DNA of 64,000 bases from Dyella sp. AtDHG13 (GTDB taxonomy: Bacteria > Pseudomonadota > Gammaproteobacteria > Xanthomonadales > Rhodanobacteraceae). The DNA is taken from positions 1-64,000 of the forward strand of contig NZ_QICJ01000002.1 in the NCBI RefSeq assembly GCF_003201105.1, read 5' to 3'. Positions 1 through 64,000 of this stretch are shown here, in pieces. The notes under the pieces were generated by a model, which saw nothing but the letters and a program-made list of their open reading frames with translations, had not been told where the DNA came from and did no database searches. A program made the translations under genes and the position numbers. Within the stretch, counting starts at the first letter, position 1. Each line of letters starts with the position of its first letter.

Positions 1-435
1 ACGCAAGCCAATGCGCATCGCCACCGGCCGCCCCGCCGCCAGCTGCATCGCCTGCAAGGGATACGGATCGGCCGGGTCCGACACCACCAGCGCCAGGCCC
101 TCCTCCCCCACCCGCACCGGCACCACGTGCTGCTGCTTCAGGAAACGCACCGACACATCCAGCTCCGCCGGCGGCATGTCCGGCGCCTCGCGCGCGGACA
201 AGAGCGGCGTATCGAGCAACTCCGACCAGGCTTCCGCCAGGTCGCGTTCGGACACCAGGCCCAGCCGCGCCATCAAGGCCGTCAGCGTGCCGTCGGGGGA
301 TTCCTCGTGCAGGCGGCGCGCGCGGGCGAGGTCGGTATCCTTCAGCCGCCCCTTGGCGAGCAGTTGGCGAAACAGCGGCGCCTCGTCGGCCAACGCCGAG
401 TCGTTACGATGAAGTGCAACCGCCTGCGAAGACAT
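1..435 (-). CDS. gspE: Type II secretion ATPase GspE, N-terminal part (cut by window edge)
   Basis: The visible 145 codons, read from an ATG at 435, encode the N-terminal regulatory domain of a GspE/PilB-type secretion ATPase. In the type II system this domain docks the cytoplasmic ATPase to GspL at the inner membrane. The protein opens with a helical segment (residues 15-75, including LARARRLHEE and LMARLGLVSERDLAEAWSEL). It continues with the alpha/beta fold typical of the family: RFLKQQHVVPV, then LALVVSDPADP, then LQAMQLAAGRPV. The Walker and zinc-binding regions lie outside the window. Inference: it is the first gene of a type II cluster running leftwards, which would export folded periplasmic enzymes. 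A PilB or MshE paralogue is possible from the N-domain alone. Confidence 0.8.
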   Translation of the reverse strand, partial: MSSQAVALHRNDSALADEAPLFRQLLAKGRLKDTDLARARRLHEESPDGTLTALMARLGLVSERDLAEAWSELLDTPLLSAREAPDMPPAELDVSVRFLKQQHVVPVRVGEEGLALVVSDPADPYPLQAMQLAAGRPVAMRIGLR

Positions 436-501
436 AAGCCTACTCGAACGCCATGATTCGCCACAGGCTGCCACGCGCGCATGACAGCTTGTCCTACATG
501 C

Positions 502-540
502 AAAAGAACGTGAGAGAGAGCCCCCGCCCTCTCCCACGTT
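502..540 (-). terminator. Rho-independent terminator after the phosphate-binding protein gene
   Basis: Read on the minus strand, an imperfect inverted repeat of about 14 bases (AACGTGGGAGAGGG with CTCTCTCTCACGTT, two G-U or mismatched pairs) is followed by CTTTTG. It starts 30 bases after the stop codon at 570. It would separate this gene from gspE. Confidence 0.6.
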
Positions 541-569
541 CCACGGCAAAACAACCACTGCTAAGTCGA

Positions 570-1859
570 TCAGGTACCCACGCAGCCCTGCACCTGGGTC
601 TGGGTGAGGCTGGTGCTCAGGAACGACAGGCCGGTGAACTGGCCGATGGTGCTGACCTGGCTGGTGATCGCGGAGTTGTACGGCGCCCACATCAGGTTCT
701 TCACAGCGGTGGTGTCCGAACCGTTGTGCGCGCTGTTGGCCAGCAGGTACGACACCGCCACGATCGGATAGCCCGACGACGGGTTGGCATAAGCCGAGGG
801 ATCGACCAGCGCGATGCACTGGGTGGACGGCGCACCGGAGATAGCGGCGATCACCGGGCGACCGGTGGTGGCGTCGGCACCGTTGATGACGCTGTTGTAG
901 TTGATGCTGGTGCTGCTGATGGACAGCGGCGAAGCGCCGAAGTCATTGAACGGATCCTTGCCGTTGACGGTGGCGGCACCGACGCCCGGCGGCAGCGTGT
1001 TGGCCGCTTCGACGTAGGCGATGGTGCCGTCCGTGGCGGCCACGGCGTTGGCAACGGCGGGGTTGCCGCTCTGGCCGCTCCAGGTGGACGGCAGGCCGCT
1101 GGTGAAGAACTTGGCGACGACGTTGGTGAAGGCCTGGTCGGTCACGAAATGCTGGCTGGCCGTGCCACCGCACACGGCGGACAGGTGGTTGCTGAAGCCG
1201 AAGCTGGTGCCGCTGCCGTCGGAGCGGTAGACGACCTTGATCGGGCCGGAAGCGCTGGAGATCTGGTTCCAGTCGGTGATCTTGCCGGAGAAGATCTGGC
1301 AGACCTGCGTGTCGTTCAACGCCAGCGAGCTCACGCCGGACTTGTTGAACGCAATGGCGACCGCGCCGGCGACGGCCGGGAACTCCACCGGGTAGCTGGT
1401 GGGACGATTCGTGCGGTAGTTGTTGTAGTCGGTGGCGCTGAGCGGCGAATCCGCACCGGCGAAGTTCGGCTGGGTCAGGTCGGGACGGCCGACGCCCGTG
1501 TCATTGGCGCCGAAGCCCGTCGGCGTCGGGCTGTCCGGGCAGGCGTTCTGCACGTTGTAGCTCACGCCACCGATCGTGCCGCCGGCCAGGATGTTCTTGC
1601 CCGCGCCACTGCCGGTCTGGCAGTAGTAGGTCTGCGGGTTGCCCGTCTGGGCGGAATACGCGGCAAGCAGCGAACCTTCCACCGGCGACAGCAGGCGATG
1701 CGAAACGTCCGCACCCGTGTAGCCGAGGGCCGGCAGCGTAGCGCCGCCGCCCACGAGGTTGGTGCCAGCCTGAGCGGCCGATGCAACAGCGGCCATACCA
1801 AGAACGAGCGCGCCCGCGAGCGCCTTCATGCGGGTATTTCCATTGGACCCGAAAATCAT
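570..1859 (-). CDS. PstS-like secreted phosphate-binding protein
   Basis: This is a periplasmic or secreted substrate-binding protein of the phosphate (PstS) superfamily, 429 residues. A signal peptide covers about residues 11-31 (MKALAGALVLGMAAVASAAQA). The mature start LVGGGATLPALGY matches the first strand and binding loop of PstS proteins. RSDGSGTSFGFSNHL near residue 213 is the typical phosphate-contacting S-G-T loop. The ATG at 1859 is chosen because AAGGGG lies six bases upstream; an internal ATG at 1829 would still keep the signal peptide. No pstCAB permease genes follow, and the gene sits beside type II secretion. It may therefore act as an exported phosphate scavenger rather than a transporter subunit. 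That role is inference. Confidence 0.75.
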   Translation of the reverse strand: MIFGSNGNTRMKALAGALVLGMAAVASAAQAGTNLVGGGATLPALGYTGADVSHRLLSPVEGSLLAAYSAQTGNPQTYYCQTGSGAGKNILAGGTIGGVSYNVQNACPDSPTPTGFGANDTGVGRPDLTQPNFAGADSPLSATDYNNYRTNRPTSYPVEFPAVAGAVAIAFNKSGVSSLALNDTQVCQIFSGKITDWNQISSASGPIKVVYRSDGSGTSFGFSNHLSAVCGGTASQHFVTDQAFTNVVAKFFTSGLPSTWSGQSGNPAVANAVAATDGTIAYVEAANTLPPGVGAATVNGKDPFNDFGASPLSISSTSINYNSVINGADATTGRPVIAAISGAPSTQCIALVDPSAYANPSSGYPIVAVSYLLANSAHNGSDTTAVKNLMWAPYNSAITSQVSTIGQFTGLSFLSTSLTQTQVQGCVGT

Positions 1860-2005
1860 GACAAACCCCTTGGCAGAAATACCTCCGGAATGGAGGCCAA
1901 ATATGTTTTACGTTGCAACAGTGACGCGGCGATTAAGAATTGAAGTAAATGAAAATGACGCAGGCATTACCGATATTCGCCGTTTTTTATTGGACAAATT
2001 TGGCA

Positions 2006-2022
2006 TGACACAAACGATGTCA
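2006..2022. promoter_or_regulatory. Inverted repeat upstream of the phosphate-binding protein gene
   Basis: TGACA and TGTCA form a perfect inverted repeat with a seven-base spacer, about 150 bases upstream of the start at 1859, in an AT-rich intergenic stretch (1860-2087). On the minus strand GTGACAT and GTGTCAT recur 12 bases apart. This resembles a PhoB box (CTGTCAT direct repeats, period 11) but with the wrong period. A phosphate-dependent operator is only a suggestion. Confidence 0.25.
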
Positions 2023-2087
2023 CGCAGGTGATGAATGCATGAAAGTTTTGCGAGCATTTAAATCACGACGCAAATCACACTTTCGCG

Positions 2088-2531
2088 TCAATCGATAAAT
2101 TCGCGGATCATCGTCGCGACCTCCGGATCGAGGCCGGGCTTGGACGAAAGCTCGTGAAGATCACGGCTGTCCATCTCGCGCACGACGCCGCGCACCGCGC
2201 TGCGGCGGCCTTCCTGGCACCAGACATTGAGCACGGGCACCAGCGGCAGCAGCGTGTCGGCGGCCAGCGCCTCGGGCACCGCGTCGATCTTGCGCCGCAG
2301 CCGGTTTCGCACCACGTAGCTGGAGCGCGCATGCCAGGCCACCACGGGATATTCGAGCAGCCGTCTCGAAAATGCCCGGCTGCATTGTCCGATCAAACGC
2401 TCCGCCGCCCTTTCCTGATGCGCGTCGATAAGCTGTCGCAACGCCTGGGAAAATGCCGCGAGGCGGCCGTTATCCCGAAGCTCTCCGGGTATTTCCATGG
2501 CCATTGGAATGAATAATCCATTACATCGCAC
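2088..2531 (-). CDS. Hypothetical protein, 147 residues
   Basis: I do not recognise this protein. It is soluble-looking, with no signal peptide or membrane segment, and rich in Arg, Leu and Ala with likely helices throughout (GRLAAFSQALRQLIDAHQER, then a basic stretch SYVVRNRLRRKIDAV). The tail MDSRDLHELSSKPGLDPEVA is acidic. It reads in the same direction as its neighbours but is separated from both: 228 bases to the phosphate-binding gene and 171 bases from the end of tpsA. The start is weak, with no clear ribosome site before the ATG at 2531 and other ATGs at codons 10 and 12. Coding status rests on length, codon use and the absence of a better frame. Confidence 0.5.
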   Translation of the reverse strand: MRCNGLFIPMAMEIPGELRDNGRLAAFSQALRQLIDAHQERAAERLIGQCSRAFSRRLLEYPVVAWHARSSYVVRNRLRRKIDAVPEALAADTLLPLVPVLNVWCQEGRRSAVRGVVREMDSRDLHELSSKPGLDPEVATMIREFID

Positions 2532-2569
2532 GGGTTCGATATCGATTAACCGGAAATAAGGAACCCAGG

Positions 2570-2676
2570 CCGGCGCACGGGGCGCGCCGGATTCGCTTGA
2601 CTGCCGATTTTCGAATGGTCAATCCGGGATTTTCCATTCGGTTTATGCGCGGCCGGGATGAAACACCACCGGCCGC
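2570..2676 (-). terminator. Two strong inverted repeats after tpsA
   Basis: Downstream of the tpsA stop at 2703, on the minus strand, are two hairpins. GCGGCCGG pairs with CCGGCCGC (2649-2656 with 2669-2676, 12-base loop), and CCGGCGC pairs with GCGCCGG (2570-2576 with 2584-2590). Neither is followed by a good T-run, so termination is plausible but unproven. Confidence 0.35.
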
Positions 2677-2702
2677 CAGTCCATGCCATCGCAGCCACGC
2701 GC

Positions 2703-5700
2703 TTATTCGGCAAGCCGTGCGCGCTCCTCCGGCGTCAGCTGTTCCTTTGCGCGCAGGCTGAGCTGCCCCGCGCCCAGTACCTGCACCGGACTGTTGGGGT
2801 CGTAACGCCGGCGACGATCCTTGTCGTTGATGGCGCCGGTGCCATCGCCGAAGCCGAGCACCTGCACCGAAATCACCGAGGGCAGCTTGTTGCGCGCATC
2901 GTCCTGCTGCTGTTTGTTCACGTCGTCCACGGCCTTGGTCACCGCATTGGCCGCGGCGCTAGCAGCGTTGAGCGCACCCACGTTCACCGAGGCCGCCACC
3001 GGCACGCCGATCTTTTCGCCCTGCACCTGGATGTTGTCCGCGTTCGCCACCTGCGCCGCCGCGACAATCAGGTTGCCCGAGACGCGAATGCCCGCATCAC
3101 CGGCGTCCACCGTGCCGCGTGGCGCGATCAGGTACACGTTGCCGGTCGGTGCGCCAGGGATCGTCTGCAGGGTCGCGATGCCGGCGCCGCTGACCTGCCC
3201 GCGCGCATCGATGCGGCACCATGCGTCCCACGTGCACAGATAGGTCGGCGGCGGAATTTCCGCGGTCGTCTTGGCGCCCTGGCCGGCATTGATGTCGCCG
3301 TTGGAACTCCACATCACCAGGCTGCCGCCCTGCTCCGTGAAGATGCGGCTCTGCGCCAGCAGCACGCTGCGGTCGGTGAAGATGTTGATGTCGCCCTTCT
3401 CCAGCGTCAGCACGCCCATGCTGTTGGGGCCCGCGATGACGTTGCCGCTGCTATCGGTGATGACAGGCGGCGCCGACGTGCTGCCGAGCAGGGCCTGTCC
3501 GCCCGGCCCCAGGATGGTGATGTCGCCGCCCTGCTGGGTCTGGATGGTGGAGCTGCGGATATCCAGGTCGCCAGTGTCCACCGTGGTGGCGGCGCCGTTG
3601 ACCCCGCCCTGCCCGGCGCCGTTGGAGGTGTAGCCCAGCGACGCGGGGAACAGCGCGCCGATCGCCGCGTAGCCGCGCGCGTACTTGCCGTAGTAAGGGC
3701 TGGAAGGGTCGTTGTAGTCGGCGCCCACCTGCGCAAGGATCTTGAACAGGGACTGCGATACGAACTGGCGCTGCACGTAGTCGGGCTGTTCGCCGAAGAG
3801 TTCCCGCGCCTGCTGCGGCGTCAGGTTCACCGTGAGCTTGTCCTGCGCGAAACCGGTATCGACCACCTGGCCGGCCACGCGCCTTTCCATGAACTGCACC
3901 AGTTCGGGCATCAGGTTGACGCCATCGGTGGTGCTGTCCACGTAACTGGCGATGAAGCGACCGACCTCCATGCCCGGTCCCACGCCATAGAGCACGTCGA
4001 TGTCCGCGCTCTCATGCGGCAGGTACGGGTTGATCAGATTGCCGATGGTCTCGATGCCGGTATAGCCGCCCTGGTTGATGGTCGCCACTGCGGCATTGCC
4101 CGCAACCTCCGTCTGGTTGGCCAGCGGGCCGATGTTGCGCCCGGCCTGGACGAGGAAACTGCCGGGACCACCGAGCAGCAACGCCGGCGCAAGCGTGTAG
4201 GCGCCATAGTCCTTCTTGCCGCTGTTGCCGTTAATGAAGAAGTTCGTGCTGATCTGCCCGTCGTAGATATCGCGCCCCGCGACGATGCGGGTGACGTCCG
4301 CGTCTCGCAGGTGCTGTCCCGAGAAGGACAGGTTCACGACGTCCCTGCCGGCGTAGACCAAGGCCGGCTTGTTGGGCAACAGCAGGAGCGAGCGATACAG
4401 GAAACCCGTGGGCGAAGTGATGCCGTCGGTCAGATCGCCGCCCATGGCGTAGATGCGCACCGGATCCGCATCGTCGGCGTGCAACGGGTCGGCCTGGTGC
4501 AACAGCGACGGGTCGGCACCCATGAGGTAGCTCGCCGCCCACAGATTGGAGGCGGAAGCACCGCCCGAGCCGCTGGGCTGCAGCGCCGAGGGAAGCAGGT
4601 CGGCCGACGCGTCGATCAGGCCAAGGTTGGATACATCCACGCCATTGGCCTGCATGGTGTAGACCTGCTGGCTGAGCTTGACGTTCTCGCCGGCCAGCAT
4701 GCTCAGGTTGCCCGTGGCCGACGGATACAGCGCGCCCGCGCCCCGCATGTCCACGTTGCCCGACAGTGCCTGCAGGTCGATCGTCGAAGGCAGGATGGCG
4801 CCCGGATTGAGGCCGGACTCGCTTGTGAGCTGGGCATTGGCCGTGTCGAACAGCATGGCCGGCACACTGAGGCTGTCGAGGACAACGTCACCCTGCGCGG
4901 AAGCCACCTGAACCGACGAGTTGGGGCTGTAGCTCTGCGAATCGAACCGTTGCGCAGGAAGCAGCCTGTTGATGGATGCCGTGTTGGTGTTGCCGCCCCC
5001 CGCCAGGTAAGACGGGTTGTAGATGCCGCCGATATCGGCGCCCAGCCTGGCCTGCACGTTGAACTGCGCGTCCTGCAGCGCCAGCAGCGTCGACACGCCG
5101 CTGGTGATGCCGCCAAAGTTGGAATTTGACGATGGCACGGTATAGCTGAGGTTGCTGCCGATAAGCCCGCCCGCGTGCATGTCGGCCGTACCCTTGGCGA
5201 CGAAGTACGCGCCGCTGAGGATGTTGCGTCCCGCATCCACACTCAGGTTGCCGCCGCCCACGGTGGTGATGCCGGTGCGGCTGGCGTTCGCATACCACGT
5301 GGTGGGAAGCGACACGGAAAGCTGGCTGATGTCGCCGCCGGCCGTCACCGATACATTGCCACCCACGCTCATCACGCCCTGGTCGAAGTTGGCAAAGTTG
5401 ATCGACGATGCGCTGCCGTCCGCGGCATTGCCCGTCTGCATCCACTGCCACCAGTACTGCGAAATGTCGGTGCCGGAAGCCCCCTTGGTCACGCGCCCCG
5501 TCGTATCGACCACGGACTGGATGGCGTTGATGTCGCCCTGCGCGGCAAGGCTCACGTCGCCGCCCTGCACCGGATTCACCTGGCCGGTGCTCAGCATGTT
5601 CGGCATGTACGGATCAGACAACGAATCGATCCAGGACGGACGGATGGCCGACACGGCCGTGCTGGCGGTGGTGCCATCGGCAGGCACGCCAGCGGTATAG

Positions 5701-8700
5701 ACGGCTGCCGGCGAGGCGGCGTCGAGCCAGTCGATATCGCCACCGGAGGCGATGTCGATGGATCCGCTGCCGGTACGCACGGTGGTCGGGAACAACCACG
5801 TCTTGCCGTTGTAGGGGCTGGCAGAGGGTGCGGTCAGGCTGTCCACGAACGCGAAATGGCCATCGAACGAGACATTGCCGCTGTTGGCCACCGTGGCGAG
5901 CGGGTCGGCACCGCCGGCGGCCGCTCCGGCGACGAAGCGGTAGGACGAGCTGGAGCCGCCGAGCAAGGTGGCCGACTGCAGCGATGCCGGACTGCCCAGC
6001 GACGGCATGTTCGACGGGCTGTTGTTGACGGCGCTCGCCGGGACATCCACATGGGTGGGCGGCGGTGGCGTGCCGCCACCGGACGTGAACGGATTGGCCG
6101 CCGGTGCGAACGGTGCATAGAAAAGCTGCGAGCCGATCAATGTGCTGCCGACGCGGTTGTACACGTAGCTCCAGTAGTTCAGATGCCCCGTGATGTACGT
6201 CGCGTAGTCGCTGGTGTAAGCGGTGTAGTCGGTGTCGGTGGGAAGCAGCAGCGGCGACGGTGTGGTGCTTCGCTTTGCGCTCGTCGCATTGAAATTGCCT
6301 TGCAGCCAGGCCTGGTAAGCCGACACGTAATCGGCGTAGTCGGTATAGGCCGACGGTTGCGGAGCGATCAGCGGCGTGGGCTGGTAGGCCAGGAAGTAGC
6401 GAGCCGAGTTGTTGTTGTACGCGGCAAACGCACCGGCCCAGGTGAGGCCCTGAGGATTCTTGTTGGTGTTGATCTCGCCAATATAGGCCTCGTAGTTCGT
6501 GTAGTAATTGGCGGACTGGCCTGCCAGGGGCGCTTGCAGCGGCTGGTAATACGGATCGTTGGCCAGGCTGGCCTTGCCGCCGCCCGGCGTGTAACCCACG
6601 CTGGCCGAACCCGGCTTGAGGTTGATGGTGCCGTTCCAGATGCCATTGGCATCCAGGTACTGCAGCGTGGCCCGATAGTTGGTCAGCGCCTGGTTGTAGG
6701 CGGGTTCAACCGGATCGGCTGCCGGCGCGAACGGCGCGTAGAAAAGCTGCGTGCCGATGGAAAGGGAGCCCACGCGCTGGAACACGTAGCCGAAATACGC
6801 CTTGTGTCCCGTGATGTAGCTCGCGTAGTCGGTCGTATACGCGGTGTAGTCCGTGTCCAGCGGCAACAACAGGGGCGAAGGCGTGGTCAGGCGTTTGGCG
6901 ATGGGGGCGCTGCCGAAGTTGGACTGCAGCCAGCTCTGGTAGGCCGACACGTAATCGGTATACGCGGTATAGGCGCCCGGTTGCGGCGCCACCAGCGTCG
7001 TTGGCGAATAGGCAAGGAAGTAGCGGCTCGGAACGTTGTTGATCAGGTAGAAATCGTAGGCCCAGGTGCCGACCTGGCCCTTGCCGATGTCGCCGATGTA
7101 GGCCTCGTAGTTGGTGTAGTAGTTCGCCGACTGCGCGGTCAACGGCGCCTGCACCGCCTGGTAATACGGGTCGGCGGTGATGTTTGCCTTGCCGCCGCCC
7201 GGCGTATAGCCCTGCGCGGCGTTGCCGGCATGCAGGTTGATGGTGCCGTTCCAGAGGTTGTTGGCATCCAGGTACTGCTGGCTGGCCTGGTACGCGGCAA
7301 GCGCGGTCGCATAGCCGTTGTCCGACGGCGGTGGCGCGGGCGGCGCCGGCGGTGGCGGTGGGTCGGCAAGCTGCGCGCCGCTGTTCTGCTGATAGAAGCC
7401 GTCGGTGATGCTGGCCTGGATGTCCAGGTCTCCGGCAGCGCGCACCGTGAGGATGGGCGCGAGCCCCTGGTAGCGATACGCCAGCACGATGCTGCCGTCC
7501 GGCTGCGTGGTGCCGGCGCCGAGGTTCCAGTTGGTGAGGACGGAAATCTTGCCCTGCAGCGCGCCATCCGCCGGGTTGTCCAGCTCGATCCCCGGCCGGA
7601 GCTGCACGTTGGCGATGCCCGCATAGCGGTTGCCGAAGGTGTAGCCCGGCTGCTGCACGTAGCCCATCAAGGTGCCGGCGCCCTTGCTCGCGTCGCCGTC
7701 GATGTAGCCGTAGAAACCGGCGTGATCGCCATTGGCCTGGGTGGGGATGAAATAGTCGTTCTGCAGGTACTGCTGCAGCTGGTCCGCGGTAGTGGGCGCG
7801 GCAAGCAAATTGCCCTTGGCATCGGCCCACTGGCCGGCGACCAGGGTTGGCGCACCGCTGAGCGGCGTATCGCCGTACCAGCCAGCCGGATCGATCACGC
7901 CGTCGAAATGGTATCTGCCCGATGTCGTATCCTTGGTGCTCCAGATGGCATACGGCTCGATGGTGACGACGCGCGCGCCCTTGATCGACGAGGTGTTGTC
8001 CACGGCGATGCGCACGTCTCCATCCGACAGCAGCGGCGCGCGCATGCTGACCGAGCCGCCGGAGAAGCTGTCGGACGAACCGCCCGACACATCGATCACC
8101 GCCCCGCTGCCCAGGTGGATATAGCCCGAGTCGGCGGCAGCCACGTTTTCATAGCCGTAGGTGCCGTTGTAGCCGCCGCCCGGCGTGCCGCTCGTGCCGA
8201 TGGCCACCGTGCCGCCACGCTGCGCGGGGATGCTGCTGGTCGCGATCAGGCGGCCTTCGATGTCCACGCCCTTGTTGCCGTACAGCGAGATGTTGCTGCC
8301 GGACGCGCCCGCCGCGTTCACGGTGCCGTCGATCAGCACCTGTCCGCCGCCGGCATCGCCCGCGCCGCCGCCGTTGGCGTTGAGATAGACGCGTTGTGCC
8401 GCCAGCGTGTGGCCGGCGGAAAGCACGAGGTTGCCCGCGCCGCTGCTCGCCTGGAACAGCCCGGTGGCACCCGCGCCGCCGGCGATGTCCACCAGCGCAT
8501 CCAGATCGAGCGCCCCGCCGCTGCCTACGGTGAAATAGCCCGCGCGGTAACCGCTGCCGGCGCCGCCCGACAAGCGGCCGCCCAGCGCCACCTGAGTGCC
8601 GGCCTGAAGCGTAAGGCTGCCTGCATCGCCGCCCGCGCTCGCGCCGGAAAAGTCGATGGCCGAACCCGGCGCAAGATTCACCGCGCCATGGTCGGACGTG

Positions 8701-11700
8701 ATGCTGAGCGCGCCGCCCGGCGCATAGGTGGTGGTGTCGTAGAAGGTCTTGTTGATGCCGGCCACGGAGAGCCTGCCGCCACCGCTTACGGTGACATCGC
8801 CATTCGTCGCTTCGATGTCGAGGTTGCCGGCCGGCGCGGCGACCGCCGTGCCGATGGATACCGAGCCGCCCGTCAGCTGCAGCGCACCGCCCATCACGCC
8901 CGCAGGCGCGACGCCCGCCGAGCCGGTGACATCGAGGGCGCCACTGGTGGTCAACTGCATGGTCGAAGCGTTGTCCGCCAGCAGCAACGGCGTGGCGAGG
9001 CTGACATTGGCCGCCCCGAATTGGAACGCGCCGTTGCCCTGCCCGCGCACGCTCTGCGCGGCCGTGGCGCTGAAGCTGCCGAAGCCGCTCAGGCCGGTGC
9101 TGCCGTTGCCGAAGTCCAGCTCGTTGGCGCGAACCGTGAACTGCCCGGGGCCGTTGGAGAACGCTGCGCTGCTCGCGCCGAGGTCGTTGGATAGGCTCAG
9201 GCGGTCCGCCGCGATGGTGACCGAGCCGCCGTTGCCGATGAAGGTACCCGCGCTCAGGCTGAGGTCGTGCGGCAGGTCGATATCGACATTGCCGTAGAAA
9301 CTGATGCCGTTGCGGCTGCGCAGCGTCAGGCTCTGCGCGTTGCGCAGCAGGCCCAGCGTGTCGGCGCCGATGACGAATCCTCCAGTGCCCGGCGCCAGCG
9401 TGGCGCCAGCGCCGAGGAACGAGATCTGGTTGCTGTAGCTGTCGATGGCCTGCGCCGACAGGGCCGCGGTCGGATCCACGCTGGTGGCGCCGCTGGCGTC
9501 CAGCGTCAGCGCGCTGCCGCCATCCACGCGCGCGCCCGCGCCGATCACCAGTTGCCCCACGCCCGCCGCCGAGGTGTTGTTGCGCACCACCGCGGCCGTG
9601 CCGTTCTGCGACACGCGCAGCAACGCGCCGTCGCCCTTGACCGCGGCGAGGGCATTGCCGGCGGCATCCGTACCGGCCACCTGGCCGAAGATCAGCGGAA
9701 TGCTGCCGGTGCCGTTGCCGCTGCCGGTGGCCGCCAGGGCGCTGCCGCCCTGCAGCACCACGCCCTGCGCGCCGGGGTTGCCGTTGCCGTCCGCCGCAAG
9801 CAGAACCTCCGGGCCCTGCAGCGGATGCGCCGCGTCGTTGGCCAGCACCACGCTGTCGGCCGAAACGCTGACCTGGTAGCCGCTGCCGGTGAACTGCCGC
9901 GAACCGCCGATCAACAGGCTGCCCGCACCGAGCGCATTGAGACCATCCACCGACAGCGTGAGATAGCCGTCCGTACCGGCCTGCCCTGCGTCGACGATCT
10001 CGATTGCCTTGTCGGAAATGTCCACCAGCGAACCGCGCCCGCCAGCGGCTGGCGTTGCCGTCAAGGTCGTGCCGAGGTTGAGCGACTGCGTGGCGGCCAG
10101 CGCCACGCGGCCCGCATCAGCCACGGCCGGCGGCGCGATCTGGCCGGCCTTGGTGGCGAGGCTGGAGAAGAAGGTGTCCGCGTCCGTGAGGCGATATTGC
10201 GAGTACTGCTGCCACACGCTTTCCGACTGCAGCAGGAAGGTGGTGTTGCGGGCGCCGCGGGCACCGGTCAGGGCGTCGGCAAAGTAGCCATTGACGCTGA
10301 GCGTGCCGTCGGCCTGCACCGCGCTGCGGCCGAACACCGTATCCGTCGCGCTGGTGTCCTGCACTACGCGATAGGCGCCCGGAAGCGTGGCGTACTGCGC
10401 CGGCAGCAGCGTGTAGTAGCCCGCCGGCAGGCCGGGCGCACCCGACAGATAGACCTGCTGCCCTACCGCGGGCGCGGCGTTGCCGAGCTTGTCGAATGCC
10501 GCATCGTGCGGCGCGACGGGCGAGGCATAGCCCGGTACGATCGCATAGACGGCGCGGCCATCCGCGTACTGCGGCACCTTGATGCCCGCAGTGCTGTTCT
10601 CGTAGCTGGTCTGGTACTGCGCCAGTACATCGCGTGAACCGCCGGTGCCCGTGACCCACTCGGACGCCTGCAAATGGCCGCCACCCGATACGTCCACGCC
10701 GGCGCCCGCATCCAGCGACAGCGCGCTGCCGTTGATCTCGATCTGCTTGGCCGGCGCGGCCGTGAGGTCGGCCGAGTCCCTGTTGGGATCGCCGTTGTAG
10801 CGCCACTCCACGCCATCGACCGTGGTGCCGAAGGGCACGGTCTGCCCGCCCAGCGAAACGGAGGTAAGGCTGCCCGGCGCCAGATGCACCGACTGCGTGA
10901 CCGCCAGCGGATACAGGCTGGGATCCACGCCAAAGGCGCGGGCCTGCGCGACGGGATCGCTCACGCCGAGCGCCAGCGTGCCGGACGGCACACGAAGCGT
11001 ACCCTGCTGCTCGATGTGATCCGCTGCCACCAGCAGTGCGCCGCCAGCGGAAAGCGGCGTCGTGCTGCTGCCGTTGGGGAGGAAGGTGACCGTGGTGGTC
11101 AGTGCCTGTCCCGCCGCATCCTTCAAACCGGAAGCGTTGGCATCGACGATGAAGGCGTAGTCGCTCGCAGGGTAGATCTGCGCAGCCTGGAACTGCAGGT
11201 TGCCCGTGGTGAACAGCAGCCCCGCGTTGCCGGCGCCGCCCGAGTAGGCAAACGCGGGCGTTTCGTAGAAGCGGATATCGCCCGTGGAATGGAAGTCGGC
11301 GTTGGCCCAGCGCTGCAGGTTCAGCCAGCCACCCAGGTCGATGAAGTCCGCGTTGACCTGCAGCCGCCCATCGCCCGCCAGCGCCGCCGGCGTCATCGGG
11401 GTCGCCACCGCAATTCCGTCGGCATTGACGCCCACGCCGGTGATGCCCACGTAGGGCGCGTTGATCTGTACGTTCGCGTTGCCCGTGGTGTAGCCGTTAG
11501 CCGCACCCGGCGCCGTCGCGCCCGCGGGAAGCGCCTGCAGCGCGGAGACATTGGCGGTGAAGGAGCGGCCCAGCGTGAGGTTGGTGTCGCCTGCGAAAGC
11601 CAGCGGCAGCACGACCTGCTTCGCCGACGAGCTGTACAACGTGGAAAGATCCGGACCGACCGACACCGACGTCACGCCGGAGCCCGCAAGGCGATCCACC

Positions 11701-14700
11701 GCGAAATGGAGCACCCCCGAAGGCGTGCCCGATTCCACCGCGCTGCCCGGGGCCAGACCCGTCGGGACGAGATTGCCCGATGACTGGAACACGATGGCGG
11801 TCGCCGCAGGTGCCTCGCGCTGGATCGGGTTGGTGCGGGTAAGGCCGACGATGCCAAGGCTGCCGCCTTCGGCCTCGGCACTGCCGCCATGCGCGGAGAG
11901 GCCCGCGTCGAAGAACAGCCCCGCCTGCGCGGCAAGGTCAATGCTTCCGGCATCGCTCCACACCGGCGTGCTGACGTACGGGTTCGTACCGCCCAGGACG
12001 CTGCCGCTCGCCGGCAGGTCATAGTGGTCCGAAGCACCGGACACATTGATCTCGCTGCCCTGCTGCGCCACCAGATAGCCGTTGTTGGCCGTCAGCGTGA
12101 CGCTGCCGCCATCGAGCACGGTGCCGCTGCGCGGAACCACCAGACCCAGCCGGCCTGTCGCCGGATCGATGGTGTTGACCGCGCTGGCCCACGGATTGAT
12201 CAGCGAGACGCCGGAGGCGTCCAGCACGGACGACGAGCCCAGCCACAGCTCCGGCGTCACGCTGGGAAGACCGGCTCCGCGCACCAGTCGCCGGGTGGAA
12301 AGATCGATGGCGCCACCGGGCGCATCGATGCTGCCGAGCACCGTGGTCGCCTGCGTACCCTGCAGCGCCACATCGCCGCCCGCGTCGGTCGCGATGCTGG
12401 CCCCTTCGCCCAGCACCACGGAGCCGCTCACGCCCTGATAGACCGGCGCGCCCAACTCGGGATTAGCCCAGCTGACCTGCCAATCCAGATAGCGGCCCGC
12501 ACTGAGCGAAAAGCCGGGCCCGTGTCCTGCCGAGATATCCCGCGTGACGTAGCGATGGTAGACATCGAGTGCACCCACCGTTGCATAGATGCCGCCCGGG
12601 TGCGCTGCATCCGCGGCGTACAGGTCCGTTCCGGTCGGCGCGGCAAGCAGCGCCTGGTAGTCGGGCAGCAGGTTTTGCCGGGAGACGTGGATCTGCGCGC
12701 CGGGCGCGATGATGCCGTCGGTGACCGCGGTGAGTGCGTAATGGTCGAAGCCCTTGCCACTGAAGAACGAGGGATCGAGATACAGGCCGTTCGACGTCGA
12801 CAAGGCGCTGGGGTCGCCGCCGATCTGGATGGAAGCGGCCTGCAGCGTGAGTGTTCCACCGCCACTGAAGCCATAACCCAGCAGGTTGCCGCCCAGCACC
12901 AGCGCACCGCTGTCCAGCACCGGCGGGGGTGTGCCGCCGCTGCCATTGAAAGCATCGCTCCCCTGGGAAGAGCCATAGGTCTGCAGGGCGATGTCGCCGC
13001 CATGACCCACCGGGACACCCTGGTTCAGTTCCACCTCGCCGCTGGGCTTGACGTAACCGCCGCCGGATACGTCCAGCGTGCTGCCCGGCCGCAGGATGAC
13101 CGAGCCGGTGCCATCCCTATTCGTCCCCGGCGCATAAACCTGGCCCGCGGTCAGCGAGATGCTGCCGCCATTGGCGTAGCGGTCGCCGATCAGCGCATCG
13201 GCGGACTTGCCCATGTCGTTCACCCACAGGCCGCGCGCACTGAGCACCGCGCCGGCACCGATGGTGATGTCGTTGTCGGGCGTGAGCTCAGGGTTGATCA
13301 CCAGCGTGGGATCGGACCTATTCCCCCAGACAGTCGATGTATTGCCGGACGCGATGGCAATGGAGCCCGCGGGAGCACTCAGGGAACCGAATATGTCAAT
13401 GTGCGAACCGTTGAGCGAAATGCTTCCGCCCGGCATCACGCTCAGCTGCGTTCCCGCTTTCTCCGTGATCTGCCCGGTGGCGCTGCCGGCGATGGTGAAG
13501 TGCGAGAAGCCGCCGTTGCGCACCATGTCGGCCGACACCGGCACCCAGTAGCGCAGGTCGTCGTCCGTCGGCGTATGGCTGGCCTGCGAAGACAGCGCCG
13601 AATCCCAAGGTGTCTGCGCATCGAAATCGGGGACGCGATCTTCCAGCACCAGCGCCGACTGCTGCAGCATGATGCCGGCGGCGTACTGGGTGCGGTTGGT
13701 GCTGGCCGCGATGGAGGAGTTCAGGCTGAGGCTGCCGCCATCGGGCTGCTTGCCCTGCCCCGCCTGGTCGCGCCCGGCAAAGGCCTGTGCGGTGATCAGG
13801 CCGTCGAGCACCAGGGCATTGGTCGTATTGATGTTCAGCGCGCCCGCATCGCTGCCCACGATGAAGCCCGGATCCCAGCGGCCGATGCCCGCAAGCAGCG
13901 GATTGGTGAAGTTCTCGCTGATGCCCCAGCGCGCGTGGTCCGCGGTGAAATTGCCGGCGAAGCCGACGACATCCACGTTGGGATCGGCGCTGGCGATGTT
14001 GTAGATACGCCCGTTGGCGCCGAGCAGGTTCGGCGTACTCACCCAGCCGGGCTGATACGACAGGAAGCCGCCATCCAGATTGAGCTGTGCGCCGCTGCGC
14101 ACGATGACTTCCGAACCGTTGAGCGAAACGCTGCCGCCCGCCGTCATCATCTGGGCGATGTCGCGCGGCATGTTCTGCACATAGCCCGCGACATTCAGGA
14201 TGGGGCTGCCCACCCAGTTCAGGCCATCGGCGCGCGTGCCGCTCTGCGTGCTGTCGATCAGCACATTCTTCTGCGTATAGAGAAAGCTGTTGCGCAGCAG
14301 CGGCGAGTCCGCCAGCTCGTTCTGGCCAATGCGCGGCACGCTGACCAGCAACGCCGACATCGGCAGGTTGACGTCGGCAAGGCCGGAAACGTCCACCACC
14401 GCGCCATTGTCGATATAGATGCGGCCGGCGGTCGGGCGAGTGTCATTGTTGTCCAGGGTGGCCGTCAGCGACAGCGACGCGCTCGGCGCCTCGAGCAGCG
14501 CGTTGGACTGCAGCGTGACCATGCCACCGGAGAGCGAGAGCCGGCTGCTCTTGAACGCGGTATTCGCTGCCGCCGTGGAAGACGTCGTGCTGCCATCCTT
14601 CTCCGGGAGAATGGCGGTCACCGAGCCGGGGGCCAATACCAGCGAGCCATTGTATTGGTAGCTGACGGAGTTGGTGTTGGTATTCCAGCCGCCGCGATCC

Positions 14701-15965
14701 GCGGCGTTGAGCTCGATGCTGCCGGGGTAGCTGATGCTGGTCGACGCCAGCGCCACGCCGGCCTGATTGACGTTGTAGCCGAGCATGTGCACCTGCCCGC
14801 GCCGCGACTGCACCAGGCCCGTGTTGGTGACGGTACCGGGGATGTATGGCTGGCCCGCTCGGCCGCCATCGCTGGCGTATACCTGCAACGAACTCAGCGG
14901 GCTTCCCGCCGAGGCATTGCTGAACTGCGCGCCGGCCGCCAGTATCGCCTGGCCATCGTCGGCGATGACCGAGCCGGCGTTGGAAACATTGGGTGCGGCG
15001 ATCAGTGCGAAACCCTGGGGGCCCGTGGTGATCGAGGCGCCCTTCTGGATCACCACGTCGTGGTTGCGACCATCGGTGAAGGCGCCATCGAACAGGAAGC
15101 CGTTGATGGTCGACGGGCTATTGATGCCGCCGGCCAGGAAAGCCGCATTGCTCGTCGCGACATCGCTCCCCAGCAGGTTCAACGAACTGGCCAGGAACGA
15201 CCCCGTGTTCACCTGGCTACCCGAGCCGAACAGGATGCCGTTGCGGTTGAGCAGGTACACCGTGCCTTCGGCCTTGATCTGGCCAAAGATCTGGCTGGGC
15301 GAACCGCTGGGATCCTGGATGCGGTTGAGCGCGATCCAGTTGTTGCTGCCGTCGGACTGCGTGCCGCCGCTCTGGTTGAAATAGAGCGTGGTGTTGCGGC
15401 CGATGTTGAAGCTGTCCCAGGTGAGGATGGCCTTCTGCGCGGTCTGCTTCACCTGCACCGTGGTCTTGCCCGCGGCCAGCGTCTGCACCGGCGCGTTGGC
15501 GTTCTGCCACAGCAAGGGATGGGTGGCCGCGCCGGCCGCGACCTGCAGGCCGCCCGCGGCGATGCCATCGGGGACCGGCGAGGCGAGTTGCTGGGCAGCC
15601 TGCTGCGCCGCCTGCTGTGCGCTGAGCTGCGCGGCAACCGCGGCCGCCGCATTGTTGAGGTTGGCGATGGACTGCTGCACCACGCGCTGCTGCAGCAACT
15701 GGCCGGACGTCTGCGCCGCCAGGCCGCTGGTGTCCGGCATGCCGGCCGCTGCAGGATTGGGCGCGGGCGCGGCGTTGGCGCGCTGCCCTGCCAGCCATGC
15801 CTGGCTGAGCGGCGGCGCACCCGCGTGGGCATGCATGGCGCCCATCGCCAGCGCGGCGGCGATCCACTGTGCCAGGGGGCGTCGGCCGGGTACGGCGCGC
15901 GACGATGTGGCGGAAACCTGCTGCGACCTGACCGTCTTGCTCACGAGACCCCTATCCCTTGTCAT
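2703..15965 (-). CDS. Giant filamentous haemagglutinin-like exoprotein (TpsA) with C-terminal DUF3739
   Basis: This is a 4420-residue two-partner-secretion exoprotein, likely exported by the TpsB at 22003-23604 and forming a long beta-helix at the surface. A signal region (about residues 28-50) and an Ala/Gln-rich segment precede the TPS secretion domain at about 155-290. That domain shows ILTWDSFNIG, NWIALNRIQDPSGSPSQIFG and the hallmark NRNGILFG. Next come thousands of residues of G/S/N/V-rich beta-strand repeats. The C-terminal part (about 3860-4120; AGRDVVNLSFSGQHLRDAD, FIASYVDS, YYGKYARGYAAIGALFP) matches DUF3739. Odd feature: residues 2885-3288 are two tandem Tyr-rich repeats between proline-rich linkers. 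An ATG at 15965 is given, but a GTG at 15944 has the better ribosome site (AGGGG). It is the last gene of the cluster. Its ligand is unknown. Confidence 0.85.
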   Translation of the reverse strand: MTRDRGLVSKTVRSQQVSATSSRAVPGRRPLAQWIAAALAMGAMHAHAGAPPLSQAWLAGQRANAAPAPNPAAAGMPDTSGLAAQTSGQLLQQRVVQQSIANLNNAAAAVAAQLSAQQAAQQAAQQLASPVPDGIAAGGLQVAAGAATHPLLWQNANAPVQTLAAGKTTVQVKQTAQKAILTWDSFNIGRNTTLYFNQSGGTQSDGSNNWIALNRIQDPSGSPSQIFGQIKAEGTVYLLNRNGILFGSGSQVNTGSFLASSLNLLGSDVATSNAAFLAGGINSPSTINGFLFDGAFTDGRNHDVVIQKGASITTGPQGFALIAAPNVSNAGSVIADDGQAILAAGAQFSNASAGSPLSSLQVYASDGGRAGQPYIPGTVTNTGLVQSRRGQVHMLGYNVNQAGVALASTSISYPGSIELNAADRGGWNTNTNSVSYQYNGSLVLAPGSVTAILPEKDGSTTSSTAAANTAFKSSRLSLSGGMVTLQSNALLEAPSASLSLTATLDNNDTRPTAGRIYIDNGAVVDVSGLADVNLPMSALLVSVPRIGQNELADSPLLRNSFLYTQKNVLIDSTQSGTRADGLNWVGSPILNVAGYVQNMPRDIAQMMTAGGSVSLNGSEVIVRSGAQLNLDGGFLSYQPGWVSTPNLLGANGRIYNIASADPNVDVVGFAGNFTADHARWGISENFTNPLLAGIGRWDPGFIVGSDAGALNINTTNALVLDGLITAQAFAGRDQAGQGKQPDGGSLSLNSSIAASTNRTQYAAGIMLQQSALVLEDRVPDFDAQTPWDSALSSQASHTPTDDDLRYWVPVSADMVRNGGFSHFTIAGSATGQITEKAGTQLSVMPGGSISLNGSHIDIFGSLSAPAGSIAIASGNTSTVWGNRSDPTLVINPELTPDNDITIGAGAVLSARGLWVNDMGKSADALIGDRYANGGSISLTAGQVYAPGTNRDGTGSVILRPGSTLDVSGGGYVKPSGEVELNQGVPVGHGGDIALQTYGSSQGSDAFNGSGGTPPPVLDSGALVLGGNLLGYGFSGGGTLTLQAASIQIGGDPSALSTSNGLYLDPSFFSGKGFDHYALTAVTDGIIAPGAQIHVSRQNLLPDYQALLAAPTGTDLYAADAAHPGGIYATVGALDVYHRYVTRDISAGHGPGFSLSAGRYLDWQVSWANPELGAPVYQGVSGSVVLGEGASIATDAGGDVALQGTQATTVLGSIDAPGGAIDLSTRRLVRGAGLPSVTPELWLGSSSVLDASGVSLINPWASAVNTIDPATGRLGLVVPRSGTVLDGGSVTLTANNGYLVAQQGSEINVSGASDHYDLPASGSVLGGTNPYVSTPVWSDAGSIDLAAQAGLFFDAGLSAHGGSAEAEGGSLGIVGLTRTNPIQREAPAATAIVFQSSGNLVPTGLAPGSAVESGTPSGVLHFAVDRLAGSGVTSVSVGPDLSTLYSSSAKQVVLPLAFAGDTNLTLGRSFTANVSALQALPAGATAPGAANGYTTGNANVQINAPYVGITGVGVNADGIAVATPMTPAALAGDGRLQVNADFIDLGGWLNLQRWANADFHSTGDIRFYETPAFAYSGGAGNAGLLFTTGNLQFQAAQIYPASDYAFIVDANASGLKDAAGQALTTTVTFLPNGSSTTPLSAGGALLVAADHIEQQGTLRVPSGTLALGVSDPVAQARAFGVDPSLYPLAVTQSVHLAPGSLTSVSLGGQTVPFGTTVDGVEWRYNGDPNRDSADLTAAPAKQIEINGSALSLDAGAGVDVSGGGHLQASEWVTGTGGSRDVLAQYQTSYENSTAGIKVPQYADGRAVYAIVPGYASPVAPHDAAFDKLGNAAPAVGQQVYLSGAPGLPAGYYTLLPAQYATLPGAYRVVQDTSATDTVFGRSAVQADGTLSVNGYFADALTGARGARNTTFLLQSESVWQQYSQYRLTDADTFFSSLATKAGQIAPPAVADAGRVALAATQSLNLGTTLTATPAAGGRGSLVDISDKAIEIVDAGQAGTDGYLTLSVDGLNALGAGSLLIGGSRQFTGSGYQVSVSADSVVLANDAAHPLQGPEVLLAADGNGNPGAQGVVLQGGSALAATGSGNGTGSIPLIFGQVAGTDAAGNALAAVKGDGALLRVSQNGTAAVVRNNTSAAGVGQLVIGAGARVDGGSALTLDASGATSVDPTAALSAQAIDSYSNQISFLGAGATLAPGTGGFVIGADTLGLLRNAQSLTLRSRNGISFYGNVDIDLPHDLSLSAGTFIGNGGSVTIAADRLSLSNDLGASSAAFSNGPGQFTVRANELDFGNGSTGLSGFGSFSATAAQSVRGQGNGAFQFGAANVSLATPLLLADNASTMQLTTSGALDVTGSAGVAPAGVMGGALQLTGGSVSIGTAVAAPAGNLDIEATNGDVTVSGGGRLSVAGINKTFYDTTTYAPGGALSITSDHGAVNLAPGSAIDFSGASAGGDAGSLTLQAGTQVALGGRLSGGAGSGYRAGYFTVGSGGALDLDALVDIAGGAGATGLFQASSGAGNLVLSAGHTLAAQRVYLNANGGGAGDAGGGQVLIDGTVNAAGASGSNISLYGNKGVDIEGRLIATSSIPAQRGGTVAIGTSGTPGGGYNGTYGYENVAAADSGYIHLGSGAVIDVSGGSSDSFSGGSVSMRAPLLSDGDVRIAVDNTSSIKGARVVTIEPYAIWSTKDTTSGRYHFDGVIDPAGWYGDTPLSGAPTLVAGQWADAKGNLLAAPTTADQLQQYLQNDYFIPTQANGDHAGFYGYIDGDASKGAGTLMGYVQQPGYTFGNRYAGIANVQLRPGIELDNPADGALQGKISVLTNWNLGAGTTQPDGSIVLAYRYQGLAPILTVRAAGDLDIQASITDGFYQQNSGAQLADPPPPPAPPAPPPSDNGYATALAAYQASQQYLDANNLWNGTINLHAGNAAQGYTPGGGKANITADPYYQAVQAPLTAQSANYYTNYEAYIGDIGKGQVGTWAYDFYLINNVPSRYFLAYSPTTLVAPQPGAYTAYTDYVSAYQSWLQSNFGSAPIAKRLTTPSPLLLPLDTDYTAYTTDYASYITGHKAYFGYVFQRVGSLSIGTQLFYAPFAPAADPVEPAYNQALTNYRATLQYLDANGIWNGTINLKPGSASVGYTPGGGKASLANDPYYQPLQAPLAGQSANYYTNYEAYIGEINTNKNPQGLTWAGAFAAYNNNSARYFLAYQPTPLIAPQPSAYTDYADYVSAYQAWLQGNFNATSAKRSTTPSPLLLPTDTDYTAYTSDYATYITGHLNYWSYVYNRVGSTLIGSQLFYAPFAPAANPFTSGGGTPPPPTHVDVPASAVNNSPSNMPSLGSPASLQSATLLGGSSSSYRFVAGAAAGGADPLATVANSGNVSFDGHFAFVDSLTAPSASPYNGKTWLFPTTVRTGSGSIDIASGGDIDWLDAASPAAVYTAGVPADGTTASTAVSAIRPSWIDSLSDPYMPNMLSTGQVNPVQGGDVSLAAQGDINAIQSVVDTTGRVTKGASGTDISQYWWQWMQTGNAADGSASSINFANFDQGVMSVGGNVSVTAGGDISQLSVSLPTTWYANASRTGITTVGGGNLSVDAGRNILSGAYFVAKGTADMHAGGLIGSNLSYTVPSSNSNFGGITSGVSTLLALQDAQFNVQARLGADIGGIYNPSYLAGGGNTNTASINRLLPAQRFDSQSYSPNSSVQVASAQGDVVLDSLSVPAMLFDTANAQLTSESGLNPGAILPSTIDLQALSGNVDMRGAGALYPSATGNLSMLAGENVKLSQQVYTMQANGVDVSNLGLIDASADLLPSALQPSGSGGASASNLWAASYLMGADPSLLHQADPLHADDADPVRIYAMGGDLTDGITSPTGFLYRSLLLLPNKPALVYAGRDVVNLSFSGQHLRDADVTRIVAGRDIYDGQISTNFFINGNSGKKDYGAYTLAPALLLGGPGSFLVQAGRNIGPLANQTEVAGNAAVATINQGGYTGIETIGNLINPYLPHESADIDVLYGVGPGMEVGRFIASYVDSTTDGVNLMPELVQFMERRVAGQVVDTGFAQDKLTVNLTPQQARELFGEQPDYVQRQFVSQSLFKILAQVGADYNDPSSPYYGKYARGYAAIGALFPASLGYTSNGAGQGGVNGAATTVDTGDLDIRSSTIQTQQGGDITILGPGGQALLGSTSAPPVITDSSGNVIAGPNSMGVLTLEKGDINIFTDRSVLLAQSRIFTEQGGSLVMWSSNGDINAGQGAKTTAEIPPPTYLCTWDAWCRIDARGQVSGAGIATLQTIPGAPTGNVYLIAPRGTVDAGDAGIRVSGNLIVAAAQVANADNIQVQGEKIGVPVAASVNVGALNAASAAANAVTKAVDDVNKQQQDDARNKLPSVISVQVLGFGDGTGAINDKDRRRRYDPNSPVQVLGAGQLSLRAKEQLTPEERARLAE
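6097..7315 (-). repeat. Tandem duplication of about 0.6 kb inside tpsA
   Basis: Two diverged copies (about 6097-6700 and 6718-7315, offset 615-621 bases) encode consecutive units of about 200 residues. Shared landmarks are YLDAN.(L/I)WNGTINL, GYTPGGGKA, SANYYTNYEAYIG, SARYFLAY or SRYFLAY, and AKR.TTPSPLLLP followed by DTDYTAYT. The proteins are clearly related but not identical, so this is an old duplication rather than an assembly artefact. Confidence 0.85.
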
Positions 15966-16088
15966 TTCATGGCTACAGGCGTGTGCGTCCTGGACGCGAC
16001 GAGACGCTCCCGCTTCCGCGAAGGCCGCTCGAAAAGACGCCGAGTGTCGGAAGTAAAGACGTCCGCTGCGCGGCTCGACTGAACCTTT

Positions 16089-16169
16089 GTCACCAAAACT
16101 TCATAAGCATCCGGCCCGCTCGGATCGGCTTGCGACGCCGACATCGCACCGTCACATCGGCTGTCATGC
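16089..16169 (-). promoter_or_regulatory. Shared upstream element, tpsA copy
   Basis: Plus-strand reading: GTCACCAAAACTTCAT at 16089-16104 and GTCACATCGGCTGTCATGC at 16151-16169. The same two blocks, 62 bases apart and with the inner GTCA repeats 12 bases apart, occur upstream of tpsB (23964-24044). The rest of the 212-base gap upstream of tpsA (15966-16177) shows nothing else recognisable. It is probably a promoter or activator-binding region reading leftwards into tpsA. Confidence 0.5.
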
Positions 16170-16177
16170 GCAGGCAT

Positions 16178-16585
16178 TCAATGCACCGGCGCGAGTTGCG
16201 CGGCGGGCGTGGGCGCATACGTCGGCGGCGGCCGCTGCGGCAGCACCGACTTGCCCAGGTTGGAACCCATGCGATGGCTGAGCGCGGAAAAGTTGTACTG
16301 GCCCACCTGGCGATTGGAAGGCTCGTTGGCCACCGCATCGAGCGCCGGCGCCGGCGCAGCGGAACTCGCCGCTCCTGCCGCCAGCACGCGGCTGAGGCAA
16401 TCGAACGCCAGCACCGATTGCTGGTTGATGCTGACGTCCACGCAACTGGCCGCAGCCGTCGACGATGCCACCGCCTGCCCCTGCACCATCGCCGGCAAAC
16501 CGCACAGGCAGCACAACGCCATCCACCCGACGACTCGCCGTAACGCGCGCAGCGGCTTTCGCCAACGCGCGCCCAAGGCGATCAC
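16178..16585 (-). CDS. Small secreted protein of the TPS cluster, 135 residues
   Basis: I do not recognise a family. A basic N-terminus followed by a hydrophobic stretch (about residues 19-36, VVGWMALCCLCGLPAMVQG) looks like a signal peptide or lipoprotein-like leader. The mature part contains two cysteines (SCVDVSINQQ, FDCLSRVL) that could form one disulfide, and a Pro-rich tail. The start is a GTG at 16585 whose GTGA overlaps the TGA stop of the preceding gene, so translation is probably coupled. Position between the coiled-coil gene and tpsA suggests an accessory role in export or assembly of the exoprotein; this is inference from context only. Confidence 0.6.
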   Translation of the reverse strand: MIALGARWRKPLRALRRVVGWMALCCLCGLPAMVQGQAVASSTAAASCVDVSINQQSVLAFDCLSRVLAAGAASSAAPAPALDAVANEPSNRQVGQYNFSALSHRMGSNLGKSVLPQRPPPTYAPTPAAQLAPVH

Positions 16586-17205
16586 GGCTGCGGCGCCTCG
16601 GCGGCGGGACGGTAGCGCTGCTCGTAGAGACGGTCGCCGTAGCCCTGCGCCGCATTCTCCAGCTTCACGCGGGACGAGGCGGCAAAGGGCTGGCGCGACG
16701 CCATGACCGTGCCCATGTCGATATGCGCGTAGGCGTCGATCACTTCGTTGCCGATCTTGTACATCGCCTCGTTGCGCGCGGTGCAGGTGGACAGCTCCTT
16801 GCGCACGCCGTCGAGCTGCGTGGTCAACGCCGCGTTGTGGGACTGCTGCTCCTGCAGGCGCGCGGCGCTCTCGGCGGCAGCCGTGCGCCCCTGCGCCACG
16901 GCCTCCTCCGCGCGCTGGCGCGCATCGCGCTCGCTCTTCAGCGCTGCGCCGTCGCCAGCCGCGCCGGACTTGTAGCGCGCCAGCTCCGCCTGCGCCTGTT
17001 CCAGCGCCTTGCGTGCCTGGTCGCGTTCGCCCTCCACGGACGCCTTCTGCGCCTGCCAGCTGGCCTGTTCGTTCTGCAGGTCCTGCAGCTGGCTGCGGGT
17101 ATCACGCAGCTGGCTGCGCAGTTGTTCCTCCAGTGTCTGCGCGTGCAGCGAACCGGCCAGGCCGAGCAGCGCGAGCGACGTCGCCAGGCGAGTGAAGGTG
17201 TTCAT
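16582..17205 (-). CDS. Periplasmic coiled-coil protein of the TPS cluster
   Basis: This 207-residue protein has a clear signal peptide (MNTFTRLATSLALLGLAGSLHAQ) followed by a long heptad-rich coiled coil over about residues 24-145 (EEQLRSQLRDTRSQLQDLQN, then QAQKASVEGERDQARKALEQ). A short C-terminal region contains one Cys (LSTCTARNEAMYKIGNEVID). Its ATG is preceded by GAGGAG, which overlaps the stop region of the porin gene 12 bases upstream. It then overlaps the next gene by four bases. Tight spacing on both sides indicates one transcript with porin and the small secreted protein. The function is unknown. A periplasmic spacer or scaffold connecting inner- and outer-membrane parts is a reasonable guess. 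Confidence 0.75.
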   Translation of the reverse strand: MNTFTRLATSLALLGLAGSLHAQTLEEQLRSQLRDTRSQLQDLQNEQASWQAQKASVEGERDQARKALEQAQAELARYKSGAAGDGAALKSERDARQRAEEAVAQGRTAAAESAARLQEQQSHNAALTTQLDGVRKELSTCTARNEAMYKIGNEVIDAYAHIDMGTVMASRQPFAASSRVKLENAAQGYGDRLYEQRYRPAAEAPQP

Positions 17206-17216
17206 GCGCCATCTCC

Positions 17217-18980
17217 TCAGAACTTGGTGTTGATCTCAAGCTGCACGACATCGATGGACAGCGGCGGCCCGTACACCTGCTTGGCGTTGAAGTAGCGCGC
17301 CGACAGCCAGGTGCGCGTGGCGATGCCGTAGTCGACGGTGAGGATGAAGCCCTTGGCATTGGTGCCGCCAAGGTGGAAGTTCACGTCGGTCAGGCCATCG
17401 AGCACGGCGTCCGGCTGCAGGTACTTGTAGCCGAAGGTGACATTCCAGTCGTTCGCCGCCATCGGGTTCGGATTGCCGACGATGCCGCGCACCAGCCAGC
17501 CCACCGGGCCGCTCTTGTACGGGCCCGACTCCGTCGCCGAGGCGCCGCTCTCGTAGTTGTTCACCGGCGCGCCCAGGCCGTTGGCGTAGCGCGTCAGCGC
17601 ATCCCTGGCGTGGTAGGCCATGTTGCGCACGTAGTCCGCCTGGATGCGGGCCGGCGTCTCGCCGATCTTGAAATCGAAGGTGGAGGTGATGTTGGCCAAG
17701 TGGTAGTCGTACGACAGGCCCACGAACTGGGGCTGCGCGTAGTTACTCGGCGAGGACGGATCGGGCACGATGTCGCGCAGCAGGAACAGCGTATTGCCCT
17801 TGAGCATGTACGAGGGCGCGTTGTCGTCGGTGCTGCAATAGTCCACGCCGGTGTAGATGGGGCACGGCGCCGACAGCTTGCCGCGCATGCCGTCGAAGAA
17901 GTAGTACGCCAGCGCGGTGCTCCACTTCATGTCTTCGTCGATGTGCCAGGTCAGGCCCAGCTGCGCGGCGGACAGCCAGCGGCTGTTGCTCGCGTTCTTG
18001 TCGTAGCCGAAGCCCTGCGACGGCGTGTTGTTGCCGGTGTACTGGATGGGGAACATGCCGGCCGTGGCGAAGCCTTCGAAGTCGTTGTTGAACGGCACCT
18101 TGAACTTGCCGGCGATGCCGTCGAAGTTGAGTTCCGGCGAGTAGATCAGGTCGGTGACGAAGAACGGATCGGCCATGCGGCCGAACGTCAGCGAGCCCCA
18201 GCTGTACGGCTGCCACTGGATCCACGCGCGGTCCAGCCAGATGTCCTTCTTCACCAGGCCGCCGCCCAGCGTCTGCGTGGTGGACACCGGGTTGTTGTCG
18301 TTGCCGGTGCCGATGCGCACGCCGGCCGTCACCGTGTCGGCCACCTTCGCCGTCATCGCCAGGTGCGCCTGCATGTCGAGAATGTTCAGGCGATCCTGCT
18401 GCGAGTTGAGGATGGGCGGGTTGACGCCCTGCGAGATCTTATTGATGTCGAACGGGCCGTTGCGGTTGAACGACGCGTAGTCGATGAAGTACGGCGAGTT
18501 GTTGCGGCTGTACAGCCACCACTCGTTGCGCACGCGGATGTCGCCGGACCAGCTAATGCGGTCCAGCCATTCCGGCAAGGCGTTTGGCGTGGCCCAGTGC
18601 TCGGTCTTGGCCTGCGCGATCACTTCCTGCTTCACCTGGTCACGGATCTCGTTGCGCACGCTCTGCGGCACGTAGGTCACGCGCACGTCGCCCGGCTGCG
18701 CGCCGTCCGCCGGCGGCAGCGCGGCCGGCGCGGCGGCGGCCACGCGCTGCGCCTGCTTCGCCTCGGCGTTCGCCTGGGTGATCAGGCCATCCGCATCGGC
18801 CTGCGAAATCAGGCCCTTCTTCACCATCAGGCGGATCAGGTTGATGGTGGCGTTGGGCGACGGCGCGGCATCCTGCGCCAGCGCGGGCACGGCGTGGGCG
18901 GCCAGCAACAGGGCGATGCTGGCGCACAGCGCGCGGCGCGACAGGCGCGCGCCCGCGCGGAGGACATTCCTGGAACTCAT
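17217..18980 (-). CDS. Putative outer-membrane porin (Porin_5 type)
   Basis: This 587-residue outer-membrane beta-barrel begins with a signal peptide (LSRRALCASIALLLAAHAVPALAQ). A short helical segment follows (LIRLMVKKGLISQADADGLI, about residues 50-70), as in bacterial 'putative porin' proteins. The body alternates amphipathic strands rich in Tyr, Trp, Asn and Gly (GDIRVRNEWWLYSRNNSPYF, AWIQWQPYSWGSLTFGRMAD) and ends in an aromatic strand with a terminal Phe (VVQLEINTKF), the usual assembly signal. The ATG at 18980 is chosen for GGAG six bases upstream. It lies after tonB in the same direction and may be the channel energised or gated by the ExbB/ExbD/TonB set of this operon. The substrate is unknown. 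Confidence 0.8.
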   Translation of the reverse strand: MSSRNVLRAGARLSRRALCASIALLLAAHAVPALAQDAAPSPNATINLIRLMVKKGLISQADADGLITQANAEAKQAQRVAAAAPAALPPADGAQPGDVRVTYVPQSVRNEIRDQVKQEVIAQAKTEHWATPNALPEWLDRISWSGDIRVRNEWWLYSRNNSPYFIDYASFNRNGPFDINKISQGVNPPILNSQQDRLNILDMQAHLAMTAKVADTVTAGVRIGTGNDNNPVSTTQTLGGGLVKKDIWLDRAWIQWQPYSWGSLTFGRMADPFFVTDLIYSPELNFDGIAGKFKVPFNNDFEGFATAGMFPIQYTGNNTPSQGFGYDKNASNSRWLSAAQLGLTWHIDEDMKWSTALAYYFFDGMRGKLSAPCPIYTGVDYCSTDDNAPSYMLKGNTLFLLRDIVPDPSSPSNYAQPQFVGLSYDYHLANITSTFDFKIGETPARIQADYVRNMAYHARDALTRYANGLGAPVNNYESGASATESGPYKSGPVGWLVRGIVGNPNPMAANDWNVTFGYKYLQPDAVLDGLTDVNFHLGGTNAKGFILTVDYGIATRTWLSARYFNAKQVYGPPLSIDVVQLEINTKF

Positions 18981-19041
18981 GACTTTCTCCAATGCGTGGT
19001 GTTGCCGTGCGGCAAGCAAGGGAAGAACAAAATCGAAGTGT

Positions 19042-19716
19042 TCATGCCGGTCGCCGCCCGCGGATGGCCGCGCGCACCGGCATGTGCAAGGTGGATGGCG
19101 GCGGCGTGTCGATGCGCAGGCCCTGCAGCACGCTGATCAAGGCCTGGTCGGTGTTGGACGAGCCGCTGGGCGTCACCAGCTCCACGCGCGACACGCGGCC
19201 ATCGGGTTCGATCCACAGGCTGGCCTTGACGTCGAACGCCAGCCGGCGCGTGCGGTCGTCGCGCTCGATCGCCTGCTGCAGCGCATAGCCGAGGTATTGC
19301 TCGTAGGAGGCGCCGCCAACGCCGTTGCCGCCACCGCTGCCCACCATGCCGCCGCCATCGCCGGCGCCGATGTTGAACGAGTCGTTGCCGGCCTGCGCCG
19401 GGCCATTGATGGTCACCTGCTTGGCGAGATCGGGCGCCTGCTTCGGCGCTTCGACCGGCTTCATCGGCTCGTTGGGCTTGGGCACGTCCTGCTTGGTCTC
19501 CTCGACCTTCTTCGGCTCGGGCGGCTTTTCCTTGGGCGGCGGAGGCGGTGGCGGCAGCGGCGTGATGGTGGCGATGCGCGGCGCGGATCGCCGCACGCCC
19601 ACCTGGTGCCCCGCGAAATGCCACAGCAGCAGTCCGGCGGCGATCGCCACCGCCGCGACGACGAGACGCCCGCGCCAGCGTTTCCATCCGCCATTGCTTG
19701 GTGCCGGTGCGTTCAT
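19042..19716 (-). CDS. tonB: TonB energy transducer
   Basis: This is an inner-membrane protein that carries proton-motive energy from ExbB/ExbD to outer-membrane partners. From the ATG at 19716 it has 224 residues: a cytoplasmic start, one membrane helix (about 16-36, RLVVAAVAIAAGLLLWHFAG), a Pro/Lys-rich periplasmic spanner (PLPPPPPPPKEKPPEPKK), and a C-terminal domain (about 140-220, FDVKASLWIEPDGRVSRVEL, DQALISVLQGLRI). A TTG at 19737 overlapping the exbD stop would add seven residues. I prefer the ATG with GAGGG upstream. The C-terminal domain resembles that of the STN fusion at 25646, an unusual internal pairing within the locus. Confidence 0.9.
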   Translation of the reverse strand: MNAPAPSNGGWKRWRGRLVVAAVAIAAGLLLWHFAGHQVGVRRSAPRIATITPLPPPPPPPKEKPPEPKKVEETKQDVPKPNEPMKPVEAPKQAPDLAKQVTINGPAQAGNDSFNIGAGDGGGMVGSGGGNGVGGASYEQYLGYALQQAIERDDRTRRLAFDVKASLWIEPDGRVSRVELVTPSGSSNTDQALISVLQGLRIDTPPPSTLHMPVRAAIRGRRPA

Positions 19717-19733
19717 GGCTGGCCCTCGCACCG

Positions 19734-20138
19734 TCAACCTTGCTGCTTGCCGGTGACCAGGCCGACCTGCGACAGGTCCAGTCGCCGCAGCAGGTCAAGA
19801 ATGTCGACCACCTTCTGGTACTGCACGTTGGAGTCGCCCTTCACGATCACCGGGAAATCGGGCGTGATCGCCTTCTGCGTGCGCAGGCGCTGCTCCAGCT
19901 CGCCCAGCGTCACCGGAAAGGCATCCAGGAAGATCTGTCCGCTGTCGGACACGGTGATCGCCTTGGTCTGCGGCTTGGCCAGGCTGACCGACGCGCTGGC
20001 CTTGGGCAGGTTCACCTTCACGCCCTGCACCGAGGCCGTGGTCATGATGATGAAGATCACCAGCAGCACATACGCCAGGTCGAGCATGGGCGTGATGTTG
20101 ATGTCGTCGTACGGCTTGTCGTCGTCTTGAACCTGCAT
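19734..20138 (-). CDS. exbD: ExbD-type biopolymer transport protein
   Basis: This 134-residue inner-membrane subunit of the TonB-energising motor has a short cytoplasmic start (DDDKPYDDINITPMLDL), one membrane helix (about 18-37, MLDLAYVLLVIFIIMTTASV) with the conserved Asp at its start that carries protons, and a periplasmic domain ending in LSQVGLVTGKQQG. The length is normal for ExbD/TolR. The start at 20138 has GGAG upstream. It follows exbB by 11 bases and precedes tonB by 17 bases. Confidence 0.92.
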   Translation of the reverse strand: MQVQDDDKPYDDINITPMLDLAYVLLVIFIIMTTASVQGVKVNLPKASASVSLAKPQTKAITVSDSGQIFLDAFPVTLGELEQRLRTQKAITPDFPVIVKGDSNVQYQKVVDILDLLRRLDLSQVGLVTGKQQG

Positions 20139-20149
20139 GGCCGCTCTCC

Positions 20150-21943
20150 TCAGGCCGTGACCGTGGTCTGGTCGATGTCCCGATGAAGCTCGGCGAGGCG
20201 CGTGACGAACTCGTCCACGAACACCTGCATGTTCGCCGTCACCGCCTTGTTGCGCGTCAACAGGTAGTTGTAGCCAAACAGCGCGGGAATCGCGACGAAC
20301 AGGCCGGCCACGGTGGCGAGCAAGGCGGCGGCGATGCCGGGCGCGATGGCGTTGACGTTGACGTCGCCCGCCGCCGCGATGGCGGCGAAGGTGATCATCA
20401 CGCCCACCACGGTGCCGAGCAGGCCAAGGAACGGGCCGCCGGATATCGCGATGGTCAGCATCACCATGGAGCGCGACAGCTTCTGGTTCTCGCGTACCAG
20501 GGTGGAATCCATCACCGCGCGGATCGCCTCGATCGACTCGCTGGCGATCACCACGCGGCCGTGGCCGTCGCGGCGGCGCCACACTTCCTTCTTGCCGATC
20601 TCGTACAGGCGATACAGCGAGGAATCCGCGAACTCGCTGGCGTGGCTGCGCTCGTCGCCCATGCCGAGCAGGTCGCTGCCCAGCCCGCGGAAGCGGTCGA
20701 GGAAGCGGTCATTGGCGTTGGTGACGCTGCTGACGTAGCGCGCCTTGTTCCACATCACCACCCAGGAGATCAGCGCCATCACCAGCAGGATGCCGATCAC
20801 CACCCAGGCGTCGACCGTGACCGATTTGACGATGATGCCGAAGTAGCCGAAGCCGAAGCCCGATTTCTTTTCGTCCTCGCCGTACTGCAGCAGGCGCGAC
20901 TCCGCGCCCTGCGACGCGGCTTCCACGGCGATGAGCGTGTCCGGACGGGCGACGCGCGACAGGCGCACCTCGTCCAGCTCGCCGCTGAAGTTCGCCAGCG
21001 GAGTGGCCGCGCCAGCGGCGTCGCCGCCGAGCGTGGCGACGGAACTCAAGGCCGGCATCGCCACCGCGATGTCGCCGTAGGGGTGGCCGTCCACGTACAG
21101 GCGCACATGGCCCGCGCCGGACGTCACCGCAAGATGCGTCCACTGCCCGGCCTTCAGCGGCTCGCCCGCCGACGAACGCTGCGGCTGTGCGCCATCCACC
21201 TCCACGAACGGCACGCCGCCATCCAGCCCGATGACGAAGGCGCGGCCTTCCTGGCGGCGCGCATAGATCGCGGTCGGCGCCGTGGGCAGCGCATCGAGCT
21301 TCACCCAGGCACTGAAGCTGAAGTTGCCGTTGTCGGCCACGTTGAGCGAGGTGCTGGCCGGGATCTCGATTACCGAGTTGCCGTCGAAGCGCGCTGCGCG
21401 CCCGACGATGCCGCCGTCCACCGTGCGCGCGGCGCCCTTGAGCGCATTGTTGGCGTAGGCCGTGGCGTCCCTGGGCAGGCTGCCGGCCGCGTCGTCGAAG
21501 TGATACACCAGGGTGTAGTCGGCATCGAAGGTCGCCGCGCCGCTGCTCTGCGCCGGCGCCTTGCTGTTGCCGTAGTACATCCAAATGGTCTGCTGGGCAT
21601 TGGCCGGCAGATCGGTCACGTCCACCCAGATCTGCCCCACGCCCATCACTGGGTCGAAGGTTTCCACTTCGTAGTTCAGCGGCGTCTTGCCGTCGGCGGC
21701 GATGAAGCGCAGGTCCGCGCCGTTCTTCGCCACGCCGTCGAACTGGAAATTGCCCGAATGCAGGCGCACCAGCAGGGCCACGCGGCCGGTGGCCGAGGTG
21801 AGGGCCGCGCCCTTGGGCGTGGTGTCGATGGTGATGGCCTTTCGATAGGTCCAGTCGTCGTTCCACCACGCCACGTCGGCAGCCATGGCTGGGCGCGCCA
21901 GCCACGAGAGGCATAGCAGGCAAGCAAAGATCAGGTAACGCAT
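20150..21943 (-). CDS. exbB: ExbB/TolQ proton channel fused to periplasmic DUF2341 and lectin-like domains
   Basis: This 597-residue fusion has a signal peptide (MRYLIFACLLCLSWLARPAM), then a DUF2341 domain (about 25-140: WWNDDWTYRKAITID, then QTIWMYYGNSKAP). A concanavalin/LamG-like domain follows (about 150-350: VYHFDDAAGSLPRDAT, FSFSAWVKLDALP, GELDEVRLSRVARP). A membrane helix lies near 380-398 and a MotA/TolQ/ExbB channel domain near 430-585 (AISGGPFLGLLGTVVGVMIT, AALLATVAGLFVAIPALFGY). The ATG at 21943 is used because it directly begins the signal peptide; the frame extends to a GTG at 22006. Ordinary ExbB has no such ectodomain. The sugar- or protein-binding domain could sense or dock the partner of this motor, which is inference. 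Confidence 0.88.
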   Translation of the reverse strand: MRYLIFACLLCLSWLARPAMAADVAWWNDDWTYRKAITIDTTPKGAALTSATGRVALLVRLHSGNFQFDGVAKNGADLRFIAADGKTPLNYEVETFDPVMGVGQIWVDVTDLPANAQQTIWMYYGNSKAPAQSSGAATFDADYTLVYHFDDAAGSLPRDATAYANNALKGAARTVDGGIVGRAARFDGNSVIEIPASTSLNVADNGNFSFSAWVKLDALPTAPTAIYARRQEGRAFVIGLDGGVPFVEVDGAQPQRSSAGEPLKAGQWTHLAVTSGAGHVRLYVDGHPYGDIAVAMPALSSVATLGGDAAGAATPLANFSGELDEVRLSRVARPDTLIAVEAASQGAESRLLQYGEDEKKSGFGFGYFGIIVKSVTVDAWVVIGILLVMALISWVVMWNKARYVSSVTNANDRFLDRFRGLGSDLLGMGDERSHASEFADSSLYRLYEIGKKEVWRRRDGHGRVVIASESIEAIRAVMDSTLVRENQKLSRSMVMLTIAISGGPFLGLLGTVVGVMITFAAIAAAGDVNVNAIAPGIAAALLATVAGLFVAIPALFGYNYLLTRNKAVTANMQVFVDEFVTRLAELHRDIDQTTVTA

Positions 21944-22002
21944 CGTCGTTCCACCCCTATGCGGCAAGAATCCGTTGAATGAGCAAGTCATGGGCGCGCC
22001 TC

Positions 22003-23604
22003 TCACAGGCTGGCCTTGAGGCTGAAGAGCACCTGCCCGTCATGGCTGCGCGTGCGCGCGCCGTCATGCAGCGGATAGGCGTACTGGAGTTCGGCATTCA
22101 CCGCGCGGAACAGGCTGAAGCGCGTGCCCACGCCGGTGCTGAGCAGGCTGAAGCGGCTGCGCTGGTCGGGCAGCGGATCGATCAGCAGCACGCGCCCGCC
22201 ATCCAGGAACAGGTGGAAGCGCCAGTCGTCGACAAAGCTGCCGAGCTTGTCAGCAACCGACGGGCTGCGCAGTTCCACCGAGGCCACGGCGCCGTTGTCG
22301 CCGGTGTCTTCCGCGGCCAGGTAGCCGCGTACGCTGCTCGCACCGCCCGCCGCGAACTGCTCGCTGGAAATCAGCGGCGAGTCGGCCAGCTGTACGCTGC
22401 CGCGCACGGCCAGCGCGAAATCGCCGCCCAGCAAGTGCGTATAGGTCAGGTCCGTGTGCAGGTAGGCGTAGTTGTCCTTAGCCTTGTAGCGCAGGTTGTC
22501 GAACTCCGTGCGTGAGCTGCCCAGGCCGCTGATGCCGAGGTTCAGCGCGGCGGTAAATGCCAGGTTGGATTTGTCGCCGCTGCGCTGGCCGGTGTAGGAC
22601 ACGAACACCGGGTCGTAGGTGATCGGCACCTTCGAGGTCTGCTCGCCCAGGGTGATGTTCTGGTCGAAGTGCTTGTGGTTGATGCCGAACGAGATCGACT
22701 GGCTGTAAGCCCCCAGCAGCGGCAGGTTGCGCGTGGCCTGCAGCGTGAACGCATGGCCCTTGCCCAGCACGTTGGTGCCGCCCAGCGTGTTCGCATTGCT
22801 GTTGGACTTGTAGCCCGAACCCAGCAGGCTCCAGCTGGTGCTCAGCGGCGCCAGGTACGACAAGGCATACACCTCGGCCGCGTTGCGGTTCTGCGGCGCC
22901 ACGATATAGGTGGCGGAAATGGCGTGCCCCGCCTGCCACAGGTTGTCGTAGCGCACGTTGGCGATGGTGCGCAGCTCGGGCGTGTCCGCGCTGTGGTCGT
23001 TGTTGACCTCCAGGCTGGCATGCAACGGATACGTATCGGTGACCTTGAGCGTCACGTCCATGGTCTGCGGCAAGGTACCGGGCTTGAGCACCGGCACCAC
23101 CTGCTGCCCGGGCTGCGCATTGACCTGGGCCAGTTCCGCCTGGGCCTTGGTGAAATTGGGCACCGAGCCCTCGGCAAGCGACGGCACCGCGTCCCGGATG
23201 GCCTCGGGCGAGTGATACTTCGCGCCCTCCACGCGCACGCGGCCGATGCTGTTCTCCACCACCTGCAGCAACAGCACGCCGTTCTTCACCTGCTGCGGCG
23301 GAAGCTCCACCACCACGGACTGATAGCCCTTCGCCTGGTAAGCCTTCTGCAGCGCATCGCGCGCCGCGTGCACGTCATCCAGGCTGCGGCTGGGACCAAG
23401 GAACGGCTCCACCGTCTGCTCGATCTCCACCGCGTTGAGCAGGTGGTTGCCGCGCACCAGGTACTCGTTCACGTCGAAGCGCGCCGGCGGCTGCCCGGCG
23501 GCGGCCTTCTGCGGCTGGGCCTGCGCCGCGCCGCACGCGCACAGCAGGGCCAGAGCCAGGGGTTTCAAAGGCCACTGCCGCCACGCCATTCCCTTGCCGC
23601 TCAT
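22003..23604 (-). CDS. Two-partner secretion outer-membrane transporter (TpsB, ShlB/FhaC family)
   Basis: This 533-residue outer-membrane translocator belongs to the Omp85 superfamily and secretes the cluster's TpsA. It has a signal peptide (PLALALLCACGAAQAQ), POTRA-type periplasmic domains (about 45-200: DDVHAARDALQKAYQAKGYQ, VLLLQVVENSIGRVRVEG, LKVTDTYPLHASLEVNNDHS) and a beta-barrel carrying the family signature SSVRGYLAAED near residue 423. It ends in a barrel strand finishing FSLKASL. The ATG at 23604 lies 11 bases from GGAGG, and a GTG at 23610 is five bases from it, so either is possible. It is the first gene of the cluster, 18 kb from its presumed substrate gene at the far end. Confidence 0.9.
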   Translation of the reverse strand: MSGKGMAWRQWPLKPLALALLCACGAAQAQPQKAAAGQPPARFDVNEYLVRGNHLLNAVEIEQTVEPFLGPSRSLDDVHAARDALQKAYQAKGYQSVVVELPPQQVKNGVLLLQVVENSIGRVRVEGAKYHSPEAIRDAVPSLAEGSVPNFTKAQAELAQVNAQPGQQVVPVLKPGTLPQTMDVTLKVTDTYPLHASLEVNNDHSADTPELRTIANVRYDNLWQAGHAISATYIVAPQNRNAAEVYALSYLAPLSTSWSLLGSGYKSNSNANTLGGTNVLGKGHAFTLQATRNLPLLGAYSQSISFGINHKHFDQNITLGEQTSKVPITYDPVFVSYTGQRSGDKSNLAFTAALNLGISGLGSSRTEFDNLRYKAKDNYAYLHTDLTYTHLLGGDFALAVRGSVQLADSPLISSEQFAAGGASSVRGYLAAEDTGDNGAVASVELRSPSVADKLGSFVDDWRFHLFLDGGRVLLIDPLPDQRSRFSLLSTGVGTRFSLFRAVNAELQYAYPLHDGARTRSHDGQVLFSLKASL

Positions 23605-24111
23605 GCGCACGCCCGCCTCCGGTTGACTCGCAGCGTGGTTCGCGCGAGCGCGAAACGGGAGGTTAGGCTGGCGTTTCTAACCGAAAGACGACAGGCAGGT
23701 GTCCGATCCATGGCAGGCACAACAGGCGCACAGCGACGATGAACGAGGCTGCCTGACCGCCGCGGAGATGGCCTTCCATACGGCCATACGTCGTTCGTTT
23801 CCATCACGCAAAATCGTCCCCGGGCGCACCCGCCGGGGTCGCCCTTCCCTCTTGCCGATATGGCCGCCCGGACGGGTCCGGGCGGAAGAAGAAGTGGGCA
23901 TCCGAGCCCTTGCATTCGTCCTTGCCCAGAAAGACGGAGGACCGCATGCGGGACTGAACTCAAGTCACGAAAAATTCATGTCAGCGACTGTTTCAGGCAC
24001 TTTTCGCCCGGCAAGACACGAATCTGTCATCTGCGCCGTCATGCACCCGGGCATGACGCGGCAACGCCGCGCCCGCAAAGCACGCCACGATTCGGCAACA
24101 GGAAGGAAAAC
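23605..24111. other. Non-coding stretch between tpsB and the anti-sigma gene
   Basis: About 500 bases with no convincing gene; open frames here have poor composition and no ribosome sites. It contains the tpsB copy of the shared element (23964-24044). It also contains two hairpins without T-runs: CCGCCCGGA with TCCGGGCGG (23864-23885), and GTCATGC with GCATGAC (24038-24057). A long leader of about 350 bases upstream of tpsB is implied if transcription starts near the shared element. Confidence 0.6.
23964..24044 (-). promoter_or_regulatory. Shared upstream element, tpsB copy
   Basis: Plus-strand reading: GTCACGAAAAATTCAT at 23964-23979 (14 of 16 identical to the tpsA copy) and GTCATCTGCGCCGTCATGC at 24026-24044 (14 of 19 identical). 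Spacings of 62 and 12 bases equal those at 16089-16169. A GACA also aligns between the blocks (24015 and 16140). It is likely a binding site or promoter used by the adjacent signalling genes. Confidence 0.5.
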
Positions 24112-25086
24112 TCAGCTCACCAGCACGATGCCGCCGGGCAAGCTGTGCACCGACGCGCCAAAGGCCTGGTGGATCAGCGATGCGACGTCGCCCAGCTGGT
24201 TGAGCGATACCTGCGCGTGCACCTTGCGTGCCGCCAGCACGTCGTTGGTGAGGATGATGCGGCCGGGCCGGTAGCGGTTGATCTCCGCGATGACGTCCGA
24301 CAGCGGCCGGTTGTCGAACACCAGCACGCGGCGACGCCACGCAACCGTCTCATCCGTATCGGCGGCCACCGCGGGGCCAAGGCCCTGCTCGCCATAGGCA
24401 GCCTGCTGGGCTTGCCCCAGCAGCTCCGACCGTCCCTGGTATTCCACGCGGACGTTGCCGTCCAAGCCCGTGACCTGGACCTGGCCATCAAGGCAGCGCA
24501 CGTTGCACAGCGCGCCCGAGGCCGCGTGGATGCCTCCCTGCAAAGCCTGTACGTCGAAGCTGCCCGGCAGCGTGCTGGGCACCTTCAACTGGATTTCCCC
24601 CGTCAGCAACTCGATGCCCACAGCGCGCCCGCCGGCCATGCGCACGTTCATGGCGGTCTGCGTGTTCATTTCCACCACGACGCCATTGGCCAGCGCCACC
24701 TGCCGCTGCTCGCCGGTGGCGGTGCGATAGTCGGCCAGGGCATCGGGCAGGCTGGGCCACATGTGCAGCGGCGAGCGCGCAACCAGCAGCGCCGCCGATG
24801 CCGCCACCGCGCCACCCAGGAAGGCGCGCCGCGTCATGCGCCGGGGCGCCGGCGCCTTCGCCGCCTGTTCCTTCTGCAACACGTGGCGGGCCGCCACTTG
24901 CAGGTTTTCCCACATCAGGCGGGTTTCCGCGAACGCCTGCGCATGCTCGGCACTCAGGCCGCACCAGCGCTTGAAGCCCGTGGCGTCGTCCGTGGTGGCG
25001 CGGCCTGAGGTGAGCAAAAGCAGCCAGTCGCGCGCCTCGCGGTGCAGCGGGGAGTCGTGATCCAGGCGGGAAGAAGGCAGGCTCAT
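24112..25086 (-). CDS. FecR-family anti-sigma factor
   Basis: This 324-residue inner-membrane regulator relays a periplasmic signal to its ECF sigma factor. The cytoplasmic N-domain (about 1-80) has the family's REARDWLLLLTSGRATTDDA and FKRWCGLSAEHAQAFAE motifs. A single membrane segment follows twin arginines (about 90-112, RRAFLGGAVAASAALLVA). The periplasmic FecR domain (about 130-230) shows YRTATGEQRQVALANGVVVE and MNTQTAMNVRM. The C-terminal part (VLVFDNRPLSDVIAEINRYR) is the usual FecR tail that contacts the signalling domain. The start at 25086 lies five bases after the sigma stop, so the two are co-translated. Partners in FecR systems usually include a TonB-dependent receptor; here an STN-only protein takes that place. 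Confidence 0.88.
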   Translation of the reverse strand: MSLPSSRLDHDSPLHREARDWLLLLTSGRATTDDATGFKRWCGLSAEHAQAFAETRLMWENLQVAARHVLQKEQAAKAPAPRRMTRRAFLGGAVAASAALLVARSPLHMWPSLPDALADYRTATGEQRQVALANGVVVEMNTQTAMNVRMAGGRAVGIELLTGEIQLKVPSTLPGSFDVQALQGGIHAASGALCNVRCLDGQVQVTGLDGNVRVEYQGRSELLGQAQQAAYGEQGLGPAVAADTDETVAWRRRVLVFDNRPLSDVIAEINRYRPGRIILTNDVLAARKVHAQVSLNQLGDVASLIHQAFGASVHSLPGGIVLVS

Positions 25087-25090
25087 ACCC

Positions 25091-25636
25091 TCAAGACTCT
25101 TTTCCCGCGCCGGGACCGAACCGCTGGACCACACGGCGATCGAGACGCCGTCCACAATGTTCGAGCGCCCGCCGCAGCTCCTTGCCCACCATGCGCACGG
25201 AAATGCGGAAACGGTCGGCAATCTCCTGCTGCGGCAAGTCATCCACCCGGGCGGCGATCAGGATCGCGCGCTGGCGCTCGGTCAGTTCCCCCATCGCCCG
25301 CTCCAGCGCTGCCACCTCCATGCGCGCATGGACGATGCGCGCAGGGTCCAGCGAGTCGTCGGCGAAATGCAGCAGCTCGTCGACCTCTTCGCCCGTGAGA
25401 TAACGCGACTCCGCCTGCCGCTGGTCGGCCGCCACGTTCAGCGCCATGCGGAACAGGTAGCCCGCCGGGTTGTGCGACACCACTGAGTCGTCGCCCATCC
25501 GCTCTACGCGCAGATAGGTTTCCTGCAAGACGTCGTTGACCAGCTCGTCGGAACCCAGCCGGCGGCGCAGGCGGCGGCGCAGCTCCGGTTGCCATTCCAG
25601 GAAAAGACCGAGCAGGGACAACGTCGGCGCTTCCAT
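25091..25636 (-). CDS. ECF sigma factor, FecI type
   Basis: This 181-residue sigma-70 family factor of the iron-starvation (FecI-like) group contains regions 2 and 4 only. Region 2 spans about 10-75 (GSDELVNDVLQETYLRVERM, NPAGYLFRMALNVAADQRQA). Region 4 spans about 110-165 (ALERAMGELTERQRAILIAA, LPQQEIADRFRISVRMVGKE), which holds the DNA-binding helix-turn-helix for the -35 element. The ATG has GAGG seven bases upstream. It follows the STN-fusion gene by nine bases and precedes fecR by four bases. The likely targets are the tps promoters next door (shared elements), but that is inference. Confidence 0.9.
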   Translation of the reverse strand: MEAPTLSLLGLFLEWQPELRRRLRRRLGSDELVNDVLQETYLRVERMGDDSVVSHNPAGYLFRMALNVAADQRQAESRYLTGEEVDELLHFADDSLDPARIVHARMEVAALERAMGELTERQRAILIAARVDDLPQQEIADRFRISVRMVGKELRRALEHCGRRLDRRVVQRFGPGAGKES

Positions 25637-25645
25637 TCGCCAACC

Positions 25646-26350
25646 TCAGGCGCGTGACGCGACCGGCGTCGCGCAATGCCAGGCATGCGATGCGCCCGTG
25701 GGCAGCAGCAGCAAGGTCATCGGCTGGCCGAGGCCGGCCGGCGGGGGCTCGACCTTCACGCCCTCCAGCACGCGATCGATCGCGGCGTCCCGCGCCTGCT
25801 CTCCCGTGCTGCCCAGCAGGCGCACGCGATTCACCCTGCCCCCGTCATCCGCCCATACCTGCAAGGCCAGCCGATAGCTGCCCGGCTTCGCGCCCGGCAC
25901 GCGGCAGAGCTCGCGCTCCAGCGATGCCTGAAGAGACGCGCCGTAGGCTTCCCAGATCGCGTTGCTCGAATCCGGCGAGTCGGCATCGCCCGAAGCCTGA
26001 GCGGCTGCGCTGTCGAAGGATTCGAGCGTAAAGGCCTTCTCCGATGCGTAGCGCTCGCGCAAACCGGTGCCGGCCAGCAAACGGCGCAGGGCATCTTCCG
26101 CAGTGAATTCGCCGCGCACGCCGGGCGACATTCTTCCGGCAAGCAGGCGCTCGTCCACCAGCAGCGACTGCCCGGTCACATCACTGAACGACTTCACCGC
26201 CGCGCTCAAGGGCTGCGGCCCGATATCGAATCGGTAGAGGCTTGCCGAGGCGTCCGCCGCCACGTCGACCGTCGACCGTAATTCATCTGCATGGCTCGCC
26301 CCCCACCAAAGCCAACCCGACAACGCGAGCGCCCACCAGGCGTGCGACAT
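25646..26350 (-). CDS. Periplasmic STN domain fused to a TonB C-terminal-like domain
   Basis: This 234-residue exported protein has a signal peptide (WWALALSGWLWWGASHADE). An STN (secretin and TonB N-terminus) domain follows at about 30-95 (YRFDIGPQPLSAAVKSFSDV, GEFTAEDALRRLLAGTGLRE). The C-terminal domain, about 140-225 (YRLALQVWADDGGRVNRVRL, DAAIDRVLEGVKVEPPP), aligns with the C-terminal domain of the TonB at 19042. STN domains normally form the N-terminus of signalling TonB receptors and touch FecR. Here there is no barrel. I infer that this protein hands a signal to the FecR protein, possibly competing with or mimicking TonB. The start at 26350 is chosen because the signal peptide begins there. 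Confidence 0.75.
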   Translation of the reverse strand: MSHAWWALALSGWLWWGASHADELRSTVDVAADASASLYRFDIGPQPLSAAVKSFSDVTGQSLLVDERLLAGRMSPGVRGEFTAEDALRRLLAGTGLRERYASEKAFTLESFDSAAAQASGDADSPDSSNAIWEAYGASLQASLERELCRVPGAKPGSYRLALQVWADDGGRVNRVRLLGSTGEQARDAAIDRVLEGVKVEPPPAGLGQPMTLLLLPTGASHAWHCATPVASRA

Positions 26351-26491
26351 GAAGTACTTCCCCAAGACCCGATGACTGGTCCCTGCGTCGAACGCCGCCA
26401 CGCGAAACAATGCTCAAGGATGGTAACGGTAACTTATGTCAGTTCAGTAACGCGAGGCATTATCAAGGCATCGTCATGGGTTCGCGAATAT

Positions 26492-26506
26492 GACAATGAA
26501 ATTGTC
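26492..26506. promoter_or_regulatory. Inverted repeat in the divergent region of the sigma operon
   Basis: GACAAT-GAA-ATTGTC is a perfect six-base inverted repeat in the 283-base AT-richer gap between the STN-fusion gene (leftward) and the membrane protein gene (rightward). It may be an operator for either gene. No -10/-35 pair stands out. Confidence 0.3.
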
Positions 26507-26633
26507 CGTTGTGTGACATGGCGATGCACGCATCCGCGAGCCGGATGCCCGCGACGCGCGATTTGCATCAGGTGTAACCAAACCGGTCCAGGCGACGAAG
26601 TGCCTACCTGTAAGTCGGTTATTTCGCCAACAC

Positions 26634-27197
26634 ATGGACCCGCTCATGGACTCACTTCGCAACTATTACTTTCTTCGTGCAGGCGTCGCCTTCGCCTGGG
26701 CCGCTTTCGCCGTCATCTCGGGATCCGCGCCCGCGCTCGTCGTGGGCACGCTGCTGGTGCTCTATCCCGCATGGGATGCCGCCGCCAACGTGATCGATGC
26801 ACGACGAAGCGGAGGGCTAAAAGCGAACCCGGGCCAGAGATTCAACGCGCTCACCAGCATCGTCACGGCGGTTTGCATGGCCGCGGCCTTTGCCCTGCGC
26901 GGCAATGCCGGAGCCGTGCTGGTATTTGGAGCGTGGGCATTGCTTGCGGGGCTGTTTCAACTTGCCGTGGGCGTCGGCCGCCGAAAACTGGGCGGGCAAG
27001 CCTTCATGATACTCAGCGGCGCGCAGTCAGCACTGGCCGGGATCTTCTTCATCAAGCGATCTTTCGGCATCGCCCCGGGCATTGCACAACTTGCACCCTA
27101 CGCGGCGTTCGGCGGCCTGTATTTCCTGCTGTCCGCGCTATGGCTGACCTTCAGGAAAAACCGTCTTCCTTCCGTGGCTAATCGCCAGGCTTCTTGA
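26634..27197 (+). CDS. DUF308/HdeD-like membrane protein
   Basis: This 187-residue polytopic inner-membrane protein has about six hydrophobic segments, including AWAAFAVISGSAPALVVGTL, a stretch around TAVCMAAAFALRG, and ALLAGLFQLAVGVG. It ends in a short basic tail. Paired helices with the pattern 'G..ALL.G..QL..G' and the length fit the HdeD/DUF308 group, linked in enteric bacteria to acid stress, but the family role is poorly known. The start is uncertain (ATG at 26634 or 26646) with no strong ribosome site. It stands alone, divergent from the sigma operon. Confidence 0.6.
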   Translation: MDPLMDSLRNYYFLRAGVAFAWAAFAVISGSAPALVVGTLLVLYPAWDAAANVIDARRSGGLKANPGQRFNALTSIVTAVCMAAAFALRGNAGAVLVFGAWALLAGLFQLAVGVGRRKLGGQAFMILSGAQSALAGIFFIKRSFGIAPGIAQLAPYAAFGGLYFLLSALWLTFRKNRLPSVANRQAS

Positions 27198-27477
27198 AAA
27201 GCCTGTTTCGGCAGATGCTGCGCCATTTGGCGGCGGGTTCTTTACCTTGCGCGGCCTGGCGCGGTCAGAACCCCACCGGCAATCGCGGCGAATCCGGGGC
27301 ACCCACGCATTTCATCCCGGCCTTCGCCCGCTTCGTCGCTCCATGGCCGCTTTCGTCGCATGGAATCACCAGCGCGGGATCGTGGTGACTAAGCTCAATG
27401 CAATCGACTGAATCGCGCGGTTCAGCGTTGAGCCTGCAACCACCGATCCATCCTTGTCCTCTGCCCGGGAGTCAGTT

Positions 27478-28548
27478 ATGCGTTGCATGGTCGCGATGAT
27501 CTGCCTGCTGTGTTCCGCCCATCTGTTTGCCCAGACCCGAGCCGTGAGGGACTTTGTCGACCAGTATGCAGATGCCCACCACTACAGCGGGTCCATCCTG
27601 GTGCAATGGCACGATGGAAGCCAACTCGTCCGGAGTTACGGCCTTGCCAACATCCCTTTTCGAGTCGCCAATACGCCGCAGACGCGATTCAAGATTGCCT
27701 CCGTCACCAAGCTCTTTACTTCGGTACTGATCCTGCAACTGGTCGAACAGGGTCGTATCGATCTCGATCAACCCATCAAGACCTACCTGCCGGACTATCC
27801 CGGCGAGGCAGGTAGCAAGGTGACGATCCAACAGCTGCTCAACCACACCTCAGGCCTACCGAGTTTCGATGCGATCATCGACCAGGCCACGGCACTGAGG
27901 GAGGGCATGCCCATTTACCAGCTGCCGCACACCAGCGATCAGCTGCTGGCCCAGTTCAGCGCAGGCAAGCTGGTCAGCACGCCTGGGGAGAAGTTCAATT
28001 ACAACAACGCCGACTACGTCGTCCTCGGCAAGATCATCACTCGTCTGTGTGGCCAACCCTACGAGCAGGTGCTCAAGGAGCGCATCCTCGACCCCTTGCA
28101 CATGACCGACAGCGGCGTACTCCACCATGGCGACATCGTCGACCGGCTCGCCGATTCGTATTGGTTTCCCGACGACAACAAAGTTCTCTCCCGGGAGCTG
28201 CCGGTATATCCCGAAAACTGGTATGCCGCGGGCGCCATGTACTCCACGACGGGCGATCTGTTGAAGTTCGCCCATGCCCTGTTCGGCGGCCAGCTGATCG
28301 CACCAGCCACCTTGGATCGGATGATCAAGCCCGGGCTGGATGAATACGGTGACGGCCTATGGTCCTACCAGCTCACCGTCAAGGGCGTCAGGCATCCGGT
28401 AATCAAGCGCCCCGGCCTCATCATGGGCACACAGGCTCAGTTCTTCCATGTGATGGACCGGGACATCACGATCATCATGCTGGGCAATACGAGCGTGATC
28501 GACTCCGATGCCCTCGTGGAGGACATCGCCAAGCGCGCCATCCAGTAA
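27478..28548 (+). CDS. Secreted serine hydrolase, class C beta-lactamase/D-alanyl carboxypeptidase fold
   Basis: This 356-residue protein of the beta-lactamase-related (AmpC/esterase EstB) family has a signal peptide (MRCMVAMICLLCSAHLFAQ). The catalytic S-x-x-K lies in FKIASVTKLF (Ser75, Lys78) and the Y-x-N motif in FNYNNADY (Tyr175), with NHTSGLPSF and GKIITRLCGQPYEQVL as typical family stretches. A clear KTG-type third motif is not obvious; HPVIKRPG near the C-terminus may fill that position. GGGAG precedes the ATG at 27478. The substrate cannot be told (peptide, ester or lactam); family members are often peptidases or esterases rather than resistance enzymes. The 280 bases upstream (27198-27477) show no gene. 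Confidence 0.8.
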   Translation: MRCMVAMICLLCSAHLFAQTRAVRDFVDQYADAHHYSGSILVQWHDGSQLVRSYGLANIPFRVANTPQTRFKIASVTKLFTSVLILQLVEQGRIDLDQPIKTYLPDYPGEAGSKVTIQQLLNHTSGLPSFDAIIDQATALREGMPIYQLPHTSDQLLAQFSAGKLVSTPGEKFNYNNADYVVLGKIITRLCGQPYEQVLKERILDPLHMTDSGVLHHGDIVDRLADSYWFPDDNKVLSRELPVYPENWYAAGAMYSTTGDLLKFAHALFGGQLIAPATLDRMIKPGLDEYGDGLWSYQLTVKGVRHPVIKRPGLIMGTQAQFFHVMDRDITIIMLGNTSVIDSDALVEDIAKRAIQ

Positions 28549-28746
28549 CGACACCGCGGCCAACGACACGTGGGCCTGCGAACAAGGCACGGTTATTCCA
28601 CAAATGATTGTTCGTTGCGACGGAATAGTGATTTCGACCTGCCGCTATTTATGCGCGCCAGAGGGAACGCCAACATACCTCGCGTTTCCGTTCATAGCCG
28701 CCCTATAGACGGAAACAGACTTTTCCATTCACACGAGGATTGCCCA

Positions 28747-28962
28747 ATGCCGTTCGCCAATTTCAAATTTCCTGAAGGTGTCATTGATGCGACCCGCAAG
28801 GAGGAAATCATCCATCGAACCACCGCCATGTTTGTCGAATACTTCGGCGAAGGCGTTCGGCCTTACTCCATGGTGCTCGTCGAGGAAGTGACAGACGGCG
28901 GCTGGGGGAGAGCGGATGAAACCTTGACGTTGGCCAAGATGGGGCTTGCGCCAAAGACCTAG
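28747..28962 (+). CDS. Tautomerase family protein (4-oxalocrotonate tautomerase-like)
   Basis: This 71-residue protein has Pro directly after the initiator Met (MPFANFKFPEGVIDATRKEE), the catalytic amino-terminal proline of the family. The beta-alpha-beta pattern continues with IIHRTTAMFVEYFG and the strand YSMVLVEEVTDGGWG. Such small enzymes work as hexamers and interconvert keto and enol forms of unsaturated acids; the true substrate is not evident. The frame is open well upstream, but the Pro-1 position fixes the start at 28747. It stands alone between a serine hydrolase and an SRPBCC gene. Confidence 0.8.
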   Translation: MPFANFKFPEGVIDATRKEEIIHRTTAMFVEYFGEGVRPYSMVLVEEVTDGGWGRADETLTLAKMGLAPKT

Positions 28963-29109
28963 CCACGCGCCGCAGCCGCCATCTACCGCGGCATGGGCGT
29001 TAGGTCGTTGCCGACGATCGGCACCAAATTCGCCGAAAAATCTTCCCCTGACCGCATGCGTCGCGCCTGCGGCTTTTGGGCCAAAAGCGCGTGCTTCCCA
29101 TCCAACGAC

Positions 29110-29574
29110 TTATTGCGACTCTACATATTGCCTGAACGCATCAAGCGTTCTAGCCCAGTAAAACTGCAGATGTCGATAGATGGACATCGTGGGAAATCCT
29201 GATGCCTCGAATTTCAAGACCGCACTTTGCCCATCGGCATGAACCGCAAAACGCAGTTTCGTATAGTTCGACGGATGATCCGGCAGGCGGGACAACGAAC
29301 TGAGATGCGTGAAGCTCACCTCTTCGCACGGCTGAAATGCCAGGACCACACCCCTGTTCTCGAACGGAAGGTGGTGCGTGCCGCGAATGATAATCGCTCT
29401 TCCCCGCATCCACGTCGTTTCCACCTCCACGGAGTAATCGTCACCGCCGAGCCATTCACGCATGCTGTGAAGGTTGACCAGATGGTTCCAAACCACCGCA
29501 ATTGGTTTCCCCACAATCACTTCTTCGTGAAAGGAAGCCGGAGTATCGCGGTCAGCGCTGGATGGCGGATTCAT
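29110..29574 (-). CDS. SRPBCC (START-like) domain protein
   Basis: This is a 154-residue single-domain protein of the helix-grip SRPBCC superfamily. FHEEVIVGKPIAVVWNHLVN is the usual first strand and helix, followed by MREWLGGDDYSVEVETTW and a last long helix (SIYRHLQFYWARTLDAFRQY). Family members bind lipids or polyketides in a central cavity or act as AHSA1-type co-chaperones; the role here is unknown. The ATG at 29574 is preferred over an upstream codon at 29634 because the domain begins just after it and GGGCGAG lies upstream. No neighbour suggests a pathway. Confidence 0.7.
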   Translation of the reverse strand: MNPPSSADRDTPASFHEEVIVGKPIAVVWNHLVNLHSMREWLGGDDYSVEVETTWMRGRAIIIRGTHHLPFENRGVVLAFQPCEEVSFTHLSSLSRLPDHPSNYTKLRFAVHADGQSAVLKFEASGFPTMSIYRHLQFYWARTLDAFRQYVESQ

Positions 29575-29693
29575 GGCTCGCCCAAATCGCACATTCGAAA
29601 TCCGAAGACTAACCCAGGTCGCGAGGCCTACCACGTCCCAGACTTATAGCTATCCGCTCTGGGTCGTTCGTGTCGAGCACACGCCGCGCTCGC

Positions 29694-30581
29694 CTACCCC
29701 ATCTCCTTGATCATGTTCACCAGCGCGCGCAGCGGTGCGGGCAAGTGGTGGCGGCCGGGGTAGTAGAGGGCCAGTCGGTCGTAGGGAGGCGTCCAGTCTT
29801 CCAGCACACGCTGCAACCGTCCGGCGGCGAGGTCGGCTTCGGCGTCGTATTCGCTCAAATAGACCAGCCCCAATCCGGCGAGGGCCGCTTCGCGCAGCAG
29901 GTGGGGCTCGTCCAGCGTGACAACGCCCGGCACGTCCACGGCCAGGGTTTCACCGCGGCGCTCGAACTCCCAGTGGTAGATATGCCCCGACGGTAGGCGC
30001 GCGCGTACCGCCACGTGCCGGACCAGATCGCCGGGATGCTGTGGCCGCCCATGCCTGGCGAAATACGCGGGCGAACCGACCACCGCGTGGCGGATGGGCG
30101 GCCCGACCGGCACGGCCACCATGTCACCCGGCACGATGTCCAGGGTGCGGAAGCCGGCGTCATAGCCCTCCCGCACGATGTCGATCAGGCGGGCTTCGGT
30201 GACCAGTTCCAGCTGCACGCGCGGGTAACGATGCATGTACGGGATCAGCAGCGGCTTCATCAGGCGACGCGCCGCACCCGTCGACGTGTTCAGGCGCAGG
30301 GTGCCGGCGGGTGCATCGGCCGACTCGCCAGCACGCTCCATCGCACTGCGGATGCCGGATACCGCCGGAGCCACTTCCGCCACGAAACGCTCGCCGGCTT
30401 CAGTCAGGCGCACGCTGCGCGTGGTGCGATGGAACAGCCGCGTGCCGATTCGCGCTTCCAGCGCCGCCACCGACTGGCTCAGCGCGGAGGTGGACATCTC
30501 CAGCTCGGCCGCGGCCGCGCGAAAACTGCCGCGCCGGGCCACCGCCAGCACGGCTTCGAGCTCGGTCAGGCCACTGCGCAT
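29694..30581 (-). CDS. LysR-family transcriptional regulator
   Basis: This 295-residue LysR-type regulator has an N-terminal winged helix-turn-helix (about 1-60: LEAVLAVARRGSFRAAAAEL, then LSQSVAALEARIGTRLFHRT) and a periplasmic-binding-like effector domain (about 90-290: GTLRLNTSTGAARRL, YDAGFRTLDIVPGDMVAVPV). The effector region resembles the AaeR/DmlR/PgrR group. It is divergent from the aldehyde dehydrogenase gene across 99 bases, the classic arrangement for a LysR regulator of its neighbour. The start at 30581 is the first ATG before the DNA-binding domain. The frame runs far upstream through the opposite-strand dehydrogenase, but that part is a shadow. Confidence 0.88.
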   Translation of the reverse strand: MRSGLTELEAVLAVARRGSFRAAAAELEMSTSALSQSVAALEARIGTRLFHRTTRSVRLTEAGERFVAEVAPAVSGIRSAMERAGESADAPAGTLRLNTSTGAARRLMKPLLIPYMHRYPRVQLELVTEARLIDIVREGYDAGFRTLDIVPGDMVAVPVGPPIRHAVVGSPAYFARHGRPQHPGDLVRHVAVRARLPSGHIYHWEFERRGETLAVDVPGVVTLDEPHLLREAALAGLGLVYLSEYDAEADLAAGRLQRVLEDWTPPYDRLALYYPGRHHLPAPLRALVNMIKEMG

Positions 30582-30612
30582 TATCCGCCCCCGCTTAACG
30601 CCGCATTCTTCT

Positions 30613-30628
30613 TTGTGCAGCTTATCAA
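30613..30628. promoter_or_regulatory. Candidate LysR operator
   Basis: TTG-N10-CAA (TTGTGCAGCTTATCAA) in the 99-base divergent gap is a loose match to LysR-type half-sites. Only position and weak dyad support it. Confidence 0.25.
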
Positions 30629-30680
30629 GGCAATGCGCGACCCGCATCCTTGGCAGGCACCCCTTCCAAGGAGAACCACC

Positions 30681-32099
30681 ATGTTCCACATCGACCACGT
30701 CTATATCGACGGCGCCTTCGCCACCCCGCACGGCGAGGAGCGCTTCGACCTGTTCAACCCCGCCACCGAAAACGTGATCGGCACCGTGCGCCTTGCCGAC
30801 GCCGAGGACGCGCGCCGCGCCATCGCGGCCGCCAAACGCGCCCTGCCCGCCTGGTCGCGCACCACGCTGGCGGAACGTGCCGCGCTGTTGCGCCGCATGC
30901 ACGCCGCCATGGCCGCGCGCGAGGACGAACTGTTTGCCGCCATAACACAGGAATACGGCGCTCCCGCCGCCTTCGCGCGGTGGACGGCACGCAACGCGGC
31001 CCAGGTGTTTCTGCAGGCCATCGACACCATGGAGGCGTACGACTTCCAGCGCCAGCTGGGCACGGCGCGCGTGGTGATGCAGCCGACAGGCGTGGTGGGC
31101 ATGATCACGCCGTGGAACAGCAACGCCGGCTTTATCGCCAGCAAGCTCTCCACCGCGTTGGCCGCCGGCTGCACCGCCGTGATCAAGCCCAGCGAGATGA
31201 GCGCGCTGCAGACGCGCATCGTGACGGAGGCGCTGCACGAAGCCAACGCGCCCGCCGGCGTGTTCAACATCGTGACCGGCCGCGGCGATGTCGTTGGCGC
31301 GGCCATCGTGGAAAGCCCGGACGTGCGCAAGATCTCCTTCACCGGCTCCACTGCCGTGGGCAAGGGCATCCTGCGCGCTGCCGGCAACGACGTGAAGCGC
31401 GTGACGCTGGAACTCGGCGGCAAATCGCCCACCCTGATCCTGGATGACGCCGACTTCGCCACCGCCGTGCCGCTGGCGATCCAGGCGGGTTTCATGAACA
31501 GCGGACAGGCCTGCATCGCCGGCACGCGCATCCTGGTGCCGCGCGCTCGCCTGGCGGAATTCGAGGCGCTTGCGAAGACCGTGGTCGAAGCCACGGTGGC
31601 GGGCGATCCCGCGAATCCCGACACCGTGGTGGGCCCCATGGTCAGCCGCAAACAGTGGGAACGCGTGCAGGGCTACATCCGCAAGGGCATCGAGGAAGGC
31701 GCGCGCCTGCTGGCCGGCGGCGAGGGCCGACCGGACGGCCATACGCGCGGCTGGCTGGTGCGCCCCACCCTGTTCACGGACGTGCGCAACGACATGACCA
31801 TCGCCCGCGAGGAAATCTTCGGGCCGGTGCTGTCGATCATCGCCTATGACGACGAAGAGGAAGCCATCGCCATCGCCAACGACACCAGCTATGGCCTGTC
31901 CGCCTACGTGACTACCAGCGACATCGAGCGCGGCGCGCGCGTGGCGGCGCGCATCGACGCGGGCCGCGTGATGATCAACACGCTCACCCACGAACCCAAG
32001 GCGCCGTTCGGCGGGTTCAAGCAATCGGGTCTGGGACGCGAATACGGCGTCTTTGGCCTGGAGGCGTATCTGGAGCCCAAGAGCATCATCGGCCTTTGA
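30681..32099 (+). CDS. NAD(P)-dependent aldehyde dehydrogenase
   Basis: This 472-residue cytoplasmic enzyme oxidises an aldehyde to the acid. Family landmarks are VVGMITPWNSNAGF (cofactor and oxyanion Asn), ISFTGSTAVGKGIL (Rossmann turn), LELGGKSPTLILDDAD with general base Glu244, and GQACIAGTRILVP with catalytic Cys278. EEIFGPVLSIIAYDDEEEA and PFGGFKQSGLGREYG complete the fold. The ribosome site AAGGAG is six bases before the ATG at 30681. It is similar in style to the aldehyde dehydrogenases of aromatic or aliphatic aldehyde detoxification, but the substrate is not decided by sequence. It is probably controlled by the divergent LysR protein. Confidence 0.93.
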   Translation: MFHIDHVYIDGAFATPHGEERFDLFNPATENVIGTVRLADAEDARRAIAAAKRALPAWSRTTLAERAALLRRMHAAMAAREDELFAAITQEYGAPAAFARWTARNAAQVFLQAIDTMEAYDFQRQLGTARVVMQPTGVVGMITPWNSNAGFIASKLSTALAAGCTAVIKPSEMSALQTRIVTEALHEANAPAGVFNIVTGRGDVVGAAIVESPDVRKISFTGSTAVGKGILRAAGNDVKRVTLELGGKSPTLILDDADFATAVPLAIQAGFMNSGQACIAGTRILVPRARLAEFEALAKTVVEATVAGDPANPDTVVGPMVSRKQWERVQGYIRKGIEEGARLLAGGEGRPDGHTRGWLVRPTLFTDVRNDMTIAREEIFGPVLSIIAYDDEEEAIAIANDTSYGLSAYVTTSDIERGARVAARIDAGRVMINTLTHEPKAPFGGFKQSGLGREYGVFGLEAYLEPKSIIGL

Positions 32100-32141
32100 T
32101 CGAAGCGGCACGTTCGGTCGTGATGGCGTGAACGGAGAGGC

Positions 32142-32166
32142 GTCGTCGCCTGCGCATGGCGGCGAC
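32142..32166 (+). terminator. Terminator-like hairpin after the aldehyde dehydrogenase gene
   Basis: GTCGTCGCC pairs with GGCGGCGAC (one mismatch, seven-base loop), followed by a pyrimidine-rich tail (GTCATCTTCCCTTC), 43 bases after the stop. Confidence 0.45.
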
Positions 32167-32278
32167 GTCATCTTCCCTTCACCACGTGCAGCCCGCGATG
32201 GTGCAGCATCCTGCATGGCGATGCGCGCGTATCGCCGCCTCACTCAGGCATCACGCGCCCACTATCCGGAACTCAGCC

Positions 32279-33658
32279 ATGACTCGTTCTTTCGATGCCA
32301 TCATCGTTGGCGCCGGGCAAGCCGGTCCGTCGCTGGCTGGCCGCCTGACCGCAGCGGGGATGAAGGTGGCGCTGGTGGAGCGCCATCTCTTCGGCGGCAC
32401 CTGCGTCAATACCGGCTGCATGCCCACCAAGACCCTGGTGGCCAGCGCGCGCGTAGCGCATCAGGTGCGGCGTGCGGCGGATTATGGCGTGGTGCTCAAC
32501 GGCGACGTCGGCATCGATTTTCCGCGCGTGATGGCGCGGGCGCACAAGGTGACGGAAACCGCGCGTGGCAACGTGGAAGCCTGGCTCGCCGGCATGGACC
32601 GCATGACCGTGCTGCGCGGGCATGCCCGCTTCGAGGGCCCCGACACGCTGCGCGTCGACGGCGAGGTGATCAGCGCGCCGCGCATCTTCCTCAACGTGGG
32701 CGGCCGTGCGCGCGTACCGGAAGACATGCCCGGCATCGGCGACATCCACTATCTCACCAATACCTCGATACTCCAGCTTTCCGAACCGCCCCGGCATCTG
32801 GCCGTGGTCGGCGGCAGCTACATCGGGCTGGAGTACGCGCAGATGTTCCGGCGCTTCGGCTGCCGCGTCACGGTGGTGGAACGCCAGTCGCGACTGATTG
32901 CGCGCGAAGACGAAGACGTGTCCGAAGCGCTGCGAAACATGCTCGAAGCCGAGGGCATTGCCATACGCACCGACAGCGAATGCATCGCCTTTGCACCGCA
33001 TGCCGAGGGCGCGATCGTCAAGGTCGATTGCACTTCCGGCGACAGGGAAGTCGTCGCCAGCCACGTACTGCTTGCCGTGGGCCGACGCCCCAACACCGAC
33101 GATCTGGGGCTGGAACATGCCGGCGTGAAAACCGACGAGCACGGCTACATCGTCGTGGACGATGCGCTCGCCACCAACGTGCCCGGCATCTGGGCGATGG
33201 GCGACTGCAACGGCCGTGGCGCTTTCACGCATACGGCCTACAACGATTTCGAGATCATCGCCGCGAATCTTCTCGACGGAGAACAGCGGCGCGTTTCATC
33301 GCGCATCCCCGGCTACGCGCTGTTTACCGACCCGCCGCTGGGGCGGATCGGCATGACCGATGCGCAGGCGCGGGCCAGCGGCAAGCGACTGCTGATGTCC
33401 AAACGCCCCATGACGCGCGTCGGCCGCGCGGTGGAGCGCGGCGAAACGCAGGGCTTCATGAAAGTGGTGGCGGATGCCGATACCCGGCGCATCCTGGGCG
33501 CCGCGATTCTGGGCGTGAGCGGCGACGAGGCCATTCATGGCCTGATCGACCTGATGAGCGCCGATCAGCCTTTCGACGCCTTGAAGTGGGCCGTGCCGAT
33601 CCATCCCACCGTGTCGGAACTGCTGCCAACCCTCGTTGGCGATCTCAAGCCCGGTTGA
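32279..33658 (+). CDS. FAD-dependent pyridine nucleotide-disulfide oxidoreductase
   Basis: This 459-residue flavoprotein resembles mercuric reductase or dihydrolipoamide dehydrogenase. It has an FAD-binding GAGQAGPSLAG, a redox disulfide in GGTCVNTGCMPTKTL (Cys42 and Cys47), an NAD(P)-binding VVGGSYIGLEYAQ, a second FAD motif GIWAMGDCNGRGAF, and a C-terminal dimerisation domain ending HPTVSELLPTLVG. The usual terminal His-Pro-Thr is present, but there is no C-terminal Cys pair, so mercuric reductase is unlikely. It could reduce a disulfide, quinone or thiol cofactor. The start at 32279 begins the FAD fold directly. It follows the dehydrogenase gene by 179 bases behind a terminator-like hairpin, so it is probably separately expressed. 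Confidence 0.85.
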   Translation: MTRSFDAIIVGAGQAGPSLAGRLTAAGMKVALVERHLFGGTCVNTGCMPTKTLVASARVAHQVRRAADYGVVLNGDVGIDFPRVMARAHKVTETARGNVEAWLAGMDRMTVLRGHARFEGPDTLRVDGEVISAPRIFLNVGGRARVPEDMPGIGDIHYLTNTSILQLSEPPRHLAVVGGSYIGLEYAQMFRRFGCRVTVVERQSRLIAREDEDVSEALRNMLEAEGIAIRTDSECIAFAPHAEGAIVKVDCTSGDREVVASHVLLAVGRRPNTDDLGLEHAGVKTDEHGYIVVDDALATNVPGIWAMGDCNGRGAFTHTAYNDFEIIAANLLDGEQRRVSSRIPGYALFTDPPLGRIGMTDAQARASGKRLLMSKRPMTRVGRAVERGETQGFMKVVADADTRRILGAAILGVSGDEAIHGLIDLMSADQPFDALKWAVPIHPTVSELLPTLVGDLKPG

Positions 33659-33670
33659 ACGCCCCGCGCC

Positions 33671-34306
33671 CTATATCTGGATAAAGCCACGCTTCGCGGC
33701 GGTCACCACGGCGTGCGTGCGGTCCTTGGCATCGAGCTTGGACATGATGTTCTTCATATGGGCTTTCACCGTGTCCTCGCTGATGCCGAGGTCGGAAGCC
33801 ACCTGCTTGTTCGCATAGCCGCGGGCAACGCGTTCGAGCACCTGCAGCTCGCGCTCGGAAAGCATGTCGCCACCGATGTATTCGGCAAGGTCGGCCGCCG
33901 CGTCTGGGGAAATGACGCGGCGCCCCGCCTTCACCGCACGAATCGCATCGCGTAGCTCCTTGCGCAGGGACGCCTTGAGCAGAAACCCGCTGGCGCCGTG
34001 CTTCAGCGCATTGGCCACCTGCACGTCGCCGCGATACGTGGTCAGCACAAGAATGCGCGCCTCCGGAAACGTCGAGCGGATGGCGCACATCGCATCCACG
34101 CCGCTCATGTCGGGCAGCTGCAGATCCATCAGGGTCACGTCCGGACGGTGCTCGCGAAACGCCTCGATCGCCGAACGGCCATCCGCCGCATAGGCCACGA
34201 TGCGCATGTCCGGTTCGCCGGACAGCGCAAACGCCACGCCATCGCGCAGCAGCGGATGGTCATCGACCACAAGCACGGTAATCACGTGGGAATCATTCGT
34301 GGACAT
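33671..34306 (-). CDS. NarL/LuxR-type response regulator
   Basis: This 211-residue regulator has a receiver domain (about 9-125) with VLVVDDHPLLRDGVA, the phospho-acceptor Asp61 in LMDLQLPDMSG, and Lys in GFLLKASLRKEL. A LuxR-type helix-turn-helix follows (about 148-205: LSERELQVLERVARGYANKQ, GISEDTVKAHMKNIMSKLDA). It is phosphorylated by the sensor kinase whose gene ends seven bases upstream. Its gene meets the flavoprotein gene tail to tail with only 12 bases between stops. Targets may include the divergent P460/hydrolase genes beyond the kinase, which is inference from position. Confidence 0.93.
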   Translation of the reverse strand: MSTNDSHVITVLVVDDHPLLRDGVAFALSGEPDMRIVAYAADGRSAIEAFREHRPDVTLMDLQLPDMSGVDAMCAIRSTFPEARILVLTTYRGDVQVANALKHGASGFLLKASLRKELRDAIRAVKAGRRVISPDAAADLAEYIGGDMLSERELQVLERVARGYANKQVASDLGISEDTVKAHMKNIMSKLDAKDRTHAVVTAAKRGFIQI

Positions 34307-34312
34307 CGTCTT

Positions 34313-37300
34313 TCACACTTCGTCGTCATCGATGGGCCGGGCTTTCGCGCTGCGTCTATTGAACATGCGCCCGACGAGATCCAGCGAGCGGCGCCACCGC
34401 CTGAACGAGGGACGGAACGCGATGCTCGCCGGCACGCTCAACTCCAGCGCCGTGCCTGCGCCGGGGCGACTGGAAAGCGCCAGCCGCGCGCGCAGGTTCC
34501 GCGCGCGCTCATGCATGCCTTTCAGGCCCCAGTGTCCCGCGGGACGGTTTCCAGCGATCGCTTCCACGTCAAAGCCCACGCCGTCGTCCACAATGCCCAG
34601 CGTCAGGCCCTTGCGCCCGTAACCGATGCTCACGTCGATGCAGCTGGCCCGCGCATGGCGAAAGGCGTTGGCGATGGCCTCCTTGGCCAGGCCCAGTATC
34701 TCATCGCTCGCCGCGGGATCGAGCGGGCGGTGCGCGCCTTCCACCGTCAGCGTGAACGTGGTGGCGGTATCGCGCGCCAGCTCCTCGCCCATGTGGCGAA
34801 TGGCGTTTTCCAGGCTGGTATCGGCGCGATCCAGCGCGCGCAGCTGGGTCACACGGTCGCGGCCTTCGATGATCACCTCGTCGGCGTGATCGAGCGCGCG
34901 CTCCATCAGGTCGCGTGCCGGCTCCGTCGGCGGTATGCGCTCCATGGCCGACTGGAAGCGCAGCATCAGACCCTGCACGGCCTGCAGGAAGGTATCGTGC
35001 AGCTCGCGCGCAATGCGCTCGCGCTCGGCATGCCGTTCCTCGAATATCGTGCGCATCTGCACCTTGACCTGCGCGAGCCGCCAGGCGAACAGCAGCCATA
35101 GCGCCAATGCGGCCAGGGCCACCACCAGCAGCATGAACAGGCTGGTCTGGTAGAAGGCCGGCTTCACGCTGAAGGCCAGCGGTGCGGCCGCCTCTTCCCA
35201 ATCGCCGTTGTCCTTGCTGGCCGCGATGCGGAAGCGGTAGTTCCCTGGCGGCAAATCCGTGTAGAACGCCTGGCGCCGCTGGCCTGCGTCCACCCAATCC
35301 GGATCCAGGCCATCGAGGCGGTAGCGGAAGCGGATGTGCTGCGGCACGGCCAGCCCTATCGCCGTGTAATCGATCTGCACGTCGTGGGTCAGCGGCGGAA
35401 GCGTCAGGTCTGCGGCCAGTGCATAGCGCTGCCGGTCGGCGGTCAGGCTTTCGATGTGCATGGGCAGCGCGCCGCCTGTCTTCGCATGCGCATGCGGATC
35501 GAACGACTGCAGCACCACGCCATTGGCCAGCCACAGCCGGCCATCCGGCGCACGCGCCACCTTGCGCTGGAACGGCGCCTGGCCGGAACGCATGCCATCG
35601 AGCGCGTCCAGCACGGTGACGTTCACCGCATGCGCGGAATCGCGCAGCGCGCTCTCGACATCCGCGAGCTGGAGCTTGGCAAGGCCGCAGGCCATGGCCA
35701 GCCACAGCGAGCCGTCCTCGTCATCGACCAGTCCGTTCACCGTGTCGCAGGGCAAGCCGTCCTTGATGGTGAGCACGCGCAAGGCGCCATCCTTGAAGGC
35801 GATCAGGCCCTTTCCCGTCGCGCCGAGCACCAGCCCGTCGCGCGCCACGGCCACATCGAGCACGGGCGTATCCAGCCCCGTCTTCACCTGCTGCCACGTC
35901 GTACCGGGACGCGCCAGGTCGCCGTGGGTCAATCCAAGCCACAGGCCGCCGGCGCGATCAGGCGCCACGGACCGCACCGAAGGATACGCCGGCGTTTTCC
36001 ATGTCTCGACGACACGATCGCCACGCAGGCGGACCAGGTTCGACGGGCGCCCGCGCAGTACCACCCACACATCTCCCGCGCCGTCCTGCGCCAGCCCGAA
36101 CACCATGCCCCTGAGGGGCTTTCCCTCCTGATCGAGCACGGCGGTGAATTTTCCGGAGGCGTAGATCCACAGCCCCTCGTCAAGGCCGACCCAGAGGCGG
36201 TCGGCGTTGTCCTCGAACAGCGAAGTCACCTGAGTGCCCGGCAGCTCCTTGCCGGCACGCAGCGAATGGAATTGCCCCTGCTCGAGAACATCCAGGCTGT
36301 TGGCCGTGCCTGCCCAGATCTTGCCGTCGCGAGTGGCCAGCACCGAGTCGACTTCGTCCACGGCCAGGCCTTCGCGTGTCGAGTAGCTCCAGACCTTGAA
36401 GTCGCGGAACCGGTCCACTCCGCCCGATGTCGCGACCCAGATGTTCCCTTCGCTGTCTTCGTAGAAGGAATAGATGCTGTCGCCGGTCAAGCCATCCCGG
36501 GAATCGAAGTGATCCACGCGGCCCGCGGCAAGCCGGTAGATGCCGTGATCGATGGTGCCGATCCACAGCGCGCCTTCGCGATCACGCAGCATGGCTTGCA
36601 CGGCCAGCGAGCTTCCCTCCAGGCCCTGGTATTGGAACGCTTCCCACTGCCCGCCCACCAGGCGCTGCAGGCCGAGGCCCGCGCCGGTCATGGGCAGGCC
36701 CGCCCACAGCTCGCCCGTGGGTTCCCGCGCAAGGATCAGCGCACCGGGCGTGCCGGCGTTGATCTTCGCCTCGAGGGGAAAGGCCCTCGATGGCGTGTGT
36801 TCGCGCCACTGGACCAGCGACGTATCCGTGCCCATCCAGAAGGTGCCGTCGCCGTCGGTGATCATGCGATCGCAACACAGGCCTGGCACGTCGAGCCCGT
36901 CGTTCTTGCCGTGGCAGATCACGCGCGATCCGGTGACCTCGCATAGCGGCTCGGCATCCCTGCCATTGGCAAGCAGCCAGATCTTGCCGCTGCGATCCTC
37001 CGCGAGCGATACCACGGCGGCATTCACGCCCGGGTAATCGGTCAGCTGGCCGTCCTTCCATCGGCTCAGCCCGGCGTTCGTGCCGATCCACAGGCTGCCG
37101 TCCTTCGCGCCAAGCAGGGCAATGATGAAGGAGCTGCTCAGGCGTTCGCTGGTCAAGCTCTCGAGCGGCACGAATCGCGCGCCGTCGTAGCGCACCACGC
37201 CCGCGCGCGTGCCGATCCACAGATAGCCATCCGATGTCTGGGCCATGGGATAGGCCGATGCGGGAAGCTCGCCGTCCTGCAAGCGCCATGCGGTATGCCC

Positions 37301-37447
37301 GTACTGCGAAAGCAGCCGGCTGGCATCTACCGCATGAGCGGCACCGGTGGCCCCGAGCATGGCGCACAACAACAGCGCGGCCCATCGCCGAAGCCACGCA
37401 CGCTCACGCTGATGCGGGGGTGAACCCCCGTCCGCACGTTGCCCCAC
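34313..37447 (-). CDS. Propeller-type sensor histidine kinase (Reg_prop, Y_Y_Y, HisKA_3)
   Basis: This 1044-residue membrane sensor begins with a signal sequence (WAALLLCAMLGATGAAHA). A large periplasmic beta-propeller follows (about 45-690) built from two-component-regulator repeats such as SDGYLWIGTRAGVVRYDG, KDGSLWIGTNAGLSRW and REGALWIGTIDHGIYRL. After it come a Y_Y_Y domain (about 700-765), one membrane helix (about 767-787), and a HisKA_3 dimerisation region with phospho-His817 in RELHDTFLQ. The ATPase domain (about 915-1035) shows KEAIANAFRHA, DDGVGFDVE and GHWGLKGMHERA. The start is a GTG at 37447 with GAGGAG nine bases upstream. An ATG at 37516 lacks a ribosome site and delays the signal sequence. 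It pairs with the regulator downstream. The ligand is unknown; such propellers often sense sugars. Confidence 0.88.
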   Translation of the reverse strand: MGQRADGGSPPHQRERAWLRRWAALLLCAMLGATGAAHAVDASRLLSQYGHTAWRLQDGELPASAYPMAQTSDGYLWIGTRAGVVRYDGARFVPLESLTSERLSSSFIIALLGAKDGSLWIGTNAGLSRWKDGQLTDYPGVNAAVVSLAEDRSGKIWLLANGRDAEPLCEVTGSRVICHGKNDGLDVPGLCCDRMITDGDGTFWMGTDTSLVQWREHTPSRAFPLEAKINAGTPGALILAREPTGELWAGLPMTGAGLGLQRLVGGQWEAFQYQGLEGSSLAVQAMLRDREGALWIGTIDHGIYRLAAGRVDHFDSRDGLTGDSIYSFYEDSEGNIWVATSGGVDRFRDFKVWSYSTREGLAVDEVDSVLATRDGKIWAGTANSLDVLEQGQFHSLRAGKELPGTQVTSLFEDNADRLWVGLDEGLWIYASGKFTAVLDQEGKPLRGMVFGLAQDGAGDVWVVLRGRPSNLVRLRGDRVVETWKTPAYPSVRSVAPDRAGGLWLGLTHGDLARPGTTWQQVKTGLDTPVLDVAVARDGLVLGATGKGLIAFKDGALRVLTIKDGLPCDTVNGLVDDEDGSLWLAMACGLAKLQLADVESALRDSAHAVNVTVLDALDGMRSGQAPFQRKVARAPDGRLWLANGVVLQSFDPHAHAKTGGALPMHIESLTADRQRYALAADLTLPPLTHDVQIDYTAIGLAVPQHIRFRYRLDGLDPDWVDAGQRRQAFYTDLPPGNYRFRIAASKDNGDWEEAAAPLAFSVKPAFYQTSLFMLLVVALAALALWLLFAWRLAQVKVQMRTIFEERHAERERIARELHDTFLQAVQGLMLRFQSAMERIPPTEPARDLMERALDHADEVIIEGRDRVTQLRALDRADTSLENAIRHMGEELARDTATTFTLTVEGAHRPLDPAASDEILGLAKEAIANAFRHARASCIDVSIGYGRKGLTLGIVDDGVGFDVEAIAGNRPAGHWGLKGMHERARNLRARLALSSRPGAGTALELSVPASIAFRPSFRRWRRSLDLVGRMFNRRSAKARPIDDDEV

Positions 37448-37623
37448 TGCCCGCTTCTCCTCGACCTCTCGGCTGGTTATCGATCTTCGCCCAAGTAAGG
37501 CCAATTGCAATGCCATGGCCGATGGTTGCGTGGCGAATGTTTCCGGCCATCACCCGAAAGGGTGAGCGGGCCTCTCCACCATGTGGGGCTGTTGCCGGCA
37601 TGGCCCGCGCCTAGGCTACGGCC

Positions 37624-38016
37624 ATGCAGCGTCTCTTCTCCATGTTCCCCATCGGCTTGCCGGGTGTCGGCCTGCTTTGCCTGCGCCTCACCGCGGCGCT
37701 GTCGCTGTGCCTGGCAACGCAGTCGGTGCGGGCCCGGTTTCCGGCCATGGCGTGGTTGCTGGAAGTGTTTTGCTTCCTGCTGATCATCGGATTGGCGACG
37801 CCTGTGCTCGCCTCCTGCTGCGTCATGGCGGGGATGTACGCGCTGGTCAGCACCGGCGGCGCGGCGTGGCAGTGCGCGGGCATCTCCATGCTCGCCGCCG
37901 TCGCGCTCGCGCTGCTCGGCCCGGGCGCCTACTCCGTGGACGCACGCATGTTCGGCCGGCGCAGCGTCGTCCTCAATGACCCCGATGCACCGGCCGAGCG
38001 CAGGGACCGAACCTGA
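37624..38016 (+). CDS. DoxX-like membrane protein
   Basis: This 130-residue inner-membrane protein has four hydrophobic segments (including LLCLRLTAALSLCLATQ, a stretch around FCFLLIIGLATPVL, and AGISMLAAVALALLGPG). The C-terminal stretch LLGPGAYSVDARMFGRR is typical of DoxX-like proteins found beside oxidoreductase and electron-transfer genes. The ATG has only a weak ribosome site. It is divergent from the sensor kinase gene (177-base gap with the hairpin CACCC-GAAA-GGGTG at 37551-37564) and heads the P460/hydrolase run. Confidence 0.65.
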   Translation: MQRLFSMFPIGLPGVGLLCLRLTAALSLCLATQSVRARFPAMAWLLEVFCFLLIIGLATPVLASCCVMAGMYALVSTGGAAWQCAGISMLAAVALALLGPGAYSVDARMFGRRSVVLNDPDAPAERRDRT

Positions 38017-38101
38017 TCGATGCACCACGCACCAGACCGATGAGCATGCCCTGAGCAAGAGCTTCACCCCACCCACCGGAATCAGCGAGGCAGGATCAGC
38101 C

Positions 38102-38662
38102 ATGAAGCGCAAGACGACACTCGTGATAGCGGGAACTCTGTTGATGGTGACCACGCTCGCCAGCGTGGCCTTTGCCGTCTCCACGCAGGACAAGTATGCA
38201 CTGAAGGTGCCGGGCGGCCTGGCCTTCTCGGAGTTCAGGGGCTACGAGAGCTGGCAGGTCGTTTCCGTCAGCGAAGACGGCGGCCTGCTCGCCGTGGTCA
38301 TGGCCAACCCCACCATGATCGAGGCCTTCAAGTCCGGCATTCCCGGCAATGGCAAGCCGTTCCCGGACGGCTCGAAGATGGCCAAGGTGCACTGGAACAC
38401 CAAGAAGCTCGAGACCTTCCCCGCCGCGACAGTGCCCGCCACGCAGCACGACGTCGACTTCATGGTGAAGGACAGCAAGCGCTTCGCGGACAGCGGTGGC
38501 TGGGGCTACGCCGTGTTCGACCGCGACAAGGACACGGACGCCTTTTCGCCCGGCACGCAGGCCAGCAACCCGCCGCAGGGCAACGATGCGAAATGCGGGC
38601 TCGCCTGCCACACGATCGTGAAGGGTCGCGACTACGTGTTTACCGAATACGCCAAACGGTAA
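38102..38662 (+). CDS. Cytochrome P460 family protein
   Basis: This 186-residue periplasmic haem protein has a signal peptide (LVIAGTLLMVTTLASVAFA). The P460 fold shows FRGYESWQVVSVSEDGG, the central IPGNGKPFPDGSKMAKVHW, then FMVKDSKRFADSGGWGYAVF. The C-terminal haem site reads KCGLACHTIVKGRDYVF: Cys165, Cys169 and His170 give C-x3-CH rather than the common C-x2-CH. P460 enzymes use an unusual cross-linked haem for hydroxylamine or nitric-oxide chemistry, but many family members have no known reaction. AGGA precedes the ATG. The gene is followed by a secreted hydrolase and by a second, frameshifted copy of the same family. Confidence 0.85.
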   Translation: MKRKTTLVIAGTLLMVTTLASVAFAVSTQDKYALKVPGGLAFSEFRGYESWQVVSVSEDGGLLAVVMANPTMIEAFKSGIPGNGKPFPDGSKMAKVHWNTKKLETFPAATVPATQHDVDFMVKDSKRFADSGGWGYAVFDRDKDTDAFSPGTQASNPPQGNDAKCGLACHTIVKGRDYVFTEYAKR

Positions 38663-38711
38663 CGGACGTTCCCGGGCTTTCGCCTGTCACCCATTCGATG
38701 GAGAGACGACC

Positions 38712-39728
38712 ATGCACGTCAACACGACATTCCCCATCCGCGGCCTGTTGCGCATGGCGCTGGGCGCCGCGCTCGCCCTTCCGATGACTCTCGCCGGACA
38801 GGCGCATGCGCAGTCGGCACCGGCGCCCGACGCCTGGGGCGCGCTCAAGCACGTTCACGCCGGCGTGCTCGATGTGGCCTATGCGGAGATGGGGCCGGCG
38901 AACGGTCCCGTCGTGATCCTGCTGCACGGCTGGCCGTACGACATCCGCAGCTACGCGCAAGTGGCGCCGGCGCTGGCCGCCAAGGGATACCGCGTGCTGG
39001 TTCCCTACGCGCGCGGCTATGGCGACACGCATTTCCTCTCCGCGGACACCCTGCGCAACGCCGAGCCCGCCGCGCTCGCGCAGGACGTGATCGACTTCAT
39101 GGACGCGCTGCACGTCAAGCGCGCGGTGTTCGGCGGATTCGACTGGGGCGCACGCTCGGCCGACATCGTCGCCGCACTGTGGCCCGAGCGCGTGAAGGCG
39201 CTGGTCAGCGTCAGCGGCTACCTGATCGGCACGCAGGCGGCCGGCAAGGCGCCCCTGCCGCCCAAGGCCGAATACCAGTGGTGGTATCAGTTCTACTTCG
39301 CCACCGACCGCGGCCAGGAAGGCTATGCGAAGAACCATCGCGAATTCGCCAGGCTGATCTGGCAGCTGGCATCGCCCAAGTGGAACTTCGACGACGCGAC
39401 CTTCGACCGAAGCGCCGCCGCCTTCGACAACCCGGACCATGTCGCGATCACCGTCCACAACTATCGCTGGCGCCTGGACCTGGCCCAGGGCGAAGCCCGC
39501 TATGCACCGCTGGAACAGCGCCTGGCGCAGCTTCCCAGGATCACCGTGCCCACCATCACCCTGGAGGGCGACGCCAACGGCGCGCCGCATCCCGCGCCGG
39601 AAGCGTATGCGAAACAGTTCACGGGCAAGTACGAGTTTCGCCTGATCACCGGCGGCATCGGCCACAACCTGCCGCAGGAAGCGCCCGAGGCGTTCACCAA
39701 GGCCGTCATCGACGCCGATCACCTTTGA
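38712..39728 (+). CDS. Secreted alpha/beta hydrolase, epoxide hydrolase/dehalogenase-like
   Basis: This 338-residue exported alpha/beta-hydrolase has a signal peptide ending in AGQAHAQ. The oxyanion motif is ILLHGWPYDIRSY. The nucleophile is Asp144 in FGGFDWGARSADI, an Asp elbow as in epoxide hydrolases and haloalkane dehalogenases, and the catalytic His318 lies in GGIGHNLPQEAP. GGAGAG precedes the ATG. It lies 49 bases after the P460 gene and 22 bases before the frameshifted P460 gene, so it is probably in one operon. The substrate is unknown. A periplasmic location is less common for this family and fits the exported P460 partners. Confidence 0.82.
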   Translation: MHVNTTFPIRGLLRMALGAALALPMTLAGQAHAQSAPAPDAWGALKHVHAGVLDVAYAEMGPANGPVVILLHGWPYDIRSYAQVAPALAAKGYRVLVPYARGYGDTHFLSADTLRNAEPAALAQDVIDFMDALHVKRAVFGGFDWGARSADIVAALWPERVKALVSVSGYLIGTQAAGKAPLPPKAEYQWWYQFYFATDRGQEGYAKNHREFARLIWQLASPKWNFDDATFDRSAAAFDNPDHVAITVHNYRWRLDLAQGEARYAPLEQRLAQLPRITVPTITLEGDANGAPHPAPEAYAKQFTGKYEFRLITGGIGHNLPQEAPEAFTKAVIDADHL

Positions 39729-39750
39729 GCCCTCGCGCCGGAGCGAAGCC

Positions 39751-40259
39751 ATGAGGCCGATGCTTGTTGCGCTGCTTGCCGTCGCCGGTACCGCTGCCGC
39801 CATGACCGCCATGGCGTTCGCCACGACACGGAGCGGCACGAACCCGGCGTCGCCGATCTATGGCGTCACGCTGCCTGAGGGCTATCGCCAATGGGAGTTG
39901 ATCGCCCCGGCCGAGGAAGCCGCGCCACTCGACGAATTGCGCGTGGTGGTCGGCAATGCCGTGGCGATCAAGGCTTACCGGGAAGGCAGCTTGCCGTTCC
40001 CCGATGGCAGCGTGCTGGTCAAGCTGGCGTGGAAACGCACGCCATCCGCCGAGTTCGCTTCGGCCACCTTTCCGGCGCCGCCACCACGGTGCAGGTGATG
40101 GTCAAGGATTCCGCGCGCTATGCGTCGACCGGCGGCTGGGGCTATGGCCGGTTCATCGACGGCACGCCGGCCGACGAAGCCCAGCATCGCACTTGTGATG
40201 GCTGCCACCAGGCCAGGGTGAAGGATCACGACCGGGTATTCACCCGTTACGCCCCGTAG
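39751..40259 (+). pseudogene. Second cytochrome P460 gene, interrupted by a one-base frameshift
   Basis: The start, with GGAG upstream, encodes a signal peptide (MLVALLAVAGTAAAMTAMAF) and the P460 fold (GYRQWELIAPAEEAAPLDEL, GSLPFPDGSVLVKLAW). The frame then ends at a stop by 40098. Near 40072-40085, within the run CCGGCGCCGCCACC, the coding shifts. One added base would join the first half to TTVQVMVKDSARYASTGGWG and the haem site TCDGCHQARVKDHDRVFTRY (CxxCH), which continue to a stop at 40259. This aligns fully with the intact P460 protein at 38102. Either the gene is inactivated or a base was lost in sequencing a GC-rich run. A programmed frameshift is less likely. Confidence 0.8.
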
Positions 40260-40321
40260 CCGCCGCCGCACGCGGCCGATTTCATCCCGGGCAACCCCGC
40301 CCAACATCAAGGAGACAAACC

Positions 40322-41110
40322 ATGAGGAAAGCCTTTATCGCCCTGGCGTTCGGCATCGTCACGATGCTCGCCATGAATGCGTCCGCGCAGATGTCCAAGC
40401 CGATGGACAAACCCTTCATCGTGCTGGTGCACGGCGCCTTCGCGGATGCATCCAGCTGGAACGGCGTGGTCAGGATCCTGCAGAAGGACGGCTACTTCGT
40501 GATTGCCGCCGCCAACCCGCTGCGTGGCGCAAAGAGCGACGGCGCGTACATCGGCAGCCTGGTGGCCGACCTCAAGGGGCCCGTGGTGCTGGTCGGGCAC
40601 TCCTATGGCGGCAATGTCATCACCGAGGCGGCCAACGGGCATGCCAACGTGAAGTCGCTCGTCTACGTCAGCGCGTTCGCGCCTGCGCCGGGCGAGAGCC
40701 TGGGCGAGCTCACCGGCAAGTTCCCGGGCAGCACGCTCGGCCAGGCGCTGGCGCCGCCTGCCGACCTCGCCGGCGGCGGCAAGGACCTGTACATCCAGCA
40801 GGACAAGTTCCATGCGCAGTTCGCCGCGGACGTGCCCGCGGCCGACGCCGCGCTGATGGCCGTGACGCAGCGCCCGCTGCTGCAGGCGGCGCTGGATGAA
40901 AAGGCGGGCGATGCCTCGTGGAAGAACCTGCCGTCGTGGTGGATCTATGGCGATGCGGACAAGAACATCCCGCCCCAGGCCATGGCCTTCATGGCCACGC
41001 GCGCGGCGGCGAAAGAAGTGGTCGTGGTCAAGGGTGCATCGCACGTCGTGATGGTGTCGCATCCGGATGCCGTGGCACGCCTGATCGAAAAGGCCGCCGC
41101 TGCACACTGA
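40322..41110 (+). CDS. Secreted alpha/beta hydrolase, EstC/methylesterase-like
   Basis: This 262-residue exported hydrolase has a signal peptide (KAFIALAFGIVTMLAMNASA), the oxyanion segment FIVLVHGAFADASSWN, the nucleophile Ser94 in VLVGHSYGGNVI, an acid in WWIYGDADKNIP, and His241 in KGASHVVMVSHPD. The pattern matches the small esterase group containing EstC, salicylate esterase-like and hydroxynitrile lyase-like proteins. AAGGAG precedes the ATG by seven bases. It is the last gene of the run beginning at 37624, 62 bases after the frameshifted P460 gene. The substrate is unknown. Confidence 0.85.
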   Translation: MRKAFIALAFGIVTMLAMNASAQMSKPMDKPFIVLVHGAFADASSWNGVVRILQKDGYFVIAAANPLRGAKSDGAYIGSLVADLKGPVVLVGHSYGGNVITEAANGHANVKSLVYVSAFAPAPGESLGELTGKFPGSTLGQALAPPADLAGGGKDLYIQQDKFHAQFAADVPAADAALMAVTQRPLLQAALDEKAGDASWKNLPSWWIYGDADKNIPPQAMAFMATRAAAKEVVVVKGASHVVMVSHPDAVARLIEKAAAAH

Positions 41111-41130
41111 GTGGATGCCGTGGGCGAACC

Positions 41131-41159
41131 GACCGTCCGGCCATCACGGCCGGGCGGTC
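41131..41159. terminator. Strong hairpin between convergent genes
   Basis: GACCGTCCGGCC pairs with GGCCGGGCGGTC (one G-T pair, five-base loop) midway between the hydrolase stop (41110) and the GH29 stop (41203). No T-run follows on either side; it may act in both directions. Confidence 0.45.
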
Positions 41160-41202
41160 CGGGTACATGCGCGATTCGGTGGTCGGATCCGCGTGGCTGC
41201 CC

Positions 41203-42897
41203 TCAGTGCGCAGCGTCCGCCATATCGATGCGATACACGTAAGCATGCAGGCCCGCCGGCTTGCCCGGCAGCTCAAGATGCAGGCCATCCGCCTTCTGAT
41301 GGAAAGCCATGGTCGCTCCGGTCGACAACAGCGTGACCTTGCGTACCTTCATCGAAGGCGTGACGGATCGAATCACCGCCTGGCCTGTCGCCGGCCATTC
41401 CATTTCGATGGCGTAGAGATGCCCGTCTCGCTTGGTGAAGCGGAAATCTTCCGGCGTATAAGGCTTGGTCTTGGTGTCCTGCATGGTGCCCGCCGCGACC
41501 TGGGTAGGGCCTTCGCCAAAACGCTGCCACGGCCGCGAGCCGTAGATGGCCTCGCCATTGGTCTTCAGCCATTGCCCCATCGCCAACAGGATGCCCTTGG
41601 CTTCATCGGGAATGGTGCCGTCCGCCTTGGGGCCGACGTTCAACAGCAGGTTGCCGTTCTTGCTGACCACGTCGACCAGCAGCTGCACGATCTCGTCGGG
41701 TGACTTGTAGGTGTCGCCTTCCGCGTAGCCCCAGGAATCCGGGCTCACGGAGGTTTCGGTCTGCCACGGCTGCGCGAGGATATCGGCAGCCTGCCCGCGC
41801 TCGATATTGAGCGTGCCGGTGCCGGGCATCATGTTGTCGAGCTTGTAGTTCAGCACCACGCCCTGCTCGCGCGAGGCGGCCTGGTTGTAGTAGAAGGCCG
41901 CGAAATCGGCGAGCGCGCCGCGAAAGCGCGGCTGCCCCACCCACCAGTCGAAATACATCAGGTCGGGGTGGTAGTCCTGCACGATTTCGGAGGAACGCGC
42001 GAGCCAGTCGTCGAGATAGGCATCGGACACGAAGGTCCAGTCCACGTCCTTGCCATCCGCGCCCTTGGCGCCCTCGGTGGGATGCGCCGGGCCGTACAGG
42101 GCGGCATATTTCGGATCGTTGACGTCGGAGTCGAAGCGGCGGCCGTATTCGAAGAACCAGTCGTGCTCCGCGCGGTGCGAGGACAGGCCAAGCTTCATGC
42201 CCTGCGCGCGGATGGCCTTGGCGAGTTCGCCGATCACGTCCCGGTGCGGCCCCATCTTCATGGCCGTCCAATCGGAAAGGTGGGAGTCGTACATGGCGAA
42301 ACCGTCGTGATGCTCGGCCACCGGCACCACATAACGCGCACCCGCCGCATGGAACAACGCCGCCCACGCCTGCGGATCGAAATGCTCCGCCTTGAAGCGC
42401 GGGATCAGGTCCTTGTAGCCCACCTTTGGCATCGGCCCATAGGTGTCCACCTGATGCTGGTGATAATTGGCGTATTCACCCGTGGTCTCGTACATGTGGC
42501 GCGGGTACCACTCGCCCTTGTACGCCGCTACCGAATACACGCCCCAGTGGACGAAGATGCCGAACTTCGCATCGCGATACCAATCGGGCGTGCGATACGC
42601 GGTGAGGCTTTTCCAGTCCGGCGACATCGGGCCTTGCCACGCCACTTTCCGGACCTGCGCGAGGATGGCCTGGCGCGCGCCATCGTAAGGACGGTTTGCT
42701 TCCACCCATTGGCGCTCGATGGCGACCGCATCCGGTGGCGTGAATGCCTTCAGCTGTTCGCCAGCAATGGCGACTGTCGTGCCCAGCGCACAAGCCATGG
42801 CCATCCAGCGAAGGCTGCGGCGCAATGTCGGTGAAGAAGTGGCATCGAACGAAAAGCCGCTGGGTGTGATTGCCCCGCCCTTCTTCCAGAACCTCAT
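41203..42897 (-). CDS. Alpha-L-fucosidase, GH29
   Basis: This 564-residue exported enzyme removes alpha-L-fucose from glycans. It has a signal region (SLRWMAMACALGTTVAIAGE, about 30-50) and a (beta/alpha)8 catalytic domain (about 85-450) with WYRDAKFGIFVHWGVYSVAA, VVPVAEHHDGFAMYDSHLSD and SSHRAEHDWFF. The predicted nucleophile is Asp317 in DLMYFDWWVGQP. NGNLLLNVGPKADGTIPDEA precedes a C-terminal beta domain. GGAGG lies seven bases before the ATG. It closely resembles the GH29 at 54281, so they are likely paralogues. The gene lies 115 bases downstream of the TonB-dependent receptor gene on the same strand, with strong hairpins between them. Confidence 0.92.
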   Translation of the reverse strand: MRFWKKGGAITPSGFSFDATSSPTLRRSLRWMAMACALGTTVAIAGEQLKAFTPPDAVAIERQWVEANRPYDGARQAILAQVRKVAWQGPMSPDWKSLTAYRTPDWYRDAKFGIFVHWGVYSVAAYKGEWYPRHMYETTGEYANYHQHQVDTYGPMPKVGYKDLIPRFKAEHFDPQAWAALFHAAGARYVVPVAEHHDGFAMYDSHLSDWTAMKMGPHRDVIGELAKAIRAQGMKLGLSSHRAEHDWFFEYGRRFDSDVNDPKYAALYGPAHPTEGAKGADGKDVDWTFVSDAYLDDWLARSSEIVQDYHPDLMYFDWWVGQPRFRGALADFAAFYYNQAASREQGVVLNYKLDNMMPGTGTLNIERGQAADILAQPWQTETSVSPDSWGYAEGDTYKSPDEIVQLLVDVVSKNGNLLLNVGPKADGTIPDEAKGILLAMGQWLKTNGEAIYGSRPWQRFGEGPTQVAAGTMQDTKTKPYTPEDFRFTKRDGHLYAIEMEWPATGQAVIRSVTPSMKVRKVTLLSTGATMAFHQKADGLHLELPGKPAGLHAYVYRIDMADAAH

Positions 42898-42932
42898 GCA
42901 CCATCCTCCACCGCGTTATCCGTGATGGACCG

Positions 42933-42996
42933 GTCCCGGCATGCCGGGACGGACCCGCGCGACTCGAATCCATCGGGCCGGCCAGTGCCGGCCCGA
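42933..42996 (-). terminator. Paired hairpins after the TonB-dependent receptor gene
   Basis: TCGGGCCGGC pairs perfectly with GCCGGCCCGA (42973-42996, four-base loop), 17 bases after the receptor stop. An 18-base perfect palindrome, GTCCCGGCATGCCGGGAC, lies at 42933-42950. They could attenuate read-through from receptor to fucosidase. Confidence 0.5.
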
Positions 42997-43012
42997 CGTC
43001 AGACACGCTCGC

Positions 43013-46000
43013 TTACTTGAACTTGTAGTCGAACGTGAGGAACACCTCGCGACCGTTGTATTCGCTGGCAGTCTGTCCGGTGGTGACGAACTCGAAGCCG
43101 CCCGCGTAGTACGGGATGGAGCTCACCTTGTCGAAGATGTTGGATACCGTGAGCTTCAGGTTGGTATCCGGATTCATCTGCCAGCCCACCGCGGCGTTCC
43201 AGGTGATCCACACCGGCGTGCGGCCACGATAGGTGGCATCGGGCACGTTCACCGAGACGCCATCCTGCGTCACCTGGCACACGCCGGTGCTGATCGACTC
43301 CGAGCCGTTCTGCACGTTGACCATGCCCGGCTGGATGCCGTTGGGCAGCACCACGCAGCCGGCGTAGTTCGGTGCGCGCATGCTGCCGTCGCGCACGCCG
43401 GAGATCGACACGTTCCAGTCGCCCTTGGTCCAGTCGGCGATCCAGGTCATGCGGCTCGCCACGTAGTTGTAGCGGGTGTTCTGCAGCTGGTCCGACGCCA
43501 GCACGCGCTGCTTGTACGACAGGTTGTCGGTGTAGTTGATGTTGGCGCGGAAGTTGCCGTAGTTCTCGGTGTGGAACTTGTAGTCGAGCGAGGCATCGAT
43601 GCCGCTCACGTACAGCGACGCTTCGTTGATCGGGCCCGACTCCTCGGAGACGATCTGGCCCGCCGCGTTGCGCTGGACCATCTGCGTCACCATGCTGCAG
43701 TACGCCGAGCCCGGCACGTGCGCCGTGTACGGCGACAGCGCCGAGGTGCCGTTGGCCTGCAGGCCCGTGAGGCAGCCCGCCTCGTCGACCAGCACGGTGT
43801 CCTTGTCCAGATACTCGATGGCGTTGTCCACGCCCATGTGCCAGTAGTCGGCCGACACCGACAGGCCCTGCACGCCCGGAATCTGCCACACGAAACCATA
43901 GGTCCAGGAGTGGCCGGTCTGCGGTTCCAGCAGGCGGCTGCCGTTGGTGTTCAGGTTGTAGTACTGCGAGGTCGGGCGCTGCACCAGGCTGCACCACGTG
44001 CTGTTGGACTGACCGGCCTTGATCGCGTTGATGCACTGCAGGGGGTCGACGTAATCACCCACCGGCGAGGTGGAGCCGGTCAGGTAGATCGCCTGCATGT
44101 CAGGCGCCTTGAAGTTGGTGCCGTAGCTGCCGCGCAGCAGCAGGCCGTCGTACGGGCGGTACTCCAGGCCGGTGCCCCAGGTCTTGGCCACGTCGGCCTT
44201 GCTGGCGTCGTTGTACTTGTCGCCGCGGCCGGAGATGGTCCAGGTCAGCTGATTGAAGATCGGCACGCGGAACTCGGTGCCCAGCGAGAAACGCTGGCGG
44301 GTGCCGCCGCCGGTGAGGTAGGCGCCGAACGGGTTCTGGAACGTGCTCGGATCCTGCGCGCGCGGATCGGGCGAAAGCAGGAAGCCGTTGTGCGCCGCTT
44401 CGAGCACCGCGGCCCAACCCACGGATTCATCCGCCCACGGCATCTTGAACAGCTCGCCGTTGATGCGGAACTGCGCCTGGTCCAGCCACGAGGATGACGT
44501 GTTCTCGCCGTTCACCGCGAACTGGCCGTACTGCTGCGGCGTGATCGGGTTCCACCACTGCTGCCAGTTCATCGCGTAGATAGGCAGGCCGTCGGCCGTG
44601 GTGCCCTTCTGCTGGCCGAGGAAGAAGTTGTTCATCGCCGTGATGTTGATGCCGGTGTAATCCTCGCGCACCGTGTACTTCTGGCTGTTGAGATTGAAAT
44701 CCCAGTTGAAGCGGCCGTCGAGGAAGGTGCCCTTCAGGCCGAGCTGCAGGTTCCAGTTCTGCTCGCGGTCGTGCGTGTTGGCCGAGGTACCCATTTCCTG
44801 TGCGGTCAGCTGGCGGATGCCCTGGTTGATCACCTGCCCGGTGGTCTGGTCGTAGAACTTGCCGGTCACTTCCACCGGCAGCTGCGTGTTGGAAATGCCC
44901 ACCGTGTCGTACAGGGCGGCCGAGCCGTAGAGCTGCAGGCCGTTGCTGAAGTCGTACTCGCCGGCGATGTAGCCGTTCTGGCTGCGGCTGCCGGGCGTCA
45001 GCACCCAGTTCTGGAACAGGGCCGGCTGCGAGCAGTAGTAGCCGTTGTTGGTCACGCCGGTGATCTGCGTGCCGTTGGTGGTCACCGAATGCGACTGGCT
45101 CAGCTGCGAGTTGGTGAACTTCGAGCAGGTGCCCGCCGGCGGCGTGATGTACATGCCGTTGGCATCCGTGGCGGACAGCGCGATGGCGCCGGCCGCGTCG
45201 TACTGGTAGCCGAACATGCGCGACGCCGGGCCCCAGGCGCCGTAGCCCGCGTCGGAGACCGAATCCTGATACGGACGATCCTTGCCCCACAACGCCGTGC
45301 GGTTGGACTGCTCCAGGTTGTAGAGGATGTGCCAGTTGCTGCCGGACTTGCCGCCGAAGAAGTTGATGTCGCCGTAGTTGCGGCCGCCACGGGTGGAGGT
45401 GCCGCCGGTGACCTGCAGTTCGTCACCCTGATAGTTCTTCTTCAGGATCACGTTGATCACGCCCGCCACCGCGTCCGAGCCGTAGATGGACGAGGCGCCC
45501 GAGGCAAGGATTTCGACATGGTCGATCATGCCGATGGGGAGGTTGTTGTAGTTCTGGAAGTTGCTCTGCTTGTTCAGCGGCTGCGGGTAATCCACCACGC
45601 GATGGCCGTCGATCATCAGCAGGCTGAAGCCCGGCCCGACGCCGCGCAGGTTGACCGAGCGCGCATTGACGGAACTGGAACCCCACGAGGCGGGATCGGA
45701 CTGCTGCTGGCCCACCTGCGGCAGCGAATCGAGAAATTCCCACAGCGTGGTGAAGCCCTGGTCCTTGATCTGCTCGGCGGTGATGGAGACCACCGGCGCC
45801 TGCCCTTCGACCTCCGCACGCGGAATCATGGAGCCGGTGACGGTGATGCCCTTCAGCTCCACCGCCTTCTCAGGCTTGGCGGACGACGACGTGCCCGTCG
45901 CCTGCTGCGCGGACGACTGATCGCCGGCGGACGATGCCGACTGCGCGAAAACCTGTGGCGCGAAAAGCGCCAACGCAAGGGAACTGGCGAGCACGCTGCG

Positions 46001-46021
46001 TCGCAAACAGATGGTGTTCAT
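43013..46021 (-). CDS. TonB-dependent outer-membrane receptor
   Basis: This 1002-residue receptor probably imports glycans. It has a signal peptide (RRSVLASSLALALFAPQVFA), a linker rich in Ser and Gln, a TonB-box-like ELKGITVTGSMIP, and a plug domain (about 60-190: DQGFTTLWEFLDSLPQVGQQ, GVGPGFSLLMIDGHRVVDYP, ASGASSIYGSDAVAGVINVI). A 22-strand barrel ends in the aromatic strand EVFLTFDYKFK. GAGG precedes the ATG at 46021. The plug resembles the large Xanthomonadales receptors for plant or host oligosaccharides. Flanking fucosidases on both sides suggest fucosylated glycans as substrate. Upstream palindromes (46266-46273, 46375-46399) may control it. Confidence 0.92.
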   Translation of the reverse strand: MNTICLRRSVLASSLALALFAPQVFAQSASSAGDQSSAQQATGTSSSAKPEKAVELKGITVTGSMIPRAEVEGQAPVVSITAEQIKDQGFTTLWEFLDSLPQVGQQQSDPASWGSSSVNARSVNLRGVGPGFSLLMIDGHRVVDYPQPLNKQSNFQNYNNLPIGMIDHVEILASGASSIYGSDAVAGVINVILKKNYQGDELQVTGGTSTRGGRNYGDINFFGGKSGSNWHILYNLEQSNRTALWGKDRPYQDSVSDAGYGAWGPASRMFGYQYDAAGAIALSATDANGMYITPPAGTCSKFTNSQLSQSHSVTTNGTQITGVTNNGYYCSQPALFQNWVLTPGSRSQNGYIAGEYDFSNGLQLYGSAALYDTVGISNTQLPVEVTGKFYDQTTGQVINQGIRQLTAQEMGTSANTHDREQNWNLQLGLKGTFLDGRFNWDFNLNSQKYTVREDYTGINITAMNNFFLGQQKGTTADGLPIYAMNWQQWWNPITPQQYGQFAVNGENTSSSWLDQAQFRINGELFKMPWADESVGWAAVLEAAHNGFLLSPDPRAQDPSTFQNPFGAYLTGGGTRQRFSLGTEFRVPIFNQLTWTISGRGDKYNDASKADVAKTWGTGLEYRPYDGLLLRGSYGTNFKAPDMQAIYLTGSTSPVGDYVDPLQCINAIKAGQSNSTWCSLVQRPTSQYYNLNTNGSRLLEPQTGHSWTYGFVWQIPGVQGLSVSADYWHMGVDNAIEYLDKDTVLVDEAGCLTGLQANGTSALSPYTAHVPGSAYCSMVTQMVQRNAAGQIVSEESGPINEASLYVSGIDASLDYKFHTENYGNFRANINYTDNLSYKQRVLASDQLQNTRYNYVASRMTWIADWTKGDWNVSISGVRDGSMRAPNYAGCVVLPNGIQPGMVNVQNGSESISTGVCQVTQDGVSVNVPDATYRGRTPVWITWNAAVGWQMNPDTNLKLTVSNIFDKVSSIPYYAGGFEFVTTGQTASEYNGREVFLTFDYKFK

Positions 46022-46374
46022 GGTTTGTCCTCCCCGAGAAACTCTGGTGTTGTGGTTGCTTCCGGGCATGGCGCCCGCCAGCACGACTCACTTCTTGTGC
46101 ACTGCCCTTGCCCGCCTGCTCCGCTCCGCTTTCGCGGCCCCTGACCGGAACCAGGCGTCTCCGTTCTCTCTACCCCGGCCGCCCGGGACCTCCGCCGATG
46201 CCGTAGCCGTTGTTGCCGTCAAGCCTCCCGCGCAAACCGCGAACACGGGATACTTGCGCGCCAGCAAGCGCTTCCCCGCGTGGACCAGACCGCCAGGCCG
46301 CGCAACTCCCCATGGGCTGCACCGCACCGGTTCGCGACCCGGCCCTCCCGCCTCCATCACGTACAGATAGTATT

Positions 46375-46399
46375 CATATACGAACTCTCAGTTCATATG
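46375..46399. promoter_or_regulatory. Imperfect palindrome upstream of the receptor gene
   Basis: CATATAC-GAACT-CTC-AGTTC-ATATG: GAACT/AGTTC pair perfectly and the flanking CATAT/ATATG pair with a two-base offset. TTCATAT also occurs twice, 19 bases apart. It is the most AT-rich part of the region, a likely operator/promoter for the receptor gene 350 bases away. Confidence 0.4.
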
Positions 46400-46589
46400 T
46401 GACCTTAGCAGCTTTATAGGCCGAACTTGAATCGATGCAAAGGGGCAATGCAGCAGAAGTTTGCGGATGTACCTTGCTCCAGCCTTGCCGCTCTCCTAAG
46501 TCACGGACGCATAAGAACTTTCGGTACTTGCCGCGCCCGACCGTACCGCCCGGCCCCTGCGCCCTCTAAAGCGCCTGACGGATCGGTCC

Positions 46590-46730
46590 GGCCCGGAAGG
46601 CGGAGCGGCACCGGCCAGCCATGCCCCAAAGCCGAAAGGTACCGACCGAGCCGAAAGCCGCTGTCCCGACCGCGCCACGCCCGCCACCAAGCCACCGATT
46701 GAGCCGACTACCGCACTGACGAACAGCAAG
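46590..46730 (-). pseudogene. Possible remnant of a prepilin peptidase C-terminus
   Basis: One minus-strand frame reads GLLFVSAVVGSIGGLVAGVA followed by ARSVPFGFGAWLAGA. This resembles the last helices of type IV prepilin peptidases (A24), where a 'SSVVG..VGL' helix is followed by 'IPFGPFLA.GA'. The catalytic GxGD part is absent upstream, and the frame after AGA loses any likeness. It could be a decayed 3' fragment. The match is by eye over about 45 residues, so it is weak. Confidence 0.3.
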
Positions 46731-46786
46731 CCGGCACCTCCGGCGAAACCCTCATGATTTCACGCAAGCAAGCTGCTCGAATGTCG

Positions 46787-46815
46787 TTGACACGCCTTCC
46801 TACACTGTCTTTAAT
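46787..46815 (+). promoter_or_regulatory. Sigma-70 promoter for the GH29 gene at 46870
   Basis: TTGACA at 46787-46792 and TTTAAT at 46810-46815, spaced 17 bases, about 55 bases before the ATG. The -35 is a perfect match and the -10 matches five of six. Confidence 0.65.
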
Positions 46816-46869
46816 GCCCTATCTCTAATGGACGTCTTTACGTCCAAACGATCCGATCAAAGGTGGAGC

Positions 46870-48234
46870 ATGAAGCGATTCGCGCGATCTCTGCTGGGTG
46901 CCGCCATGGCGCTCGCCCTCTCGCCGATGGCGGCAGCGCAAGGCACGGACGACATCAGGCCGTCTCCCCAGCAGATCCACTGGCAAGATCTGGAATTCGG
47001 CGTCATCGTCCACTTCGGCACGAACACCTTCCTCGACCGCGAGTGGGGCGACGGCACGGCGGACCCCAAGGTGTTCAACCCCGACCATGTGGATACCGCG
47101 CAATGGGCGCGCGCCAGCCGCGCAGCCGGCGCGCGCTACATGGTGATGGTGGCCAAGCACCACGACGGCTTCGCGCTGTACCCCACCGCGCAGAGCGACT
47201 ACTCGGTGAAGAACAGCCCGTGGATGGGCGGCAAGGGCGACCTTGTGCGAATGGCGTCCGACGCGGCGCGCGCGGCCGGGCTCGAGTTCGGCATCTACCT
47301 CTCGCCGTGGGACCGCCACGAACCCCGCTACAGCCAGCCCAAGGCCTACGACGCCTACTACCAGGCCCAGGTCGAGGAGCTGGCGCAGCACTACGGCCCG
47401 CTGGTCGAATGGTGGCTGGACGGCGCGGGAAGCGCGGGCCACGTCTATGACTTCCCCCGCTACATCGAAACCCTGCGCACCTACCAGGCGAACGCCATGG
47501 TGTTCGCCGACATGGGGCTGTTCGAATACGGCGATATCCGCTGGGTGGGCCAGGAAGACGGCTATATCCGCGGCGAGAACTGGAACGTCATCGATCGCCA
47601 CGGCTACCGGCGCTGGCGTCCCATCGAGGTGGACACGCCGCTGCACGACCTGCACTGGTTCTGGCATCCCAACGACGAGGCCACGCTCAAGAGCGTGGCG
47701 AAACTGGTGGACACCTGGGAGAACAGCGTAGGCCGCGGCGGCCAGTTGATGCTCGGCATCGCGCCGGACCGGCATGGCCGGCTGCCCGATGCCGACGTCG
47801 CCCGCCTGGAAGCCTTCGGCAAGGCGCTGCGCGAGCGCTACGGCGACGCGAGCAATCTTGCGCGCCATCACGTGGCGACGGACGAGAACACCGAAGCCGC
47901 GCTCGACGGCAACAAGGACACGTTCTGGTCCGCGCCCGCGGATTCGCGCCATGCCACGCTGGAAGTGGATTTCGGCCATCCCGTCACCTTCGACCGCACG
48001 CTGGCGATGGAGTGGCTGGACGACGGCCAGCACGTGCGCAAGTACGCCATCGAAGTCTTCGACGGCAAGGCCTGGCACGCCGTAGCTGGCGCCGAGGCGA
48101 TCGGGCACATGAAGATCGACGTGTTCCCCAAGGTCACGGCGCAGCGCGTGCGGCTGAACATCCTGTCCAGCGTGGGCGCGGCATCCATCCGCGAGTTCCA
48201 GGTATTCAATGCGGCGCCGCTGTCGTCGCCATGA
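46870..48234 (+). CDS. Alpha-L-fucosidase, GH29, with C-terminal discoidin-type domain
   Basis: This 454-residue exported enzyme has a signal peptide (RFARSLLGAAMALALSPMAA). The GH29 barrel (about 25-330) shows DLEFGVIVHFGTNTFLDREW, MVMVAKHHDGFALYPTAQSD and the predicted nucleophile Asp184 in VEWWLDGAGSAG. A F5/8 type C (discoidin-like) domain follows at about 340-450 (DGNKDTFWSAPADSRHATLE, VTAQRVRLNILSSVGAASI), often carbohydrate-binding. The start at 46870 is chosen for GGTGGAG upstream. This short sequence type differs from the two longer GH29 proteins here and resembles the GH29-B group, which prefers branched alpha-1,3/1,4 fucose. That subgroup call is inference. Confidence 0.88.
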   Translation: MKRFARSLLGAAMALALSPMAAAQGTDDIRPSPQQIHWQDLEFGVIVHFGTNTFLDREWGDGTADPKVFNPDHVDTAQWARASRAAGARYMVMVAKHHDGFALYPTAQSDYSVKNSPWMGGKGDLVRMASDAARAAGLEFGIYLSPWDRHEPRYSQPKAYDAYYQAQVEELAQHYGPLVEWWLDGAGSAGHVYDFPRYIETLRTYQANAMVFADMGLFEYGDIRWVGQEDGYIRGENWNVIDRHGYRRWRPIEVDTPLHDLHWFWHPNDEATLKSVAKLVDTWENSVGRGGQLMLGIAPDRHGRLPDADVARLEAFGKALRERYGDASNLARHHVATDENTEAALDGNKDTFWSAPADSRHATLEVDFGHPVTFDRTLAMEWLDDGQHVRKYAIEVFDGKAWHAVAGAEAIGHMKIDVFPKVTAQRVRLNILSSVGAASIREFQVFNAAPLSSP

Positions 48235-48259
48235 GCCGGTGCGTAGTCGCGCATCGGCT
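48234..48259 (+). terminator. Hairpin directly after the GH29 stop
   Basis: AGCCGGTGCG pairs with CGCATCGGCT (one G-T pair, six-base loop), overlapping the end of the stop codon. It lies between convergent genes, without a T-run. Confidence 0.4.
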
Positions 48260-48315
48260 GTGGCCAGCCTGATGTGCGGTGCGCGCGAAGGCGAATGCAT
48301 AGCCCACCGACGTGC

Positions 48316-50895
48316 CTAGCGCGGCACGTCGGCCCGCCCCGTCACAGTGAAGCGTGCCGGCGCCTGCCCCGCCGCAGGCTGGCGGCCGCCGACGTAGAGC
48401 TCGTAATGCCCTTCCCGCACGGCGCGCTTGCCATCGGCATCCACCAGGCTCAGGGCGCGCGCGTCGAGATGAAAGCTCACTTCGCGCTGCTCACCCGCCG
48501 CAAGCGATACGCGCCGAAAGCCAACCAGTGCGCGGCGCGGTGCATCGGCCGCATCCGGATACGCCAGATAAGCCTGCACCACTTCGGCGCCCTCGCGGCT
48601 GCCGCTGTTGCGCACGCTTACGGTCACGTCCATCGATTCGCCGGCTTTCACTCGCGTCGCTGAAAGATGCGGCGCGCCATAGGCGAAGCTGGTGTAGCTC
48701 AGTCCGTCGCCAAAGGCATACAGTGGCTCGCCCGTGAAGTAGCGGTAGGTGCGCCCCTTCATGTCGTAATCGATAAAGGGCGGAAGCTCGCGGGCATCTC
48801 GATAGAACGTCACCGGCAGGCGGCCCGCGGGGTTCAACACGCCCGCCAGCGTCTGCGCAATGGCCGCGCCGCCCTGCTCGCCCGGATACCACGCCGCGAC
48901 GATGGCATCGGCGTGCTCCTTGGCCCAATTCATGGCGACGGCGCTGCCGCTCATCAGCACGACTACCAGGGGCTTGCCGCTGGCGGCGACGGTTTCGAGC
49001 AGGCGCTGCTGCGTGGCCGGCAAGCCGATATCGGTGCGATCACCGCCCAGGAAACCGGGTACGTCGACCTTGAGTTCCTCGCCCTCCACCTCCGGCGAGA
49101 GGCCCACGAAAGCGACCACCACGTCGGACGCATCGGCGGCACGGCGCGCCTCGGCCAGCTGCGCTTCCACAGGTGCGATCCATTGCAGGTGGATGCCCTG
49201 GTCCTCACCGGTGTGTTGCCATTCGATCCGGATATCACGCGGACGCGTGTCATCCACATGGATCGTTGCCGCCTGCGGCTCGCTTTCGCCCGTCGTGCCA
49301 CTGATCAGATGGCCGTCCAGATAGAGCCGTACCGGATCGTGCCCCTTGCAGTCGAAACAGCGATCCACCCGCACGACCAAGGTGTAGTCGCCCGGCCCTG
49401 GCGGCAACAGCTGTCCGGTCCAGCGCACGGCATACGCCGTCGCGTCCAGCGCCTTCATCGGCGGGACGTGGTCCGTATCCATGTCGACCCGCGCATCGAC
49501 GCGCGTAGCCGCCACCGGGCCGCTCAGATTTGTGTCGCGGAAATATTCGCCCTTCAGGCCTTGCGTGTTGTCCGCGTCACCGGCACGCAACGCCGTCGCC
49601 GGAATCGGCACGGGCACGCCCTCGGCCAGCGCCGCACCCTGCGCGTAACGCACATTGCGTGCGCCGAACTGTTGGCGCAGGCCATCGAGCGGCGTGACGG
49701 GGTCGCGTGCCGTGCCGTGGTAGTTCGCCTCCAGCACGGACAAGGCATCGGCATTCGGCCCGATGACGGCGACGCGGGCACCGGCCTTCAGCGGCAACGT
49801 GCCCGCGCGGTTCTTGAGCAGGACGATGGACTCGGCCGCCGCGCGCAAGGCCAGCGCGCGATCCGCTGCGGGATCGTCAGGCAGCGCCGGCGCGGACGCG
49901 TCGAACATGCCGAGCCGATAGCGCGCGGCGAACAGGCGGGTCGCCGCCGCATCGAGATCCTCGCCCTTGATCCGGCCGTCGGCGAGCGCCGCGCGCAGGC
50001 CGTCATACGCGACGCCGCAATTGAGGTCCGTGCCCGCCTGCAACGCACTGGCAGCGGAGCCCGCGTTGTCCTTGCGGTAGTGATGGAACGCGGTCATGTC
50101 GTCCACCGCATCGCAGTCGGTGACGACGAAACCCTTGAAACCCCAGTCGCGCCGAAGCCGCTCGCCCAGCAACCAGGATGACGCGCACGCCGGCACGCCA
50201 TGGATGGCGTTGTACGCGCACATGATGGATCCCGCCTTGCCATCGACAATGGCCGCGCGGAAAGCCGGGAGATAGGTGTCCTCCAGATCGTGCGGCGACA
50301 CGTCCACATCGAAACCGTGCCGGCCCGGCTCCGGCCCGGAATGCACGGCGAAATGCTTGGGCGTGGCGATCACCGTGGGATGCCCGGGGTCATCGCCCTG
50401 CAGTCCCTGGATAAAGGCCACGGCCAGCGTCGCCGTCAGGCGCGGATCTTCGCCATAGGTTTCCTGGCCGCGACCCCAGCGCGGATCGCGGAAGATATTG
50501 ATGTTCGGCGACCAGATGGTGAGGCCGTTGTAGCGCCCGTGATCCTGATGCTGCCCGGTGGCCAGGAACTTGTCGCGCGCCTGCATCGCCACCACGCCAC
50601 CCACCGTATGCAGCAGCTCGGGATCCCAGCTCGCCGCCAGGCCAATGGCCTGCGGAAACACCGTGGCCTCGCCAAAGCGCGCAAGGCCATGCAGGCCCTC
50701 GCTCCACCAGTCGTAGGCCGGAATGCCAAGGCGAGGAATCGCCGGCGCCGCACTCTGCAACTGCGCGATCTTCTCGGCAGGCGTCATCTGCGCGACGAGT
50801 TGCGCCGCCTGCTCGGTCACATGGTCGGTTGCTGCCATGGCAACGGCGGGAGCAGCCAGCAGCAACGCCACGGCCAGGCACCGGATCGCACGCAT
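48316..50895 (-). CDS. GH3 beta-glycosidase with inserted PA14 domain
   Basis: This 859-residue exported beta-glucosidase or beta-xylosidase-like enzyme has a signal peptide (RCLAVALLLAAPAVAMAA). The GH3 N-terminal barrel contains YDWWSEGLHGLARFGEATVF, the substrate-binding TPKHFAVHSGPEPGRH and nucleophile Asp260 in FVVTDCDAVDDMTAF. The GH3 C-domain (VLLKNRAGTLPL, RVAVIGPNADAL) is split by a PA14 carbohydrate-binding insertion (about 440-580: GLKGEYFRDTNLSGP, then DYTLVVRVDRCFDCKGHDPV). A fibronectin-like end follows (GDGLSYTSFAYG, REGHYELYVGGRQ). The start at 50895 begins the signal peptide. It is the last gene of the glycosidase operon. The 'SEGLHG' and 'SGPEPGRH' style is common in xylosidase-like GH3. 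Confidence 0.9.
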   Translation of the reverse strand: MRAIRCLAVALLLAAPAVAMAATDHVTEQAAQLVAQMTPAEKIAQLQSAAPAIPRLGIPAYDWWSEGLHGLARFGEATVFPQAIGLAASWDPELLHTVGGVVAMQARDKFLATGQHQDHGRYNGLTIWSPNINIFRDPRWGRGQETYGEDPRLTATLAVAFIQGLQGDDPGHPTVIATPKHFAVHSGPEPGRHGFDVDVSPHDLEDTYLPAFRAAIVDGKAGSIMCAYNAIHGVPACASSWLLGERLRRDWGFKGFVVTDCDAVDDMTAFHHYRKDNAGSAASALQAGTDLNCGVAYDGLRAALADGRIKGEDLDAAATRLFAARYRLGMFDASAPALPDDPAADRALALRAAAESIVLLKNRAGTLPLKAGARVAVIGPNADALSVLEANYHGTARDPVTPLDGLRQQFGARNVRYAQGAALAEGVPVPIPATALRAGDADNTQGLKGEYFRDTNLSGPVAATRVDARVDMDTDHVPPMKALDATAYAVRWTGQLLPPGPGDYTLVVRVDRCFDCKGHDPVRLYLDGHLISGTTGESEPQAATIHVDDTRPRDIRIEWQHTGEDQGIHLQWIAPVEAQLAEARRAADASDVVVAFVGLSPEVEGEELKVDVPGFLGGDRTDIGLPATQQRLLETVAASGKPLVVVLMSGSAVAMNWAKEHADAIVAAWYPGEQGGAAIAQTLAGVLNPAGRLPVTFYRDARELPPFIDYDMKGRTYRYFTGEPLYAFGDGLSYTSFAYGAPHLSATRVKAGESMDVTVSVRNSGSREGAEVVQAYLAYPDAADAPRRALVGFRRVSLAAGEQREVSFHLDARALSLVDADGKRAVREGHYELYVGGRQPAAGQAPARFTVTGRADVPR

Positions 50896-50932
50896 GCAAC
50901 CGGCGCCTGTCGTGGCCCGATGCTCCGGCACC

Positions 50933-53239
50933 TCAGCGTTCTCCCGAGGCAGAAGCCGTGAACGACACGCGATTGATGGCCGACAACAAACCATTGATCG
51001 GCGCCGTGGACACGACGCACACATCATGCGTACCGGTGCGGGCGGCCCACGTCGCGGCGACACGATAGGTCGTGCCGGGACGCGCTTCCACCGGCAAGGC
51101 GAGACTCGCGATCACAGGGCCGCCGCAGCCATCGAGGTGGACTTCGAACTCGCCGGCCGGCGTATGCGCCGCACGCGAGACGACTTTCGACGCATCGTGG
51201 GCAAGCCCGTAGTTGCGCGCCAGCCACGCGCCATCGATGGCGATGCCGGACACACCATCCAACGACACCTGCGACAGCGTCCAACAGCTGTTCATCACGT
51301 CGACGTTGTAGACCGGTGCGGGCGCGGTGGCATCGGGCAGCAGCGGCACGCGCACACCCAGATCGCCGTTCGGGCAGCCGCGCAACGCACTACCGTCGAA
51401 GCTCGACAGCGTTTGCGTGTCGAAGCGCTGGCTGCGCACGCGCGCCAATGGCAGGCCATCGCTGACGAACGAAGCAGCACTGACCGTGGCGGGCAGCGTG
51501 ATGTCGATCGGCCCGCGATACACGGGCGAGCCCGCGCCCGGCACGCTGCCGTCGGTGGTGTAGCGGATGATGACGCCGGGCACCTGCGTGGCGAGCGTCA
51601 CGGCCACGCCTTTGCCCGTGCGCCTAGCCTGCATGCCGACCGCGAAGGCGCTGTCGGCGTAGCGGATGTCCAGCTGTCGGTAGCGCGCGAACTGGGCGGG
51701 AAGCCGCGCGATGAATCCGTCGAAATGACGCTTGTCGGCGGGCGTCCACGCGACTTCCGCAAGCGCATCCATGCGCGGGAACGCCGCGTGCTCGATCTGC
51801 CAGGGCGCTGTGAGGTACTCGGCCCAGATATTGGCCTGCGCGCCGAGCACGTGCTTCGCCTGCTCGGCGGTGAGTTCGGGCGACACCGGCTCGAACGCGT
51901 AGACGGTAGCCAGCGTCTGCACCCCGAGCCGGCCGGAAGGCTCGTCGTCGAGATGGCTTTGCAGGTTGTCGAAGTAAAGCGTCGGCGCCGGCGACAACAC
52001 CACGTCGTGTCCCAGGCGTGCCGCATCGATGGCGCCCTGCGTGCCGCGCCAGGACATCACCGAAGCCGATGGCGGTATGCCGCCTTCGAGGATTTCATCC
52101 CAACCGATCAGGCGACGGCCATGCCTCGCCAGGTATTGGCCCATGCGCTCGATGAACCAGCTCTGCAAGGCCTTCTCGTCCTTGAGGCCCAGCGAACGCA
52201 TGCGCGCCTGCACCGCGGCGGATGCCTGCCACTGATCCTTGATCGCCTCGTCACCGCCGACATGGATGAAGGTGGACGGGAACAGCTCCATCACCTCGTC
52301 CAGCACGTTCTGCAAGAAGGTAATGCTGTGATCGTCGACGTTGAACAGATAAGGATTCACGCCCCAGTCGATCGACACAGCCGGCTGTTTGCCGGTCACG
52401 CCGATATCCGGATACGCCGCCACGGCGGCCTGCGCATGTCCCGGCATGTCGATCTCGGGCACCACGGTGATGTGGCGCGCCGCCGCGTAGGCCACGATGT
52501 CCTTCACCTCAGTCTGGGTGTAGTAGCCGCCATAGGGCTTGCCGCCTTCCGGCGGCTGGCGCCATGCACCGACCTGCGTGAGCTTGGGATAGCGGCGGAT
52601 TTCCAGCCGCCAGCCCTGGTCGTCGGTGAGATGCCAGTGGAAGACATTGAGCTTGTGCTGCGCCATCGCATCCAGCAGTTGCCTGACCTCGGCCGGCGGC
52701 TCGAAGTGACGTGCCGAATCGAGCATCAGGCCGCGCCATGCAAAACGCGGCCAGTCGGCCACGTGCACCGAAGGCACCGTGACCGCGCCCTTGGCCGCGT
52801 CCGGCGTCAACAATTGCCAGGCGCTCACCGCGCCATAGAACAGCCCCGCGGCATCGCGCGCACGGATGTCGATGCCATGCGCATCGACGTCGAGCACATA
52901 GCCTTCGGCCTGCGCGACGCTGGCGGCGGCATCGCTGCGGATGACGATGCCGCCGCGACGCGCAGCCGTGGCGTCTTCGATCACCGGCAAGGCGAGCCCG
53001 CGCGTGCGCGCGAGCAGGTCGGACAGATAGCGCGCCGCGTTGGCCGCGGCACGATCGCCGGGCGCGACGTGGATGGCGTCCGCCGCGGTCACGGTATAGC
53101 CGCCCTGCTTCACGCTCGCCTGGGCGGGCAACGGAATGATCGGCAAGGTGCCGACGGCATGCGCGATGCAGGGCAACGCCAGCACGCAAGCAATCGCCCA
53201 TCCGCGCCACGCAAGGCGCGCCGGCTTAGCGAACGGCAT
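50933..53239 (-). CDS. GH20 beta-N-acetylhexosaminidase
   Basis: This 768-residue exported enzyme removes terminal GlcNAc or GalNAc by substrate-assisted catalysis. It has a signal peptide (RGWAIACVLALPCIAHA), a GH20b N-domain (about 25-150) and the catalytic barrel (about 155-500) with WPRFAWRGLMLDSARHFEPP, NVFHWHLTDDQGWRLEIRRY, VVPEIDMPGHAQAAVAAYP and the catalytic Asp330-Glu331 pair in HVGGDEAIKDQW. A C-terminal CHB_HEX_C/Fn3-like segment (RYTTDGSVPGAGSPVYRG) and an extra beta domain follow. The start at 53239 overlaps the GH18 stop by 14 bases, indicating coupling. It acts with the neighbouring fucosidase and GH18 on GlcNAc-containing glycans. Confidence 0.93.
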   Translation of the reverse strand: MPFAKPARLAWRGWAIACVLALPCIAHAVGTLPIIPLPAQASVKQGGYTVTAADAIHVAPGDRAAANAARYLSDLLARTRGLALPVIEDATAARRGGIVIRSDAAASVAQAEGYVLDVDAHGIDIRARDAAGLFYGAVSAWQLLTPDAAKGAVTVPSVHVADWPRFAWRGLMLDSARHFEPPAEVRQLLDAMAQHKLNVFHWHLTDDQGWRLEIRRYPKLTQVGAWRQPPEGGKPYGGYYTQTEVKDIVAYAAARHITVVPEIDMPGHAQAAVAAYPDIGVTGKQPAVSIDWGVNPYLFNVDDHSITFLQNVLDEVMELFPSTFIHVGGDEAIKDQWQASAAVQARMRSLGLKDEKALQSWFIERMGQYLARHGRRLIGWDEILEGGIPPSASVMSWRGTQGAIDAARLGHDVVLSPAPTLYFDNLQSHLDDEPSGRLGVQTLATVYAFEPVSPELTAEQAKHVLGAQANIWAEYLTAPWQIEHAAFPRMDALAEVAWTPADKRHFDGFIARLPAQFARYRQLDIRYADSAFAVGMQARRTGKGVAVTLATQVPGVIIRYTTDGSVPGAGSPVYRGPIDITLPATVSAASFVSDGLPLARVRSQRFDTQTLSSFDGSALRGCPNGDLGVRVPLLPDATAPAPVYNVDVMNSCWTLSQVSLDGVSGIAIDGAWLARNYGLAHDASKVVSRAAHTPAGEFEVHLDGCGGPVIASLALPVEARPGTTYRVAATWAARTGTHDVCVVSTAPINGLLSAINRVSFTASASGER

Positions 53240-54284
53240 CGGGCAGTACCTCCCAGATCTTGGGATCTTCCGCGCCCAGCACCCAGGCGCAGAAACCTTC
53301 CAGCTTGTATTGGTTGACCACGTCGTAGCGGTCGCGGAAGGCGTGGGCATCCGGCAGGAACACCCATTCGCGCATCTGGTCGCGGTAGAAGTAGAACCAC
53401 GACTCGTGCTCCACCGGATCCCACTGCATGGTCGCGTTGAACTGCTTGGCCAGCGGGAACGATTCGTCCGCGTCGATGTATTGCGCGGAAATGTTCGAGT
53501 GTTCCTTGCCGTCCTCGCCCACCGGGTTGCCGGCAAACCAGTGGTAGCCGTACAGGCCAATGCCCAGCGAGAGCTTTTCCTTCGGCACCAGTTTCATGGC
53601 GTAGTCCAGGTGCTCCATCACCCATGGCATGCCGGCCACGGGGCCGGGCGTGGTCCAGCGGGTGTGCTGGTCGTAGGTCATCAGGCAGACCAGGTCGAGC
53701 ACCTGCCCCAGCGCCTTGAGGTCGTACGCGCCGCGCCAGTATTCCCACATCCATTTGCTGAAAGGCCCCTGGCCCGCGTAACCCGGCGCATTGGGCACCA
53801 CCGCCATCGAGAGCTTGAGGCCGTGCTTGTGCAGCGCCTCGGCGGTCTGTCGCGCCAGCAGCGTGAGCGCATCGCGATCGGTCCAGGCGATGTTCTCGAA
53901 GTCGAACTGGAAGCCGGTGAAGCCATGCAGCTTCGCCTGCTCCACCATGCTGTCGATCATCGCCTTCTTGGCCGTTTCGCTGGCCAGCAGATCGTGGAAC
54001 TGCTTGCGGTCGCCACCCGCGGAAATGATGGGCATCACCGGCAGGCGATGCGCCTTGGCAAGCTTCATCACGTACAGGTCGGGCCCGCCGGAGACCAGGC
54101 CGTTGCCGTCCACGCCGTACCAGGTCGGCACCAGCAGGTCGATCTTGTCGATGTGCGCCTCGAGCGAGTTGATCGATTTCTGCGATTCCATCATGTAGAA
54201 CAGCGCAGTCGGCGCCTTGGCGAAGGCGCTGGTCGACGCCAGCCCCAGACACAGCCACAGGGCTGGGAACATCCATCGTTTCAT
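53226..54284 (-). CDS. GH18-family glycoside hydrolase
   Basis: This 352-residue exported GH18 protein has a signal peptide (MFPALWLCLGLASTSAFA). The barrel contains HIDKIDLLVPTWYGVDGNGL and the active-site strand GFTGFQFDFENIAW, with the proton donor Glu130. The classic DGxDxDxE is reduced to TGFQFDFE, as in YaaH-like GH18 proteins. Other barrel stretches are LKLSMAVVPNAPGYAG, LVCLMTYDQHTRWTTPGPVA and EKLSLGIGLYGYHWFAGNPV. It could be a chitinase-like or endo-beta-N-acetylglucosaminidase enzyme; the operon (fucosidase, hexosaminidase) favours action on N-glycan-like cores. ATGA overlap with the upstream GH29 gene shows translational coupling. Confidence 0.85.
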   Translation of the reverse strand: MKRWMFPALWLCLGLASTSAFAKAPTALFYMMESQKSINSLEAHIDKIDLLVPTWYGVDGNGLVSGGPDLYVMKLAKAHRLPVMPIISAGGDRKQFHDLLASETAKKAMIDSMVEQAKLHGFTGFQFDFENIAWTDRDALTLLARQTAEALHKHGLKLSMAVVPNAPGYAGQGPFSKWMWEYWRGAYDLKALGQVLDLVCLMTYDQHTRWTTPGPVAGMPWVMEHLDYAMKLVPKEKLSLGIGLYGYHWFAGNPVGEDGKEHSNISAQYIDADESFPLAKQFNATMQWDPVEHESWFYFYRDQMREWVFLPDAHAFRDRYDVVNQYKLEGFCAWVLGAEDPKIWEVLPDAVR

Positions 54285-55909
54285 GGTGTGGCCTTGAGCG
54301 AGTTCGGCGAGGCGAAGGTGATGCGGTAGACGTACGCGTCGCTGCCGATGGGTTGCGAGGGAAGGCGCAGGTGCAGGCCACCGGCGTCCTGGGTGAAGGC
54401 AATGGACTGGTTGTCGGCCACCGACTCGACGCGCGCCACTTTCTCTTCGGGCTTGATCGAATGGATGGTGGCCTGGTGCGTGGCGGGCCAGCCCAGTTCG
54501 ATCGCATAGAGCCTGCCGTTGCCGGTGGTGAAGCGGAAATCCTCGGCGGTGTACGGCTTGGTCTTGGTGTCCTGGAAAGTGCCGGTGGCGACTTCGGTCG
54601 GACCCTCGCCGAACGTGCGCCATGGCTTGCTGCCGTAGATGGCCTCGCCGTTGGCCTTCAGCCAGCGCCCGATGCTGCGCAGGGTGTCCTGCGCGCCTTC
54701 GGGGATGGTGCCGTCCGCGCGCGGCCCCACGTTGAGCATCAGGTTGCCGTTCTTGCTGACCACGTCGGCCAGCAGATGGATGATGAAGGTCGGCGACTTG
54801 TACGTGTCGTGCTCGATGTAGCCCCACGAGTCGTTGCTGATCGAGGTATCCGTCTGCCAGTGCGAGGCGTGGATGCCGCGCAGCTGGCCGCGCTCGATAT
54901 CCAGTGTGCCGGCGCCTTCCGGGAAGTCGCCCAGCTTGTAGTTCACCACCACGCCGTCGCGCTTCGCGCCTTCGTTGTAGTAGTACGACAGCAGGGTCGG
55001 CAACGTATTGCGGAAGGTCGGGTGGCCGATCCACCAGTCGAAATAGATCAGGTCCGGGTGGTACTTGTCGGCCAGCTCCGCCGTGCGTGCGAGCCAGTCT
55101 TCCAGCCAGGCGGGCGAGACATAGGTCCAGTCGTCGGCGAGGTTCTGGTCGTCCTTGCTCAGGTGCGCCACGGCCGGGCCGTATAGTTCCGCGTTGCGCG
55201 GATCGTTGACGTCCGAGTCGAAGTCGCGGCCGCCATCGAAGAACCAGTCGTGCTCGGCCCGATGGGAGGACACGCCAAAGCGCATGCCCTGCCCGCGCAC
55301 GGCGCGCTCCAGTTCGCCGATCACGTCCCGCTTCGGGCCTTTCTTCGCCGCTGTCCAGTCCGACAGCGCCGAGTCGTACATGGCGAAGCCGTCATGGTGC
55401 TCGGCTACCGGCACCACATAGCGCGCGCCGGCATCGCGGAACAGCTTGGCCCACGCATCGGGATCGAAATGCTCGGCCTTGAACATCGGCACGAAGTCCT
55501 TGTAGCCGAACTTCGCCTGCGGGCCGTAGGTGGCCACGTGATGGGCGAACTCCTTGGTGCCCTGCTGATACATGTTGCGCGAGTACCACTCGCTGCCGAA
55601 GGCCGGCACCGAATAGACGCCCCAATGGATGAAGATGCCGAACTTGGCATCGTCGTACCAGGCGGGTGAACGGTACTTCTCAAGGGAAGCCCAGTCGCTG
55701 CGGAACGGATCCTGGTTGGCGCCCTTCGCCACGCGCTGCAGGATGGCGTTCCGCTGCGGCGCGAATCGGGCGCTCGCCTGCTGCCAGGCCTGATCCTGCG
55801 CGGCGGGCGACAAGGTGTCGGCCGTCGGTGCCGTGGCCGATTGCGCCAGCGCGCCGGTGCACAGCAACACGCTTGCCAGCAGTACGCCGTGCGCAGCCGC
55901 TTTCATCAT
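54281..55909 (-). CDS. Alpha-L-fucosidase, GH29 (paralogue of 41203-42897)
   Basis: This 542-residue exported fucosidase has a signal peptide (GVLLASVLLCTGALAQ), the catalytic barrel (about 70-430: WYDDAKFGIFIHWGVYSVPA, VVPVAEHHDGFAMYDSALSD, SSHRAEHDWFFDGGRDFDSD), the predicted nucleophile Asp291 in DLIYFDWWIGHP, NGNLMLNVGPRADGTIPEGA, and a C-terminal beta domain. Nearly every motif has a counterpart in the 564-residue GH29 at 41203, so they arose by duplication. It is the first enzyme of the glycosidase operon and overlaps the GH18 gene by four bases. Glucokinase lies 85 bases upstream on the same strand and may share the transcript. Confidence 0.92.
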   Translation of the reverse strand: MMKAAAHGVLLASVLLCTGALAQSATAPTADTLSPAAQDQAWQQASARFAPQRNAILQRVAKGANQDPFRSDWASLEKYRSPAWYDDAKFGIFIHWGVYSVPAFGSEWYSRNMYQQGTKEFAHHVATYGPQAKFGYKDFVPMFKAEHFDPDAWAKLFRDAGARYVVPVAEHHDGFAMYDSALSDWTAAKKGPKRDVIGELERAVRGQGMRFGVSSHRAEHDWFFDGGRDFDSDVNDPRNAELYGPAVAHLSKDDQNLADDWTYVSPAWLEDWLARTAELADKYHPDLIYFDWWIGHPTFRNTLPTLLSYYYNEGAKRDGVVVNYKLGDFPEGAGTLDIERGQLRGIHASHWQTDTSISNDSWGYIEHDTYKSPTFIIHLLADVVSKNGNLMLNVGPRADGTIPEGAQDTLRSIGRWLKANGEAIYGSKPWRTFGEGPTEVATGTFQDTKTKPYTAEDFRFTTGNGRLYAIELGWPATHQATIHSIKPEEKVARVESVADNQSIAFTQDAGGLHLRLPSQPIGSDAYVYRITFASPNSLKATP

Positions 55910-55994
55910 GCTCGTTCGCCCCCGATGGAAAGAAAGATCGCCATGCGCGATGGTCGTTCGTCATGCCGCCTGACCATCCGTGGCGCGGCGATCA

Positions 55995-57056
55995 TCACAG
56001 GCCCAGCCGCCAGTTCGCCGCGCCCAGCACGCCCAGCCGACCATGCTCGACGACGAACACGGGCGTGCGATTGAGGAAAGAGCGCATCACGCCCTTGTCC
56101 AGGAACCGTTCGGTGAACGGCCCCGCGCGCAGCACGCTGGCCAGCCGCGCGAGAAAACCACCGGCCAGGCACACGCCACCGCTGGCGCTGAAGGCAACGG
56201 CCACGTCGCCGCAGAAGGCGCCGAGCCAGCGGCAGAAATGATCGACCGTCTCCATCGCCAGCGCGTCCATGCCCGCGAGCGCCATGGCGGTGATCTCGCT
56301 GGGGTCGGCGCAGGTCGCCGATACACCGCGCACCGAGGCCAGCGCGCGATAAAGACGCAGCAGGCCGGGGCCGCTCAACACGTGCTCGTACGAGACATAG
56401 CCATCGACCGGCCCCAGCTCGGCGCGGATCGCCTGCTCGATGCCAGGCCGCACGGCCAGCTCCATCTGGCCTGCCTCGGTATGCAGCACGCGGGCCGGGC
56501 TACCGGGCAACCACAGCGCCGCGCCCAGCCCGGTGCCCGGCCCCAGCACGGCGACGGCGCCGTTCGGGTCGGCCACGCCGTCGACGATGACCGTGGTGCT
56601 GTCCCGGTCGACCTGGCCGATGGCGTGCGCGAATGCCTGGAAGTCGTTGAGCACGTCGACGGACGCGAAGCCGCCCTCGATCCGCAGGCGCTCCAGCACC
56701 ACCGGCCAGGCCAGGTTGTCGTTGACCACCGCGCCACGTTCGACAAAGCCCGCGCAGGCCAACACCAGCGCTTGCGGATGCACGCCGTGATCGCGGCAGA
56801 AGACGCCAAGAATGTCTGCGAGTGAACCGTGATCGGCGCAGCGATAGTTCTTGTAGGCGAGGATGTCCGGCCGTCCGCCCTGCGCATCGGGCATCACCAG
56901 GCCGATGCGCGCATGCGTGCCGCCGACGTCCGCGGCGAGGAAGGGCGATGCCGATGGCCCGCCGCGATCCAGGCCATCGAGGAAGAGCGGCTCACCGAGC
57001 TTTGGCGATGGGTCCACAGGCACAGGCTCAAAGCCCCGATCCGATAACGGCGTCAT
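55995..57056 (-). CDS. glk: Glucokinase (Glk family)
   Basis: This 353-residue cytoplasmic enzyme phosphorylates glucose with ATP. The phosphate-binding FLAADVGGTHARIGLV comes at about 41-56, then LVLACAGFVERGAVVNDNLA, catalytic Asp in VLNDFQAFAHA, AVLGPGTGLGAALWLPGS, and glucose-binding Glu/His in LHTEAGQMELAV. This is the Glk (PF02685) rather than ROK type. A leader of about 40 residues before the fold is longer than usual. The start at 57056 has GGTGGAG upstream. The gene diverges from the fucose operon. Glucose released by the GH3 enzyme, or another hexose, is the expected substrate. Confidence 0.88.
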   Translation of the reverse strand: MTPLSDRGFEPVPVDPSPKLGEPLFLDGLDRGGPSASPFLAADVGGTHARIGLVMPDAQGGRPDILAYKNYRCADHGSLADILGVFCRDHGVHPQALVLACAGFVERGAVVNDNLAWPVVLERLRIEGGFASVDVLNDFQAFAHAIGQVDRDSTTVIVDGVADPNGAVAVLGPGTGLGAALWLPGSPARVLHTEAGQMELAVRPGIEQAIRAELGPVDGYVSYEHVLSGPGLLRLYRALASVRGVSATCADPSEITAMALAGMDALAMETVDHFCRWLGAFCGDVAVAFSASGGVCLAGGFLARLASVLRAGPFTERFLDKGVMRSFLNRTPVFVVEHGRLGVLGAANWRLGL

Positions 57057-57129
57057 CACTCCACCCCGGTAGCGCACGTCTGGACATGTTCATGGCCAAA
57101 CCGAACATTTATTAGGTGACCGAAAGCAT

Positions 57130-57141
57130 CGAAGCGCTTCG
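57130..57141. promoter_or_regulatory. LacI-type operator palindrome
   Basis: CGAAGCGCTTCG is a perfect 12-base palindrome with the central CG and AA..TT pattern of LacI-family operators. It lies between the divergent glk and fucose operons, about 50 bases upstream of the rightward -10. A shorter AAGCGCTT core occurs upstream of the receptor gene (46266-46273). No LacI-family gene is in the window. Confidence 0.5.
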
Positions 57142-57171
57142 CATCCGGGCGCGGATGCTCCCCGGCCGCGC

Positions 57172-57215
57172 CCCGTTTCGTGCTCACATATAAACCTAGT
57201 TTTTATCCATGCACA
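57172..57215. promoter_or_regulatory. Overlapping divergent promoters, fucose operon and glk
   Basis: AT-rich patch with TATAAA at 57189-57194 for the rightward operon (poor -35). On the minus strand TTGTGC is followed after 17 bases by TTATAT (18 to TATATG), a fair promoter towards glk. Confidence 0.4.
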
Positions 57216-57238
57216 AGTAGTACGATGCGGCCGGACAT

Positions 57239-57258
57239 CCCCGGCGGCCATGCCGGGG
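57239..57258. repeat. Hairpin in the leader of the fucose operon
   Basis: CCCCGGC pairs with GCCGGGG around a six-base loop, 52 bases before the aldo-keto reductase ATG. It could affect leader stability. The function is unknown. Confidence 0.3.
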
Positions 57259-57309
57259 CCTCGGTGGCACCACTTTTTCCTCCCTTGGGAGGCTGGCTCG
57301 GGGGTCTTG

Positions 57310-58335
57310 ATGCCGGTTCAGCACGAAGCCCACGACTCCTCCGGCGCGCCGGCCCCGGCCGATGCGCGCGTGGCGGCGCTGGCCTTCGGCGGTGCGCCGG
57401 CCGGCAACCTCTATGCCGGCGTGGACGACGAGGTGGCGCGCGAGGCCATCGCCCATGCATGGCGACGCGGCATCAGGCACTTCGACACCGCCCCTTATTA
57501 CGGATACGGCCTCAGCGAGACCCGCATCGGCGATGCGCTGTCCGGCGTCGAGCGCGCCAGCTACACCCTGTCCACCAAGGTGGGTCGCCTAGTCGATGTC
57601 GACGAAGGCCGGCACGACCGCGCCGACGGCTTCGCGGTCGACGGTCGCCGCGCGTACTTCGACTACACGCGCGATGGCGTGCTCCGCAGCCTGGAAAGCA
57701 GCCTCAAGCGGCTGCGCACCGATCGCATCGACCTGTTGCTGCTGCACGACATCGGCCAGCTGACCCACGGCGAGCGCCACGCGCAGGTGCTGGCACAGGC
57801 GCTGGACGAAGCATTGCCGGCGATGGCCGAGCTGCGCCGCCAGGGCGTGGTCGGCGCCATCGGCCTCGGCGTGAACGAGGAAGCCGTGTGCCTGGACGTG
57901 ATGAAGCGCTTTCCGCTGGACGCGCTGATGCTGGCCGGCCGCTACACCTTGTTCGAGCAGGCGCACAGCCAGGCCGTCATGGCCAAGGCCGCCGCCGATG
58001 GCGTGTCGGTGCTGATCGCCGGCCCCTACAACTCCGGCCTGCTGGGCTCGGACAACGGCCCCGGCGACACCTACGACTACGCGCCCGCCTCGCCCGCCAT
58101 CAGGGAGCGCGCGCAACGCTTCTACGACACCTGCGCACGCACGGGCACGCAGGTGGGCGCAGCGGCGCTGCAGTTTCCGCTGGCGCATCCGGCGGTGTCG
58201 AAAGTGGTGTGCGGCCTGCGTTCGGTGGCGGAGGTCGACAGTGCCATCGAACGCATCCGCGCAACGATTCCCGCCGCGACCTGGTCAGCGTTGATCGAGC
58301 AAGGCCTGCTCGATGCGCGGGTGCCCACGCCATGA
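57310..58335 (+). CDS. Aldo-keto reductase, L-fucose dehydrogenase
   Basis: This 341-residue cytoplasmic AKR probably oxidises L-fucose to L-fucono-lactone, the first step of the non-phosphorylated pathway. The barrel shows AWRRGIRHFDTAPYYGYGLS (catalytic Asp and Tyr), YTLSTKVGRLVD (Lys), RIDLLLLHDIGQL (His) and VGAIGLGVNEEAVCLDVMKR. The C-terminal cofactor site is ALQFPLAHPAVSKVVCGL. It matches the D-threo-aldose 1-dehydrogenase/pyridoxal dehydrogenase group that uses L-fucose. The ATG at 57310 has GGGGG upstream; an in-frame ATG at 57250 lies in a hairpin leader and is less likely. Its ATGA stop overlap couples it to the lactonase. Confidence 0.88.
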   Translation: MPVQHEAHDSSGAPAPADARVAALAFGGAPAGNLYAGVDDEVAREAIAHAWRRGIRHFDTAPYYGYGLSETRIGDALSGVERASYTLSTKVGRLVDVDEGRHDRADGFAVDGRRAYFDYTRDGVLRSLESSLKRLRTDRIDLLLLHDIGQLTHGERHAQVLAQALDEALPAMAELRRQGVVGAIGLGVNEEAVCLDVMKRFPLDALMLAGRYTLFEQAHSQAVMAKAAADGVSVLIAGPYNSGLLGSDNGPGDTYDYAPASPAIRERAQRFYDTCARTGTQVGAAALQFPLAHPAVSKVVCGLRSVAEVDSAIERIRATIPAATWSALIEQGLLDARVPTP

Positions 58336-59183
58336 TCATCGACTCGCACCGCCACTACTGGGATCCCGGCCAGCTGGAGTACGGCTGGCTCGCGCAGGCG
58401 CCGGCGGCACTGCGGCGTCCCTTCCTTCCCGCGGATCTCGAATCGACGGATGCCTGCGTGCTGGTGCAGGCGGCGCCGGATGAGCGCGAGACGCTGTTCC
58501 TGTTCGATCTCGCCCGACAGAACCCGAACGTGCTGGGCGTGGTCGGCTGGGTGGACATGGAAGCCGACGACGCGACGCAACGCATCGCCGCGCTGGTGGA
58601 GCAAGGCCAGGGGCTGCTGCGCGGCATTCGCCCGATGGTGCAGGACATCCCCGATACCGAGTGGCTGGCGCGTCCGTCGCTGGACCGTGCCTTCGATTGC
58701 CTGCGCGATCACGCCCTGGTGTTCGATGCCCTGGTGGACAACCGCCACCTGCGCGCGCTGTCCCAACGGCTCACGCAACACCCGGGCCTGATCACCGTGG
58801 TCGATCACGGCGCCAAGCCGAACATCGCCGCGCGCGAATTCGCCGCATGGGCAAGCGCGATTGCGCGGGTCGCCCAGGTGCCGGACGTCATCTGCAAATT
58901 GTCCGGCCTGCTCACCTTGACCGGCGAGCAGGCCGACGTGGCCGCGATAGAACCCTACGCCATGCACCTCTTTGAAAGCTTCGGCGGGCGCCGCGTGATG
59001 TGGGGCAGCGACTGGCCCGTGCTCGACACGCATGCCTCCTACGAAGAATGGAAGGCCTGCGCGCAGGCGCTGACGCGACGCTTCGCGCCGGGCCACGAGG
59101 CCGATGTGTTCGGCGAAACCGCGGCGGACGTCTATTCACTTGCCGCGCGCATGGCGCCGGCTTTCTCCGGGAGAACCGCATGA
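58332..59183 (+). CDS. Amidohydrolase-family L-fucono-lactonase
   Basis: This 283-residue cytoplasmic hydrolase opens L-fucono-lactone to L-fuconate. It is a TIM-barrel amidohydrolase of the COG3618 group. The metal site begins MIIDSHRHYWDPGQLEYGWL (His-x-His) and continues with VLVQAAPDERETLFLFDLAR, GLLRGIRPMVQDIPD, ITVVDHGAKPNI, PDVICKLSGLLTL and RVMWGSDWPVLDTHASYEEW, where the last Asp is the family's catalytic residue. The start overlaps the dehydrogenase stop. It sits in the right order for step two of the pathway. Confidence 0.88.
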   Translation: MIIDSHRHYWDPGQLEYGWLAQAPAALRRPFLPADLESTDACVLVQAAPDERETLFLFDLARQNPNVLGVVGWVDMEADDATQRIAALVEQGQGLLRGIRPMVQDIPDTEWLARPSLDRAFDCLRDHALVFDALVDNRHLRALSQRLTQHPGLITVVDHGAKPNIAAREFAAWASAIARVAQVPDVICKLSGLLTLTGEQADVAAIEPYAMHLFESFGGRRVMWGSDWPVLDTHASYEEWKACAQALTRRFAPGHEADVFGETAADVYSLAARMAPAFSGRTA

Positions 59184-59208
59184 ACACTTTCCTCAAGGTA
59201 CGCAGCGC

Positions 59209-59955
59209 ATGAGCGGCCGGCTCAGCGGCAAGCACGCGCTGGTGACCGCGGCCGGCGCAGGCATCGGCCGCGCCACCGCCCTCGCCTTCGCGCAAGCCGG
59301 CGCCACGGTATTGGCGACGGATATCCAGCAGGAGAGCCTGGACTCGCTGGCGCAGAGCCATCCGTCCATCCGCACGCAGATCCTCGACGTCACCGACGCT
59401 GCCGCCATCCAGTCGCTGGCCGCCGGCGTCGGGCGCGTCGACGTGCTGTTCAACTGCGCGGGCTACGTGCATGCCGGCACCATCCTCGACACGGACGATG
59501 CCAGTTGGCGGCGTTCGTTCGCCATCAACGTGGACAGCATGTTCCACCTTTGCCGTGCCCTGCTTCCCGGCATGATCGAGCGCGGCGCGGGCAGCATCGT
59601 CAACATGTCCTCGGTGGCATCGAGCATCAAGGGCGTGCCCAACCGCTTTGCCTACGGCACGACCAAAGCCGCCGTGATCGGCCTGACCCGCGCCATCGCC
59701 GCCGACTACGTGGCCGCCGGCATCCGCTGCAATGCGATCTGCCCCGGCACGGTGAAAACGCCCTCGCTGGGCGAACGCGTCCGCGCGCTCGGCGGCGACG
59801 AGGAAGCCGCATGGCGCGGCTTCACCTCGCGCCAGCCGATGGGCCGCCTTGGCGAACCCGAAGAGATCGCCGCGCTGGCCGTCTATCTCGCCTCCGACGA
59901 ATCGTCCTTTACCACCGGCACCATCCACATCGTGGACGGCGGCTGGTCGAACTGA
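59209..59955 (+). CDS. SDR-family 2-keto-3-deoxy-L-fuconate dehydrogenase
   Basis: This 248-residue NAD-dependent short-chain dehydrogenase has the cofactor loop VTAAGAGIGRATALAFAQAG, the acidic NAD-selecting TDIQQESL, FNCAGYVHAGTILD, SIVNMSSVASSIKGVPNRFA, catalytic Tyr149 and Lys153 in YGTTKAAVIGL, then ICPGTVKTPS and TTGTIHIVDGGWSN. In the pathway it oxidises 2-keto-3-deoxy-L-fuconate to the 2,4-diketo acid. The ATG at 59209 is chosen because the Rossmann fold starts right after it; the frame is open further upstream inside the lactonase gene. It lies 25 bases after the lactonase and 13 bases before the hydrolase. Confidence 0.88.
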   Translation: MSGRLSGKHALVTAAGAGIGRATALAFAQAGATVLATDIQQESLDSLAQSHPSIRTQILDVTDAAAIQSLAAGVGRVDVLFNCAGYVHAGTILDTDDASWRRSFAINVDSMFHLCRALLPGMIERGAGSIVNMSSVASSIKGVPNRFAYGTTKAAVIGLTRAIAADYVAAGIRCNAICPGTVKTPSLGERVRALGGDEEAAWRGFTSRQPMGRLGEPEEIAALAVYLASDESSFTTGTIHIVDGGWSN

Positions 59956-59968
59956 TGGAAACCACCGC

Positions 59969-60826
59969 ATGAAGCTCTGCCGCTATGGAAAACCCGGCGC
60001 GGAAAAACCCGGCCTGATCGATGGCGACGGCGCCATCCGCGACCTGTCCGGCGTGATCGCCGACATCACCGCCAACGTGCTCGGCCACGGCGGCTTGCGC
60101 CGCCTCGCCGCGCTCGACCCCGCGAGCCTACCCAGGGTCGAAGGCTCGCCGCGCTACGGCGTGCCGGTGGCGCACGTGGGCAAGATGCTCTGCGTGGGCA
60201 TGAACTACGCCGACCATGCGGCGGAAACGAACGCGCCTGTGCCCGAGCAGCCCGTGCTTTTCATGAAGGCCACCACCGCCATCGGCGGCGCCAACGACAC
60301 CGTAGTGATTCCGCGCGGCTCGGTGAAGACCGACTGGGAAGTGGAACTGGGCGTGATCATCGGCGAGGTGACGCGCGACGTGTCCGTCGAGCGCGCGCTG
60401 GATCACGTGGCCGGCTACGCGGTGGTCAATGACCTGTCCGAGCGCGAATTCCAGCTGGAGCACGGCGGCCAGTGGGTGAAGGGCAAGAGCTGCGACACCT
60501 TCGGCCCCATCGGCCCGTGGCTGGTCACCAGGGACGAGGTCCCCGATCCGCAGAACCTCTCGCTCTGGCTCGAAGTGAACGGACACCGCTACCAGAACGG
60601 CAACACGCGCACGATGGTGTTCGGCGTGGCCGCGCTGGTGAGCTACATCAGCCGCTACATGACGCTGATGCCGGGCGACGTGATCAGCACGGGAACGCCC
60701 GCCGGCGTGGGCCTGGGCCTGAAGCCGCCCACCTACCTGAAGCCGGGCGACGTCATCGAACTGGGCATCGACGGGCTGGGGCGCCAGCGTCAGGACGTGG
60801 TCGCTCATTCCGCGTCGCACGCGTAA
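59969..60826 (+). CDS. FAH-family 2,4-diketo-3-deoxy-L-fuconate hydrolase
   Basis: This 285-residue enzyme of the fumarylacetoacetate hydrolase family cleaves the diketo acid to pyruvate and L-lactate. A short N-domain (LCRYGKPGAEKPGLIDGDGA) is followed by the catalytic domain with KMLCVGMNYADHAAETNAPV, VKTDWEVELGVIIGE (Glu metal ligands), AGYAVVNDLSEREFQLEHGG, KSCDTFGPIGPWLV and LMPGDVISTGTPAGVGLGLK. The ATG at 59969 lies 13 bases after the SDR stop. It sits in the same operon as the other four pathway enzymes, which makes this role more likely than catechol meta-cleavage. Confidence 0.9.
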   Translation: MKLCRYGKPGAEKPGLIDGDGAIRDLSGVIADITANVLGHGGLRRLAALDPASLPRVEGSPRYGVPVAHVGKMLCVGMNYADHAAETNAPVPEQPVLFMKATTAIGGANDTVVIPRGSVKTDWEVELGVIIGEVTRDVSVERALDHVAGYAVVNDLSEREFQLEHGGQWVKGKSCDTFGPIGPWLVTRDEVPDPQNLSLWLEVNGHRYQNGNTRTMVFGVAALVSYISRYMTLMPGDVISTGTPAGVGLGLKPPTYLKPGDVIELGIDGLGRQRQDVVAHSASHA

Positions 60827-60865
60827 CGCGCCTTACTCAGTTCCCGGCACGGGAGGCCGGTCACG

Positions 60866-62185
60866 ATGGTGAAGATTACCGCCCTGGAAACCTTCGACGT
60901 GCGTTTTCCCACGTCGCTGGCGCACGATGGCTCGGACGCCATGAACCCCGATCCGGACTATTCGGCGGCCTACGTGGTACTGAAGACCGATGCGCCCGAA
61001 GGCCTGGCGGGTTACGGGCTGGTGTTCACCATTGGGCGCGGCAACGACATCCAGACCACCGCGCTGGCGGCGCTGCGCCCGATGGTGGTCGGCCGTCCCG
61101 TCAAGGACATCGTGGACGACCTGGGCGCGTTCGCGCGCCTGCTCACCGGCGATTCGCAGCTGCGCTGGCTGGGCCCCGAGAAGGGCGTGATGCACATGGC
61201 GATCGGCGCGGTGATCAATGCCGCGTGGGATCTGGCCGCGCGCCTGGCCGGCAAGCCGGTGTGGCGCTTCATCGCCGACATGACGCCCGAGCAGCTGCTC
61301 AGCCAGATCGACTTTCGCTACCTCACCGACGCGCTCACGCCCGAGCAGGCGCTGGCCATCCTGCGCGAGGCCGAACCGCACAAGCAGGCGCGCATTGCGC
61401 AGCTCGAAACCGAAGGCTACCCCGCCTACACCACCTCGCCGGGCTGGCTGGGTTATACCGACGAGAAGATGCAGCGCCTTGCCAGGAAAGCCGTGGAAGA
61501 CGGCTTCCGCACCATCAAGCTCAAGGTCGGCCTGCGCATGGAAGACGACCTGCGGCGCTGCCGGCTGGCCCGCGAGGCGGTGGGCCCGGACATCGCCATC
61601 GCGGTGGACGCCAACCAGCGTTGGGACGTCCAGACGGCCATCGAATGGCTCAAACCCCTGAAGGACATCGGCCTGGCCTGGGTGGAAGAACCCACCAACC
61701 CGGACGACGTGCTCGGCCATGCGGCCATTCGCCAGGGCGTGTCGCCCATCCCCATCTCCACCGGCGAGCATGGCCAGAACCGCGTGCTGTTCAAGCAGCT
61801 GCTGCAGGCGCAGGCGGTGGACCTCATCCAGATCGACGCGGCGCGCGTGGGCGGTGTGAACGAGAACCTGGCCATCCTGCTGCTTGCCGCGCGCTTTGGC
61901 GTGCGCGTGTTTCCGCACGCGGGCGGCGTGGGCCTGTGCGAACTGGTGCAGCACCTGGCGATGGCGGATTTCGTGGCCATCACCGGCAAGAAGGAGGATC
62001 GCGCAATCGAGTTCGTCGATCACCTGCACGAGCATTTCGAGGACCCGGTGACCATCGTGCGGGGACGCTACCTGGCGCCCAAGGCGCCGGGCTTCTCTTC
62101 CCGCATGCACGACGCTTCGGTGCGCGACCATCTGTTCCCCGGCGGCATCGTGTGGAAGGACGCTCCCAAGACAGCCATGGGGTGA
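60866..62185 (+). CDS. L-fuconate dehydratase (enolase superfamily)
   Basis: This 439-residue enzyme dehydrates L-fuconate to 2-keto-3-deoxy-L-fuconate. All expected active-site residues are present and their numbers equal those I recall for the characterised Xanthomonas campestris enzyme: Lys218 and Lys220 in [10 protein letters not shown], metal ligands Asp248 (AVDANQRWD), Glu274 ([10 protein letters not shown]) and Glu301 (STGEHGQNR), and His351 in [12 protein letters not shown]. The length is also that of the family (about 440). AGG lies upstream of the ATG at 60866. It is the strongest single anchor for calling this operon a fucose pathway. Confidence 0.96.
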
Positions 62186-62188
62186 GCC

Positions 62189-63340
62189 ATGAAAACGCCA
62201 GTGACGAACATCGCGGACCTGCGCGCAATCGCGCGCCGCCGGGTGCCCCGTGCGTTCTTCGAATACGCCGACCGCGGCTCCTACGATGAGGCCACCCTGC
62301 ACGAGAACCGCCACGCCTTGGATCGCCTGCGGCTGCGCCAGCGCGTCATGCAGGACGTGGACAAAAGATCACTGGCCACCACCATCCTGGGCGCGCCGGC
62401 CAGCATGCCGCTGGCCATCGCGCCGACCGGGCTGACCGGCCTGCAGCACGGCAGCGGCGAGATCCACGGCGCGCGCGCCGCCGCCGAAGCAGGCATACCG
62501 TTCTGCCTCAGCACCATGTCCATCTGCTCCATCGAGCAGGTGCGCGCGGCCTGCGAAACGCCGTTCTGGTTCCAGGTGTACGTGATGCGCGACCGCGGCT
62601 TCACGCGCGAACTCATCCGCCGCGCACGCGCCGCGCAATGCTCCGCCCTGATGCTCACGGCGGACCTCACCGTGCAGGGGCAGCGGCATCGCGAGATCAA
62701 GAACGGGCTGTCCGTGCCGCCCAAGGTCACCCTGCGCAACCTGCTGGACGTCGCCAGCAAGCCGCGCTGGGCGTGGAACGTGCTCAAGGCGCCCAGCCGC
62801 TCGTTCGGCAACCTGGAAGGCCGTATCGGCGGCGCCGACAGCCTGACCACGCTGGCGCAATGGATCGCCAGCCAGTTCGATCCCACCTTGAACTGGAACG
62901 ACCTGGCATGGATTCGCGAGGAGTGGCCGGGCAAGCTGATCGTCAAGGGCATCCTGGATGCCGAGGATGCGCGCCTGGCCGTGCAGCACGGCGTCGATGC
63001 CATCGTGGTGTCCAACCACGGCGGCCGCCAGCTCGACGGCGCGCCGGGCGCCATCGACGTGCTGCCATCGATCGTCGACGCCGTCGATGGTCGCACCGAA
63101 GTGCTGTTCGACAGCGGCATCACCAGCGGCCAGGACCTGTTCAAGGCACTCGCGCTGGGTGCTCGCGCGGGGCTTATCGGCAAGGCCTTTCTCTACGGGC
63201 TGGGCGCAAACGGCCAACGGGGCGTGGCGCAGGCCATCGAACTGATACGGCGCGAACTCAGCGTCACCATGGCGCTGACCGGACAATGCGATGCCACGCG
63301 CATTTCGCGCGATGCGATCTGGCGCGATTCGCGCCCGTAG
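62189..63340 (+). CDS. FMN-dependent alpha-hydroxy-acid (L-lactate) dehydrogenase
   Basis: This 383-residue flavoenzyme of the LldD/glycolate-oxidase family has the N-terminal DLRAIARRRVPRAFFEYADR, FMN-binding MPLAIAPTGLTGLQH, PFCLSTMSICSIEQV, LMLTADLTVQGQRHREIKNG, the Lys-containing GKLIVKGILDAEDARL, catalytic His277 in VVSNHGGRQLDG, and GARAGLIGKAFLYGLGANGQ. It starts three bases after the dehydratase stop. L-lactate is the product of the preceding pathway, so oxidation of lactate to pyruvate is the natural role here. The electron acceptor (quinone chain or oxygen) cannot be told. It is the last gene of the operon, before a REP pair. Confidence 0.9.
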   Translation: MKTPVTNIADLRAIARRRVPRAFFEYADRGSYDEATLHENRHALDRLRLRQRVMQDVDKRSLATTILGAPASMPLAIAPTGLTGLQHGSGEIHGARAAAEAGIPFCLSTMSICSIEQVRAACETPFWFQVYVMRDRGFTRELIRRARAAQCSALMLTADLTVQGQRHREIKNGLSVPPKVTLRNLLDVASKPRWAWNVLKAPSRSFGNLEGRIGGADSLTTLAQWIASQFDPTLNWNDLAWIREEWPGKLIVKGILDAEDARLAVQHGVDAIVVSNHGGRQLDGAPGAIDVLPSIVDAVDGRTEVLFDSGITSGQDLFKALALGARAGLIGKAFLYGLGANGQRGVAQAIELIRRELSVTMALTGQCDATRISRDAIWRDSRP

Positions 63341-63350
63341 CCCGTAACCC

Positions 63351-63464
63351 GTAGCCCGGATGAAGCGAAGCGGAATCCGGGAACCACCACACGACACGAC
63401 CCGCCATGGCGAGAGATTCACGCCACGCAACCCCGGATTACGCCTCCGGCTTCATCCGGGCTAC
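63351..63464. repeat. Inverted pair of REP-type elements
   Basis: GTAGCCCGGATGAAG..GAATCCGGG (63351-63381) and its inverted partner CCCCGGATTACG..CTTCATCCGGGCTAC (63431-63464) lie 50 bases apart between convergent genes. This is the common extragenic palindrome type of Pseudomonas and Xanthomonadales. It can fold into one large cruciform or hairpin and may end transcription from both sides. Confidence 0.8.
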
Positions 63465-63477
63465 GAGTTGGCGATCG

Positions 63478-63828
63478 CTAACCCGCGCACTCGCTCAAAT
63501 CGAAAATCCGCTCCATCGGCACCCACTTCTGCCCCGCCGCGGCCCAGGGCAGCGGCTGCTGATAGGTGGACATCAGCGCCTCCCACGCCTGCACGCGTTC
63601 ACTGGCGGCATCGGCGGCAGCCTTGGCGGCGGCGTCGAAATCCGGCGACACGCGCATCAGCATCACCAATCGCGTGCCGGTGCGGAAGATCTGCATGTCC
63701 AGGATGCCCGCCTCGCGTATCGACGCGACGATCTCGGGCCAGATGTATTCGCGGCGGTGCCAGCGTTCGTATTCGGCGATGAGTGCGGGATCGTCGCGCA
63801 GGTCCAGCGCCAGGCATTGCCAGTTCAT
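63478..63828 (-). CDS. L-rhamnose/L-fucose mutarotase (RhaM family)
   Basis: This 116-residue ferredoxin-like fold protein belongs to the YiiL/RhaM mutarotase family (PF05336), which interconverts alpha and beta anomers of 6-deoxy sugars. Recognisable stretches are ALDLRDDPALIAEYERWHRR (His contact), YIWPEIVASIREAGILDMQI, RTGTRLVMLMRVSPDF and WEALMSTYQQPLPWA. The start codon overlaps the upstream permease stop (ATGA at 63825-63828). With a fucose permease upstream and the fucose operon opposite, L-fucose is the likely substrate rather than L-rhamnose. Confidence 0.88.
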   Translation of the reverse strand: MNWQCLALDLRDDPALIAEYERWHRREYIWPEIVASIREAGILDMQIFRTGTRLVMLMRVSPDFDAAAKAAADAASERVQAWEALMSTYQQPLPWAAAGQKWVPMERIFDLSECAG

Positions 63829-64000
63829 GCGTTCGCTCCCGCCGGTACTCGTTGCCGCCGCTGCTGTGCGAACAGGAAGATGGCGACAAAGCTCACCGCC
63901 GGCACCAGCATGGCGTGCGCGATGCCGACGCGGTCGGAGGCGACGCCCATGGCCGCGGTGAGCACCGCGCCGCCGATGATCGCCATCACCAGCAGGGCGG
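63825..64000 (-). CDS. MFS sugar permease, C-terminal part (FucP-like, cut by window edge)
   Basis: Only the last 57 codons are visible. They encode the closing part of a membrane transporter: ALLVMAIIGGAVLTAAMGVA, SDRVGIAHAMLVPAVSFVAI, FLFAQQRRQR and a short tail. The 'IIGGAV..A.MG..SD..G' segment matches the eleventh helix region of FucP-type L-fucose:proton symporters. It overlaps the mutarotase gene by four bases, so the two are co-expressed from a promoter beyond the window. The identification rests on a short fragment plus context. Confidence 0.65.
   Translation of the reverse strand, partial: ALLVMAIIGGAVLTAAMGVASDRVGIAHAMLVPAVSFVAIFLFAQQRRQRVPAGANA

Follow-up and report, generated by a model that had tools for sequence, protein, structure and literature searches.

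A two-partner secretion locus of Dyella with its own LamG-ExbB/ExbD/TonB genes and porin is a member of the PUMA3/PdtAB cluster class

Genes of the locus

The window analysed here, a 64,000-nucleotide stretch of DNA from Dyella sp. AtDHG13, carries a two-partner secretion (TPS) locus close to its beginning (Table 1). In the direction of transcription the genes are vreA-like, sigma, fecR and, after ~500 bases, tpsB, lamG-exbB, exbD, tonB, the porin gene, SP1, SP2, tpsA and a DING-type gene. An earlier, sequence-only reading of this DNA named genes that are borne out as minus-strand open frames, at roughly the coordinates it gave. Families were assigned by Pfam and NCBIfam profile matches, which confirm those it proposed except for the two small proteins; neither collection gave a convincing family for SP1 or SP2. 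The range of 2703..26350 set in that reading holds the genes it listed, but the DING-type gene, which belongs with the unit, lies outside. The STN/sigma/FecR unit is present upstream of tpsB as proposed, but with ~500 bases between fecR and tpsB. The first protein of this unit has the expected STN domain but also ends in a TonB-like domain, and is thus VreA-like rather than a receptor.

Table 1. Position, strand and character of the features at the locus.
Feature	Position	Strand	Remarks
DING/PstS-like phosphate-binding protein (P0017)	570..1859	-	signal-peptide-like start; downstream of tpsA
Small gene, no family	2088-2531		between DING gene and tpsA
TpsA, 4,420 aa	2703..15965	-	N-terminal haemagglutinin (TPS) domain; C-terminal DUF3739
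TpsA tail after DUF3739	2706..2996	-	Ala-rich linker, conserved V-x-V-L-G motif, second similar motif
SP2, small secreted protein, 135 aa	16178..16585	-	no family
SP1, coiled-coil secreted protein, 207 aa	16582..17205	-	position of PA0697
Porin_5 with N-terminal extension	17217..18980	-	motif G-D-V-x-V-x-Y-V-P; start picked by eye
TonB	19042..19716	-	membrane anchor, Pro-rich arm, TonB_2 domain
ExbD	19734..20138	-	
LamG-ExbB	20150..22006	-	ExbB with N-terminal DUF2341 and LamG; true start likely near 21943
TpsB	22003..23604	-	just 16 residues from hydrophobic stretch to POTRA1
FecR-like anti-sigma, VreR position	24112..25086	-	start picked by eye
ECF sigma factor, VreI position	25091..25636	-	
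VreA-like protein	25646..26350	-	STN and TonB-like C-terminal domain, without receptor barrel

TpsB matches POTRA_2 (1.1e-16) and ShlB (3.7e-18), with CdiB as its best match in the PDB, and TpsA matches the N-terminal haemagglutinin domain TIGR01901 (7.5e-19) and DUF3739 (5.4e-35). The type Vb features are thus present, namely the POTRA domain and ShlB-type barrel of TpsB and the N-terminal secretion domain of TpsA, as in ordinary type Vb systems (FhaB/FhaC, CdiA/CdiB). Unlike these, the locus has its own motor and porin, and 16 residues of TpsB stand in place of the plug helix and linker. The LamG-ExbB fusion matches MotA_ExbB (1.6e-28) and Laminin_G_3 (3.4e-22), ExbD its own family (9.2e-28), the cluster TonB TonB_2 (1.1e-4), and the porin Porin_5 (6.3e-165). 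DUF2341 has been described as an added domain of ExbB-type stators in a paper on MotAB phylogeny (PMC12505986); the searchable text of that paper contains neither “two-partner” nor “hemagglutinin”, and no link to TPS was found in its passages on the domain. The VreA-like protein matches STN (PF07660, 8.5e-9) and, slightly under the cut-off of 22 bits, TonB_2 (3.4e-4, 21.1 bits). No cluster protein scanned, the porin included, matches the Plug domain of TonB receptors. A scan of the window for promoters and terminators gave nothing exceeding shuffled sequences. Elsewhere in the window, a TonB receptor (43013-46084) sits among glycan genes.

Relation to the PUMA3/PdtAB region

The layout, which the sequence-only reading had set apart from ordinary TPS systems, is not new but already published, and the locus belongs to the PUMA3/PdtAB cluster class, which is described but unexplained. 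PUMA3 was reported in 2009 from Pseudomonas aeruginosa as a regulated TPS system with ExbBD, a TonB homologue and PA0696/PA0697, and the same report notes this type of arrangement in P. fluorescens, P. entomophila, Burkholderia, Rhodopseudomonas, and Janthinobacterium (Llamas 2009, PMC2729926). A 2020 paper sharing an author with that report still calls exbB2-exbD2-tonB4 uncharacterised and PA0696 a putative porin (PMC7035377).

The P. aeruginosa region comprises vreAIR, pdtA, phdA, pdtB, exbB2, exbD2, tonB4, and PA0696-PA0701. The window shares with it a VreA having an STN domain and a TonB/TolA-like end, the sigma and anti-sigma factors, TpsA, TpsB, ExbBD, TonB, a putative porin, and a counterpart of PA0697. 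The gene order tpsB-exbB-exbD-tonB-PA0696-PA0697 is found both in the window and in P. aeruginosa PA7 (L240). The secreted DING/LapA-type protein beside tpsA recurs in the window as a DING-type gene, whose product is predicted to be secreted; this comparison covers DING and not LapA. In contrast to PUMA3/PdtAB, tpsA of the window is downstream of the cassette, vreAIR is directly upstream of tpsB, no phdA was seen, no type II secretion genes were present among the frames scanned, and no pho box was recognised. PA7 itself has TpsA, TpsB, LamG-ExbB, ExbD, TonB, the porin, and SP1, followed by a YbjN protein; its DING match is at record position 4961710-4962519, just upstream of the TpsA start as inferred from the coordinates of L240. 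To the published description we add linkage at the level of the class, gene order, a short TpsB N-terminus, a TpsA tail motif, a porin extension, and DING adjacency.

Co-inheritance and gene order

The distribution of the cluster was examined in 200 genomes of the order and in 397 Pseudomonadota genomes, with six positives common to both samples. DUF3739 occurs in 30 of the 200 order genomes and in 19 of the 397 phylum genomes, and the LamG-ExbB fusion in the same 30 and the same 19, which gives 43 distinct genomes positive for both. Some ExbB match to the fusion is found in all 200 order genomes. The alignment runs through the lectin part in 29 of the 30 DUF3739 genomes, and in the thirtieth (G031) it is cut by the contig start; in the 170 order genomes without DUF3739, no fusion match begins before residue 287 (among the matches listed, at the best E-value per genome). 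With the lectin part alone as query, 32 of the 397 genomes gave matches. Eighteen at 3.6e-39 or better, together with the truncated G031, make up the DUF3739 set of 19, and the remaining 13 matches are weak (5.8e-10 or worse, lectin part only compared). All 13 positives outside the order have the fusion, two of them only as split alignments inside one frame.

The linkage of DUF3739 and LamG-ExbB is far beyond chance. Chance clustering was rejected because the same genomes carry both in the two samples, and a trait of TPS in general because a TpsB barrel is over cut-off in 86 of the 200 order genomes but the motor is present in only 30. Around each of the three other TpsB matches of the Dyella genome (one of them weak), no recognised motor gene occurs within the 20 kb examined.

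Gene order was compared, counting recognised genes only, in 80 named loci, which are the best 80 of 585 relatives and therefore lean to close kin. The order TpsB-LamGExbB-ExbD-TonB-porin-SP1 is kept in 73 of these 80, PA7 among them, and the set (best 80 of 585) includes Verrucomicrobiota and Anaeromyxobacter bins. SP1 was recognised in 75 of the 80 (again the best 80 of 585), and SP2 profile matches, some perhaps compositional, at 35 of these best 80. Loci without the full order are L216, L250, L251, and L272, which are short or truncated at contig ends, L255, which has an additional TonB match, L273, whose porin is split across frames, and L254, where the motor is present and TpsB, porin, and SP1 are absent within 10 kb. 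In outgroup G413 the fusion is on a different contig from tpsB-porin-SP1-tpsA, and in outgroup G567 no motor accompanies the tpsB-tpsA pair over the stretches examined, the nearest fusion being 18 kb off. Apart from L254, G413, and G567, motor genes were not found scattered independently of tpsA and tpsB, and the supposed joint inheritance of motor, porin, and TPS genes is upheld.

The genes could travel together simply through response to a common starvation signal, the TonB system serving an unrelated receptor elsewhere. P. aeruginosa does co-regulate the cluster genes (PMC2729926, PMC4971064), and the motor can stand apart, as in the three exceptions above. We nonetheless consider shared regulation alone very unlikely, given the identical genome sets for DUF3739 and the fusion, a gene order fixed across classes (including the Verrucomicrobiota and Anaeromyxobacter bins among the best 80 of 585 relatives), and the class-specific changes in TpsB and porin described below. 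Two genomes, G517 and G369, each combine three DUF3739 matches with a single fusion; one motor can thus serve several TpsAs, and the cassette may handle an element common to them. The tail motif suggests itself as the best candidate for this element.

TpsB N-terminus

Where the plug helix and linker would sit, TpsB of the window has 16 Ala/Pro/Gln-rich residues. The plug helix has been called a specific feature of TpsB proteins (PMC9355242). Using a hydrophobic-window rule of our own, we measured the distance from the end of the hydrophobic stretch to POTRA1. The median is 19 residues among the 106 cluster-locus TpsBs measured (range 6-100; 108 less two that were too short) versus 54 residues in 16 other TpsBs (range 27-67), all from one order and chosen without L138, a weak match (E above 1e-20). 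Removal of two duplicates leaves 104 distinct cluster TpsBs, 84 of which have at most 30 residues before POTRA1, compared with one of the 16 others; at least 44 residues are present in nine of the 104 and in 15 of the 16. The stretch also differs in composition, with a fraction of charged residues plus Gln of 0.39 in the 16 others and 0.26 in the cluster proteins. Individual proteins depart from this pattern: comparison TpsB L281 is also short before POTRA1, and cluster TpsB L108 has a long charged stretch. By this measure of sequence length, most TpsBs of cluster loci, the window protein included, lack room for plug helix H1. A TonB box within TpsB itself was considered too but seems improbable, as the residues preceding POTRA1 vary and share no conserved motif.

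TpsA tail and porin extension

In most TpsA tails, DUF3739 is followed by an Ala-rich linker and then by [I/F]-[S/T]-V-[Q/E/R]-[V/I]-L-G, and many have a second similar motif closer to the end. A somewhat looser V-x-V pattern is present in 66 of 68 homologous tails, which are not fully independent sequences, versus 1.8% of shuffled tails; it is absent from two of the 68, and the median distance of the motif from the TpsA end is 47.5 residues. Long frames of the Dyella genome itself did not provide a valid control, several not being genes and TpsA frames possibly being cut.

A motif placed in this way, behind an Ala-rich linker, could be a handle by which the motor, neither exporting nor importing, pulls a periplasmic TpsA tail so as to retain or release the protein, as LapG cleavage frees CdrA. 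A periplasmic location has been described for the tails of HxuA, HMW1, and CdrA (PMC5422565). Such holding and release would not need a porin, and yet the porin is inherited with the rest, which makes this explanation quite improbable.

Full-length Porin_5 is found in the same 30 order genomes, at 31 loci. In 47 further order genomes Porin_5 matches are only partial, starting from profile position 144, and the cluster-porin motif is absent in all six of these porins that were read; one of the six, L291, does align with a portion of the region preceding the barrel. The strict porin motif occurs in 62 of the 76 named loci having a porin (among the best 80 of 585 relatives). Twelve of the remaining 14 show a similar V-x-Y-V-P, L253 has none, and L273 is split. 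Judged from these alignments, the cluster porins have an N-terminal extension of their own. The tail motif and the porin motif are candidate TonB boxes, neither proven, and may be rival contacts for TonB, of which one or both could be used.

DING-type neighbour and phosphate

The DING-type protein matches PBP_like_2 (1.3e-27), and in the PDB it comes closest to a DING protein and a putative alkaline phosphatase (3.5e-23). In 28 of the 30 DUF3739 genomes of the order, a DING-type gene is found on the strand of the TpsA frame and at most 3 kb away from it. DING matches of 1.1e-13 or better occur in the order sample only in DUF3739 genomes, the best among the other 170 being 1.0e-12. In G038, the nearest relative among the cluster-bearing genomes sampled, a DING-type gene is missing both from the 12 kb downstream and, at that E-value, from the rest of the genome, and G163 has none near tpsA or elsewhere at that E-value. 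G022 has one further DING copy elsewhere, and secretin and T2SSF genes sit beside its DING gene (L312). Outside the order, related DING frames are near the locus in six of the 13 outgroup genomes; they were seen in two of the 80 named loci (best 80 of 585 relatives), where the flanking sequence in many cases stops short of tpsA. No adjacent Hxc-type type II secretion genes were present among the frames scanned in the window, which begins at a contig end. A search of the window for a pho box found none, and in a second scan neither the window nor the PA7 control stood out.

The P. aeruginosa PUMA3/PdtAB cluster is reported to require PhoB and phosphate starvation (PMC4971064), and phosphate limitation raises PdtA, LapA, LapB, and PA0696 (PMC9769906). 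In P. fluorescens SBW25 the DING protein Psp belongs to the exoproteins of phosphate limitation, and Hxc accounts for most of its secretion (PMC2225411). The sequence-only reading had offered, as one possibility, the uptake of something captured by the exoprotein, and this idea gains weight from the DING neighbour.

Uptake might be all that the motor does. TpsB and TpsA would then work free of energy, and the motor would drive only the porin, importing what TpsA and the DING protein capture, be it phosphate or a phosphorylated compound, much as HxuA works with the TonB-dependent HxuC. HxuABC, the haemopexin system, offers a precedent by analogy, its TPS exoprotein being tied to a TonB-dependent uptake step (PMC5422565). 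It differs from the window in that here the porin has no plug domain, TonB-ExbBD is inside the cluster, and a DING protein replaces the haem receptor. The DING neighbour and the extension and motif of the cluster porins fit import alone, but this reading leaves the short TpsB N-terminus and the TpsA tail motif unexplained and assigns the TonB-driven step to a porin without a match to the TonB-receptor plug domain; we regard it as possible, if somewhat unlikely.

The reading we favour, tentatively, is that of a PUMA3/PdtAB-class two-partner system for surface phosphate scavenging, in which TonB drives the export gate and/or the porin. TpsB would export the giant TpsA, and the DING protein would bind phosphate or act as a phosphatase. 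The LamG-ExbB/ExbD/TonB motor would be dedicated to this export-plus-porin unit, with the TonB arm most likely acting on the unit's own outer-membrane parts. The arm may open or hold the plug-helix-less TpsB by gripping the V-x-V tail motif of TpsA; it may also, or instead, open the porin through the N-terminal extension, letting in the phosphate that TpsA and the DING protein have collected. For P. aeruginosa, this would give exbB2-exbD2-tonB4 a defined set of partners, a sequence that may serve as the tag, and phosphate as the likely pathway.

Energy and sensing

Two-partner secretion is a textbook example of how proteins can be exported with no energy source. This rule is directly at issue in a widespread class that pairs a transporter having no room for a plug with a motor travelling alongside. 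Type V secretion is held to use no gradient (PMC5422565). Among the titles and abstract openings listed in the literature searched, a set without Faure 2013 and 2014 on PdtAB, none describes a motor acting on TPS. The literature searched likewise yielded no experiment on TonB energising export, folding, release, or uptake in this system, and no mention of DUF3739. In P. aeruginosa, insertion mutants in tonB, tpsA, tpsB, and PA0696 showed wild-type virulence under VreI overproduction, secretion not being the readout (PMC2729926).

In its most specific form, the export side of the favoured reading would amount to a motorised type Vb system. A plug-less TpsB would be gated by a proton-driven LamG-ExbB/ExbD/TonB that grips a TonB-box-like motif in the tails of DUF3739 TpsAs, the same tag would be read by the TonB-like end of VreA (one domain powered, the other sensory), and one motor would serve several TpsAs in a phosphate-scavenging apparatus. 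We think this full scheme unlikely; if true, it would be the first known case in which type V export across the outer membrane draws on a gradient. The Glu of the APG-x-x-E-A-L stretch is important in ExbB/TolQ stators. By pattern, 104 of 107 class sequences, which are not fully independent, have Ala at this canonical position, so that proton coupling is not assured.

Control by a surface signal through the STN protein, as the sequence-only reading had it, is at odds with a report from P. aeruginosa in which VreA is dispensable for the activation of VreI (PMC7035377). In the favoured reading, VreA may sense the same element as the motor handles. Its C-terminal domain is related to the cluster TonB (BLASTP 1e-9, single comparison).

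Conserved features and neighbors of the cluster

The alanine of LamG-ExbB is found in 104 of the 107 sequences of its class, which are partly non-independent, at the position of a conserved glutamate in TolQ and ExbB. A DING-type gene adjoins the DUF3739 TpsA in 28 of the 30 DUF3739-bearing genomes of the order, and the window's small gene at 2088-2531 has relatives in G038, the closest cluster-bearing relative sampled, and at Luteibacter-type clusters.

Family-less small secreted proteins of the SP2 type seem to be recurrent at cluster loci. Matches to the SP2 profile, some perhaps compositional, occur at 35 of the best 80 of 585 relatives (e.g., loci L091, L131, and L196), and at some loci the SP2-type genes seem to be divergent from vreA.

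At locus L254 (Sphingomonadales bin), LamG-ExbB, ExbD, and TonB occur on their own, TpsB, the porin, and SP1 being absent up to a distance of 10 kb; such a lone motor was seen at one of the same best 80 loci.

Coordinates of the features discussed
Feature	Sequence	Position	Description
DING/PstS-like gene	window	570-1859	downstream of tpsA, same strand
Small gene	window	2088-2531	no family; between tpsA and DING gene
SP2	window	16178-16585	small secreted protein, no family
LamG-ExbB	window	20150-22006	class with Ala at Glu position of TolQ and ExbB
Glycan-use locus	window	34313-57077	propeller-repeat two-component sensor, TonB-dependent receptor, GH3, GH20, GH18, two fucosidases, glucokinase
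Motor genes	L254	9959-12872
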